The notes under the pieces are model-generated. The model worked only from the letters and a program-made list of their open reading frames with translations, ran no database searches and had not been told where the DNA came from. From Hericium rajendrae (Eukaryota > Basidiomycota > Agaricomycetes > Russulales > Hericiaceae): a stretch of DNA of 64,000 nt. The position numbers and the translations under genes were made by a program. Where the stretch lies: positions 1,860,001-1,924,000 of the forward strand of contig CM065881.1 in the NCBI GenBank assembly GCA_033439255.1. Direction: 5' to 3'. Below, one piece after another: positions 1 through 64,000 of this stretch; the stretch's first letter is position 1; each line of letters starts with the position of its first letter.

Positions 1-1859
1 TTATCCTGATTTCAATCAGCCGTATTAACGCATTGGGCTTTTCGACAATGTTTTGTGATGGACATTGTCAGATTTGCAGTCCCACCAGACAAACCATCAC
101 ATGCATCCTGCATGACAACAACCTCTACAAATTTACTAGTCCTGCAGATGCACTCGCACATGTGCTAGCTTCCATTGTGGCCATCGATGACCATAGTGCC
201 AATCTCATGCTGTCCGCTGCTGACCTTCATCGCCAGCTAGGCCATACTGTACCATTTCGAACGGTTCACCACCCCCTTGTGACTGTGACCGGCCTGGTGA
301 ATATTTTCATTCGCCAGCCCCAGCATGTGACCGCGACAGACGAAAATTTTCACCAGAAGGTGTATTTCACCAGGCCAAAAGCACACCTCTAAGATGCCAA
401 TTTGTATAATTGAAAGGGTCAATGGAACCAGTGAAGCTAGAAATGCAGATATTGTGGGCAATCCTCCATCAAATGTACTCTCAAGCACTACAGGTACCCA
501 AACCCCCAAATCAGACCGACTGTCACACGTAAAACCAATTTGCCACCGGCCCTTGTGACACGCACCATGGGTCAAATTTCGCCTCACCACGGACCCTTGT
601 GACGTGTGACCGGCGAACCGTTCGAAATGGTACAGTATGTCAATTGATGCTGCAAAGTCTCTAATCAAGCATGGTACAATCACTGGCATTAATCTCAATG
701 ATCTGATCCAGGAGATGGAACTCTGCCGAGCTTGTGTCCAAGCAAAAATCTGGCATGTGCCATTTCCAAAAGAATGCACGTGGCCTCGATCGACAATCTA
801 TGGCAAACTTGTATTGTCTGATCTATTTGGCCCTGCTCACATTGCATCCCTTGTCGGACATTGGTACGCTATGACATTATTGGACGATGCAACCTATGAG
901 GTCCTCATCTCATTCCTCCAGCACAAGAGCGAAGCTTTCGACAAATATGTAAACTACGAGAAATTTGTCCAAGTTCATTGGGGGGTCTCTGTAATACAGA
1001 CTTTCTGTTCTGACTGAGGTGGCAAGTACATCAGCCTCACATTCGAAGATCATCTTGTGAAGCAAGGCACACATCATGAAAAGACAGTCCATGACTCATC
1101 TTCACAGAATGGTGCTGCAGAACATTTTTTTCTGCATGAGCGTCACATGCACGCTCGCAATGCTATTGGCCGTGGGACTCCCTAAATTCCTCTGGGCCAC
1201 TGTGATGCAACATGCCATGTGGCTTTGGAACTGCACCAGGGGAAAGATCACTGGCAACCAAACCCGATATGAATGGGCATTCAGCAAGAAACCAGACCTG
1301 TTGGACCTGCATGAATGGGAATGCCCCATCTGGGTCTGCATTGAGAACTGACAGAAGCTTGATGAATGTGCTAACAAAGGCAAGTTCGTCAGCTACAGCA
1401 GCAAGAGCAAAGGAATATTAGTATATTGGCCCTGCAAGCACTCGATCACTGTCAAGTGCAATGTCATTTGGGATGACGCTGCACTGCTGCCGATGACTGA
1501 CATGCCCGCGGATGATTAGCTAATTGAACTTTTTGATGATCGTGCTCCAGAGGAGTGGGTTGTCATTGACGGGGACGATGCTGCACTGAGAGATACCCCT
1601 ATGACAGACCATACTGTCCCTGAGGCTGACCAACTGCCTCCAGACCACATGTCGCCAACCATCGCAGAGCAAGCCCTACACGACGTGTCAGCTGACACTC
1701 TGCCTAATGTGATGAATGTGCCTGCAACTTGCCAGAGTGAGCGCCCACCCACGATAGGACATGCCACCGCACTACAGATCTCATTGCCAGTGCGTACGCA
1801 CAGTGAACCACCAACTGTGCTGGATGCATCTCGAGCACAGTGCATATTGTACCTTCTTG
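1..1859 (+). pseudogene. Ty1/copia pol fragment (GAG-pre-integrase, integrase), degenerate
   Basis: Remnant of a copia polyprotein whose product would cut and integrate retrotransposon cDNA. The frame enters from outside the window and reaches LHRQLGH at about 225-246. It is interrupted by a MITE (247-635) and resumes as MSIDAAKSL. Together with CRAC at about 730 these form the HHCC zinc site of the GAG-pre-integrase. The integrase core follows: first Asp in SDLFGP (about 820), second Asp in FCSD immediately before an in-frame TGA at 1015-1017 (GGKY continues after it), and Glu in QNGAAEH near 1110. Frameshifts occur after that. 1516-1859 resembles the acidic spacer before the reverse transcriptase. 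The RT is absent because a CATCTG element starts at 1860. No LTR is visible. The family assignment rests on motif order and is fairly sure; the element is certainly dead. Confidence 0.82.
247..635. mobile_element. 389-bp MITE with TA target duplication, inside copia
   Basis: The two ends are perfect inverted repeats of 21 bp starting CTGTACCATTTCG, flanked on each side by TA (245-246 and 636-637). Removing the element and one TA joins LHRQLGH directly to MSIDAAKSL in the copia zinc motif, so the boundaries are supported by the coding frame. The interior has CTTGTGAC-type subterminal repeats and no transposase. A TA duplication is typical of Tc1/mariner-type elements, so this is probably a non-autonomous member of that group, although the terminal sequence is not one I recognise. 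Confidence 0.85.
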
Positions 1860-2759
1860 CATCTGAGAAATTTAACAGTGATATATAGCACTATGTAGCC
1901 TATATAGCTCTGATAGGGCCATAGCAGTCTCCTTTTCTACATAGCACTCTATAGCAGCAAGACAATCTATATAAAGCTATCATAGCACTCTATAGTAGTA
2001 AGATAATCTATGCAGAGCTATCATAGCTATTATAGGGTAAGGTAGTAACTATTATAGTCATCATAGTTATCTGTTATAAGATCATAACTATCATAAATAT
2101 TATAGTATATGATAATTATCATAGCTATATTAGCTATGTGGTATATCCTTAATATCATATTATATATAGCTAGTCAGACTACTATTGACTCTATATCATT
2201 ACTCAAAAGATGCTATAAACTTATCAATAAAATAAAATAATTATAGCACATCTGAGATACTCAAAGCATTAGAAATTTAAAAACATTATATTTCAAGTAA
2301 TATTTGATTCTAATACATCTACAAATATCACTAACAAATCTATGATACATTATAAGATATAAGATATGATAAGACTATAAGATTAAGATAAGATAAGATA
2401 AGAGATAAGATAAAGATAAAACTTACTATCAAGATAAGAAAAGGCGAAAATGATCTACAAAAGAAGTCAACAAATTAGTATTACAAGATAAAATAAAAAC
2501 ATAAGGCTTACCTAAGAAAATAAAAGCAAAAATGCCCCAAAGTCTGCAAAGAACAATAGGGTTAAAAGCATTCAAACAATATAACAATATACCAAAGAAA
2601 ATAAAAAAGCAAAAATGCTAAGGCCACAAATACATAAGGATAGAGACAATAAAACAATATAACAACTTACCAAACATAAGAAAGTTAAAGCAAAAGAGGG
2701 AGACATGACGAAAGACAAGAGATGGTAGTGGTAAGGAAGAGAGAGAGAAAGCGAGTCGT

Positions 2760-2850
2760 TCACGCTTTATATAGACGTGGCGAGCAGAGCGCCAAATGTG
2801 AGTGACGCGACTCGGCCCGGGCGCTGCCGGATGCTGCATCAGAGGCTAAG
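2760..2850 (+). promoter_or_regulatory. Conserved TATA-like block in CATCTG copy 1
   Basis: TTATATAGA at 2767-2775 is followed by a GC-rich stretch ending in CAGAGGCTAAG. The same arrangement occurs in copy 2 (TTATATA at 33404-33410) and, on the minus strand, copy 3 (43331-43339), although surrounding bases have diverged. It lies about 400 bases upstream of the intron-like module in each copy, as expected for a promoter of a spliced non-coding transcript. The function is inferred from position and conservation only. Confidence 0.35.
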
Positions 2851-3175
2851 GCAGCAGACATCGTTAAGTTTGTGTCACTGCCCGGTAGCCTGTAGTACAG
2901 TAGATAGTTACTTAGCTGATTCAATCGAATTATATTGATGAATTGTGCATATCGTCTTTTTCTTAGATTTGTAGCTATTTGATTTGATTTACTAAGTTGG
3001 AAACATTCGAACTCATGTGCGTTCAGTGGCTGAACCACCAAAACGCGTGTCAAAGTTTGAATGTTCAACTCGAACTTCGACCACCACTCCCCTCCCTCTC
3101 CTTCTCCCCTCGCTCCGTCGTCTCCCATCAAAGCGAACACCGAAGGAGGGTAGCGGGATGCCGAGGGCACTGCAG

Positions 3176-3249
3176 GTGAGTAAAAAAAGACCTTCTATAC
3201 CTTTTCTGCATGCTAACGCAGAGAGTATCGCTCATTCGAGTGATACTCT
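3176..3249 (+). other. Intron-like segment plus hairpin module (copy 1)
   Basis: GTGAGT at 3176 is followed by a pyrimidine-rich stretch, a CTAAC branch-like site and GCAG ending at 3221, giving a 46-nt candidate intron. The next bases (3222-3249) form a hairpin with stem AGAGTATC...GATACTCT and inner CTC/GAG. Equivalent modules occur at 33802-33883, within 36409-38010 and in their inverted copies. Splicing is not demonstrated. Confidence 0.5.
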
Positions 3250-3299
3250 TGAGTCTCGACTTCCTCTCTCCCATCCCGTCGCCTCCTGCGCCTTTCACT

Positions 3300-4430
3300 G
3301 CCATCTCGCCCTCACCAACCCACCCCTGGCATCACCGCCGCGCACACCGCTGGATGACGCACATGGCAGCGCCACCTCGCGCATGGGCTAGGCACGCTGC
3401 GCACTGGTCCCCGTCTCGCGCACGGGCCCACACACTGCACGCGATCCCGCCGTGCTGCACGCACCAGCACATGCACGGTTGGTAGATGGCCACAGCCGTG
3501 GACGGGCATGCCAGCGAATGCCAGCACACGCACGCGGGCCCCAGTGCCTCGTGCATGGCTTGGCCCGGTGCCTCGTGCACGCTCGCCTGCCCCGCTGCGC
3601 CCCGCTGCACCTCGTGCACGAGCTTGCCCCCGCGGATCCCCGCCATACCCCGCATATGGGCGTGCGGCAGCTCAGCATCTCGCGCATGCTCGCCACACCT
3701 CGCCATGCCCGCCACACCTTGCCAAGGCCTGCCACACTTCGATGACACCCGCCGCACCTCGACGACGCCTGCTGCACCTCGAAGACGCCCGCCACACCTC
3801 GACAATGCCCGCCGCACCTCGAGAACGCTCGCTGCACCTCACGCACGAGCCCGCGGTAGCCCAGCATCCCGCGCATGTCCACCGCATCTCGCCCATGTTC
3901 GCTGCATCTCGCCCACGCCCACTGCGCCTCGTCCATGCCCGCCGCGCTGTGCACACCAGCCCGCGGCAGCCTCATGCCCTGCGACCCCTGCCATACCTCG
4001 CGGACGCCACCACGCCTCGTACGCAGCCACACCGCCACGCCGTACCTGGCGCACGAGCCAGCAGGAGCCCACGCCCCGCGCACGTCCGATACGCCTCCTG
4101 CGTCATCGGACCTCGACACCTCGCCCATGCCTGATGTGCCTCGCGCACGGGCCTATCGCATCCCAGCAACTCGAGCACGCCCGCTGCTGCCTCTATCGCA
4201 CCTCTCATGTACGAGCCCGCGGCAGTCTAACTCCGACGCGCACGACCACCACTCCATCTGCACGGCCACCGCACCTGCCGCGCCTCGTGCATGGACCCAA
4301 CACTTCGCGTATGGGACCCATTGCGCCTGGCGCACGACTGCCGTGTCAAGTGCATGACTACCGTGCCCTGCACGCTCGCTGCGCCTTGTGCGCATGTGTG
4401 CGCTTGTTCGCGGGGCATGCATCATTCATA
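3300..4430. repeat. GC-rich 18-bp minisatellite core of CATCTG copy 1
   Basis: Loose tandem units of about 18 bp built on CCCGCCGCACCTCGAC, clearest at 3700-3960, then CACGCAC-rich sequence. Because the period is a multiple of three, long open frames exist in several phases on both strands, but they have only low-complexity composition and are not treated as genes. Confidence 0.7.
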
Positions 4431-4748
4431 TTAGTAGTGTACATAATTGTACTAGTAGCCATTTTAAAAATGAATATATATTTTTCGTACTTGTTTGACT
4501 TTGGAGATAGTAATGATAGTATTCATACCTCACTTAATGTAGGGTCATAGGGACCATAGGGACCATAGCAAGCCAATGAGTTTATATAGCACTGTATAGT
4601 GTCTAACTACTGCTATGGAAGCTATGATAGGCCTTGTAGCCCTACATAGTTCAGAAGGATAGCTACATAGATGGTGATAGACCTCACAGCACTATGATAG
4701 GATATATAAATCAATACTGGGCTATATAAAAATATGATTTTTCAGATG

Positions 4749-5640
4749 TGCTACGTCTGTCTACTTCAAGCTAGTACTATGATAGGACATATAGATCAAC
4801 ACTGGGCTATGTGAAATTTCAATCTTTCAGATGATATACACTACACCAACTCATATATGCACTCTTGGCTCACATTTTTTGACTTATGTATACCTTTGTT
4901 AATCTACTTACACATGTATCAACCCATGGGCATCATAGCAAACTTATGTATGCTTCTACTACCTCATACATTTCCTGTTAGCCTGTGCACCTTCTTTTGA
5001 TTTGTATGCATTGCTGCTAGCACCAAAGGCAGAATTTAATTTCTATATTTGGATTTTTTTTTCTGACTTTTACAAAAAATAATATAACTCATACTAGTTT
5101 TTTAATAGAGCTTATATCTCTTCAATGTATAATCTAGTCAGTATTTTTCTATTTTACATGCATTAAATACTATTAAAATTGAATTCTCACTTTCAAATCA
5201 TATTTTGTATACTAGCAGAAATTAGTGACCAAATATGGCAACTACTTTCTGATAAAATTGCCTGTCGACTAGCATGAAGGTCCAGAGTAACAAAAAACTC
5301 ATACAAATGCATGAGAGCATCAATTGTGCAAACATCACTTTAAGCATATAAAAAAAACACTATTTAATCTAATCTAATCATGAGTAGTTCAGCTCCTACC
5401 TCTGATAACTCTACATTTTCTACTATGTTATATATCTTAGCACCTTATTTTATATATAATCTTGTGTGTTATACAGTACACACTTGTCATATCTTATTCT
5501 ACTCAGCCCGATATATGATATACACTATTATATATACTTATACTATAGATACTTGTAATATCTACAATTATAGTAGTAGTCTAGTTGTATGTCTAATCAA
5601 ACAAGATTCAAGATTGAATATATGATCAATGTCAAACATT
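4749..5640. other. AT-rich gap, no gene; duplicated CATCTG right end
   Basis: 4774-4833 repeats the last 60 bp of the CATCTG element (4689-4748), again ending CTTTCAGATG, in direct orientation. This may be a relic end or a tandem slip. The rest is AT-rich, with short open frames only. One 81-codon frame at 5380-5625 is Tyr/Ile-rich low-complexity and unsupported. Confidence 0.5.
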
Positions 5641-5683
5641 GTATTGTTGAACAAAGCTAATGGCCAATCACGTGATCAATAGC

Positions 5684-5709
5684 AGACCTTGTTCGGCCGC
5701 ACAAGGTCT
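5684..5709. repeat. 26-bp palindrome around CGGCCG, three copies
   Basis: AGACCTTGT and its reverse complement flank CGGCCG with one mismatched pair. The same palindrome recurs at 6444-6469 and, with one C-to-T change in the centre, at 7670-7695. The last two lie in the 1.22-kb tandem units; the first sits in otherwise unrelated sequence. Confidence 0.6.
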
Positions 5710-6064
5710 GGTGGCTGTGCTTAGCTTATGTCAGCAGTAGTTGATGTTGCGCTCTCTGCTTTCTCTTCTTTTCTTCAGATAGCTTTGAAGTCAGTGTGAT
5801 ACTACCAGTAGTGCACACTGACTACAAGGCTTGGACACACCCAGTTCCCATCTGCAGCGAGTTGCGGCTGAGGTGTCCAATGATGGTGTAGGGCCATCAC
5901 CAACTTTCTGGATCTCTTCTGATGATGTGGCATAGAGATTGCACCATGGCCCTCTCAATACCACATGAATCAGAATGAGTGAAAGCTTGTTGGAATCAGA
6001 TTTAGAATAGCTTTAGAATAGTGCCATAAACAGCAAGATAGCATGGCAAAATGCTGATCTATTG
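5710..6064. other. No gene seen
   Basis: Unique-looking sequence between the first palindrome copy and the 1.22-kb tandem duplication. I see no open frame, terminal repeat or RNA gene that I can support. Confidence 0.4.
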
Positions 6065-8510
6065 AACTATATGTCCGTGATGATGTGGCAGACTAATTGC
6101 TTTATAGCTCTGCTGATACTGCATCAATCATGATGTATGAGGGCTTATTGAAATTGGATTTACAGTAGCTTTCTAACAGTATAGTTTACAACATTATAGC
6201 GCCACTTGTTGTTGAGATAGGAGACAATACTGTTTTGCTGATGTGGCACATAAATCGAAAAATATCTCTGCTTGGAGTGATCCGATTTTCATATTCTAAA
6301 TTGGGTTGGAAAGATGTAATCAAAGGTATTCGAACACAATTTACCGTTTGTCGATTGATTGCTTCGTTGCAGAGCTATAAAGCAATCACTGTATACAGTG
6401 TATTGGCTCTCTAGGCGACTTATGCTTATGTAAGCGGGCGCTAAGACCTTGTTCGGCCGCACAAGGTCTTGTAGGATCACATGACCGAGTCTCAGGACCC
6501 ATTGCTACCGATAAATTGCATTGTTTTGCTCATTTTATCAATAAACAGTATGTATATTTGTTTGCTGTATATCATTTTAGTGGCTGTATCTTTCTGTGAG
6601 CAGTAAATTGTGTTGAAGACCGGCTTTCTGATATATTAGGATGCATTTGAGAACAAGTGATTCAGTTGAGTACTGATTAAGTTAGCTGAAGTTCAAGCAT
6701 TCTAGGGGGAAAATGCAGAAACAATTTGCATTCTGCAAGTTTTGCACCAATTCTGACACATGAGATACCATCAGAAAGCTATAAATAAGTAGATTCTGAT
6801 GCATGTTAGGGTTCAAGCATTTTAGAAGAGGAATGAAAGAAACACTTTGCATTCTGCAAGTTCTTAACCGATTTGGATGCATAAAATATGGTAGCAAAGC
6901 TATAAGTGAGTAGATTTAGATGCATTTGAGAACGAGTAAATCGGTGGAGAATGGACTGAGTTAGCTCAAGTTCAAGTATCATAGAGAGAAAATGTAGAAA
7001 TTCATTGCACTCTGTGACTTCTGCACAGATCAGGATGCAAAAAATACTGTCAGAAAGCAATAAATGAGCAGATCCAGATGCGTTTGAGAACAGGTGAATT
7101 GGTCAAGAATTGATCAAGTTACATTAAATCAAGAAAGTTTGACCAAAGCTGGAGTTGAACCTGCAAACTTGTTAGATTGAAGATGTGTGATTATATAAGC
7201 CAACTGCCTAATGGGCATAGTCATCGTTTGCATGTCGTTTTCACTATGAAAAGGCAGTATAGAGTAAACAATTCTAAGGAATCGTAACTATATGTCTGTA
7301 ATGATGTGACAGACTAATTGCTTCATAGCTCTGCTGATACTGCATCAATCATGATACATAAGGGTGTGTTGAAATCGGATTTACAGTAGCTTTCTAACAG
7401 TATAGTTTACAACTTTATAGCACCATTGGTTGTTGAGATAGGAGACATTGTCATACTGTTTTGCTAATATGATATATAAATCAAAGAATATCTCTACTTA
7501 CAGTGATCCGATTTTTGTATTCTAAATTGGGTTGAAAAGATGTAATCCAAGGTATTTGGACACAATTTACCATTTGTCAATTGATTGCTTTGTTGCAGAG
7601 CTATAAAGCAATCACTGTATACAGTGTATTGACTCTCTAGGCAACTTATGCTTATGTAAGTGGGTGCTAAGACCTTGTTCGGCTGCACAAGGTCTTGTGG
7701 GATCACATGACTGAGTCTCAGGACCCACTACTACCGATAAATTGCATTTTGTTTGCTCATTTTATCAATAAACAGTATGTACATTTGTTTGCTGTGTATC
7801 ATTTTAGTGGCTGTATCTTTCTGTAAGCAGTAAATTGTGTTGGAGACTGGCTTTATGGTATATTAGGATGCATTTGAGAACAAGTGAATCAGTTGAGTAC
7901 TGATGAAGTTAGCTAGAGTTCAAGCATTCTAGGGGGAAAATGCAGAAACAATTTGCATTCTGCAAGTTTTGCACCAATTCTGACACATGAGATACCATCA
8001 GAAAGCTATAAATAAGTAGATTCTGATGCATGTTAGGGTTCAAGCATTTTAGAAGAGGAATGAAAGAAACACTTTGCATTCTGCAAGTTCTTAACTGATT
8101 TGGATGCATAAAGTATGGTAGCAAAGCTATAAGTGAGTAGATTTAGATGAATTTGAGAACGAGTAAATCAGTAAAGAATGGACTGAGTTAGCTCAAGTTC
8201 AAGTATCATAGAGGGGAAGTGTAGAAATTCATTGCACTCTGTGACTTCTGCACAGATCAGGATGCAAAAAATACTGTCAGAAAGCAATAAATGAGCAGAT
8301 TCAAATGCATTTGAGAACAGATGAATTGGTTGAGAACTGATCAAGTTACATTAAATCAACAAAGTTTGGCCAGAGCTGGAGTTGAACCTACAAACTCATT
8401 AGCTTGAAGATATGTGATTATATAAGCCAACTGCCTAATAGGCATAGTCATCGTTTTGGTGTCATTTTCACTATGAAAAAGCAGTATAAAGTAAACGATT
8501 CTAAGGAATC
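6065..8510. repeat. Tandem duplication, two ~1.22-kb units
   Basis: Unit 1 (about 6065-7287) and unit 2 (about 7288-8510) align throughout with mostly single-base differences. Each holds, in order, a CATCAATCATGAT stretch, the AGACCTTGT palindrome, two to three diverged ~160-bp repeats in reverse orientation, and at its right end a reverse-strand tRNA-like SINE head. No coding potential is seen. Many of the differences between units are C/T or G/A. Confidence 0.75.
7137..7289 (-). mobile_element. SINE-like tRNA-related head (first tandem unit)
   Basis: Minus-strand sequence with ACGATTC...GAATCGT-type palindrome remnant, a GCAGTTGGC box A-like site and a GTTCAACTCC box B-like site. It matches the plus-strand copies near 21400-21730, which have a perfect GGTTCAATTCC box B. 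It lies next to ~160-bp repeats, an arrangement also seen at 27985-28430. Confidence 0.45.
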
Positions 8511-8512
8511 AT
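8361..8512 (-). mobile_element. SINE-like tRNA-related head (second tandem unit)
   Basis: Counterpart of the 7137-7289 sequence in the second 1.22-kb unit, with the same GCAGTTGGC and GTTCAACTCC sites on the minus strand and the palindrome GATTCTAAGGAATC near 8498-8511. Confidence 0.45.
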
Positions 8513-9670
8513 AACTTTTCACACTTCCCACCACCTATTCCATGTCTCCTTCACTATCTTTGCTGTCAAGCACTCCCTCCACATTCTCAATGACACTGCC
8601 TATGCTGCCTGCTGCCCAACCCAAATGCCTTGCACCCAGACTATTCTGTCACCTGTACCCCAGTGCCAGCTTTTGCGTGCATGCCATGGACTATGTATAG
8701 CTAGCATTCTATGCTGCCTTTGCACTGTCAATGACATGTGCATGGGCCATGTCACTATCTGTCCTGTCAATGTCCACATGCTGTAGTCTTGTTGCCATGG
8801 CAATAAGACTTAGGACATCATTTGTGCACATGGCCCACAGCCCTGCACATTCACCCCATGCTCAGCCTGATGCTCTGCACTTGCTTATGCCTGCAGCATG
8901 CAAGACTCTATGTGCACATGCAAACCCTATGTCCTCAAAGCCTCGCACCCACATGCCTCACACCTCACGCCTTGTATGTGTGCACAATGCCTCGTGCTCA
9001 CACTTCACACCTACAACCACCTGTGCAACATCTTCACTGCTTGTGCAACTCCTCACCCATACACAATACTACTCAACATTCTGTGCACATGTGCAAACAC
9101 TAGCACATAGCCTCATCTGCACACAGATGCCTGTCCATGCATGCACATAGTCCTATATGAGCCTGCCCCACAGCATGGTATGCCATGCCCAGGATCTGTC
9201 CCAAGCACACCGCTATCCCATGCTATCTCTCAGACATGCACCACAGCCTCTGCAGTCTCTTCTCCCCCCCAACACCAAGTCTCGCACCCAACATCTGGCC
9301 TCCAACATGCATGCTAGGCCCTGCATGTGTGCACAATGCCATGCCTGCATGTCCCACCCCTTGGAGACATGTGACACACATGATGCATGCCTTATGCCTG
9401 ATATGTGCACAACACCTCATGCTTGCATGCAATACCCTGTGCTCACATGTCTTGCTCATGCCCTGCATCTTGCTCATGCCCTGCATCTTGCTTGCACCCT
9501 ACATCTTGCTCGCACCTTGCATTGTGCACTTTTGCATTTCCCATGCATGGCCATTGCATGCCACCTCTGTACCTTCTGCACCCCTGCACATTCAACAGGC
9601 ACTGGTGCTTTACAGCACCAATGCTCACATCAGTGTTCGAGTTATGATTAGATTTTTTTGAATCTTTATA
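8513..9670. other. CATGC/CACA-rich low-complexity stretch, no gene
   Basis: Strongly biased sequence rich in CTTGC, CATGC and TGCACA words, with several overlapping open frames of 60-165 codons on both strands that lack recognisable domains. Short direct repeats (CATGCCCTGCATCTTGCT at about 9455-9490) are present. It resembles the variable cores of the CATCTG elements in composition, but I cannot identify ends. Confidence 0.45.
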
Positions 9671-9675
9671 CTTAG

Positions 9676-10450
9676 TGTTAAGAACTGTACGTTTTATTTC
9701 TTAACTTGACATCCCTCCCTTCGACATCCCCACCATGGTCAATGTCCCATTGTTCTATTCCCTTTATTTAACCATATCTACATGCATGCATGGATGCTAT
9801 CGCACTGCCTCGATCCACTATCCATTTCCATCATGATTGTTGCAGTGCTACCCTATCTACTCCTCCATCATGTTTCATCCCCATCATGTGCAGTATGATG
9901 CTGCACAATGCACAGTTACTACCATCACCTTAGATATGACTCGTAGCTGTGTATCCTCCTGTATTTAACTGGTTGAGCTGAGTCCCTTAGACCTCAGCTT
10001 AACCACTTTGCAACTCTATAGGATTTACCTCCTGTCAGTTGTCAGTACCCTTTAAGTCCCTCCACCTTGCGCTTCTCTCTCTCAATCGCTCTCGACTCTC
10101 TTCATGGTCGATCGCCTCTTGCGCAGGTCAGCAGCCATCAGGAACCCTTACAACTTTCCGATGCATCTGATTCTGTCTGATTCAATCTGATTTCAATCTG
10201 ATTGATCTAATTTTTCAAGAAATAGATATTTGAGAGTTGAAATATAAACAGTTACAATATTTTATCTTTTATATATATAATACAAAGCTCAGAAGTTCTT
10301 TAAAACATTTTTCAGATCAATCAGATTGAAATCAGATTGAGTCAGACAGAATCAGATGCATCAGAAAGTTGTAAGGGTTCCTGATGGCCTTTGTTGTTTG
10401 TGTGTAGCCTGAGCCCCTACTTGGTCACTACAGGACGTCGGTCCTTAGCA
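9676..10450 (+). repeat. Gypsy-1 5' LTR (with MITE inside)
   Basis: Starts TGTTAAG and ends TCCTTAGCA, matching the 3' LTR at 20852-21372. It is 775 bp against 521 bp because a 251-bp MITE plus its 2-bp duplication sits inside. The remaining differences are scattered substitutions and small indels. Confidence 0.93.
10136..10386. mobile_element. 251-bp CATCAG MITE in gypsy-1 5' LTR, TSD GC
   Basis: Begins CATCAGGAACCCTTAC and ends with its reverse complement. The inverted repeat extends about 75 bp with few mismatches and is rich in TCTGA. It is flanked by GC on both sides (10134-10135, 10387-10388). The 3' LTR is empty at the homologous point (around 21310, GGTCAGCCTTTG), which shows insertion after the retroelement had integrated. 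Confidence 0.93.
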
Positions 10451-10468
10451 CTTGGTTAAGCTCTCCTA
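10451..10468 (+). other. Candidate primer binding site, gypsy-1
   Basis: The bases right after the 5' LTR read CTTGGTTAAGCTC. A TGG starting two bases in would pair with a tRNA CCA end. The tRNA is not identified. Confidence 0.35.
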
Positions 10469-10599
10469 CTGCTCACCCTACACAAACCGGTCTACAGTCT
10501 TGACAACAGACTGCCACCATTCCATCCACCATCAGAATCTTCTGTGAAGATCTTTAGGGTCTACTCCACATACCGGAGTCATTCCCCTCACCAAACACC

Positions 10600-12110
10600 A
10601 CCATTGCTCCCCTTGTTCCCCTATACCTTCCCCTCAAGGCATCAAAAAGCAAAGTAACAGATGAACAAAGGGCACATCGTCGCTACCTAGAAGAGGATCA
10701 AGCAACCCCTTACCAAATTTGTAGAATCAAGGCGTGGCCAAAACTCTACACCTACGATGAAGCAGCAGACCTCCTTTACTACAACAAGGAATTGACATAC
10801 CACGACGAAGACGGCAAACTCATAAGGATCTGGAGGAAAGGAAAGAAAATCACTTCTACCAAGGAAAACACCCCAGCAGAGTTCTTCAGAAAAAACTATC
10901 TACTCGAAGGAGAACAACACAGGCAAATAGTCCAACAATCTGGGCATGTACTCCTCTCTACTCTGACATTTCCTAGGACTGAATTGTCTAGCTACCTCTA
11001 CGACGATATCAATAAAATCCACTACTGGTTCGACCACAAGATGCACCAATTCTATATCCTATACGGAACAACTAGAGACACCTCAATCCAGGAAGAACAG
11101 ATCGACCTTGTCAGACCTGTCACTCATTACGACTCCTACACCACCTTTTCCTACACCGATCCTAGGATCAGTGAAACCCCGGCCGGTGAACTTGAGGAAC
11201 TCCAGAGTTCTAGAACAGCATCTCCCATTGACCCCTCCATCTCCCTACCTTCCATCCCAGACCCCCTCACCGAAACACTGGTTCCTCTACCCAGGACATC
11301 CAATCCTAAAGAAAACCCAGACAGCAACTCAGAACCCTCCGATAGCTCTCTCCTCACAGCAAGAACCATTAGCAGACCCATCCTTGAGCCCTTTAATCCA
11401 ACACCAGACTCTGCACTCTGCCCATTACACTTTACCACAGACCCAACCCACAACCTCTTGGGACTCGGAGATCTCCAGAGGACTATTGACCCAGCAGACA
11501 GTGACAGTGACGAAGAAGACGAGATGGCAAAAGGTCCAGATGTCAATAAGCTGACACCTTTCACGGGTGTTCGCACCAAGCTCAAGGAGTTCATCAGCCA
11601 ATGCAAGCTCCACTTCAAACTTAAACCCGATCAATTTCCCAATGCAGCCACACAAATCTACTTCACTCTCTCCTACATCCAGGGAGGTACGGCAGGACCC
11701 TGGGCAGCCAAGTACTTCGACCAACTTGATGAACTCAAGGAAGATGGAAAAGAAGCCCTCACATGGGCCAAGTTTGAAGCAGACCTCCGCAAGCAGTTCG
11801 GAGAGATCCATGCAGCAGAATCTGCACTCTTTGACATCCAACGCCTCAGGCAGGAAAACAGGAGTGTTGATGAATACACCACTGCTTTTAACACGTTGGT
11901 CGACATCTCTCTCCTTAATGACATGGGACTCATCAGTGCCTACAAGAAAGGCCATAATAGTGAGATCTCAAAGCAGATAACTATTGCAGAGAACCCTCCA
12001 AAGATCCTTCTCAATTGGCAGGATTGAGTCACCACCCTGGACATGCATCTTTGAGAGAGCCATTCAGACCAAGATCAAACCAAGGGGAGAGGAAGTTTCT
12101 TTTATCCCAA
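10600..12110 (+). pseudogene. Gypsy-1 gag (capsid)
   Basis: Open frame from about 10610 to the TGA ending at 12027; no ATG is obvious near its beginning. The N-terminal part is rich in Pro/Ser and acidic residues. The capsid-like region reads LKEFISQCKLHF near 11580, then GPWAAKYFDQL and FEADLRKQFGE, the pattern of the Retrotrans_gag family. The stop at 12025-12027 replaces a sense codon in a stretch that continues in frame, and a frameshift near 12110 separates it from the zinc-knuckle segment. Confidence 0.8.
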
Positions 12111-12117
12111 CCAGCTG

Positions 12118-12513
12118 TTGGAAACACTCTCCAAGGACCCACGACACTGCTCAGACATAGACTCAGCCAAAGTCTTGGTTGAGGCATTCCAATGTCATTC
12201 CGGCAAATACCAAGGCTCTCGTCTGTCTCCAGAAGAGTGTGAACGTTGTCACGCTAACAATCTCTGCGCCAAGTGTGGAGGAGCAGGCCATGTTGCAATG
12301 TTCTGTTGCAACCAGAATGGACAGCCCTCCTCTACCAGAGCTACAGCAGGAGGATCGGTCAATGCCAGGAATGCTGAGATAGAAACCCCCACTCCTCTCT
12401 TCACAATGGCTCAAGCCATGCAACAGATGAATAAGTCTGACTTGCAAGAAGCCCGGACCCTCATGCAAGCTGCCTTCAACCTTGAAGTACCTGAAGATCA
12501 AGAGGGTTTTTAG
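12118..12513 (+). pseudogene. Gypsy-1 nucleocapsid zinc knuckle
   Basis: Contains CAKCGGAGHVAMFC, a CX2CX4HX4C knuckle, preceded by another Cys pair (CERC). This is the RNA-binding end of Gag, displaced by frameshift from the capsid frame. Its tail LEVPEDQEGF ends at a TAG just before the protease frame. Confidence 0.8.
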
Positions 12514-12530
12514 AGTGTCCTCATGCCACG

Positions 12531-13151
12531 ATGTCATGGAGGACAAAAGGTCTGCAAATTGCTTCTCCGAATCATTTTGATATACTCTTGATGCCAGATG
12601 ATGATGTTTCAATGGACTCTTATTTACCAAATTGGCCGGCCAATTTACACGTATCCTCATTGAAATATAATGGTTCTCCATCCATCCGTATTATCATCAC
12701 GATTTTAGAAAAACAACAAAATGTTGCTGTTAAAGACCTGGTGGACAGTGGAGCCATAGGCATTCTTATCAACTGGAGGATTGTCAACCAGTATCACATC
12801 AAGACAACTCCCCTCACGAAACCTATTCCAGTCAAAAATGTTGATGACTCGGAAAATGCCCTTGGTCAAATTACCCATTACTGTGTCTTACGCATTGGAA
12901 TCAAGGGACCCGGCAATGCAACACACACAGAGAAGACACGATTTTACATCACAGATTTAGGACAAGATGACATTATCTTAGGAACCGACTGGCTGCGAGA
13001 ACACAACCCCAACATCAATTGGGAACAAGACCAGCTTGTACTAGAACGATGCCAACATAAGTGCCACGTAACCAACGGACCAGTCCGAGTCAATAACATG
13101 GATACACTACCATTTGCCCAACGACCCCGGTGGGAAGCAGCCAGGAAAATA
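12531..13151 (+). pseudogene. Gypsy-1 aspartic protease
   Basis: Retropepsin-like domain with the active-site motif VDSGA (about 12750) and a downstream ILGTDWLREHNP typical of gypsy proteases. Ends within the MITE at 13152. Removing that MITE and one TA duplication keeps the frame open into 13533-13891. Confidence 0.83.
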
Positions 13152-13532
13152 CATCAGGAAGGTTGACAATTTTCTGATGAGTCTGACAGTTTCTAACCCT
13201 ACTGTAGGATCTAATCTGTCTGAGATTACTTTTCAAATGACCATATCTGATTTAGCTTATATATTTAAGAGTTAACATCTATTGTTAGCTATAGTAGTTA
13301 TTCATCTCTAACTATCCACTATAGTATAATTTCTGATATCCAAAATTTACATAAAACTGAGAGCATTCTGAGAAATTTCTGAGCTCAGCTTGAGGTCCAA
13401 TAAACTGATAGTGTCTGATAGTGTCTGATGCTGGCTTATACCATCTGATTCATCTGATTTCACTCGCACGAGTTCTGACAGATGCTATCAGATGGCTGCA
13501 GGTCAATCAGAAAGTTGTCAAGGTTCCTGATG
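13152..13532. mobile_element. 381-bp CATCAG MITE, TSD TA
   Basis: Starts CATCAGGAAGGTTGAC and ends TCAAGGTTCCTGATG, flanked by TA on both sides (13150-13151, 13533-13534). The interior is TCTGA-rich. The element shifts the pol frame; excision restores it. Confidence 0.88.
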
Positions 13533-13958
13533 TACTAGCTCGCTGCCTATTCAGTTTATTCGACACTCAGGCTGCTGCCCTCCCTCACCCTCGCTATGTC
13601 TCGCTCTCTTCCTGCATAATCCAACATCATCCTCAGCTATGCTCTCGACCTCCTTGTCCTCATCATCACTCCTCACACTGCTGCTACTCAGGGATCCAGG
13701 CTCGGTGTCTGCAGCAACATCTGTCACACACCCCGTCGAAAACCCTACCAGTGATGCCTCATCCTCCCAACCTCGCCACAAGGCCCATCCATAAGATGCG
13801 AAGTCGAATGGATCATCTCCATGAACGGCAAGTCGACCCAAGAATACACCCTGGAAGTGAAGAGGAGGACCATCAGGAGGGACTGCTCTGACACCCTGCT
13901 GTATGCCCAACTGCCAACTGTGGATCCAATCACAAAAACGGGCCCAAAGTACTTCCTT
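13533..13958 (+). pseudogene. Gypsy-1 pol spacer, part 1
   Basis: Continues the protease frame after the MITE to a TGA near 13891. Low similarity to any domain I recognise; it corresponds to the variable linker between protease and reverse transcriptase. A minus-strand open frame over the same bases is a shadow. Confidence 0.5.
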
Positions 13959-14359
13959 CATCAGGAACCTTCAAAACTTTCTGTTTGACCTGCGAGACAT
14001 CTGACAGTGTCTGCATGACCTGCAGCAGTTGCATCAGACACATCAGACACTCTCAGACAGCATCAGCTACTCTCAGCTAGCTGCAGAATATTTGACCTCA
14101 AGATTCAAAAAAGTATCAACGCAGAATGCTCGCAGACTGATCAGAACTGATCAGATTTATATAAATTTTAGATATTGAAAACTTTGTTGCATCTAATGAT
14201 TAGAGTTGGATGACTACTATATCTGTCAATAGTTATTGATTTCAAAATATAAAAGCTCTGATCAGAAATTGATCTCTAATTAGAGCCTGCAGCTGGATCA
14301 GGTCTTGCAGTTGATCAGACTCTGCAGGGTCCATCAGAAAGTTTTGAAGGTTCCTGATG
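13959..14359. mobile_element. 401-bp CATCAG MITE, TSD TT
   Basis: Ends CATCAGGAACCTTCAAAAC and its reverse complement, flanked by TT on both sides. As far as I can read it is base-for-base identical to the copy at 30329-30729. It differs at about a dozen positions from 59001-59401. Confidence 0.93.
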
Positions 14360-15113
14360 TTCTCTGCCACCAGATCATCTTGAGATGTCTCAATGTGATA
14401 GAAGACAGCTACCGCTACCATTAACATTGGAGCAGGTAGCAAAAGCTGACACTCACATTGCTGGGCAGCAAATTCTGGAGTCTCCACAGGATGCAGATTC
14501 AATGTCTGAGGCATCAATGTGTGACTCAGGTTTTGCATCGCTATCTCTGCCCTCCCCTTGTGTAAACGATGCGGCGACAGAGCAAAAGGAAAGTTCCAAC
14601 CGTGATACCCTGCGAAATGACCATATCGCCACCTAGGATACCATACAGGACCAGAACAATGATCAGGAGACACAGCAATGTAACGACGTTCATCTAGGTG
14701 CAGCGAAGAGGACATGGAGAGTGAAGACCTTCCAAAAACACAGGTGCACACCTCTTGTACCTACTTGGAGGATCCAAAAAATGTGAATTCGAAACACCAC
14801 ATGGTTACCATCTCTACATTGCCCAGATTTCACAGAAGATGCTGATGAATCTATCATGCCAATCTCCACAGATTGGTCCATCAAGGGTCTTGGCATCTCC
14901 AACTCTGATGATGATTTTGATTGCATTCTTAATCCATCACTACCCGATGACATGGTATTCCGCATTAATCGCACTGTGACCAATGCTCAAGAACTTGCTG
15001 CTGCCTTTGCTAGTAAGCAGAAGACCTGGACTTTAGACCAAATGATCCCACAGGAATACTGGGAATTTCGTGATGTCTTTGAGGAAAAAGCATCAGAACG
15101 ACTGCCCACCAGA
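14360..15113 (+). pseudogene. Gypsy-1 pol spacer and start of reverse transcriptase
   Basis: Fragmented frames. The last (14856-15113) reads toward EYWEFRDVFEEKASERLPT, the usual lead-in to a gypsy RT. At 15113 the coding stops at a 3.5-kb insertion and resumes at 18661 as [10 protein letters not shown] in the same phase. Upstream parts contain stops and shifts. Confidence 0.7.
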
Positions 15114-18100
15114 GAGGCGTCCCTGTAACCCATTTACAACCTGTACCAGTAAGGACAGGAGGGAGGGTTCCAACTTTCACCAATAATATAGGGAGAGTTC
15201 AGAATCCAATCTTGAACAAAATAATCATTCTAAATATAGAAACTTTTACAGTCTGGGCTGCTTACCGGGCCGTACAGTACTCACTGCTGCGCGCTTAGCG
15301 CATCTCCTCGAGCGGCTGCACTTAGCACCATCCACTGACCTGCGTGCTTCCCGCCTCGGCTACGCACTCACCGCCTCTTGCCCCGCCTGATCTTGGCTAC
15401 GCAAGCGCTCGGCCACGTGCCCGCCTGCCCCCGCCTCCCGCCGCTGCCGCCGCCCGCTCCCCAGCACTGTTGCCGTGACGCACGTCGTCAGCACCGTAGG
15501 CGCTGCTGCCGTCGTTGTTGCTGCATGGCTATGCCGGGGCACGTGCGCCGTTGCTGCGTGGAGCGCGCATCGTTGGGGCATTCTGCGTGGACTTTGGGCA
15601 TCGCGGGCATGCGACGTGTGATGCGAAAGGGCCGTGGGCACGTGCGCCGAGTGCCACACATGTCCCGCCCTGGGTCGCGCCCACCTACCGCTCCCACTGT
15701 CGTCGTTGCTACGTTGCTGGTGAGCGCTATCGCGCCACCATCGGACCACGCGCCATTGCTGCGCATTTTGGATCATTGTTGGTGTTCTGCATGGGCGCTC
15801 GGCGTCGCGCACGGGTGCTGGCATTGCACGCAGGTGCTAGGGCTTGTGAGCATGTCTAGCACACGTGAAAGTGGGTGGAGGGCTGCTGGGAGCCGTGGAA
15901 TGTGTGGTTGAGGGGCGTGGAGCACGTCAGACGTGCGGTTGGAGTGCGAATAAGGGAGGATGAGTGGATGGCGAGACGATACACGCGAAGAGTGCGGAAG
16001 TGCGTGTATGCGCGAAGAGGGAGGCAAGGGAGCGTGAGTGCAGCTAGAACACGCGTACGTGCTGTTGGTGTGGCTCGGAATTCGCCGAACCTCAGTGGCT
16101 GAAGCCCGAGAAGCCCGACGCTTGAGGAGAGGTGCACCTCTGCACGAGTTCTGGCCCGTATTGTTCCTGGATAGAGCCGCGAATATAAACATAGAATAGT
16201 ATACATCGTGTGATGAGATTTTTGAACTATCTAGAGGATCCTTTCAGCTACAATGAGTGACTTATTGTAACCCTACAGTAACCCTAGCTCAAATTTCATG
16301 TAGAAAAAACTTCATTATGGGTGATCTTGCCTATCTAGATATCCTTGATGACTTTAAATGGTGTCAAAAATGTGAATCCGAAGTTTGAATTTTTTTGGAG
16401 GCGATTACAGGGCTTGAGGCCCGAGATACGCACAAAATACAGCTCATGGAGCCGAAAGGTTATGTATCTCACAAGATCCTAATGATCGAGACCACCAAAA
16501 ATTACTGTAAAGTCTAGGTAGACACTTTATATATGTCACAATGCATAAAGATAAGCCGATACACGATGAGAGCAAGATAGACTGCACAATCACAGCTCGA
16601 ATCTTGTGCCCAGCATGCCCGAGGCCTCGATTCGAGCTTGACATGTTTAGTCTTTCACGCACTTTAGACTTTCTTATCCATGGTTCAGAATTTTCTCGGC
16701 TCCATCGCATTCTATTCCTACCAATCTTTGTATTTGATTGTATTCAGACTAGCCACATCTACAGTATTTTTGTAGGGTTTAATTGAATTTATTTGTCCTT
16801 GAACAACCTCTTCGACAACTCGGGACGAGGCATGCAGACTAATTCGGCAATCGCTAAACTGTGTCGCAAGCTCGACGACTGTTTTTCTTCCCTCCCTCCC
16901 TCAAGCGGGGCGCAAATACGAGGCTCAATAGCCTCCATAATTCATAAGTCTTTTTTTTTCTTTTCTTTCCCTGTGTATGCGTTTGCTAACGAGATTCCAT
17001 TTCCTTAGCCTTAAATCACGATGACATGGCACTCGAGATGCACCGCAATGCTGCTGCCCCTCTACCCACCTCCATCCCACTTCCAAACACGCGTGCGACG
17101 TCTCCCTGCGCCATGAAGGGGTACTCGCCAGCACACAAGACCTGGCGCTCGCAATCGCACGCCGTCAAGCTCACCTAGGGGCGCGCGTGTCCCAGCCCTC
17201 TGTCAGCCCCGCACCCTGCGTCCCAGCCCTGAGTCCCTGCATGTCTCCCAGCCCTGCGCACCGTCTCCCAGCCCTGCGTGCCATCTCCAGTCTCTTGTGT
17301 GCCATTTCCAGTCTCATGCACCGTCTCCAGCCCCGCGCATGCCGTTTCCAGCCCCACACCTCTCAGCCCCGCACTCGTGCACCCCAGTGTGCGGTGTCAC
17401 ATCCAAGGCCCCCGCATCCCAGCCCCGAGCACCCGCGCATCGTCACCAGTCCCCCGCATTCCATCTCCAGCCTCGCGCGTGCCATCTCCAGCCCCCCCAC
17501 ACCATCTCCAGCCCCGCGCGCCGTCTCCAGCCCCATGCGCACTGTCCCCAGCCCCGCATGCCATTTCCAGTCCCACGCGCGCTGTCTCCAGCCCCACACC
17601 TCCCAGCCCCACGCCCGTGCGCCCCAGTACCACGGCGCCACATCCAAGCCCCCCGCATCCTAGCCCTGAGCCCCCGCATGCCATCACCTGTCCCCCGTGC
17701 CATCTTCAGCCTCGCGCGCGCCGTCTCCAGCTCTCCGCACGCCATCTCCAGCTCCCCGCATGCCGTCTCCAGTCCCGCGCGTGCTATCTACATCCTCCAT
17801 GCCTGTCTCCATCCCCGCGTGCACCATCCCAGCACCGTGCCCACGCTCTCCACCCTACGTCCAGCCCTGTTCCCACGCTCGCAGTCCCAGCGCCGGGCCC
17901 ACGCACTCCAATGCCAAGCCCGCGCCCATGCACCAGCCCTAAGCCCGTGCTTCAGCGCCATCCCTGCGCATCCCAGCCATGAGCCCGCTCCACCGCGGCA
18001 CCCGCGCGTGAATTCTGCCTGCGCACTCCACGCACGGGAGCCATCGGTGATGTACGGTGGATGTGCGGCGAGCGTAGGGATGGCGCATGCACGTGTGCCG

Positions 18101-18660
18101 ACCGCGGCATGCATGCTCTACAGTGGGTGTGCGGCGAACAGTGCGCGCAACCTGCGTGCAGTGCGTGCGTAGCCGAGGGGCGAGAGTGGGTGCAGCAGGT
18201 GGTAGGCATTGGCGAGCGAGAGGAAAAGTGCGCGTGGAAGCACCGGCGAGCACGCGTGAAGCACCGGCGAGGGATGGAAAGCACCAGCGAGCAGATGGAA
18301 AGCACCAGCGAGCAGATGGAAAGTGCCGGTGAGCACGAGGGAAAGCGCCGGTGAGCGAAGGGAAAGCACCGGCGAGCACGAGGGAAAGCGCTGGCGAGTG
18401 CGAGGGAAAGCACCGGCGAGCCATAGGTAGTATGTAATAGTGACCGAGATCCTTAAGATCTCGGCCGATATGTTTTTTTAAGAATATAACATGTTTTTTG
18501 GAATATTTTATTCTATGTAAAACATATTCTATGCAAAACATATGAAGTTCCAAACATTGCATTTAGCCCAAAAATACTGCTTATAGTGTTACTGGTACAT
18601 TTGGAACCCTCCCTCCTATTACTACTGGTATAGGTTGCAACTGATCTACAGGGTCTGGTG
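15114..18660. mobile_element. 3.5-kb non-coding element in gypsy-1 RT
   Basis: Flanked by CACCAGA on both sides (15107-15113 and 18661-18667; 7 of 8 bases if extended). The ends are imperfect inverted repeats of about 60 bp sharing CCCTGTA, CAACCT and a strong block AGGAGGGAGGGTTCCAA. Excision rejoins the RT frame exactly. The interior holds GC-rich parts (15280-16100 and 17000-18430) around an AT-richer middle. It has no recognised transposase. The 7-8 bp duplication would fit hAT- or KDZ-type elements, but the terminal sequence does not decide it. Confidence 0.75.
17190..17990. repeat. CCATCTCCAGCCCCGCG minisatellite
   Basis: Irregular tandem units of roughly 18-20 bp built on CATCTCCAGCCCC with variable GCGC-rich spacers, inside the 3.5-kb element. 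It produces long proline/serine-rich open frames in several phases that I do not regard as genes. A second small array (GGAAAGCACCGGCGAGC) lies at 18240-18425, and a palindrome CCGAGATC...GATCTCGG at about 18443-18463. Confidence 0.7.
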
Positions 18661-19176
18661 CACCAGAAGACCATGGGACCATGCCATTGACCTCAAACCA
18701 GATGTCGAGTTACATTCTGCCAAGGCCTACCCAATGGCCCCACATGAGCTCAAGGAACTTGACAAGTTTCTAGAAGAAAATCTCCGCAAGGGGTACATTC
18801 GAGAATCTAAATCTCCTTGGGCAGCCCCATTCTTTTTCATATCTAAGAAAGATGGCAAACTCCGACCAGTTCAAGACTACTGAGAGCTCAACAAAAGGAC
18901 CATATGCAACGAATACCCCTTACCGCTCATTGGTGAACTTGTTGATAAACTCAAAGGAGCCAAAGTATTCTCCAAGTTCGACCTATGATAGGGGTACAAC
19001 AACATTCACATCAAAGAAGATGACGAACACAAGGCCGCCTTTCATTGCAGCCGAGGACTATTTGAACCCACAGTCATGTTCTTCGGACTGACCAACTTCC
19101 CAGCCACATTCCAGGCAATGATGAATGCTCTGTTCAAAGATCTGATCGATGACGGCAAGGTTGTTATCTACATGGA
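18661..19176 (+). pseudogene. Gypsy-1 reverse transcriptase, truncated
   Basis: RT palm and fingers: [30 protein letters not shown], then a TGA inside [30 protein letters not shown] followed by a TAG. After a continuing frame, FFGLTNFPATFQ and VVIYMDN match the YxDD region. Immediately after YMDN the sequence jumps to integrase, so the thumb, RNase H and integrase core are missing. At least two in-frame stops are present. Confidence 0.87.
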
Positions 19177-19870
19177 CAATTGGGCAGATCTCCTCCCCTT
19201 CGCTGAATTCTCACATAGTATCAAGGTACATTCGGCCACACAGAAGACACCCTTTGAATTACTCCATGGGTTTCAACCCCACTTCCAACCAAAGATCTGC
19301 CTAAACCCTGCTGTTCCTACAGCGGAACAAAGATTGATGATGATGCAGAAGGCCCAAGATGAAGTCAAAGCAAGCCAGATAATAGCCACTGAGGACATGT
19401 GCCAACAAGAAGACAAATATGGCAAAGATGGACCTACCTTCAAACAAGGTGACAAAGTCTGGCTGGATGGCAAGAATCTCAGACTCCAGTATCCCAAAGC
19501 TAAGTTTGGACTTAAACGACAAGGACCCTTCAAAATCGTCCAAGTCATTAGTCCAGTCAACTATAAACTGAAGCTACCACTGACCTGGAAGATCCACCCA
19601 GTCTTCCATGCTGGACTTCTCACGCCATACCATGAAACACTGGAACATGGCCCGAACTACATGCCCCCTCCCCCGGAGGCTATAGATGGAGAACAAGAGT
19701 GAGAAGTCAAAGGTGTGGTCAAATCTCATATCTATGGCAAAAACTGACGCCTCCAATACCTCATCAAATGGAAGGGATTCCCTGATGCAGAAATGTCATG
19801 GGAACCAGCTGGAAATGTTGCAAATGCCAAGGACAAGATTGCAGTCAATTGCTGCGAGAACCCTTTACTG
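19177..19870 (+). pseudogene. Gypsy-1 integrase C-terminus and chromodomain
   Basis: Starts WADLLPFAEFSHS, then KTPFELLHGF, VWLDGKNLR, GPFKIVQV and HPVFHAGLLTPY (integrase C-terminal beta domain). The chromodomain reads [17 protein letters not shown], placing this element among the chromoviruses, which use the domain to target chromatin. Stops interrupt it around 19700 and 19747. Confidence 0.87.
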
Positions 19871-20009
19871 CCAATGCATAAAAAGAAGCCTCACAGGTCC
19901 TTTCCAAACCAGCATCCAAACTGAATACTACTACCACCACACTTCTCGCCCTCAACTTCGTCCTCAGCCTCCTTACTCTCACCCTCACCTTTCTCATCTA
20001 TTCTCAACA

Positions 20010-20687
20010 ATGCCTGCCCTCACCTTCCCTACCATCCTCTCTGCTGCAGGCCTCTCTGCCCTCAGCCTTCCATCCCCAGCTGCTGCTTCCCAGAACTCCC
20101 TCCCTGACCTTGTTACACCAGACGACTCTGAACCCACCGCTTTGCCCAGTCCTTTGGTGGTCCTCACCCTCAGTGACATTGAGTCTAGCGATGGAGTCTA
20201 CAGCCCGGGGGCCCATTCCTGGGCTGTGTCTGAATGGCGCACGGATGAGCGACAGGGAAGATTTGACCCTGTCATCATCAACGTCATCACGACCATCAGT
20301 GATGACTGCCCCATCACCCCACACCCTGTACCCCCCTCCAATACCACACCCGATGCACCCCCCACCACCTTGGCCTTTCGTGCCAAGAAACCTGTCTGCT
20401 TTCACTGCCACAGGCCGGAGCACATCGTGAGGGACTGCGGGAGGCAACATCATCGAGACACCCAGAGGGCCCGGTGCTCAGGAGGACCACCACCTGCTCC
20501 CACTCAACCAACTGTCCACTGGGACACCCACCATGAGGCTTGGAATTCAATTCCCCCTGTTGACCAATGTCTCGATCCCATGGCCAAAGTCTTCTGTGAG
20601 CACTGCGAGCTTCTCCGCAACCACCTTTGCAGCACCAATGCTGCCATCGACAAGTTGCTTGAGGAGCAGAAGTACTGGTCAGACTGA
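20010..20687 (+). CDS. Extra 3' ORF of gypsy-1 with CCHC zinc knuckle
   Basis: The frame is open well upstream of 20010, but the upstream part overlaps the chromodomain in another phase, so I take the ATG of MPALTFPTIL as the start (about 225 residues). The first two thirds are Pro/Ser/Thr-rich. CFHCHRPEHIVRDC near 20400 is a CX2CX4HX4C knuckle, followed by a basic stretch and a C-terminal Cys/helical part (FCEHCELLRNHLC, LLEEQKYWSD). It lies between the chromodomain and the polypurine tract. A nucleic-acid-binding, Gag-like role is inference. It is the longest intact frame in an otherwise broken element. Confidence 0.55.
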   Translation: MPALTFPTILSAAGLSALSLPSPAAASQNSLPDLVTPDDSEPTALPSPLVVLTLSDIESSDGVYSPGAHSWAVSEWRTDERQGRFDPVIINVITTISDDCPITPHPVPPSNTTPDAPPTTLAFRAKKPVCFHCHRPEHIVRDCGRQHHRDTQRARCSGGPPPAPTQPTVHWDTHHEAWNSIPPVDQCLDPMAKVFCEHCELLRNHLCSTNAAIDKLLEEQKYWSD

Positions 20688-20839
20688 CTGTGGGAGGTGA
20701 AGTGGAAGAACCCACCTCACCCCTCGAAGGAGGAGGTCCGTGGAACTCAACGCAGCTAGAGGAACGAGAAAGACCAGTGTGACCCGAGCTGGGGCCTCCC
20801 TGGGTGGGACTTCTAGGATACATCGAGTTGACGTGTCAT

Positions 20840-20851
20840 AGAAAGGGGTGG
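20840..20851 (+). other. Polypurine tract, gypsy-1
   Basis: AGAAAGGGGTGG directly precedes the 3' LTR and would prime plus-strand DNA synthesis. Confidence 0.65.
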
Positions 20852-21372
20852 TGTTAAGAACTGTACATTTCATTTTTTAACTTGACATCACTCCCTTCGA
20901 CATCCTCACCATGGTTGATGTCCCATTGCCCTATTCCCTTTATTTAACCATATCTACATGCATGCATGAACACTATCGCACTGCCTCGATCCACTATCCA
21001 TTTCCATCATGATTGTTGCAGTGCTACCCTATCTACTCCTCCATCATGTTTCATCCCCATCATGCATAGTATGATGCTGTGCAATGCACAGTTACTACCA
21101 TCACCTTAGATACGACTCGTAGCTGTGCATCCTCCTGTATTTAACCACTTGAGCTGAGTCCCTTAGACTCAGCTTAACCACTTTGCAACTCTATAGGATT
21201 TACCTCCTGTCAGTCGCCAGTGCCCTTTAAATCCCTTTGCCTTGTGTTTTCCTCTCTCAATCACTCTCGACTCTCTTCATCGTTGATTGCCTCTTTCGGA
21301 GCAGGTCAGCCTTTGTTGTTTGTGTGTAGCCTGAGCCCCTACTCGGTCACTACAGGACGTCAGTCCTTAGCA
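20852..21372 (+). repeat. Gypsy-1 3' LTR (MITE-free)
   Basis: TGTTAAG...TCCTTAGCA, 521 bp, followed by the CTTAG duplication at 21373-21377. It lacks the MITE found in the 5' LTR. Confidence 0.93.
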
Positions 21373-21385
21373 CTTAGTCATAACA

Positions 21386-21545
21386 AACATAATTACGATT
21401 CCTTAGAATCGTTTACTCTATACTGCCTTTTCATAGTGAAAACGACATGCAAACGATGACTATGCCCATTAGGCAGTTGGCTTATATAATCACACATCTT
21501 CAATCTGACGAGTTTGCAGGTTCAATTCCAGCTCTGGCCAGACTT
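21386..21545 (+). mobile_element. SINE-like tRNA-related head
   Basis: Begins near the palindrome ACGATTCCTTAGAATCGT, then GGCAGTTGG (21472-21480, box A-like) and GGTTCAATTCC (21519-21529, exact box B). The bases around box B fold as a T arm with four of five pairs. No acceptor stem is evident, so it is not a functional tRNA. Confidence 0.55.
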
Positions 21546-21573
21546 TTTCTTTTACACTTTGTTTACTGTAACT

Positions 21574-21730
21574 TGGTTACGATTCCTTAGAATCGTTTAC
21601 TCTATACCAGCTTTTCCTATTGAAAACGACACCAAAACGATGACCATCCCCATTTGGCAGTTGGCTTATATAATCACAAGTCAACAATCTGATGAGTTTG
21701 CAGGTTCAATTCCAGTTCAACCTTGAATTC
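21574..21730 (+). mobile_element. SINE-like tRNA-related head, second copy
   Basis: Direct repeat of the preceding sequence, with the same palindrome, TGGCAGTTGG (21655-21664) and GGTTCAATTCC (21703-21713). A third palindrome-like block (ATGATTTC...GAATCAT) appears near 21807-21832. Confidence 0.55.
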
Positions 21731-21731
21731 T

Positions 21732-23234
21732 TTTATTTCATTTTACAATCAACATATCTCACTATCACTGTTCACAATCATTATACATAACATTTATATC
21801 TCATTATGATTTCTTGGAATCATTTACTCTAACTAATTTCTCATATAAAGTGAGATTATAAGTTTGATTCTGCCAATTGCCATTCTTATAATTTTGGATA
21901 TTTCTTAGAAATGTTCAGTCTTTGAAATCTAACTAAATCATTGTTAGACTATATGCATATGAAAGTCAATGCTAGTCATATTAGGACCAGAAGTTCTCAG
22001 TATGAAAAAGTGCAAACTTGTTACAAGATAGTGGATAAATGTACCTCATAGGAAAGTCTGTATCTTTTTATTGATGTAAGTGAGTATGATGTATGGTAAT
22101 ATAATGAGAGCAAATTTTACCTCCTCAGAACATTTGTTTTCATAACAATAGGTCCAGAAATGACTGAGATATGAGCAAATCACTTCAAAGATATCCTTGA
22201 GGAGGAGATCATAGTGATTGCATTGTAGTGGAGCAATGAGTGGTGCTATTTACACGCTAAAAATACCGTTGGAAAGGTCTAATTCGTACCTTTCCAACGG
22301 CATATTATACGAGACGATCGGATACGTATTGAGAAAACGCGGTAGCAATTACTGAAGGGTTGGTATTAGAGGTAGGGGCAAACTTGTTGAGGCCATATCT
22401 TTTTATTGACTCATCCAATTGTAGTGTACCTAGCATTGTTCAAAAGGTATAATGGAGAGCTTTCTGATGCAATCAAGGGACCGATGTAATCTCCAGTACT
22501 TAAGGAGATACACTCGAATTATCACAAAACCTCCTATTTGACTATTTTCAAGATTTTACATAATCCGCAGCACGAGCAAAATGACATACTCCCATCCCAT
22601 GACATCATGAGGGGGACGGGAGTACGTCATTTTGCCCGTGCTGCGGATTACATAAGCGATTTATAAGCAGGAAAAAATCGAAAAAATCATTCAAGTCTAG
22701 GGCAAATCATCAAATCATCTGAGAATAGACACATACTGAGTAGCATAAAAAATCAGTAAAAATCGTGTTAATATGGCCATTGATAGTACTATTCAGGAAC
22801 ATTTGAGTTTATGTTTATAGCTAGAGAATTGACAGAGATATAGCCAAATTACTGATTTAGACCCCTAGAAGAGCAAAAATAAAATCAATCTAGGCAACAT
22901 ACAACAGTTGACAGACCTTCAAAGGCCACACTTATGTACTTCATAAATGTAAACACAATTTTTGAGAAGTCACGTGCAACAGCGAGCCTGACCAGGCTCG
23001 CTGTTGCATGTGACCATTATTTTGTCATTAGTTCAACTCTTGCTGATAACAAAGTTTAAAAATAAGAGATAAGTGTAAAACAATATACTTTGAAGATGGA
23101 GATCTTTGCAGCATTACAATACTAGTATATTCAATTCTCTGTTATCATATTAATTCTGTGAGCATAACACTACAAAGTTAGAACAATTCAAAAGGAATCG
23201 TATTGCCGTGCAGAGCATCGGCCCTCTTCCACCA
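21732..23234. other. Gene-free stretch with three strong palindromes
   Basis: No supported coding sequence. Three inverted repeats stand out: 22266-22278 with 22288-22300 (13-bp perfect arms, CCGTTGGAAAGGT); 22561-22598 with 22613-22650 (38-bp arms, three G/A differences); and 22969-23014 (22-bp arms separated by 2 bp, one mismatch, CAACAGCGAGCCTG). Confidence 0.75.
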
Positions 23235-23820
23235 AGTCAGTTCTTGACCAATTCACTCATTCTCAAATGCATCAGAATCTACTCATCTATCGCTTTCTAG
23301 CCATATATTATGCATCTTGATCCATGCAGATCTTGCAGAATGCAAAGTATTCCTGTATTTTTCTCCCTAGTAAGCTTGATCTGATCCTCAGCTAGCTCAG
23401 TCAGTTTTTGACTGATTCACTCATTCTTAGATGTATCAGAATTTACTCATTCATTGCTTTCTAGACATATTTTATGCATTTTGATCCATGCAGAACTCAT
23501 AGAACACGAAGCATCTCTGTATTTTTCCTCCTAGTATGCTTGATTCTTAGTTATCTCAATCAATTCTTCACCGATTCACTCATTCTAAAGTGGATCGAAT
23601 ACTACTCATTTATAACTTTTGAATCATATTTTTTGCATTTTGATCCATGCAGAACTCATAGAATGCGAAGCACTTCTGTATTTTTTCTCCTAGTATGCTT
23701 GATCCTTAGCTATCTCAGTCAATTCTCCACTGATTCACTCATTCTCAAGTGGATCAGATGCTACTCACTCATCGCTTTCTAGCCATATTTTATGTGTTAT
23801 GATCCATGCAGAACTCACAC
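23235..23820 (+). repeat. Four ~160-bp tandem repeats (diverged type)
   Basis: Four units share ATTCACTCATTCT, GCTTTCTAGCCATAT and TTTTGATCCATGCAGA. They belong to the same superfamily as the arrays at 24632 and 28735 and keep a CTTTCTAG acceptor-like site, but have GCTAGCTCAG where the others have the GGTAAGT donor-like site. Confidence 0.7.
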
Positions 23821-23979
23821 AAAAACTCAGTTTTGTGATCTATGTTGCTCAATCATTTTTAGTATACATTGAGCATACTCAATAAGTACATGTACTATAT
23901 AGCAATCTACTATGTGATCAAATCATTTAATGACTGTTGAAAGATTCAATCTTAGTATGAGCTCCAATGTAGCAGTACT

Positions 23980-24140
23980 TCATCATGGTATGGCTGTACC
24001 ATAGTTGTGATCACATGAGCACTTCACCATGGTACGGCCATACCATGGTGGTGATCATGTGATGATTATATAATCAAAACTCGGTGGTGAAGTGTGAGTT
24101 CTCTTGAGTTTGCAAGTTCAATTCCAGTTCATGCCAGATG
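23980..24140 (+). repeat. CCATGGTA palindromes next to a partial SINE-like box B
   Basis: Two versions of CATGGTANGGCNGTACCATG (about 23985-24003 and 24030-24048), one a near-perfect palindrome, are followed by TATATAATCAAAACTCGG and CAAGTTCAATTCCAG, a degenerate box B resembling the SINE-like copies at 21386-21730. Confidence 0.4.
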
Positions 24141-24315
24141 TTTTTGATATTTTGTAATACTAAAAATAATATAATCAATGAGCAATGAGCATTAGTACAA
24201 TGTCTACTCTTATGGTATATTATAAGTACAGAAATGCCTATAAATCTATGTGTTGAAAACTGATTACATAATCAAAACTCGGTGATGAAATGTGAGAACA
24301 ATAAAGTCTTGCTTT

Positions 24316-25690
24316 CTCATGAGCTTTATATCCTGCATGCTTGTCATGTTGGCGGCAAGGCTCGATGAGTATCTCCAAGTCATCTGCTGAGTGGTTGACG
24401 GTTTGAAACTAGGAGGTACTCAACCCAATGGCTCATCTTGGTCATCTTATATGTATCTCACTTGCTGAGCTGACAGACTAATTTATTCATAGGTCTCTAA
24501 ATTTAGCACCAACCAGGGTTTATTATAGCTTTTCAAAACCACATTGACAGCTGCTTTTAGATAATGCCTTCTGAGCTATACCCTATCTGCTTAGTTGAAA
24601 ATTAACCAATCATCATTATTCAAATGAGCTTGAGGTAAGTCCCTCAATTCTCCACCAATTTACTTGTTCTCAAATGTGTTGGAATGTGCTGATTAATCGC
24701 TTTTCAGACATCCTACATATGTCCAATTCTGTTCAGAACTCAAAATTCAAGACTCAAAATTGAGATCTCCCTCTCTAAGATCTTAATCTTGAGGTAGGTC
24801 TAGCAGTTTTTCACCAATTTACTCATTCTAAATTGTGCTCAAATGTACTGATTTATTGCTTTCCAGACATGCTATATAGCCCTCAAACCATCTAGAACTC
24901 GAAAATCAAAACTCGAAATTGAGATCTCCCCCCCAAGATCTTGACCTTGAGGTGAGTCCCTCAGTTCTCCACCGATTCACTCATTCTAAATTGTGCTCAA
25001 ATGTACTAGTTTATCACTTCTCAGACATGCTACATAGCCCCCATGCCATCCAGAACTCGAAAATCAAAACTCGAAATTGAGATTACCTCTCCAGAAACCT
25101 TGACCTTGAGGTAAGTCCATCAATTCTCCACCAATTCTCTTGTTCTAAAATGCATTGGACTCTACTGATTAATCTCTTCTCAGACATGCTATATAGCCCT
25201 CATGCCATCTAGAACTCGAAAATCAAAACTCAAAATTGAGATTACCCTCTCAAGATCTTGACCTTGAGGTAAGTCCATCAATTCTCCACCAATTTACTAG
25301 TTCTCAAATGTGTCAGAATGTGCTAATTAATCTCTTTTCAGCCATGCTACATAGCCCCAAAACCATCCAGAACTCGAAAATCAAGACTCAATCTCACCAT
25401 CTTGACTTTGAGGTAAGTCTAGCAGTTTTTCACTGATTCTCTTATTCCAAAATGCCCTGGAATGTACTAATCAATCACTTTGTAGCTATGCTACATAGCC
25501 CTCAGACCTTGACCTTGAGGTAAGTCCATCAATTCTCTACCAATTCTCTTGTTCTCAAATGCTCCAAAATTTACTAATGAACTGCTTCTCAGCTATGCTA
25601 TACAGGTCTTGTATTGTCTAGAACTCAAAAATCAAGACTCAAATTTGAGATTTGTCCCCCAGGCTCTTGACCTTGAGGTAAGTCTGACAG
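24316..25690 (+). repeat. Left arm of long inverted repeat
   Basis: 24316-24631 (including TGTCATGTTGGCGGC, TCTCCAAGTCATCTG and GGTTGACGGTTTGAAAC) plus the tandem array beyond it match, inverted, 28735-30790. The arms are about 3 kb apart. The right arm holds two CATCAG MITEs and the start of a third that are absent here, so this arm supplies their empty sites (near 24390 and 24540). Confidence 0.8.
24632..25690 (+). repeat. ~158-bp tandem array with splice-like signals
   Basis: Seven to eight units starting TTGAGGTAAGTC (24632, 24791, 24950, 25108, 25266, 25411, 25517, 25675; two are shortened). Each complete unit has a GTRAGT or GTAGGT donor-like site, a CTGATTAAT or CTAATNAAT branch-like site about 60 bases on, and a pyrimidine tract ending CAG or TAG before a conserved CATGCTA. 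In unit 1 the candidate intron is 24635-24707 (73 nt) and the candidate exon 24708-24793. No long frame is present. Confidence 0.75.
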
Positions 25691-27980
25691 TTCTCTATTG
25701 ATCATACTTTAATTAAGTACTACCAATTTGTATCTAATGTTATTATAGACTATTTGCTATAAATTTCATAGAGATTTATAATCAATCTGACTAGTATGAC
25801 TTTACTCATTTATACACTGTTATTAAATATAACTAATAGTAAAAAAGAAAATCATCTTGCTATGCAAAGCATTGTCTCTCTTCTCTCAAGTACATCAAGT
25901 ACATATTGTATAACTGAAGATGTTTACAATCTTGTATTGCATATTGTTAGCTTATCTGCAGAGTCAAATATAGTTAGTAAGCTTGAAAAAATATGAATAA
26001 GATCAGCATAAATGTCCTCAGTATAATAGTCCTATTCATGTCACTACTGTCTTTGACAACAGTGCTCCACCATTAATAGTAGTAAAACTTGACTATCACA
26101 ACATTATAATAAATTACTCATTTACCATAAAACATCATACAGACAATAAAAAAAACAACATTTAAACTTGTAGCTATAGTGTATTTTAAAGCAGTTCATT
26201 TTACTGCAAGAATTATTGATAAAGGAAAAAGAATCTAGTACCATGATGGAGTAGAGTTCAACATGAGTGCACTCACAGGTGACCTGGATCTGAACCCATG
26301 GGTATTCAACATGCTGCAAGGGCTGACCTGAATCCATGTGAGTTTCAGCCACTGGGTGATCTGGAGCTGCAAATCAGGTATCTGTGACATTATGGATCAT
26401 TTTCAGGTTAGTTCATCTTGTCTTCACTTACTACTACCATGACATGCTAAGTATGCTTTTCACTGTATCATTTTTGTCAATGCAATGGCAGGAATGAGTT
26501 TGAATTGGCTTGAGAGGCTTAAGATGAGTCTAATCACTATTAATTCTGTTGTACATTGCTAATCACTATTAATTCTGTTGTACATTGCTAATCTTGAGAG
26601 TCTCACTCATTATTGAGCGAAACTTGTTTTCAATATTCTTTGATAGCCCACTGCCCTACTATCTTTTGACATCATGTCTCATCTAGTATGTTGTTCGTGC
26701 CTCTCTCCATCACCTGTATGTTCGATAATGCCCTTAGTGCTGATAATGCTTGCAAACTTTGCTCTCACATGTGCAAGTGTTCTAGCTTCCATCCACATCC
26801 TGAAGAGCATGCATGGTGCCAGCATAATGTCAGCAACAACATGCTGTACAGCAATGAGGCTTGATTCTCATTTGTTGATGAATTATGCAGGTTGCATCTA
26901 CAGACTTCAGCATCAGGCTTGTGCTTACATCACTCTTATCCCTCTGCACTGTAGTAAGTGCAGTCATTTGCATGTTTAGTTGACTGTTTTTCCCACAGAT
27001 GCCTCGTGCAAGGACATCATTGACTCCTGATGCACATCGTGATGGATTGTGTCTTTGATTGGACAGAATGATCAGTTGAAGGACAATGAGATGCAGATCT
27101 CTATGATCAAGGGCAACTGGGAGAGGATCAGGAGTGAGCTCAAGCTCACCAAGATCTGTGAGGACATTCTCAACTTTCTCAGCAAGCATGTCATCTCTTT
27201 AGCTATCTCTGGTGAGTGGCACCCTATTTCGTGCAACTTTCACTTGCACCTGACAGTGCACAATTGCCTTTGCATACCTAGGATAGCATACACCACAGCA
27301 GTGCATGCATGCACATACACCTGGTGTCCTCACGATTCTTGGACTGCATGTTCATGCATGGCACAGATGGTACACATACTGCCATGTGCTCTCATGTTTA
27401 TCTGCACATGACCCCCTACTGCATGTATACCTGCTTATACATAGCTCCTGCAAGCCCTGTGGCAACCTGCACCATTGAACCATGTCACTTACAGAGTGTG
27501 ATGGGTAGCAGCAGAGGGTGTAGTGCAGCAGTATTAGCTCTACAATTATATGTAGTTACTACTGTAAATTAAAGCTCGTATTCTAAATAATTGTAACACT
27601 TTGGCAATTGAAGTTCAAGTTACAGGTCGCCATGGGTTACCTGTGGGTCAATGAAGTTTAGCAAAGTCTTGACCTGGATCTGGACAGGTGTTAGCCACCA
27701 GGTGATCTGGATCTGCAGGTCAGAAACCCATGGGTAAATTTCACAGGTTTACCCATGTTGACCCATGGGTGACTCTGAATCATGTCAAACCCTATGATAG
27801 AGCAACCACTAGTAGACAATGTGAGTTTGAAGGTATGCTATCAGGTTTTGGCAATTTGCATTATGCAAAAAAACAAGAAGCAAGTTTACTTATTTATGCA
27901 CCTTCATAAAATATACTAGCTAACAATAAAAAAGGAATTGTATTGCCATGCAAAGTATCGGCCCTCTTTCACCAAGTAAA
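25691..27980. other. Spacer of the long inverted repeat, no confident gene
   Basis: Several open frames of 60-120 codons (for example 26674-26979 and 27049-27411) have no recognisable domains. 26255-26350 and 27620-27780 share AGGTGACCTGGATCTG and ACCCATGGGT words. The second block has imperfect inverted ends (GTCGCCATGGGTTA against GTCACCCATGGGTCA), so it may be a small decayed element. Nothing else is supported. Confidence 0.4.
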
Positions 27981-27984
27981 AACA

Positions 27985-28145
27985 GATTTTATGATTTCTT
28001 AGATTTGTTTACTCTATACCAGATTTTCCTATTAAAAATGACATGCTCAACGGTAACTACCCTCATTTGGCAGTTGGTTTATCAAATTGCAAGATTACTG
28101 ATCTAATGAGTTTGCAGGTTCAACTCCAGGTTTGGCCAGACTTTT
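27985..28145 (+). mobile_element. SINE-like tRNA-related head, diverged
   Basis: TTTGGCAGTTGG followed by GCAGGTTCAACTCCAGG, the same order and spacing as at 21386-21730. Two diverged ~160-bp units follow directly (28150-28430), as in the 1.22-kb tandem units. Confidence 0.5.
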
Positions 28146-28734
28146 ATTTACACTAGATTTAATATAACTTGATCAGTTCTCAACCAATTCACCTATTCTC
28201 AAATGCATCTGGATCTACTCATTTATTGCTTTCTGATAGTAGATTTAGCCTATATTTCCTCCCTGCAATACTTGAACCTGAGCTATCTTGGTTATTTCTT
28301 CACCAATTGACTCATTCTTAAATGCATCAGAATCTGCCTATTCATAGCTTTCTATTCATACCTTGCATGTCTCAATTGGTTAAGAACTTGCAAAATGCAA
28401 ATTGTTTCTGTGATTCCTCTTTAGGAACCATGATTGCTTTGTAGCTCTGCAACAAAGCTATCAATAAACAAACAGTAAATTGTGTTGAAACATCTTCAAT
28501 CCTATCTTCTCAACACAGTTTTGAATACAGAAATAGGATCACTGGAAGTAGAGATATGCTTTGATTTATGTGCTATATTAGCAAAACAATATTGTCTGCT
28601 ATCTCAACTTGGGAGAAGTGGGCCGATGCTTTGCACGGCAAGACAATTCCTATTTTATTGTGAGTTATGTTTAATGAAGATGTATACATAAGTAAAGGAC
28701 TAGAGTATATTAAATGAGTAGAGATCAACATAGT
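28146..28734. other. Diverged ~160-bp units, then no gene
   Basis: 28150-28430 contains two diverged copies of the ~160-bp repeat. 28430-28734 matches parts of the 1.22-kb tandem units (AACAGTAAATTGTGTTG). A 69-codon frame here has no support as a gene. Confidence 0.45.
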
Positions 28735-29870
28735 TAGAAATGAGTAAACTGGTGAAGAACTGATAGACTTACATGAAGACCAGTGATGCTAAGAGGAAAA
28801 ATCTCAATTTTATACTGCATTTTTCAAGTTCAGCACAGAATGAGATGTAAGTAGCATGCCTAAAATGTAGTCAATTAGTAAAGTTCAATGCATTTTAGAA
28901 TAAGTAAATCAGTTAAGGTCAAAATTCTGGGTAGGAGATCTCAATTTTGAGCCTTGGGTTTCAAGTTCAGCACAGGCTTAGACTAGAAATATTTAATTAG
29001 TAAATTCCAATGCATCTTAGAACAAGTGAATCAGTAGAGAATTGAGGGACTTATCTCAAGATCAAGATGATGATGCTAGGGGAAATCTCAAATTTGAGTC
29101 CTAATTTTTGAGTTCTGGACAGACTGAGGCCTCTATGACACATCTGGAAAGTGATTAATTAGTATACTTCAGCACAATTTAGAATGTGTGAATCAGTAGA
29201 GAATTGAGAGACTTACCTTAAGGTCAAGCATACTGGGGGGGTAATTCCAATTTTGAGTCTTGAATTTTGAGTTCTGAATGGCCTAGAGCTTACATAGCAT
29301 GACTAGAAAGCAATTAATCAGTACAGTCCAGTTCAATTTAGAACGAGTGAATTGGTGAAGAAATGAGAGACTCACCTCAAAGACAAGATCTTGGGGAAAG
29401 AGATCTCAATTTCGAGTCTTGAATTTCAAGATCTGGACAGACTGGGGTCTATATAGCATGGCTAGGAAGAGATTAATTAGTACATTCTAGCCCATTTTAG
29501 AATGAGTAAATCGGTGGAGAACTGAAGGACTCACCTCAAGATCAAGATCTTGAGGGGGGGATCTCAATTTCGAGTTTTGGTTTTCAAGTTCTGAATGGCA
29601 TAGGGTCTATGTAGCATGTCTGGAAAGTGATTAATTAGTACATTTTAGCATATTTTAGAACAAGTAAATTGGTGAAGAACTGCTAGACCTACCTCAAGAT
29701 TAAGATCTTGGGGGAGAAGATCTCAATTTTGAGTCCTGAATTTCGAGTTCTGGACAGAATTGGACATACATATGATGCCTGGAAAGCAATTAATTAGTAC
29801 ATTCCAATGCATTTTAGAATGAATAAATTGGTTAAGAACTGATGGACTTACCTCAAGATCATTTGAATGA
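28735..29870 (-). repeat. ~158-bp tandem array, minus orientation
   Basis: Reverse counterpart of 24632-25690. Read on the minus strand, units start GAGGTAAGTC, GAGGTAGGTC, GAGGTGAGTC and AAGGTAAGTC (near 29845, 29687, 29530, 29212), and acceptor-like CTTTCCAG, CTTCCTAG and CTTTCTAG sites lie just after AATTAAT or ATTAAT (near 29775, 29620, 29460, 29301, 29142). The units nearest 28800 have decayed. Confidence 0.72.
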
Positions 29871-29949
29871 TAATAATTGGTTAATTTCTAATCAGGCAGA
29901 TAGCCTAGCATAGCTCAGAAGGCATCATCTGGAAGCAGCTGTCAATACT

Positions 29950-30171
29950 AATCAGAAACCCTACAAACTTTCTGCTGTGTCTGATGTATCTGATTGTATC
30001 TGATTGTTCTTATAAATCTGAAATCTTATAAGTTATTTCTGATTATTTCTGACAGATGACACCCGTCTTAGGTGTCTGACTATCTGATGAATCTGAATGT
30101 TGCTACCAGTTTCTTCAGATTTCAATCAGATTTTATAAGACACAATAAGATAGTTTGTAGGGTTTCTGATG
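29950..30171. mobile_element. 222-bp CATCAG-family MITE, TSD CT
   Basis: Left end AATCAGAAACCCTAC (first base changed from C), right end GTAGGGTTTCTGATG, flanked by CT on both sides. The other arm of the inverted repeat (near 24540) lacks it. Confidence 0.85.
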
Positions 30172-30328
30172 CTATGGTTTTGACAAGCTCTAATACATTC
30201 TGGTTGGTGCCAGATTTAGAGACCTATAAGTAAATTAGTTTGTCAGCTCAGCAAGTGAGATACATACAAGACAATCAAGGTGAGCTGTTAGGTCAAGTAC
30301 CTCCTAGTTCCAAACTGTCAACCACTCA

Positions 30329-30729
30329 CATCAGGAACCTTCAAAACTTTCTGTTTGACCTGCGAGACATCTGACAGTGTCTGCATGACCTGCAGCAGTT
30401 GCATCAGACACATCAGACACTCTCAGACAGCATCAGCTACTCTCAGCTAGCTGCAGAATATTTGACCTCAAGATTCAAAAAAGTATCAACGCAGAATGCT
30501 CGCAGACTGATCAGAACTGATCAGATTTATATAAATTTTAGATATTGAAAACTTTGTTGCATCTAATGATTAGAGTTGGATGACTACTATATCTGTCAAT
30601 AGTTATTGATTTCAAAATATAAAAGCTCTGATCAGAAATTGATCTCTAATTAGAGCCTGCAGCTGGATCAGGTCTTGCAGTTGATCAGACTCTGCAGGGT
30701 CCATCAGAAAGTTTTGAAGGTTCCTGATG
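30329..30729. mobile_element. 401-bp CATCAG MITE, TSD CA
   Basis: Apparently identical to 13959-14359. Flanked by CA on both sides; the homologous site in the left arm (near 24390) reads straight through. Confidence 0.93.
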
Positions 30730-30790
30730 CAGTGGATGACTTGGAGATACCTGTTGAGCCTTGCAGCCAACATGATAAGCATGTAGGATG

Positions 30791-31200
30791 CATCAGAAAC
30801 CCTCTCAACTTTCTGATATGTCTGAAATTATCTGAGAATTTCCTGAAACTATCTGACTGTCTGAGGTGTCTGACAGATTTTTGATTTCTGATACAATGTT
30901 TTTTTAGACAGGTTTCAGACATGTCAGATCTGAATCAGACATGGCAGAATTTATATGTATTTTCAGAAGTCAATCAGATCATCTTCAGATTAGTATTAGG
31001 ACTTTTCAGATTTATAACCAAGGTGCAGACTAATATCAGATCAATTCAGAATCATTGCTAACTTTTAGATGTAAATCAAATTGAGATCAAGAATAACATA
31101 GAATCTCAGACTACTTCAGAACTCTCAGACATTTAAGAACTTTAAGATAACTTCAGAATCCTCAGACTAATTCAGAACTAAGCCACACTTAGGCATATTC
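30791..31200. mobile_element. Left end of a further CATCAG element, right end not found
   Basis: CATCAGAAACCCTCTC starts exactly where homology to the left inverted-repeat arm stops, followed by several hundred bases rich in TCAGA. No matching GGGTTTCTGATG right end is visible before the next element, so the right limit given is approximate and the element is probably truncated. Confidence 0.5.
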
Positions 31201-31377
31201 AAGACTAGTGTTGAAAAACTAAAATCATCTCAGTACATAATAAAACCCTAAACTAAGGCTGATATAACCACTGACCAGCATGAAGGGTAAGGCGGTCAAC
31301 ATCAGCAAGGTGGATGTCAAGCACAATGAGAGGGTATGGGAGAGAACAACATCCCCATAGAGTAGAGGATGGACACA

Positions 31378-32279
31378 TTAGCTGATATCAAGAGAGGGCT
31401 GTACTTCAGCAGTGAGATGCAGCTGAGACCGGATGAGGGTATCGAGACAGTCTATGAGCTCACATTCAGGCAGGAAAGTGAGCAGGGAAAGACTGAGGGA
31501 GGTTGACAAGAGGGTACGGGCCTGGGCTGCTATAACATCAGGAAGGTTGACAACTTTCTGATTGACCTGACAATTTCTAACCCTACTGACAGCTTCTGAT
31601 TGACCTGATCCACCTGAAAGCAATCTTGAGAAGCAAATATCTGATCAGACTTTTACATTCAAGAAAAGACATTTATTGTCAGATATATAAGTTTTTAATC
31701 TCTAACTAATAGATATATCAAAATCTTTGATATCTGAAATTTTTGAAAATCTGAGAGTGTCTGATTTCAAATCTGGAGGTCAAATATCAGTCAGATGGAT
31801 CAGACAGTGTCAGACACCATCAGATGCTCTCAGACAGTTGCAGATAATTTTCAGATATTTGACCTCCAGATTTGAAAAAATCTCAGATCAGACACTCTCA
31901 GATTTAGAAAATTTCAGATATCAGAGATTTTGTTATATCTATTAGTTAGAGATTACAAACTTATATATCTGACAATAAATGTCTTTACTTAAATGTAAAA
32001 GTTTGATCAGATATTTGCCTGTTAAGATTGCTTTCAGGTGGATCAGGTCAATCAGGAGCTGTCAGTAGGGTTAGAAACTGTCAGGTCAATCAGAAAGTTG
32101 TCAACCTTCCTGATGAACCATGATGGACCTAAAATTGCATAGCATTGCAGAATCGAATTCAGCTGTTTCAAGTAGCTGCACATCTCGTGCTTCATCTGAT
32201 TGATCTCGCCCGACACATGAGCTCCTGGAATGACGTGCAGAATATGGACATCATTGCTTATGTGGAGCACAAAGTGCAC
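31378..32279 (-). pseudogene. Unidentified degenerate coding remnant split by a MITE
   Basis: Minus-strand frames on either side of the element at 31536-32115: one reads toward HEMCSYLKQLNSILQCY and AILGPSW, the other from IAAQARTLL to LPECELIDCLDTL. They have amphipathic, non-repetitive composition unlike the surrounding DNA and could be parts of one protein. They do not join in frame (a TAG and a one-base shift intervene). I do not recognise the family; a transposase-associated or host gene is equally possible. Confidence 0.35.
31536..32115. mobile_element. 580-bp foldback CATCAG element, TSD AA
   Basis: Both ends start CATCAGGAAGGTTGAC. The inverted arms run about 260 bp each with few mismatches, so almost the whole element can fold on itself. 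Flanked by AA on both sides (31534-31535, 32116-32117). The interior is TCTGA-rich. Confidence 0.92.
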
Positions 32280-32685
32280 TGTGCACCCGTGTTAGGATAA
32301 AATGGGAAGAACAGGGTCCATGGCGAACTGCATGTGCATTGAACATGATGCACGGAATGAGCCTCCACCTTCACATGATCACTCAACGGTGAATTGCATG
32401 CATATGTTGAAGTCAGATGCATCACCTGCATGCACTGTTGAGTGATCACATGATGCGCAGCCCATGCTGTTCATGTGGAGGAGCTGGTGCAGGTCGTAGG
32501 GCAAGGGGTGTGGAGTCAAAAACAATGTACCTTGTCGTCGTTCACAGGCATGTGCCTACAGCTGCACCTAGCACGTGCTGCTCCCGTTTGCTCATGCTAT
32601 GAGGGTGACATGTTCTGTGGGTGCTGCAAACTGAGCGCTGCATCTGACATACTCATTGCTCATGTTTCCGTGTTCTGCACTTGTT
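32280..32685. other. No supported gene; target of CATCTG copy 2
   Basis: TGCATG-rich sequence with short overlapping frames on both strands. CATCTG copy 2 is inserted at its right edge, duplicating TT (32684-32685). Confidence 0.4.
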
Positions 32686-33801
32686 CATCTGAGAAAAACA
32701 CCAGAGGTATATTGCACTATATAGTCTACATAGTTCTAATAGGGCCATAGCAGTCCTCTTTTCTTCATAGCCATCTCATAGTAGCAAGATAATCTACATA
32801 GAGCTATATAGCTACCAAAGGATAAGGCAGTAGCTATAGTAGCTATCATAGCTATCATAGTATAAGATAGCTATAAGAGCTATGTTAGCTATGTGATATA
32901 TCCTCACTATCATATTATATCTAGTTATTCAGACTTCTATCTACCCTATGTCATCTCTGTTAAATATGTCACTCAGAAGTACTATCAAAATATCAAAAGA
33001 TATAAATCCAATATAAACTTGACTTATTATATTTAAAGCTTTCAAAAGATTGAAAATTTAAACAACTTATAATCAAGTCAAGCTAGATAAGATAAGATGA
33101 AAGATAAGATAGAATATAAGATAAGATAAGACTTACCTCAAAGATAAGAAAAAGTGAAAACATGATCTAAACATAGGTTAATAGATTAGTACAAGACAAA
33201 AGAGATACATAAGAACATAAGACATACCAAAGAAAAGAAAAAGCGAAAATATAAAGTTTACAAAGAACATTAGGGTTAGTGGACAAGAACACAATATAAC
33301 AATCTATCGAACATAAGAAGGTTAGAGCAGAAGAAGAGTGAATGATGAAAGATGGGAGATGGTAGTGGTAGGAAAGAGAGAGAGACAGCATGTCATGCAG
33401 GCCTTATATAGATGTGGCAAGTGGAGTGCCAAATGTGGCTGCCGAGACCGGGCCGGGCAGTGCCGAGCATTCACGTCAGAGGCTAAGTGCCAGATTTTGC
33501 TAAGTTCACTTCATTGTCCAGTAGCTAATAGTAGATTAGTTAGATACTCACCTCATACAATTCGATGTTGTAGATGAATCATGGATGTAATCTTTTTTTC
33601 AGAATTTAAAGTGTTTTATTTGATTTACTAGACTCGAAACATTCGAACTCGCATGCATTCAGTAGCTGAAGCACTGAAGGTGCGTCAAAGTTCAACTCTC
33701 ATACTACCACCCTTCTGTCCTCTTGTCCCTCCATCGTTTGTCTACTCACTGACTCGTCACATCAAATGCAGGAGGGTCTCGATAGGGTGAAGAGGGTCAA
33801 G

Positions 33802-33883
33802 GTAAGTAAAATTAAACTCTTTATTAGCATTCTTTGTACTAATAAAGAGAGTATCGCCCATTCGAGAATGAGCAATACTCTCT
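33802..33883 (+). other. Intron-like segment plus hairpin module (copy 2)
   Basis: GTAAGT at 33802, branch-like TACTAAT and AAAG at 33847 give a 46-nt candidate intron. The hairpin AGAGAGTAT...ATACTCTCT (33846-33883) follows at the same spacing as in copy 1. Confidence 0.5.
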
Positions 33884-33899
33884 CATTCTTCCACTTCCA

Positions 33900-35060
33900 C
33901 GATGCCTTGCTCGACTTCCCCTCCCCTGTTGCCATCTTTCCATGTCGCCTTCTTTCTGCTGCCCCATCAGCGCAATGCCTGCTTCTCAACCACATTGCTG
34001 GCAGCCCCGACCCACTGTGCATCACCTACCCCACACCTATGCCCATGCCCACGTCCATGTGCCTCCTGCCTCCTGCCTCCTGCCTCCTGCCTCCTGCCTC
34101 CCGTGCTCCGTGCATCGACAACGGCGTCTGCATCCATGTCGTTGTGCCTCATTGCCATGGCAACGGAGCATGATGTCATTCGCTTGCACCCTCACATCCT
34201 CTCAACAACCCCCGCATGTCCTCAACAGGTCCATGCAGGTTCATCAGACTTACCCACCCCATGCACCATCACCTCCCTGCCATCGACAACATGCCTGTGG
34301 CCATGACATGTGGCTAAGTGCCCGGCCATGCACTTCCACGGACAGGCCAGCCAGTGCATGCACACACTCCCGCACGCGATCACGCATGGTGATGCATGGC
34401 ATGCAAGCTCACGTGAGGCCCCGACAACCCGCGCCTACATCCCGAGCCTGTCATGCCATCTCCTCGACATCCACGCCACCATCACCACCATCACACCTCG
34501 TTGCTACGGTGATGAGGTGTGACTTTAGGTCCCTTGCCCGGCCTGCTGTGCCCACTGCATGCCTTGCACGCCCACAACAACGCCACGTGCCCTCAACAGG
34601 CTTGCATGCGACCCCTCACATGGTATGGATGCACCAATACACCCCACGCTGTTGGCAACATGCTCGCAGACATGACACATGGCTGTGCGTGCATGAACAG
34701 CCTCGCCAGTGCACAGACACACTCCTGCATGCAGGTGTGCAGCCACGCACGTCTATGCAGGCCCGGGCATGACTGCGCATGGTGCGTAAACCTGCATGAG
34801 GTCTCAATGTGCACACACGCCTCGACAGCCTCTCTGGAGTGTGCGACTGTGCTCGGCCCAGCAAGTGCATGAAGACCGAGGTACTGACTGCGTGTGTATT
34901 CCCCTAAGATGTGCACGTGTATTCTCCCGAGATGTGCGCATACGCACTCTCATGCGAGCATGCAGCTACGCATGTCCATGCTGGTGCACATGCTCGCACC
35001 AAGCGTGCCTGCTCACACATGCCCGACAGTGCGTGCTTACCCGCTCGAGTCTAGTTAATG
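33900..35060. repeat. Variable low-complexity core of CATCTG copy 2
   Basis: CATGC-, CCTGCCT- and GCACAC-rich sequence unlike the cores of copies 1 and 3 at the base level but in the same position. A pure CTCCTGC run lies at about 34065-34100. The open frames it creates on both strands (up to 276 codons) are treated as composition artefacts. Confidence 0.6.
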
Positions 35061-35585
35061 GTTGTACCCTCAGCTTGTCTGTGGTAGTGTATTCCAAATA
35101 TAAGAAAAAATTTGCTTTAATGTCTCGAGTGCTTAGCCAACTGACAACAGTGAATATAGTAGTCATAGTAGTCATAGTTTCCCTTAACAAGTATCATAAT
35201 CCTATGTATATGACACCCCTAGCTATGGAGGCTATGATCCTCTATGTATTTAACACTTCATGCTATGGAGGCTATTATAGGCCCCATAGCTCTACCATCA
35301 GTAAACCTGGAAATTTCTGATTGGTTTCTGATTGTATCTGATTTGATCTGATTCAGATGATCAGACAGTCAGATCAGTCAGGTAGGTCTCTATTGTCCAG
35401 TGTCTTTCAGACAAAAGTGTCTGATTTCAGACAGTCATCTAAGAGTCAGATAGCTGTCTGGAAGTCAGACAAGTGTCTGAGAGTCAGATTCTATCTGGAA
35501 GTCAGATCTTGTCTGATATTTCACTTATCTATATCTGAAGTCAGATCGTGTCTGAAATTCAGATTCTGTCTGAAGTCAGAGTTTA

Positions 35586-35670
35586 ATCTGATAGTCAGAG
35601 TTTAATCTGATAGTCAGAGTTTAATCTGATAGTCAGAGTTTGATCTAATAGTCAGAGTTTGATCTAATAG
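35586..35670. repeat. ~20-bp tandem repeat in copy A
   Basis: Five head-to-tail units of CTGATAGTCAGAGTTTAAT and its variant with TTTGATCTAATAG, part of the left subterminal region. Present inverted at about 62534-62640. Confidence 0.75.
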
Positions 35671-36408
35671 TCAGAGATATCATGATGTCAGATATAAACC
35701 AGAACATGATTTCAGATCAGATTGCAATCAGGTCAGATCAGATGAACCTCAGATTAAGGTCCAGACTATCCATTTCAGAACAGACAAGATTATTCCATTC
35801 AAAACATTAAAACCAAAGCTAGATTAATAGCAGCATGTTACATCATAAGTATCAGAGGCCATGAGGTAGGCAGGCAGAGTATGCAACAAACTACATAATT
35901 GAAGATGATTAAGGAAAGGTGACTGGGATATATACCTTTGTAGGACACGCCGGGGCTGTCTCAGGTAGGTGCAGGGCTGTTCTGATCGTGCAAGCTTGAA
36001 CACATCTGTTTGGGGTCATGCACGACACCGCGGGGCCACGTTGCGACGGCGAACCATTTATGACATAGTGGTCCACGCGCGAAGCGTGAATGCCATGTAC
36101 GATAGATATCGCGGGCTGTGCACAGCAAGCAGCCACACACAAGGCATGGGTGCTTAGAGTGCCGTGCAGGCCACGCATGCGATGAGGGAACCATACAGCA
36201 CAACGTGACCAGGCCATATGGGAGATGTGGGAGCCGTGTGGGTCCGTGCTGGCTCACAAGCATCCGTGCGGAGTCCTGCACAAGATGAAGGCAGTGTGCG
36301 GAGGAGCAGAGGGCATGGGGGAGGTGGGACGTGCAGTGGACGAGGGCACAGCAGAGATAGCCTGCAGGGTGCGGGGTGCAGGAGAGCCGAGGGAGAATGT
36401 TGAGAGAA

Positions 36409-38010
36409 CAAGGAATACGGCTCATTATCGAGCAGTACTCCTTAGTTAGCATCATAAACAATGGAATGACGAGAATCCTTGCTCACCTTTTGCTCTTCCA
36501 GAGTCTAGCAATTCCCCCTCACCCTTCATCATCCCTCCGCGCGCAAGGGCTGAGGGTCAAAGGGCGTGAGAAATGGGGGCACGGGAGAGGCACCGAGGGC
36601 GGCAGTGGCGAGGATACGGAATGGACGCGGCAGCGAGGAGGGCCGAGGGATGTGCGGGGGTCAGAGAACGAAGACAACAGAGAGTATCGCTCGAAAACGA
36701 GCGATACTCTCATTATTAGTACGGGTTCACAACAAGAATGAAGAACTACTACTGACCTTTGATACCCAGGAACCCTCTGCGATCCATGCGGGGCTCGTTT
36801 TGATGATGAACAGCGAGACAGAGAATGGAAAGAGGAGGAATGAGGACGAGTGGAGTCAGAGTGACAGGATTATGAGGATAAGTTGAACTTCGAAGTCGAT
36901 GCACGTTCCCGGGCATTGCCGGTCGGGGATTGCCGACTGGACCGGTGGCTTGCCGGAAGCACAACTCGTGTTTGAAACGTCTAAGTCATACTTATCGATT
37001 TATCCCTTGCTGTTTCTCATCTTCATCCCCTCCATCCTTCGGTTTCTGATGCCCTGAAGGCTTGAGGGGCTTATTCGAGTCCTAGGTAAGTCATAAAACT
37101 TGTTCTTGCATTGTTCATTGTATTAACTCAGGGAGTGCTGCTCGTTTTCGAGCAGTACTCCCCGTTTTCACATTCTCTAACGTTAATTCGAATTTCGAAG
37201 GCCGGATGGACGTGTTAGAAGGCCAGGCAGACTTGCTGCAGGGCAGAGGGCTCTAAGGTGAGTATCAAATCTGTTATTCTACTGTCTTTCGTGCTAACTC
37301 CGGGAGTACTGCTCGATAACGAGCAGTACTCCCTGTTATTTGTTCTTCCTCAAGACCCACAGCCCCACCCCGATTATCCCGTGTCCTGCACCCTGCACAC
37401 CACCTCTCTCGTGTCCCATTTCCCGCACGTGCTCCGACTCCGCCTCGATTCCTGCATGCCTCCGTCTCCTCGTGCACGACCTCGCACGACCTGCACAACT
37501 CTGCACCCCGCATCCCCGGTAAGTGCTCCTTTCTTAAGCCTTTATATTCGCCTGCAGCCCGCGCAGTCTGTAGAGACCAAAATGCATGCATTTTGGGCTT
37601 ACAGGCGCGCGGGCTTTCTGCTGTCATGTCTGCGTGCCCGTGCAGGCTGCTGGGTCTGAAATATGTGCATTTCGGGCCCCTCAGGTGCACGGGCCTTGGA
37701 GTCTCGTCTCTACCTGCCCGCGCAGGCTGTGGGGTCCGAAACCTTTGCGTTTCAGGCCCTACATGTGCGTGGACCTTCGGTTATCGACTCTACGCGCCCG
37801 TGCAGGTGTGGGGTCAGAAATGTTTTCGTTTTGGGCCATACAGGTGCGTGGGCTCCCTGTTTCCTCCCTCCCTCCCTCGCGTTTGTGCCCTATCGAGCAT
37901 CAACACAGCCAGAGCGGGTTTTCAGCAGGCAGAGGGCTGTAGGTGAGTAAAGAATGATTTTCTTTACCTTTTTTCGTACTAATCAAGAGTCACTCATTTT
38001 CGAGCAACAC
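36409..38010. other. Cluster of hairpin/intron-like modules in copy A
   Basis: Hairpins at 36409-36443 and 36680-36711 (modules on the minus strand) and at 37131-37162, 37302-37333 and 37985-38010 (plus strand). Candidate introns precede them, for example GTAAGT 37086 to CAG 37131 (46 nt) and GTGAGT 37943 to AAG 37987 (45 nt). Two further donor/branch segments without a clear hairpin start near 38382 and 38664. Stems differ in sequence but keep pairing. Confidence 0.6.
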
Positions 38011-39118
38011 TCGTTCTTTCAACGGCTCCTCAAGCCTCCCACCATCTATCGCACATCGCCATCATCAGTCCCCGCGGCTCTCCGCTCACCTTTACCACCC
38101 TCCGCGCGCCATCCCACGTACCACCACCTCTTTTGTGCCCCATGCCCCATCACGTCCCTCCTTTCCTGTGTCCTTCACCCCATGCCCATCCCACTCCCTG
38201 CACAACCCCGCCGTCTCGTAGGTGGACCTGCATTAACACACACAGCATGGCACGCACAAGCACAGCATCCACACCTCACGCGCAGGCATCCACGCTTTGC
38301 ACGTGGACCAGTCATGTCGTGCTTGGTCCAGCCATTGTATGCATGGGCCCACACGACTCCGCACGGATCCGCACCCAAGATAAGTAAAGCTGCCCTCTAT
38401 TTTATTGCTTGTTGTGCTAACTTGGCTCCCCGTTACGTGCCTTGCATGTTGCGTTTCCTGTGGTCCATGCCTCGTGCACGCCGCGCCAATCCTTCTGCCC
38501 TCTGCCTTCCTCGCACCCAGTGCAACTTGTACAGGCCTCCACCTTCTTGCACACAGCCCTGCACAACCCCGCACAATCTCAGACGAATGCGAAGGTCCAC
38601 ATCATCTTGTGAGCAGACCCGCATCGGTTCACACAGCACCTATGTCTCGTGCGTAGTCCACAGTGAGTAAAATACCTGCTATACAATAATCTATCGTGCT
38701 AATTCGGCTTTCTGCCTCACCAATTAAAGGTCCAAGGGGCTTTCTGGAGGCAAAGATGAGTCCAACAGCCTTTATCGTATTTAACCCAGGGGACCCACTT
38801 GAACATGATGGATCTACTACTTAGCTTTATATATTCTTGTAATTACTTAGCTAAAGAACAGAGCAATGTGGGCTGCGTAGTTGTTGTGTCTGCTATGGCT
38901 TATAGATATCATTCTAAATCTGAGCTTAAGATCAGCCTGATTTTAAGTCCAAGTTCTCTTCTGAGTCTTTATTCTGAGTCTGACAGTTCAAGTTCAAGTC
39001 CAAGTCCAATTTGCCTGATTTCAACTTTGATTGATAAAGATGCTGATATATCAATAAAAACATACAGATGTCTTGATAGATGAAAAGTGATATGACAGTG
39101 TTTAATGTTTGATGTGTC

Positions 39119-39845
39119 TGATAAGTACTAGATGATAGAGACCTTTCTGACTCCATCTGAAAAGTAACAATGGTCTGACATTTATTAACTGACTAGTAAA
39201 ATGATCTTCATCCAGATATATAAAAATCTGATCTGAAAACATCTGGATGATAGAGACCTACCTGACTTCATCTGAAAAGTATCAATGATCTGACTTTTAT
39301 TTAATGTCTAACAAGATTACCTTCATCTGATAGATGTATGAGAATCTGATATGTCTGAGAATATCTGGATGATAGAGACCTACCTAACTTTATCTGAAAA
39401 GTAGTAATAATCTGACTTTTATTTAATATCTGACAAAATTACCTTTATCTGACAGATGTAGAAACATCTGACATGTCTGAAAAAATCTGGATGATAGAGA
39501 CCTACCTGACTTCATCTGAAAAGTAGCAATGGTCTGACATTTATTAACTGTCTGGCAAAATAATCTTCATCTGACAGATACATGAGAATCTGACATGTCT
39601 GAGAACATCTGGACGATAGAGACCTACCTGACTCTATCTGAAAAGTAGCAATGGTCTGACTTTTATTAACTGTCTGGCAAAATAATCTTCATCTGACAGA
39701 TACATGAGAATCTGACATGTCTGAAAACATCTGGACGATAGAGACCTACCTGACTCTATCTGAAAAGTAGCAATAATCTGACTTTTATTGAATGTCTGAC
39801 AAAATTACCTTCATCTGACAGATTTTTAAGAATCTGATAGGTCTG
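39119..39845. repeat. 121-bp tandem repeats at right subterminus of copy A
   Basis: About six units containing GATAGAGACCTACCTGAC, CTATCTGAAAAGTAGCAA and CATCTGACAGATACATG. Copy B has the same array at about 47340-47845 with one unit fewer. Confidence 0.8.
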
Positions 39846-40669
39846 CTTATATCTGATATTCTTCTGATTTTACAAAATGATCTACACACTATTTTATTCA
39901 TATGTGAGTCAGACAAATGGACCTGTTCAGAACTCTCAGACAAAAGTCAGACAATCAGACTAGTCAGAAGATTCCTCATTTCCTGATGTGTTGAAACAAT
40001 TCCCAATGCCATCCTTACCCGTCCCTTCCAAGACATTACCTCGGACTTCATCATCAAACTCCCAGAATGCCAAGGCTATGACTCCATCAATGTGATCGTC
40101 GACCGTTTTACAAAGCACGTCTCCTTCACTCCTTGTAAAGAGACCATTACCAGTGATGGCACAGTCGACATCCTTTTTGACAGGATTTATCGAAACTACG
40201 GCCTCTGGGAACGCCTCATCTCTGATCGTGGCCCACAGTATGCAGGCAAAGTCATGCGTGGCATCTTTGACAAACTTGGTATCAAGTCCTCCCTCAGCAC
40301 CGCCTATCATCCACAGACCGACGGCGAGTCAGAACGCATCAATCAAGAACTCGAGCAGTTCCTTCGTACCTTCTGCAACTACCGTCAGGATGATTGGGTC
40401 CAATGGCTCCCTTACGCTGAGTTCTCGCACAACCACCGTATCCACAGCGCCACTAACCGAGCTCCATTTGAAATGCTCCTCGGCTATATTCCCACTGCCA
40501 TCCCCACTGTCAACCCCACATCGTCTACACCCGCCGTCGAGGATCGTTTCCATCACCTCGAACAACTTCGCACTGAGGTCCAGGCCAGCCTTCAAACAGC
40601 TGCTGATCTCATGAAGCGTAACAACCAGGACCATATGCACAACACCATCCACTTCCAGGTTGGTGACAA

Positions 40670-40872
40670 CATCAGCAAAACATAAAATTTCTGACTGCTC
40701 TGAGAGCATCTGAAGTCATCTTATTCATGTCTTTTTTATCTGAATATACATTATTTCTGAGAAAAACAAGACTTGCCTGATGGTCTAATGGTCTGAAATG
40801 GTCTGAAAGGCAAATTTAGAGCATTTCAGATCAAATTCAGATCAAATTCAGAAATTTTACGTTTTGCTGATG
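40670..40872. mobile_element. 203-bp CATCAG MITE sharing the Plavaka ends, TSD AA
   Basis: Ends CATCAGCAAAACATAAA and CATCAGCAAAACGTAAA (as reverse complement), followed by ATTTCTGA. These match the ends of the 10.9-kb Plavaka element except at the three variable bases. Flanked by AA (40668-40669, 40873-40874). Excision restores GDKVWLDGK in the integrase frame. Confidence 0.95.
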
Positions 40873-41370
40873 AAGGTCTGGCTCGATGGCAAGAACATCA
40901 AAACCACACGACCCAAAGCTAAGCTTGCTGATCGACGCCTGGGACCTTTTGAAATCACTGACGTCCTGGGCCCAGTCTCTTATCGACTGAAGCTACCGCC
41001 CACCTGGCGTATCCACCCGGTGTTCCACACGTCCCTGTTGTCCCCTTACAAGGAAACCGATGCTCATGGTCCCAACTTCCCTGCACCACCACCTGACCTT
41101 GTGGAGGGTGAGGAAGAGTACGAAGTTGAGTCTGTCCTCGATGCTCGTCTCACTCGGAACAAACGCGGCATTGAATATCTCGTCAAATGGGCAGGCTATC
41201 CTGATTCAGAAAATCAGTGGCTTTCACGTACCTCCCTTTCCAATGCCCATGGTGCAATCACTGACTTCTACACCCGCCATCCGCATGCACTCAAGGCTCC
41301 CAATCTTCGTGGACTCATCTACCTTGACCCCGTCCATGCTCATCACGCACTCCAGGCGAAAGTGCGTCTT

Positions 41371-41380
41371 AGAGAGGGGG
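41371..41380 (+). other. Polypurine tract, gypsy-2
   Basis: AGAGAGGGGG immediately before the LTR start TGATGTCACGG. Confidence 0.7.
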
Positions 41381-41829
41381 TGATGTCACGGATCACTCCA
41401 TTTCTCTCCGCCTTCTTCTCTGCCATCAAGGCATCGCGTTGGTCATGTGCTCCAGCAGCCCCATCACATGTTCACTTCCTCACATGACCTGGGGCTATCC
41501 TTCACCCATGCATCTGAAAAATTGGAATTTTATATAGCCGAAAGGCAGACTATGTGTGCTATGAGAGTCCTATGTGTGCTATGTGGCTGGCCTATTTAGC
41601 TATGTAGAGCTATGTAGACTATGATAGTTGCCATAGCAGGAAGTGCAACATATATAGAGCTATGTACTTGTAAGAGGGCACTATGAATGCTATAGGGTCC
41701 CTATAGGCAGCTTTGGTCACCATGATTCCTATAGTAAGCCATCTAGATACCAGAGTGATCAAGTCCAAAAAAAATTATATTCGAGGCCATTACATTACAA
41801 CAAAGTATATAAGGTAATAATAAGCACAT

Positions 41830-42580
41830 CGTACGTGCACGCGGAGTCTTCAAGAAGCGTCTGGGGGCATTCTACCTCCGCGCGGGTGCGGCGCGCATGT
41901 GCGGCGCGCCGATCATGGGTGCGGCGCATCGATCGCGGGTACGGTGCGTTGAGCGTGGGCACGGGTCGTTGAGCATGGGCGCGGGTCGTTGAGCATGGGC
42001 GCGGGTCGTTGGATACGCGCGCGGGACGTTGCGTATGCGCGGTGTGCTGCGCGTGCATGCAGCATGTCGAGCCGCGTGCGAGTCGTCGAGCGCGCGTATA
42101 CACGTGCGCGGGATGCTGCGGGGAGGTGCGGCACGTCGAGCGCAGATACTGCGCGTCGAGCGCGGATACTGCGCATCGAATGCGGGTGCGGGGCATCGAG
42201 CGCGTGTGCGGGGCGTTGAGCACGCGTGCGGGACATTGAGCACGGGCGCGAGGTGCTGCGGGGAGGTGCGGCACGTCGAGCGCATGTGCAGGCGTCGAGC
42301 GCGCGTGCGGGGCGTCGAGCACGTGTGCGGGGCATTGAGCACGGGCGCGAGGTGCTGCGGGGAGGTGCGGCACGTCGAGCGCGGATGCTGCACGTCGAGT
42401 GCAGGTGCGGGGTGTCGAGCACGTGTGCGGGGCATTGAGTGCGTGCGCGAGGCGTCGAGCACGCGTGCGGGGCGTTGAGCGCGTGTGCGGGGCGTTGAGC
42501 ACGAGTGCGGGGTGCTGGACGCGCGTGCGGGTTGCGGAGCGTGCGTGCGAACGACGTCCCGAGTCCCGTTGCCGTGGCAA
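41830..42580. repeat. 18-bp minisatellite core of CATCTG copy 3
   Basis: Tandem units around GCGTCGAGCACGTGTGCGGG with a larger repeated block GGTGCTGCGGGGAGGTGC at about 42110, 42250 and 42350. On the minus strand this gives Arg/Ala/Cys/Pro-rich open frames of up to 261 codons. A codon-multiple period in a GC-rich repeat explains them. Confidence 0.75.
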
Positions 42581-42879
42581 CGGGACACTACCACGCAGTC
42601 ACCAGCGGACGTCGACGGCACGGGCCACGACACTGCCTACGCGCATGACGCGCAGACGGTGCGGCACGGCGGGGCACGGTGGACGTGCGTAGTCCGTCGC
42701 CCGGGGTGTGCGTGACGTGGGACATCGGGCGCGGTGGGTTGATGTTGCGCGCGCGGGCAACCCGAGGCGTTGCTGGCGTCGTTGGGGAGGCGGAGAGGGC
42801 GATGTGAAGGCGGCGGGGGCGGCAGAGATGTGGGATGGGCGGTGGGAGGCGGTGAGAGGCGTGAGGATGTTGAAACAAC

Positions 42880-42960
42880 GAGTGTCGCTCGAAAATGAGC
42901 GACACTCTGTATTAGTACGAAGAAAGGATAAAAAGTACTGTATTTACTTATCTGCCACCC
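42880..42960 (-). other. Hairpin and decayed intron-like segment (copy 3)
   Basis: Perfect stem GAGTGTCGCTC / GAGCGACACTC (42880-42907). On the minus strand it is preceded by ATAAGT (donor with A in place of G), a pyrimidine stretch, TACTAAT and ACAG. Confidence 0.5.
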
Positions 42961-44590
42961 TCGGCCTGCTGCAAACCCGATCCTGCCGTGTTGAAGCTCG
43001 ATAGACGACGAAAAAGCGGGGAGGGAGGGAGGAATCATCGGAGGTGAAGAAGGGAGAGTAAAGGAACGAGGGTCTCGACGCGTTAACTCGGTGCTTCAGC
43101 CACCGAACACGCGATGAGACTTTACAAATCAAATAAAATAGCTATAAATACGAAAAAAAGAGAGTAACTATTGATCATGTATACAAGTAGAATACATGAG
43201 CTAGCTATGTAGAAAGCATACTGTACGGTACTAGGTAGCAAGGTCAAGATAAGTGACTCTATTCCTTAGTCTCTGACGCGGCACTCGGTAACTCCCGGCA
43301 GCCGCGATTCTCGGCTTCGCCCGGGATTCGTATATAAGGCAGCGCACGACGCGCGTTTGCTCTTGCTCTTTAACCCCATCATCCCCTGCCACGTTGACGC
43401 CTTTGTCATCGTCGTCTGCCTGCTCGTCGTCGCTGCTCTCTCTGTCGTCATTGCTACTCCCTTCATCGTTATTGCTACTCTCTCCGTCGTTGTTGCTACT
43501 CTCTCCGTCGTTGTTGCTCGTCGTTTGTTATCTCTCTTATAGGTAAGTATCTATCTTTAATCTCTTGCACCTTATACTAATATCTTTGTATTAGTCTGAT
43601 TAGCTTTTATTTGTAGACTCAGATTTAAATTTTGCTTTTCTCTAAACTTAGGTAAGCTACTGTGTTATATTCTTTGTGTTATACTTATAATTTCTTGACA
43701 GATTTTCGCTTTTCTAACAGTTAGGTAAGCAGTTGTCTTTTATCTTTGATTGTATCTTTGTACTAATGCCTTTCATTCTCTGTATAGTATAATAGAGTTG
43801 TAATATTATTTTATATAAATATATTATTTATCAGTATTAATGTAGGGTTGTATATAATATTATAATGCATAATAAAATTGATATTCTATTGCTTCCTTTA
43901 TAATATGTATATTAAGCTATAATGTGAGATCTAGATTGCTTATAAAACTTTAGATTTATTTAGATAAATAAAATATAGTATAAAAGATAACATAGCTTTG
44001 ATAATTGCATATAACATGAATAGTATACATATAGTTTATAATATGAATAGCATATATACAATATATAGTTAGTATAGCTCTTATAGCTGTCTTATACTAT
44101 GGTACCTATACCTTATAGTAAGATGACTATGATAGCTATGATAGCACTCTATAGCTGTCCTATCTGGCTCTATGGCTCTATATAGGTGACCTTCAAGCTA
44201 TATAGAGCTATGAAGAAAAGGAGACAGCTATCAAGCTATTAGAGCTATGTAGCCGATATAGTCATATATAGCTCTGACAGATTTACCAGATGTGCCCTTG
44301 TTCCCCTTTGGGACATCCTATTGTTCTCCCTCCCATTGTTCTCCTTTTGGCCACCATTGTTCTCACTCTATTGTTCGACCCATTATGGTGTCCATTGTTC
44401 TTTTCCCATTGTCGTCCCAGTACTTATAGGCTCTCTGTCGCTCGCCTATTTCCCTAGATTGTCCATTTCGTCTGTACCGTACTGTACCTCCAATACAGGT
44501 CACTGCGCTGCTAGTCACTCTCTGCTCTCTCGCTCCCATCATCGCTGGTGACTTGGGTGGTTCTCTGCTGTCTACGACCGAGTCTTGACA

Positions 44591-45765
44591 CATCTGAAGT
44601 ATTGAGTCTCAGGCTTTTTAGACAGCATGTGAGAAGAATACTTGAGTAAAAATGCTTTCTGCCATGTCTGATTGTATCTGAATTCTAAACAATAAAGATT
44701 AGTTTGACTTGGTCTAATCAAGGTAATGCTTTGGACCTTTCATACAATGTCTAAGAGAAGTCAAGATTTTTAACATATATACAAACTCTGAAATATCTGA
44801 TCATGTCTGACAATAAACACCTGCAGGATTTTTGTCTGAACTTTATAATATGTCTGACTATATTTCTTGTTTCTGATAGAGTACAAAAATCTAAAATGTC
44901 TGATACTATCTGATGATAGATATCTGCAGGATTTTGTCTGACTAATAAGCATCTTTAAAAATTTTATCTAAGATTTGTAGTATGTCTGACTATATTTTCT
45001 CTATGTCTGACTGAATATAAAACTCTGAAGTGTCTGATCATGTCTGACAATAGACACCTGTAAGATCTGTGTCTGACACTTATCATATATCTGACTTTTT
45101 ATACAAAGTCTGATGATATTTCTTATATCTGACAGAATTTGTAAATCTGAAAGATCTGATTGTGTCTGATGATAGACACTTGTAGGAATTTTGTCTGAAC
45201 TTTGTGATGTGTCTGATCATATTTTTATGTCTAACTGAACATAAAAATCTGAAATGTCTGATTACATCTAACAATAGATACCTGCAGGATTTTTATCTGA
45301 CATTTATAATATATCTGACATTTTATACAAAGTCTGATGATATTTTTTATATCTAACATATATGCAAACTCTGAAAGGTCTGAGAATGTCTAACGATAGA
45401 CACCTGCAGGATTTTTATCTGACTTTTATAATAATCTGACTTTTTATACAAAGTCTAATAATATTTGTTGTGTCTGACAAAATTTGAAACTCTAAAAGAT
45501 CTGAGAATGTCTAATGATAGACACCTGTAGGGTTTTTTTTCTGAAAAGTGTTGATTTATCTAAAAAAAAAAAAATATCCAATCTCTGATAAAATTACCAA
45601 TGTCTGAATATTTTTGAAGGTCTGATGGCTCTGATGGTATCTGAAGCACATCTGAAAGTGAAAAGTATCTACTCATCATTTTATGCATATTTTGGTCCAG
45701 ACATTTGAAAATTTTCAGACAAGTCAGATTGTCAGATTAGTCAGTAAATATGACCTTTGCTGATG
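44591..45765. mobile_element. Right part of another CATCAG-type element (gypsy-2 target)
   Basis: TCTGA-rich sequence with about six tandem units of ~130 bp containing GATAGACACCTGCAGGATTTT, ending ACCTTTGCTGATG at 45765. No left end is seen; it starts directly at the end of the gypsy-2 LTR. Gypsy-2 probably inserted into it, leaving the left part outside the window. Confidence 0.65.
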
Positions 45766-47017
45766 TAAGAGCTCATTATTTATACAATATAGCATGCACT
45801 GCATGTCATATCTATGTGCACATAGCTGCCTGTGCACAGGCAAGGCAAGGTGATGCGTGAGAGTGCACAGCCTGTACACAACATGGCGAGCATGCACACA
45901 ATGTGTGAGGCCCATGCAAAAGACATCGGGATGCGACGGGCCTATGCACCATGCAAGGTCCATGACAGGGGTGGGCAGAACTATGTGCACATCGTGCTGG
46001 CTCGCTGCCCATCTGCTGACATGGCTGTCTGTGGCGTGTGGCCATTCTCGTGTGAATGCCAGCATGCATGCACTCGCAGGGCCATGTGCACATTTTCAGG
46101 GCCTTGGATGGGATGGTGTGACCACACACAATGTGATAGGCACCAGCTCCAGGTGATAAGTCTGTATGCAAGATGGAAGGGCCGGGCACAATGTGCCTAG
46201 CCCGTGTGCAAGGCGATGGGCCTGTGCATGATGCACGCTATCATACATGGAACACTGGGCCTGTGCACAGAATTTCAGGACAATGGGGGAGGGGCAGGCC
46301 CATGCACGTGTCATTGCAGGTGCATCCATTGCATGCTGTCATGGCTGGCTCATATGGCTGTGGTCATTGGGAACTGTGCACTGGGTACTGGTGGTGAGGC
46401 CAGAGGGGTAGGGTGATGCACGATGGGCGACAGGTGATGGTGAGAGGCGAGGGAGATTGGGGGCATGGAAGGGAAAGAAAAGTCGAGAGTATCACTCGAA
46501 CGAGCAATACTCTCTGTGTGAGCACAAATGAGCATAGTCAAGACTTGTTTTTACTCACCCTATGCCCTCTGCATCCTTATTTCCATGCAAATTTCTTACT
46601 CTGAGTGCTCTGGGATCCCAGACACTGTCGAGGTCATGGAATTGAGGTGAGGGTGTGAGGTGAGGTAAGACAGATCCCACACAGTGCTGGCACGAGCATG
46701 TGCAGTGATGTGGCAGGCTGCTGAGGTCACGCGGGTAACAGAAGGCAGTGTCAGATGGGCCTGAAGGGCTTGTGGAGACACAGAGGAGTTGATGAAGAAC
46801 GAAGGACAAGGAGGAGGCAGGGCAGTGAGGGGACACGGCAGCAGTCAGAGGAGGAAGATGACTCGAGGGAACACATCGTGCAGCTGACACTTGGCAATTA
46901 CTGAGTTTCCTTTCTAGGCACAACATGTGTCACCTCTTGTGTTGCTCCTCCTTTCGCACCAGCACCTCCGTGCTCACACCTCACACTGTCGATTTCCAGG
47001 TGCACAACAATGCACAA
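45766..47017. other. Low-complexity region with one hairpin module, no gene
   Basis: 45790-46440 is TGCACA/GGCC-rich. On the minus strand a candidate intron (GTGAGT near 46560, CTCACACAG before the stem) leads into the hairpin 46485-46514 (GAGAGTAT...ATACTCTC, with two G-T type pairs). 46600-47010 has several open frames without domains. This looks like an old relative of the CATCTG or copy A cores. Confidence 0.45.
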
Positions 47018-47112
47018 CATCTGAGAAAAGAGATTTTTATATAGCAGCAAGTCCTGTTATAGGCCCTATCAGTGAGCTATGGGGACTATGAAGTTGGACT
47101 GTTCAGCTATGT
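47018..47112 (-). mobile_element. CATCTG element copy 2, displaced right end
   Basis: On the minus strand it continues from AC through CATAGCTGAACAG and CTATATAAAAATC to CTCAGATG, followed by TT. The TT matches the left duplication at 32684-32685 and the leading AC matches 35295-35296. It is the missing end of the element that stops at 35296. Confidence 0.88.
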
Positions 47113-48659
47113 CATCAGGAAATGAGGAATCTTCTGACTAGTCTGATTGTCTGACTTTTGTCTGAGAGTTCTGAACAGGTCCATTTGTCTGACTCACATA
47201 TGAATAAAATAGTGTGTAGATCATTTTGTAAAATCAGAAGAATATCAGATATAAGCAGACCTATCAGATTCTTAAAAATCTGTCAGATGAAGGTAATTTT
47301 GTCAGACATTGAACAAAAGTCAGATTATTGCTACTTTTCAGATAGAGTCAGGTAGGTCTCTATCGTCCAGATGTTCTCAGACATGTCAGATTCTCATGTA
47401 TCTGTCAGATGAAGATTATTTTGCCAGACAGTTAATAAATGTCAGACCATTGCTACTTTTCAGATGAAGTCAGGTAGGTCTCTATCATCCAGATTTTTTC
47501 AGACATGTCAGATGTTTCTACATCTGTCAGATAAAGGTAATTTTGTCAGATATTAAATAAAAGTCAGATTATTACTACTTTTCAGATAAAGTTAGGTAGG
47601 TCTCTATCATCCAGATATTCTCAGACATATCAGATTCTCATACATCTATCAGATGAAGGTAATCTTGTTAGACATTAAATAAAAGTCAGATCATTGATAC
47701 TTTTCAGATGAAGTCAGGTAGGTCTCTATCATCCAGATGTTTTCAGATCAGATTTTTATATATCTGGATGAAGATCATTTTACTAGTCAGTTAATAAATG
47801 TCAGACCATTGTTACTTTTCAGATGGAGTCAGAAAGGTCTCTATCATCTAGTACTTATCAGACACATCAAACATTAAACACTGTCATATCACTTTTCATC
47901 TATCAAGACATCTGTATGTTTTTATTGATATATCAGCATCTTTATCAATCAAAGTTGAAATCAGGCAAATTGGACTTGGACTTGAACTTGAACTGTCAGA
48001 CTCAGAATAAAGACTCAGAAGAGAACTTGGACTTAAAATCAGGCTGATCTTAAGCTCAGATTTAGAATGATATCTATAAGCCATAGCAGACACAACAACT
48101 ACGCAGCCCACATTGCTCTGTTCTTTAGCTAAGTAATTACAAGAATATATAAAGCTAAGTAGTAGATCCATCATGTTCAAGTGGGTCCCCTGGGTTGAAT
48201 ACGATAAAGGCTGTTGGACTCATCTTTGCCTCCAGAAAGCCCCTTGGACCTTTAATTGGTGAGGCAGAAAGCCGAATTAGCACGATAGATTATTGTATAG
48301 CAGGTATTTTACTCACTGTGGACTACGCACGAGACATGGGTGCTGTGTGAACCGATGCGGGTCTGCTCACAAGATGATGTGGACCTTCGCATTCGTTTGA
48401 GATTGTGCGGGGTTGTGCGGGGCTGTGTGCAAGAAGGTGGAGGCCTGTACAAGTTGCACTGGGTGCGAGGAAGGCAGAGGGCAGAAGGATTGGCGCGGCA
48501 TGCATGAGGCATGGACCACAGGAAACGCAACATGCAAGGCACGTAACGGGGAGCCAAGTTAGCACAACAAGCAATAAAATAGAGGGCAGCTTTACTTATC
48601 TTGGGTGCGGATCCATGCGAAGTCGTGTGGGCCCATGCATACAATGCATCAGCAAAATG

Positions 48660-49759
48660 TAAAATTTCTGATTTGATCTGAAAGTGATCTAAATATGATC
48701 TGAAATGATCTGATTTTTGGATTTCAGATACTCAGACTATCAGGCAAGTCTTGTTTTTTCAGACACTATCAGCTATATATTCTAACATCAGACAGAATGT
48801 CTGAAGTCAGATATGTTTCTTATATCAGACATGTAGACATTTTTCAGGAAATTATCTTAAACTCAGACATAACTCAGACATAACTTTTTTAATCAGATAC
48901 TATAGTGTCAGATAAGCTAAATTTAGATAAGACATAATCAGAGTTAGATCAGACATAATTCAGACAAGATAACTTCAGAAAAGTTAAGGTCAGACTAGTA
49001 TCAGACACACTAACTTAGTTCAAGATTTTCAGATAAGTCAACTTCAGACAGGTCAAAATCAGATCAGATATATTAAAATAAACATTTCAGATAAGAAAAA
49101 CTAGTACAGATCAGTGAGAGTCAGAAAAGATCAAGTCAACTTAGACAAACTAGTACAGAGTAGTGTAAATTAGAAAAGATCATATTAACTCAGACAAATA
49201 CACAAAGAATAGCTTATATCAGATAAAGCAAAGTCAGAACAGATCAAGTCAGAATAGATCAAGTCAGATCAGATCAAGTCAGGCTCAGAAAAGCCACACT
49301 CAGATAAGTCAAAGCCAAAAAAGGTTGAAATCAGACAAAGCCAAATCAGATAAGTTGTCATCAGAAAAGTTAACTCAGACAAATATCAGATCAGACAAGT
49401 TGATTTCAGACTCATCTCAGCCAAGTCAGATGACTTAAATCAGACAACACCAATAAGACCAGATCAGACAAGCAAAACAAGCAAGATCACATTAACTCTA
49501 GGCAGATCAGACTTGTAACTCAATCAAAGATCAGAGTATGAAAAAGTCCACAAAGATAGGATGAAGGCAGGGATAGAAGAATGGAGAGCATGAGAGAATA
49601 GTATGGATGAGTATAGTAGGGCAAGAAAAGGCATGAGTGAGTGGGGATTATAGAGAGCAGTGAATAAAAATCTAGTCCACGAAGATCAGGTTTGTAGAAC
49701 AACCTAAGTCAAAAAGCAAAGAAATTAGATTCTACATGCAAGAGTAACAGAAACATACC
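48660..49759. other. Plavaka left subterminal region, no gene
   Basis: Dense TCAGA/CAGATCA words over 48660-49520, often spaced 10-20 bp, followed by ~230 bp of unique sequence downstream of the DUF6532-like stop codon. Such clustered short motifs are typical transposase-binding arrays; binding is inferred. Confidence 0.55.
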
Positions 49760-52700
49760 TTAGTCATCCTCATCTGCACTCAGGTAGCCACCAAGAGCAA
49801 GGCAAGGATGAGAGGAAGGTGACGGAGGAGCAGGAGTGACAACATTATTGTTGTTCTTGTTCTTGACGAAAGGCTTCGCCGCATCGAGGATCTTCTTCCA
49901 CTTTTTGTCGGACAGCTGCATAATCGTCTTCATGTAGTTGTCGGTGGCATCACCTCAGTTGCTAGAAGAGAAGTCACCAGTACGCTTGCCTTTGTCCTTG
50001 CACTCCGAGACCGGGATCATGCGCAAGAAGGTGCATTCAACCTATTTACAGTAAGCAAAATAATAGATAATAATGACAAATCACTTACTGCAGCACAAGT
50101 CAGCGCCAATGCACCGTGAGGGAACCCAGTCTTTGCCGTATGCTCAGGGACCACACCCAGATGGGCATGTGCAAGAGTCTGCAGGATAACAGGGGACCTA
50201 AAAAGCTCTGTATAGGTCTTCGAATGTTGTTAGCATTGATTGAATACAAGAGAAAGAAAAATTTGACTTACATCACCAGACTTATTACCAAATAGGAATA
50301 TGAGCACCCTGTCGTTGTTGATATCTTCGTTGATAGGCTTGAACTTGTCATAACCGAGGAAGAACCTTCATCAGGAACCTTGACAACTTTCTGTTTGACC
50401 TGCTGGGTCTGACAGTATCTGACAGAAACTTGTACGAGTAAAATCAGATGCATCAGACAGTGTAAGAAAGCAATTAGTAAAAATAAGACAACATCAGACC
50501 CTATCAGACAAGATCAGAAAATTTGACCTCAAGATGCTGTCAGAAATGAGCTCAGAAAGCTCTCAGATTGGTGTAAATTTCAATATTGAGAAATTCTGCT
50601 ATAATATATGATTAAAGACAAATGACTTATATATCTTATGATGGGTAACAATCTTCAAATGTATCACATGAATCAGATATAATCATTTGAAAAGTGGCTT
50701 CAGACTGGTCAGATCCTACAGTAGGGTTAGAAACTGTCAGACTCATCAGAAAATTGTCAACCTTCCTGATGTTGCCCATCGTGTTCGGTATTTGGTGCTC
50801 TCCAGATCGAACTGGCCTTCGTGTTGCTGCCAGAAGCCTTCGACTGACTTCTCAGCATGGGTAAAGAAGGAACTACACCACTCGTATGTTCTTTGCATCA
50901 TCTAGTACAAAAAAAAATGAGCATTCAACTTAAAAAAAAAACGGAGTACTTACTATGCCATAGCATGGCTCATTTCGAGTAGCCAATACCTGCTCACTAT
51001 CAGGGAAGGCCTTGTCGAATGCCGCTTGGGCACGTTCAACGAGACCCTCCGTGTTCCAGGGATCCGTGCGGGTAGAGAAATAGTGACGCCAAATCGGAAC
51101 GACAAGCTTGCGGAATTCATCAGCAGGTACAGGGAGGTCGGAGTTCTTGAAGCTCCTGGACGCGCGGACAGCGGGGAACTCGTTGTCATCGCCGGCCTCG
51201 GTGTCCTTGGTCGATGCCGATGCTTGCGAGAACGAGAGGGCCTGTAGGGAAGATGGAAGGATGTCAGTTATAAAGATGGCAGCAAGCTGCGGCGACATAC
51301 CGTGAGCATTGAATCTGTACGAGACTAGTCAAATATTAGTGATTAGTATACCATAGTCTATAACGAACAAGATTACTTACAATAGAGGAAACAGATGGCA
51401 TGGAAAGACTGCGCGCGTGGTTTGAGCGCACCTCCACGACTTGCAGCTTGGACAGAGATCGAGCATGCTGGCCTGGCAGATGAGCACTGGATGTGGCCTT
51501 GTCACTACTGGCGGAGGCGTTCGTCTGCAGCATGGAGGTGGGGGCCTTCCGCGTGCTCGTGTTTGAAGGTGCGTGGCGACTTCGGCTTGCTGGGGTATTG
51601 ATTGTGGATCCACGATCGGCAGCCTGCGACAATGTAGCCATTTGAGACATTGAGAAGATGTTGCTGGCACGAGAGGCAGAGGTAGGAGGGACAGAGCGAG
51701 ATGGCAATGGAGGTGGGGATGGTGAGCGATTGCCGTTCGACTCGTAGTCACTGTTGATATTGTCTGGGAGCTTGGACAGGTGCACTTCATTGTCGTCGAA
51801 AAAGAAGCCCCCGTCACTCAGCATAGGACCATCGATATCGATAAGATGGTCGGACTCGTCCTCCTGAAACGACTGCGCGTCAACCTGGACGGGCGATGGA
51901 CGTACTTTCTGTTTTGAGGGCTGGGTCACTCGCTTTGGGGTCTTGTGCTTGGGTTGCACAACGACAACGTCGAGCTCGAGTGAGATAGGATTAGTAGCAT
52001 ATAAGTAATTAAAGATATGCAACGTACCTTGTGTGAATCACGGTCTTCATCCTGCGATGCCTCAGCCTCGTTGACCTCGTCCTCATCCTCCATGCCACCA
52101 AACCGTCTCTCTACACGCGCCTGGCTTGCAGTGCGATCGACAGACTTGGCACTGGATCGGGACTGCGGTCTTCCACGAGAGGACTTGCTGGACGAACGTG
52201 GGATCTTGTCCTCCCAGCCCGGCCGCAAACCCCGTTTCACGCGGCTTGGATAAGGAATTTTGAAGACGGACGATTGACGTGGAAAGAGCGAGGCGGAAGC
52301 AGAAGTCGCGACCGACAGGGTCGACATAGCGGAGTGGGAAGTTGGAGAAGGGATGAGGTGACGAAACACGAAGATAGGAGCGGTAATGGAAAACGTCGAC
52401 GTAGATTGGGCCAGGAGGAGATGATAGAGGGTAAGGGACGATGTTTGAGAGATCGAAGACGACGGTGAGCAAGTGCAAAGTCGACATGGATGGTGAGCGC
52501 TTACCTTCCGTTCGATTCCGGCGATGCTGACTCAGCCTCGACGTTGTCGAACATGACTCGTTTCTTCAACGCCTTGCCCTTGGCTTTCTTATCTCCCTTT
52601 CTCTTCGTCGTCCTCCCTCTCTTATCACGACCTTCTCCCTCACTGCTAAGTTCCTCCGCCGACTCCTCCTCCTCTATGTGGGCCTCATCGAACATCTCAA

Positions 52701-53489
52701 CATCGTCCGCATTCGACTCGGGTTGGAAGGTTGGGTCTCGATCGGAATCATCAGTGGGTTCTGAGTACTGCAGGTGAGTAACGATTCGTCTTTAGAGTGA
52801 AAATAAACCACTGACCTTCAATGATCTCCTTCTCGGACATCCTACGGCCACCCACAGCTGCTCGCGCAACTCCTTTCGACTTTGAACTCGTCTTCTCCTT
52901 CGCCTTCCCACCTGCAACTGCCTGTCTTGCTGTCTTCCCCTTCAACAATGACCTATCGCGTACCGGATCGGCGTGGATTGACTTATCGCCAGCATCTCGG
53001 TCCCTCTCCCCATCCTCCTCCAACTTCTCCTCCTCCGACGTGTCCTCGTGCACACGTTTCTGCCCTCTAGGCATCGCGGGTGGGACCTCAACGAAAACTT
53101 GCTGCCTGGGAGCTGTTGTTGAGACATCAACAAGGTGAGCTTAAGAATCTCCAATCAAAAAATATGAACTAACCTTGCTGGACTGCCCGCCCCGCACGAC
53201 CACCACCATGACCGTATATCCTCGACGGTCCCACACGCTCACCATCAAGCAGAGCCTCGTTCGCCTGCCGAACGCGTTCAAGGCGGGAACTCCAGTCAGC
53301 CGCCTGCTCTTGAGCAGCCCATTCAGCAGCTTCGCCAGCCGCGAGCTGCTCGTTCGTTTGACGCCGCTTGTGCGAGTTTGACGAAGTCATCCAAGACTGG
53401 TGAGTACTAGCATCCGGTAACGAAGTCGAGCCGGATTGACCAGAGCCACGGGGGGATGCGGCTCGAGTCTTCGCGCGAGTGGACACCAT
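49760..53489 (-). pseudogene. DUF6532-like gene carried by the Plavaka element
   Basis: Nine-exon model, all GT-AG: 53489-53174, 53112-52816, 52760-52505, 52244-52028, 51974-51381, 51286-50954, 50901-50272 (MITE inside), 50205-50089, 50041-49760. Phases fit throughout; about 878 residues once the MITE is removed. Residues 1-560 are Ser/Lys/Glu-rich and disordered (start MVSTRAKTRAASP). The C-terminal third (from about LVVPIWRHYF, through FFLGYDKFKPINEDI and GALALTCAAVE to DFSSSN) resembles the DUF6532 family of mushrooms, function unknown. Damage: a 403-bp MITE in exon 7 and an in-frame TGA (49955-49957) where TGG is expected. Intron 3 (260 nt) contains no AG before its acceptor. It shares a ~1-kb divergent spacer with the transposase. 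A role as accessory protein of the element is inference; the family call is moderately sure. Confidence 0.62.
50369..50771. mobile_element. 403-bp CATCAG MITE in DUF6532-like exon, TSD TT
   Basis: Starts CATCAGGAACCTTGAC and ends TCAACCTTCCTGATG, flanked by TT on both sides. Excision rejoins RTRWA to RFFLGYD in frame on the minus strand. Confidence 0.93.
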
Positions 53490-54567
53490 GAAGCAAAGAC
53501 TGACTGAGTTGTTAACAGATAGTAGAGGAGAACATGAGGGGGAAGAGTGTGTGTCAGACGAGCAACGATACACACCTGTATTTAAAGTCGAGTGCCCGTA
53601 GTTTTGGCTTTCGGCTCTGTGCTGTGGGTTCTGCCGCGCCCGAGCTGTGAATTCCCCCGCACGCGAGCCTTCCATCCCTGGTAAGTCCCGACTTCGCGTG
53701 TTTCCCGCTACCATGTGCGCTCCCGCCTGATTTGATTTGCTTTTTCCCTTTCACCCAGATCTTCCGACTTCTTTGTGTCTCGGCCCTGCCGTTTGGTCTG
53801 CACCACGCGCGCTTCCTCTGATTGCATCGCACGTGTTGTCTCCGTGTCCTGCCCAGGAGCTCCTCAGTATCTTTCACACCAGCTGTCCCGAGATCTCGCA
53901 CCCGCCGTTTGGCTTACAATCCCACTTCTATTCACCTGAGGCCCCGACCCAGTCTGCACCCCGCATGTGAGTAGCTCCCTATCTCTCATCACAGCTTACT
54001 CACGCGCGGTGTCTTGTGCCCGCAGTTTCCGTTCCCGTCTCCATTCCCGTTCCACTTCGGGCTCTTTCCGCTACCACCGTAGTCTATCTGCGCACCTCCG
54101 CTGTGCCTCGTGCATGCTCAGTGGAGCTATTTGACTGGGCTTAATCTCACGCACGCATTGTGTGCTGTGCTTTGTGCGTGCCTGGGCCTGTACATCTCGA
54201 GCAGCATCTTGCACATTTTTGACACATCTCGCACATCTCCGGCGATATCATACACACCTCAGCTCATCTCTCTTGTGGTGCTGCATCTTGGGTGTTTGTC
54301 TCAGTGCACCTTGGGAACTTTGTGCTGTGTGTTTCTCACTGTGCTGTGCTTTCAAAGCTTGTTGCTGTGTCTTGCATATTTTCGTAGAGTCTGAATCGGA
54401 AATCTAGTGTCTTGTTGAACTTTGTTTGAATATTGGGCCCTGATCTTGCCCTGATTGCACATATTTCTTGCTTGGCCTCTAGCCTTTAGCATTGATAAAT
54501 CTGAATTGACTGAGAAAATAACATTGATCCTTGAAACTACTGGCTATTATTGGTTGGCTTGCTAAAC
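53490..54567. promoter_or_regulatory. Divergent spacer between DUF6532-like gene and transposase
   Basis: 1.08 kb separating two oppositely transcribed start codons. It holds pyrimidine-rich runs and CACATCTC words but no clear TATA box. A shared or back-to-back promoter is likely from the layout. Short open frames here are not supported. Confidence 0.4.
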
Positions 54568-57521
54568 ATGCCTCTTCCTCGCCGCAAAGTGCAGCGTGCT
54601 CGTGCATATGCTTGTCCAGTGCCTTCAGGGTACATTTGCAGACTTGGCTTTGTAACTTTAGGAGGTCTCAAAAAACACATGACTGCATCACATCCTGATA
54701 TACAAAGTTTGGAGGATGCACAGGCTTCTGCTCGTGCTCGTGCTCGTGCTCGTACTTCTCGAGTTCCATCACCTATGCCTCGTTCTCCATCCCCAAGTCG
54801 TTCTTCATCTCCAGATGTGCCTGCAGCTTTTTATGATGATCCAGACTATTGTCCACAAGATGGATCTGATACAGAGGAAACTGCAGGCCCTAAAAATACA
54901 ACCATAACACATCCTGTTGTAAATGGAAGGCCATGTGATAAATCTGGAAAATATCTTGATGATCCTGATGCACCACCTGTACCAAAGACTTCAGATCCAG
55001 ATAATTGGTCTCCTTTTGAAAATCGGATAGAATTTGAAACTGCAGATCTCCTTTTTCGTCAGGTGCACACATCAGAGAAAAAATTTGACACTCTGATGAG
55101 GCTTTGGGCACAGACTACAGATGACTGCCCTTTTGCAGATCACGAGGACTTACATGCCACATTTGACTCAATCTCTATGGGAGATGCACCATGGCTATGT
55201 TTTACTGTAAAATGGAATGGAGCTGTTGGAAGAAATGCACCTGCATGGATGTTTGAAGAATATGAAGTGTGGTATCGCAATCCACGTGTTGTCATTCAGA
55301 ATCAATTGAAAAATCCTGACTTCAAAGAAGAAGTTGATTATGCTCCTAAAAGAGAGTTTGGCTCAAATGGCAAAAGACAATGGACAGATTTTATGTCAGG
55401 AAATTGGGCATGGAGACAAGCTGATGAAATTGCTAAGGAGAATCCTACAAATGAAGGTGCAATGTTTGTGCCAGTTATTTTGGGTAGTGATAAAACAACA
55501 GTCTCTGTGGGTACTGGTCACACTCAGTATTGGCCACTTTATGCATCAATTGGAAATGTACACAATAATGTACGCCGTGCTCATCGTGATGCAGTAACTG
55601 TTATGGGATTTTTAGCTATTGCAAAAACAGATCAGGAATATCAAAATAGTGTTTATTTTCGACGGTTTCGACGACATCTTATGCATCAATCATTACGGAC
55701 AATTCTTGAGCATATACATCCTGGAATGACTACTCCTGAAGTAGTGCAGTGTTCAGATGGACATTTTTGCCGTGCTATTTATGGTCTTGGACCATACATT
55801 GGAGATTATCCTGAACAGGTTTTATTTGCTTGTATTGTTCAAAACTGGTGCCCTAAATGCACATGTCATTGGAAAGATCTAGACAGTGGACAAGGCATTA
55901 ATCGATCTCATGAGCATACCAAAAGTTTGATAGATGATAGATCTAATAGTAATAAAAAGCTTTGGGATAATTATGGCATAGTAGCAAATATTATGGTAAG
56001 TAATTAACTTGATAAAATATTGCATAGATTGTCTAAATAAAGATTTTACAACAGCCATTAACATATTATTTTCCACGTGCTGATATTCATGAATTGCTTT
56101 CATTTGATCTTCTTCACCAAGTGATTAAAGGCACCTTTAAAGATCATTTAGTTGATTGGGTTCAAGAATATTTGATTAAGCAACATGGACCATCTCGTGC
56201 TCTACAAATTATGGCAGATATTGATCGAAGAATTGCTGCTGCTCCATCATTTCCAGGATTGCGTCAATTTCCTGATGGACGTGGTTATACACAGTGGACT
56301 GGTGATGATTCCAAGGCACTTATGAAAGTTTGGCTGCCTGCAATTGAAGGTCATGTGCCTTCACAGATGGTTCGAGCCATTGCAGCCTTTTTAGAATTTT
56401 GCTACATTGCACGAAGATCTGTCATTGATGAAGACAGCTTGGCTGAATTAGATGCTGCTTTGGAGACCTATTATAAAGAGCGTGTAATATTTGAAAAAGC
56501 TGGTGTTACTCCAAAAAACATATCATTACCTCGACAACACTCTTTGAAGCATTATCATCACTTGATTGAGGAGTTTGCAGTACCAAATGGCCTATGCACT
56601 TCTATTACAGAGGCAAAACATATCAAAGCTGTAAAAGAGCCTTGGAGATGGTCTAGCAGATTTAATGCTTTAGGACAAATGCTTATTACAAATCAAAGAC
56701 TTGATAAACTTTCAGCATGCCGGGTTGATTTTACAACTCGAGGCATGTTAGATGTACCTTTTGATTTTGTAATAACAGATGAAGAAGTTGATCCAGGTGC
56801 CAATAATGATTTGAGCACTTCAGACTCAGATTCTGATAGTGATAGACTTCAAAATGATGGAGAACTGCTACTAGATGATTATAAAGAAGATCCTGAGGAA
56901 AGTGGACCTTTGCTAGTAGAGAGATCTGAAATTATCATGTCTAGTGTCTCATTAGCCAAAGGCCGAGATACATATTATCCTCGAAGGCTTCGAGCTGTTG
57001 AAACATTTACTGGCTATTGGAAATTATCTGATTCTATTCAAAGATTCCTATATGATCAATATCATCTTGATGAGCCACCACCACTAGATGACATTCCTCT
57101 GTCACAATGTCCACTTGCACCATACAAAATTGATATAGTCAGTTCTGCTACAGCAATCTATCATTCTCCTAGTGATCCTTCAGGCATCACAGGAATGCGA
57201 CATCATCTGATCCGTTCATCATCTTCTTGGCGTGGTTCAGGTCCAAGACATGATTGTGTATATGTAAACAATAATGCAGAATTGCTAGGAATGCATGGAT
57301 TATATATTGCACAGATCTTACTTTTCTTTTCATTCTCACATGAAGGCACAGTATATCCCTGTGCATTTGTTGAATGGTTTATTACTATTGGAGATGAGCC
57401 AGATTCAAATACAGGAATGTGGATAGTAGAGCGAGAACAAGATGACAATGGTGAACCTGTTCGTTCAGTGATACATATTGATACAATTCTTTGCCCATTT
57501 ACTTCCTATCTTTGGAAATGA
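54568..57521 (+). CDS. Plavaka-family transposase
   Basis: Two exons, 54568-55995 and 56055-57521, joined by a 59-nt intron (GTAAGT...ACAACAG), about 964 residues. I chose the ATG of MPLPRRKVQRA over upstream non-ATG codons. The N-terminus has a C2H2 zinc finger (Cys pair in ACPVPSGYIC, His pair in KKHMTASHP), then a Ser/Arg/Pro linker and acidic stretch. The central region includes WYRNPRVVIQNQL, AMFVPVILGSDKT, LEHIHPGMTTPEV, GLGPYIGDYPEQV and NWCPKCTCHW. Exon 2 has FDLLHQVIKGTFKDHLVDW, QWTGDDSKALMKVWLPAIEG, LPRQHSLKHYHHLI and AKHIKAVKEPWRWSSRFNAL. These blocks match the Plavaka transposases (CACTA-related) common in Agaricomycetes. No stop, frameshift or insertion, so it may be functional. 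Expected action: excision and insertion at the CATCAG ends. Codon use is AT-richer than in the divergent partner gene. Confidence 0.9.
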
Positions 57522-59000
57522 TTTTCTTCCATCAAATTTTCAGCATACATGGTCATTAGATGCATTTTCTACATACTATGTTAACAAATACTCAGATCAT
57601 CATGCACATGAAATTGCATTCTAACTCTGTATATTATATGTACTAGTAATTACAATAATCAGTGTTGGTTATAAAGATGATTGTCATTTGTCATTATATG
57701 ATAAAATTGATGTGATATTTTTTGCTACCAGGTATGTTATGATGTTTAGCTTTGTCACTAAAATCTGAAACTGTTGCTACTGAACTTACCTTGTCAGAAT
57801 GTGTTTGAATCTCAAATCATCAAAAAGATACTCTTTGCTTAAGATCTTATAATGTTAGAATTGAATTAAATTTCAGACCTTTAGATAAGCTTTGCTTTTC
57901 AGGTTGCATAGAAATACTAAATCACTTCAGACTTTACTACATTTTTTCAGACTTGACATGTAATATCAGAATGTATTTGAACCTAAGACTATCAGACAAC
58001 AACTTTTGATTAGATATGTCAAAATGTCAGAGTTGAACTTAATTTCAGAGTTTCAGACAACTTCTATTTTTCAAACTGCACAGACACTCTAAATCTTTTC
58101 AGAGATTTCACATTCTTTCAGACTTGACATATAATGTCAGAATATGTTTGAATCTCAGATCATCAGGCAAAAAAAGAAATCCAGATATTTCAAAATTGTT
58201 AGAAGTAACCTCAATGTCAGACTTTCAGACAATATCTGCTTTTTCAACTACACACAGACTTTTTAAGTCTTTTCAGATACTCTAAATCTTTTCAGACTTG
58301 AAATTAGTAATTTCTTTTAGACTTAATATATAATGTCAGAATATATTTAAATCTCAGACTGTGAATCTTATAGTAGTATCAAATTAAGCTCAATATATTT
58401 GAATTGCAAACTATCAGATCAAAAGTTTTTGCTATTAAGATATTTTTATATCTTGAAGTTAAAGTTGAAGTTAAACATAAGACTTGATATCATAGTACTA
58501 TACTGTATACTACTTAGTATCAAACTGTCAGACAACTCTTACTTAGTATTAATCTAGTGAATACTAGAAATACTAGTACTAAAATTAAGTATTACTACTA
58601 GGCTAGTACTAATAATATTCAAGTTAGTACTCCTTAGTACTTTTACTACTTTCAAGTTGTGCCTCAGAGCAGATCTTTTTTCTTGAAAGTGACAAGTTTT
58701 TTGAAAGCCTCATATTGTCACAAATTGGAAGTCTAATACTAGTTTTAGCAGAGTATTAGTAATAAGTTCTACAATTACTGAGTACTACTACTAAGCAGAC
58801 ATCACATTTAACATCTCAATATAATATTTGTCTCAGCTTGAAGCAAAAAAAAAGAAATCTCTAAATACTGCTAAGTTAGTAGTGAGGCTTTTGATTAATC
58901 AGTCTATCAATGAACTTAATGCATGTTACTTAGTGTATCTTGCCTGATAGTCTGAATCTGTCTTTAACTCTGAGTATCTGATTATTTTTGATATCTAATA
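57522..59000. other. Plavaka right subterminal region, no gene
   Basis: 57750-58480 is a loose array of units with TTTGAATCTCAGA, CAGACTTTCAGACAA and TTTTCAGACTTGACAT (about 190 bp period). 58480-58900 is rich in TACTAGTACTA words. No open frame of interest. Confidence 0.55.
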
Positions 59001-59401
59001 CATCAGGAACCTTCAAAACTTTCTGTTTGACCTGCGAGGCATCTGACAGTGTCTGCATGATCTGCAGCAGTTGCATCAGACACATCAGATACTCTCAGAC
59101 AGCATCAGCTACTCTCAGCTAGCTGCAAAATATTTGACCTCAAGATTCAAAAAAGTATCAATGCAGAATGCTTGCAGACTGATCAGAACTGATCAGATTC
59201 ATGTAAATTTTAGATATTGAAAACTTTGTTACATCTAATGATTAGAGTTGGATGACTACTATATCTGCCAATAGTTATTGACTTCAAAATATAAAATCTC
59301 TGATCAGAAATTGTCCTCTAATTAGAGCCTGCAGCTGAATCAGGTCTTGCAGTTGATCAGACTCTGCAGGGTTCATCAGAAAGTTTTGAAGGTTCCTGAT
59401 G
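59001..59401. mobile_element. 401-bp CATCAG MITE inside the Plavaka element, TSD TA
   Basis: Same subfamily as 13959-14359 and 30329-30729 but with about a dozen substitutions. Flanked by TA on both sides. Confidence 0.93.
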
Positions 59402-62011
59402 TATGTCTGAATGCTTCTGAAACACAGTCTAAAATTTTACTGTGTCTGTTTTTCATCTGATATGTCTAATTTATCTGAATATTGTCTGAGAGCAACTTTC
59501 TTCAGACATGTAAAGATTTCAGACAAATCAGTCAAATTAGACAGCTTCAGACTAGTCAGAAATTTTGGGTTTTGCTGATGTGGCTGGACCAAGCACGACA
59601 TGACTGGTCCACGTGCAAAGCATGGATGCCTGCACACGAGGTGTGGATGCTGTGCTTGTGCGTGCCATGCTGTGTGTGTTAATGCAGGTCCACCTACGAG
59701 ACGGCGGGGTTGTGCAGGGAGTGGGATGAGCGTGGGGTGAAGGACACAGGAAAGGAGGGACGTGATGGGGCATGGGGCACGAAAGAGGTGGTGGTACGTG
59801 GGATGGCGCGCGGAGGGTGGTAAAGGTGAGCGGAGAGCCGCGGGGACTGATGATGGTGATGTGCGATAGATGGTGGGAGGCTTGAGGAGCCGTTGAAAGA
59901 ACGAGCGTTGCTCGAAAATGAGTGACTCTTGATTAGTACGAAAAAAGGTAAAGAAAATCATTCTTTACTCACCTACAGCCCTCTGCCTGCTGAAAACCCG
60001 CTCTGGCCGTGTTGATGCTCGATAGGGCACAAATGCGAGGGAGGGAGGGAGGAAACAGGGAGCCCACGCACCTGTACGGCCCAAAACGAAAACGTTTCTG
60101 ACCCCACACCTGCGCGGGCGCGTAGACTCGATAACCGAAGGTCCACGCACATGTAGGGCCCAAAACGCAAAGGTTTCGGACCCCACAGCCTGCGCGGGCA
60201 GGTAGAGACAAGACTCCAAGGCCCGTGCACCTGAGGGGCCCAAAATGCACATATTTCGGACCCAGCAGCCTGCACGGGCATGCAGACATGACAGCAGAAA
60301 GCCCGCGTGCCTGTAAGCCCGAAATGCATGCATTTTGGTCTCTACAGACTGCGCGGGCTGCAGGCGAATATAAAGGCTTAAGAAAGGAGCACTTACCGGG
60401 GATGTGGGGTGCAGGGTTGTGCAGGTCATGCGAGGTCGTGCGCGAGGAGACGGAGGCATGCGGGAATCGAGGCGGAGTCGGAGCACGTGCGGGAAATGGG
60501 ACACGAGAGAGGTGGTGTGCAGGGCACAGGACACGGGATAATCGGGGTGGGGCTGTGGGTCTTGAGGAAGAACAAATAACAGGGAGTACTGCTCGTTATC
60601 GAGCAGTACTCCCGGAGTTAGCACGAAAGACAGTAGAATAACAGATTTGATACTCACCTTAGAGCCCTCTGCCCTGCAGCAAGTCCGCCTGGCCTTCTAA
60701 CACGTCCATCCAGCCTTCAAAATTCGAATTAACGTTAGAGAACGTGAAAACGGGGAGTACTGCTCAAAAACGAGCAGCACTCCCCGAGTTAATACAATGA
60801 ACAATGCAAGAACAAGTTTTATGACTTACCTAGGACTCGAATAAGCCCCTCAAGCCTTCAGGGCATCAGAAACTGAAGGATGGAGGGGACGAAGACGAGA
60901 AACAGCAAGGGATAAATCGATAAGTACAACTTAGACATTTCAAACGCGAGTTGTGCTTCCGGCAAGCCACCGGTCCGGTCGGCAATCCCCGACCGGCAAT
61001 GCCCGGGAACGCGCGTCGACTTCGAAGTTCAACTTATCCTCATAATCCTGTCACTCCGACTCCACTCGTCCTCATTCCTCCTCTTTCCATTCTCTGTCTC
61101 GCTGTTCATCATCAAAACGAGCCCCGCATGGATCGCAGAGGGTTCCTGGGTATCAAAGGTCAGTAGTAGTTCTTCATTCTTGTTGTGAACCCGTACTAAT
61201 AATGAGAGTATCGCTCGTTTTCGAGCGATACTCTCTGTTGTCTTCGTTCTCTGACCCCCGCACATCCCTCGGCCCTCCTTGCTGCCGCGTCCATTCCGTA
61301 TCCTCGCCACTGCCGCCCTCGGTGCCTCTCCCGTGCCCCCATTTCTCACGCCCTTTGACCCTCAGCCCTTGCGCGCGGAGGGATGATGAAGGGTGAGGGG
61401 GAATTGCTAGACTCTGGAAGAGCAAAAGGTGAGCAAGGATTCTCGTCATTCCATTGTTTATGATGCTAACTAAGGAGTACTGCTCGATAATGAGCCGTAT
61501 TCCTTGTTCTCTCAACATTCTCCCTCGGCTCTCCTGCACCCCGCACCCTGCAGGCTATCTCTGCTGTGCCCTCGTCCACTGCACGTCCCACCTCCCCCAT
61601 GCCCTCTGCTCCTCCGCACACTGCCTTCATCTTGTGCAGGACTCCACACGGATGCTTGTGAGCCAGCACGGACCCACACGGCTCCCACATCTCCCGTATG
61701 GCCTGGTCACGTTGTGCTGTATGGTTCCCTCATCGCATGCGTGGCCTGCATGGCACTCTAAGCACCCATGTCTTGTGTGTGGCTGCTTGCTATGCACAGC
61801 CCGCGATATCTATCGTACATGGCATTCACGCTTCGCGCGTGGACCACTATGTCATAAATGGTTCGCCGTCGCAACGTGGCCCCGCGGTGTCGTGCATGAC
61901 CCCAAACAGATGTGTTCAAGCTTGCACGATCAGAACAGCCCTGCACCTACCTGAGACAGCCCCGGCGTGTCCTACAAAGGTATATATCCCAGTCACCTTT
62001 CCTTAATCATC

Positions 62012-62302
62012 CATCAGGAAAAGGGAAAATGTCTGACTGTCTGACTGTCTGACAGTTGTCTGAAATGTCTAAACTTCTGACCCACATATGGATGGAATTA
62101 CATATAGATTATTATTATATAGAGCTCAGATAGACTCAGACTTCAGTCTGACATCAGACAAAAATGTCTGAAAGGCACTTGACGATAGGGACCCGTCTAA
62201 TTGGTCTGATTGTCTGATCATCTGGACCAGACAGAACCAGACAGAATCAGATCAGATTAGACAAAGTCAGACACCATTCAGACAAATGCTGGTTTACTGA
62301 TG
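62012..62302. mobile_element. 291-bp CATCAG MITE in copy B
   Basis: CATCAGGAAAAGGG at the left and GGTTTACTGATG at the right with a TCTGA-rich interior. Copy A lacks it at the matching place (near 35915). Copy A reads AATCATCTTCAATT there, whereas copy B has TC before the element and AGTC after it, so the duplication is not clean. Confidence 0.82.
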
Positions 62303-62914
62303 AGTCTTCAATTATGTAGTTTGTTGCATACTCTGCCTGCCTACCTCATGGCCTCTGATACTTATGATGTAACATGCTGCTATTAATCTAGCTTTGGTTT
62401 TAATGTTTTGAATGGAATAATCTTGTCTGTTCTGAAATGGATAGTCTGGACCTTAATCTGAGGTTCATCTGATCTGACCTGATTGCAATCTGATCTGAAA
62501 TCATGTTCTGGTTTATATCTGACATCATGATATCTCTGACTATTAGATCAAACTCTGACTATTAGATCAAACTCTGACTATCAGATTAAACTCTGACTAT
62601 CAGATTAAACTCTGACTATCAGATTAAACTCTGACTTCAGACAGAATCTGAATTTCAGACACGATCTGACTTCAGATATAGATAAGTGAAATATCAGACA
62701 AGATCTGACTTCCAGATAGAATCTGACTCTCAGACACTTGTCTGACTTCCAGACAGCTATCTGACTCTTAGATGACTGTCTGAAATCAGACACTTTTGTC
62801 TGAAAGACACTGGACAATAGAGACCTACCTGACTGATCTGACTGTCTGATCATCTGAATCAGATCAAATCAGATACAATCAGAAACCAATCAGAAATTTC
62901 CAGGTTTACTGATG

Positions 62915-64000
62915 CATGAGGGCGGTGATTTTGAACCTTGGTGGCCTGGCAGGTAGCACAGCCATCAACATAATCACGAACGAAGACAGACATACCGGGC
63001 CACCAGTAGTTGCGACTGAGGAGCTCATAGGTCTTGTAGCGTCCTGGGTGACCAGCCATGGGGGTGTCATGATGCAGCTCGACGATGTCCCGACGAAGGT
63101 CCTTGTCAGCAGGGATGTAGACTTTGCCACGAAAGAGGATGAGGCCATCCTCGTAGTTCCATTCTTGGAGGTTCTTGACGAGGGAGCGAGGACCATTGTT
63201 CAGGATCACATCAAGGGCTTGAACAACCTCAATGTCCTTGGTCTTGGCATTGCGAATGCGTTGGCACATCAGAAAACTCCTCACTTTCCTGGCTTTACTG
63301 TTATAGGTCTGATGTCACTGTTTTGGGCCTGATATTACTGTTTTCAGACTGCTTTCAGACATCTGAATCTGATATGTGTCTGAAAACAGTAACATCAGGT
63401 CCAAAACAGTGACACCAGACCTACAACAGTAAAGCCAGGAAAGTGAGAAGTTTCCTGATGCGAAGGTCAGCATTGCCAATGGACTTGACAGCAGCTGGAC
63501 GTGTAGCACGGATCTGGAAGTACTTGGGGTCGAGGAGGACACGATCGGAGTTGTCGTCGTCCACCCCCTCTCTATAATCAGGTCGTCTCGACATGGCGTC
63601 GGGCTGGTGATGAATACCGGGTTTGTGGATCAGGGTGAAGTCGAAACGAGTGAGGAAGAGAGCCCAGCGAGCCTGACGATGACTCAGCTTTTGGGCAGAC
63701 TTGAAGTATTCCAGGTTCTTATGGTCGGTCCAGATCTCCACAGTATGGGGAGAACCTTCCAGGTAGTGGTGCCAGGCTTCGAGGGCACGGATGATGGCCA
63801 GGAGTTCCTTGTCATAGATGTCGTAGTTGCATTCGGGGGCGGTGAAGGCCTTGGAGATGTAAGCAACAGGGTGCCATTGCTCGTCCTCCCCGCGCTGGGA
63901 TAGGATACCTCCTGTGGCATAGTCTGAGGCATCGACCTCAATCAGGTAGGGTTTGGACGGGTCAGGCATGATAAGGACTGGGGACGAGGTGAACGCAGCT
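62915..64000 (-). pseudogene. Gypsy-2 RNase H and integrase zinc domain (5' half, partial)
   Basis: Enters from beyond the window on the minus strand. RNase H: VDASDYATGGILSQ (first Asp), YDKELLAIIRALE (Glu), WTDHKNLEYF (Asp). Then HKPGIHHQPDAMSRRPDY. After a MITE (63267-63460) comes the integrase HHCC domain with LHHDTPMAGHPG and DGCATCQATKV. It ends at CGCCCTCATG where copy B begins, and continues in phase at 39990. Apart from the two insertions I see no stop codons. Confidence 0.93.
63267..63460. mobile_element. 194-bp foldback CATCAG MITE in gypsy-2
   Basis: Arms of about 85 bp with few mismatches, starting CATCAGAAAACTCC and CATCAGGAAACTTC. Minus-strand flanks are CG and TG, consistent with a CG duplication with one transition. 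Excision gives DLRQRIRNA in frame. Confidence 0.9.

What the first reader, a model, noticed from the sequence alone, without database searches (positions are those of the whole stretch)
35295..62916. Inversion by recombination between two inverted 4.7-kb elements, proved by exchanged target duplications
Copy A is flanked AC...TG and copy B, in the same orientation, TG...AC. The CATCTG element cut at 35296 has its missing end at 47018-47112, with matching AC and TT duplications. Gypsy-2 cut at 39989 has its other half at 62915 onward, with matching TG and coding phase (CAT then GTT GAA). A single crossover between A and B explains all of it: the segment of at least 7.1 kb (39989-47111) plus parts of the arms was flipped.
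Basis: seen in the sequence. Interest (0 to 1): 0.92.

Follow-up and report, generated by a model that had tools for sequence, protein, structure and literature searches.

The report
Small inversion between two transposon copies
Two oppositely oriented copies of a mobile DNA element carry each other's insertion scars, which shows that the roughly 7-kb stretch between them was once turned around; it is a clean new example of a known kind of rearrangement.

Summary
Copies A (35296-39988, +) and B (47113-62914, -) are inverted copies of one CATCAG...CTGATG element with exchanged 2-bp target duplications: AC...TG and TG...AC. Both broken host elements occur unbroken elsewhere in the same genome, their halves abutting with exactly 2 bp of overlap: 24 of 40 listed loci for the CATCTG host, 18 of 39 for the Gypsy. 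So, as assembled, 39989-47112 is inverted.

'Proved' goes too far for the mechanism. One-step hybrid-element insertion leaves nearly the same scars (PMC2775673), and the separating test, chimeric copies, is uninformative here. A and B are sister copies: 22 sites unite them against the C9 and C7 copies, 1+1 conflict; at 18 of the 22 they share a lost CpG. They descend from one ageing local copy. Crossover between a parent copy and its locally moved daughter is likeliest (0.6).

No reads were available, so assembly error is not excluded. I recognised no host gene in the flipped segment, only transposon sequence.

The parts
32686..35295 (+). Left part of host 1, a CATCTG...CAGATG element, with TT before it (32684-32685) and AC at the cut (35294-35295)
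35296..39988 (+). Copy A, CATCAG...CTGATG element, 4,693 bp, flanks AC/TG
39989..41510 (+). 3' half of the Gypsy (integrase, chromo domain) up to a nested element inside its 3' LTR; begins with the TG duplication
41511..44292 (+). CATCTG...CAGATG element nested in the 3' LTR, duplication TG/TG
44293..44590 (+). Rest of the Gypsy 3' LTR; followed by CATCT
44591..45765 (+). Right-hand part of another CATCAG-type element, cut off at the LTR (ends TTTGCTGATG)
45766..47017 (.). Stretch without recognised element; longest ORF overlapping it is 125 aa; 46800-47002 had no other hit among the 40 scored loci
47018..47112 (-). Right end of host 1, inverted; TT beyond its outer end, AC at the cut (GT at 47111-47112 on the + strand)
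47113..62914 (-). Copy B, same element as A, 15,802 bp with nested insertions, flanks TG/AC in its own direction
48647..59580 (+). Nested CATCAG...CTGATG element in B, duplication CA/CA, with Plavaka transposase ORFs at 54535-56007 and 56037-57521 (strand given is that of the ORFs)
62010..62304 (.). Nested element of about 0.29 kb in B with CATCAG/CTGATG ends (outer bases ambiguous by 2)
62915..64000 (-). 5' half of the Gypsy, inverted, beginning at the TG duplication; runs on beyond the window to its 5' LTR (ends at C4:1928606), preceded there by CCAGT

Best explanation
Shown from sequence: as assembled, the segment 39989-47112 lies inverted relative to an order in which a CATCTG element and a Gypsy are each unbroken except for one CATCAG insertion. 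Inferred: an element with PlavakaB-type ends, in whose own ORFs no transposase was found, sat in one of the two hosts long enough to lose CpGs; a daughter of it inserted into the other host close by, in the opposite direction; then a homologous crossover between the two inverted 4.7-kb copies turned the segment round and swapped their right-hand flanks. Later A gained one 122-bp repeat unit and both copies went on losing CpGs; B holds two nested insertions that A lacks.
For: Exchanged 2-bp duplications; 16 of 22 both-ended family copies have equal duplications and A/B are the only reciprocal pair among the six that do not. Host 1 halves abut with 2-bp overlap in 24 of 40 loci, Gypsy halves in 18 of 39. 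Empty sites match. Host 1 duplication TT/TT restored. A and B share identical runs of 827 and 757 bp, ample for crossover (recalled). Four other family copies have non-reciprocal mismatched flanks, as crossovers among dispersed copies would leave.
Against: No chimeric structure can be shown: A and B are sisters, 22 sites against 1+1 conflicting. Gypsy duplications CCAGT/CATCT do not match, so one more event is needed; no partner junction was found. No reads, no second strain. The Gypsy has at least 39 other copies at about 98% or better, so its halves could in principle come from different copies.
Confidence: 0.6

Rival explanations
1. One-step aberrant transposition (hybrid-element or sister-chromatid insertion): one end of the element from each sister chromatid inserted together into the nearby second host, leaving two inverted copies, the segment between them flipped, and on each copy one old and one new duplication. 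Replicative (Shapiro-type) transposition would give the same anatomy (recalled).
For: Predicts that A and B were identical at birth; they are sisters, and all but 2 of their 64 differences are private to one copy. At 18 sites they share CpG losses that C9 and C7 lack, so both come from one resident copy. PMC2775673 states that the outcome is strikingly similar to ectopic recombination except for chimerism. Non-standard transposition of impala in Fusarium is mentioned in PMC8225341 (passages).
Against: Such insertions are rare compared with ordinary local moves and with crossover between long close inverted repeats (recalled). It does not explain the four non-reciprocal mismatches in the family. 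Not known to me for Plavaka.
Confidence: 0.2
2. Assembly error: the true order is uninverted, and the assembler crossed from one copy to the other.
For: The copies are 98.6% identical over 4,571 aligned bases with identical runs up to 827 bp; such errors at inverted repeats are common (recalled). No reads were available.
Against: A is only 4.7 kb and differs from B at 64 sites plus a 122-bp unit and two nested insertions, which long reads should resolve; 46.8 Mb in 19 contigs suggests a long-read assembly (inference).
Confidence: 0.1
3. A more tangled history in which the two Gypsy halves come from different Gypsy insertions or were joined by recombination between Gypsy copies, so that the A/B arrangement is one of several exchanges.
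For: The Gypsy 5-bp duplications do not match, while the C9 copy's do; at least 39 other copies at about 98% or better exist.
Against: Both halves are cut at the same base with the same TG, and the two LTRs share one change not seen in five other LTRs compared.
Confidence: 0.1

Closest known systems
Galileo-mediated inversions of Drosophila buzzatii (2j, 2q7, 2z3), PMC2775673
   Same: Two inverted copies of a cut-and-paste transposon at the ends, exchanged target duplications, later nested insertions in the end copies (2z3; abstract, passages and section 10 part 1)
   Different: There the copies are chimeric against two other copies and non-inverted chromosomes were sequenced; here chimerism cannot be shown and the empty sites are paralogs in the same genome. 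Here the segment is about 7 kb and the element has PlavakaB-type ends
PlavakaB transposons (PMC12730594)
   Same: CATCA..TGATG ends and 2-bp duplications (passages)
   Different: No Pfam match in the four ORFs of copy A that were scanned; the transposase lies only in the element nested in B
Reversed-ends and sister-chromatid transposition of maize Ac/Ds (PMC8225341)
   Same: Transposon-bounded inversions with duplications at the ends (passages)
   Different: The reversed-ends type creates a new duplication; the paper states that crossover inversions have none and leave mostly non-identical flanks, as seen here
Transposon-related rearrangements in Marasmius oreades (PMC9674265)
   Same: Structural changes at transposon copies in a basidiomycete, including one inverted hAT copy and deletions ascribed to non-allelic recombination (passages)
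   Different: No exchanged duplications and no Plavaka-bounded inversion in the passages seen

Membership tests
Transposon-mediated inversion by ectopic recombination | Two copies of one element in opposite orientation at the ends | tested here: met
Transposon-mediated inversion by ectopic recombination | Exchanged target duplications | tested here: met
   AC/TG and TG/AC
Transposon-mediated inversion by ectopic recombination | Empty sites show the unbroken flanks | tested here: met
   In paralogs of the hosts, not in the same locus of another strain: 24 of 40 and 18 of 39 loci
Transposon-mediated inversion by ectopic recombination | End copies are chimeric | tested here: inconclusive
   A and B are sisters; only 1+1 conflicting sites
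Transposon-mediated inversion by ectopic recombination | Uninverted order in related chromosomes | not testable with these tools
   Own genome only; the genome search said that it has no relatives here
Hybrid-element insertion | End copies identical when formed | tested here: inconclusive
   Sister copies, 62 of 64 differences private to one copy; also expected of a locally moved daughter copy
PlavakaB transposon | CATCA..TGATG ends | tested here: met
   definition from PMC12730594 passages
PlavakaB transposon | 2- or 3-bp target duplication | tested here: met
   2 bp; 16 of 22 both-ended copies match
PlavakaB transposon | Plavaka transposase in the element itself (autonomous member) | tested here: not met
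   No Pfam match in four ORFs of A, so A and B are called elements with PlavakaB-type ends, presumably non-autonomous; the element nested in B has PF18759

The most novel reading that the evidence does not exclude
The two near-identical inverted copies make this a segment that still flips by crossover, so that both orders coexist among nuclei or strains: a naturally invertible stretch bounded by PlavakaB-type elements. Alternatively, the second insertion and the inversion were one aberrant transposition event.
Probability: 0.3. Interest if true: 0.5.

Novelty: new member of a known kind. Interest (0 to 1): 0.38.

Why it matters
It is a base-exact record of how a transposon cluster rearranges a chromosome, readable from one assembly because both broken hosts have unbroken relatives in the same genome. 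It also shows that exchanged duplications alone do not separate crossover from aberrant transposition, and that shared CpG losses can reveal which copies descend from which. A library search for 'Plavaka' with 'inversion' gave 2 papers; in the passages seen neither reports an inversion bounded by Plavaka copies.

Tried and rejected
Mosaic test of A against B with the C9 and C7 copies: uninformative, because A and B are sisters. Dating by A-B divergence: not used as a clock, since 52 of 64 differences are CpG transitions. The lack of differences at the two ends of the element first looked like gene conversion; CpG is nearly absent in the first 400 bp and after about 3,600, so most of it needs no conversion. 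Host-1 identity of about 86% beside a 100% right end first looked like halves of different copies; the local profile is 97-100% around the cut, and 163 of 168 differences are transitions. Partner junctions for the Gypsy's mismatched duplications: none exact among 8 and 6 matches at up to one mismatch. The missing part of the truncated element at 44591-45765: relatives at 66-89% identity only, none covering its first 73 bases. A second inversion between the C12 copies at 1029349 and 1085761 was considered: it would restore CA/CA but not GT/TG, so it is not claimed. Replicative transposition: same anatomy (recalled), but I know of no evidence for it in Plavaka; the ten papers listed were mostly bacterial or on Helitrons, and passages of one (PMC11708052) did not treat inversions.

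Rows dropped before counts: 13 of 50 rows that end well before the cut were left out of the count; all 40 rows were used, the window's own row falling among the 16 without a partner. From the window's own rows were left out. In one search the right end of B was entered, because the search hit stops short of it; pairs up to 30 kb apart were accepted, so the pairs 17.5 kb (C8) and 26.7 kb (C12) apart may not be single elements.

Full report
The window is C4:1860001-1924000 of an unnamed 46.8-Mb genome in 19 contigs. A chromo-domain Gypsy and a Plavaka transposase suggest an agaricomycete fungus; that is inference. PMC12730594 (passages) reports Plavaka families from various Agaricomycotina.

What is there. 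Copy A runs 35296-39988 on the plus strand and copy B 47113-62914 on the minus strand. Both begin CATCAGTAAACC and end CATTTCCTGATG. With B's nested insertions left out, 4,571 aligned bases differ at 64 sites. B holds a 10.9-kb element at 48647-59580 with CATCAG/CTGATG ends, duplication CA/CA and Plavaka transposase matches in two ORFs, and an element of about 0.29 kb near 62010-62304. Four ORFs of A gave no Pfam match. Ends and duplication fit PlavakaB (CATCA..TGATG, 2 or 3 bp; PMC12730594 passages).

Duplications. Left and right ends were paired from two genome searches, each scoring 40 candidates, so this is a sample. Of 29 left ends, 22 found a right end on the same strand within 30 kb and 7 did not. 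Of the 22, 16 have equal 2-bp flanks and 6 do not (20; the last two from left flanks and right flanks). The six are A (AC/TG), B (TG/AC), C12:1029349 (CA/TG), C12:1085761 (GT/CA), C8:1521236 (AG/CA, 17.5 kb apart, perhaps not one element) and C12:1551175 (TA/TG, one transition from a match). A and B are the only reciprocal pair. By the observed dinucleotide mix a given pair would be reciprocal at about 0.036, so the swap alone is weak evidence. Two other close inverted pairs, on C7 (571 bp apart) and C12 (436 bp apart), are not exchanged.

Rejoined hosts. The flank left of A and the outer flank of B were searched separately. Of 40 right-flank loci, 24 abut a left-flank hit with exactly 2 bp of overlap, after allowing for where the alignments end; 16, including the window's own, had no left hit within 60 bp in the list; no other spacing occurred. 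[quoted passage not shown] This host has TT beyond both ends when rejoined. For the Gypsy, 18 of 39 loci abut with the same 2-bp overlap; for the other 21 no abutting right half was among the 40 listed. The joined site matches the C9 copy at 198 of 203 bases. So the assembled order is an inverted form of one in which both hosts are whole apart from one insertion each.

What does not fit. The Gypsy's 5' LTR, beyond the window at C4:1928606, is preceded by CCAGT, and its 3' LTR is followed by CATCT at 44591. The C9 copy has ACGAC on both sides, and a solo LTR at about C4:1930481-1930903 has ATCAC on both sides. So this Gypsy went through another event. Its two LTRs differ at six sites and share one change not present in five other LTRs, weak support for one insertion. 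No exact junction with the missing pentamers was found.

Order of events and mechanism. C9 and C7 copies are 98.6% and 96.8% identical to A, with duplications TG/TG and TC/TC. Twenty-two sites group A with B; one groups A with C9 and one groups A with C7. At 18 of the 22, C9 and C7 have CpG where A and B have lost it by a C-T or G-A change; of the other four, two are non-CpG, one is a transversion and one is a loss in C9 and C7 instead (my count of the list). So the common parent of A and B had already lost CpGs, most likely by deamination of methylated C (inference). Afterwards A gained 29 and B 33 private changes, 50 of these 62 at CpG, and A alone has one more 122-bp repeat unit. A and B therefore descend from one local ageing copy rather than from two separate arrivals, unless long gene conversion made them alike. 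A local daughter insertion followed by crossover fits. A one-step hybrid-element insertion fits equally; PMC2775673 (section 10 part 1) says that its outcome is strikingly similar except for chimerism, which cannot be seen here. I favour crossover because inverted repeats this long, close and similar recombine readily and hybrid insertions are rare (both recalled), and because four other family copies show non-reciprocal mismatches.

Consequence. Between the copies lie the Gypsy half with a nested element, a truncated element and about 1.25 kb (45766-47017) in which the longest overlapping ORF is 125 aa (not scanned for domains); two ORFs of the nested element gave no Pfam match. I recognised no host gene there, so no effect on the organism is claimed.

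Verdict. A well-documented example of a known kind of rearrangement. The mechanism is likely but not proved, and assembly error is not excluded.

Noticed in passing
window 44591; C4:1928606-1928611 (L031 4606-4611): The outer 5-bp duplications of the Gypsy broken by the element do not match (CATCT after the 3' LTR, CCAGT before the 5' LTR), unlike an intact copy on C9 and a solo LTR next door.
   Followed up: partly
C12:1029349-1034039, C12:1081089-1085761, C8:1521236-1538762, C12:1551175-1555236: Four more copies of the family have mismatched flanks without a reciprocal partner; the left flank of the C12:1085761 copy lies in a Gypsy LTR of the same family, its right flank does not match it.
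   Followed up: partly
window 13959-14366, 30328-30729 and 59000-59409: A repeat of about 0.4 kb occurs three times in the same direction, two copies 100% identical over 401 bp and the third about 96%; the third lies near one end of the 10.9-kb Plavaka element.
   Followed up: no
window 6065-7289 and 7286-8516: A direct tandem repeat of about 1.2 kb, two copies 92% identical.
   Followed up: no
window 31536-31748 and 31903-32115: An inverted repeat of 213 bp, 94% complementary, arms 154 bp apart, just left of host 1.
   Followed up: no
window 63267-63460: A nearly palindromic element of about 195 bp (CATCAG...CTGATG) lies inside the 5' half of the Gypsy, flanks CA/CG.
   Followed up: partly
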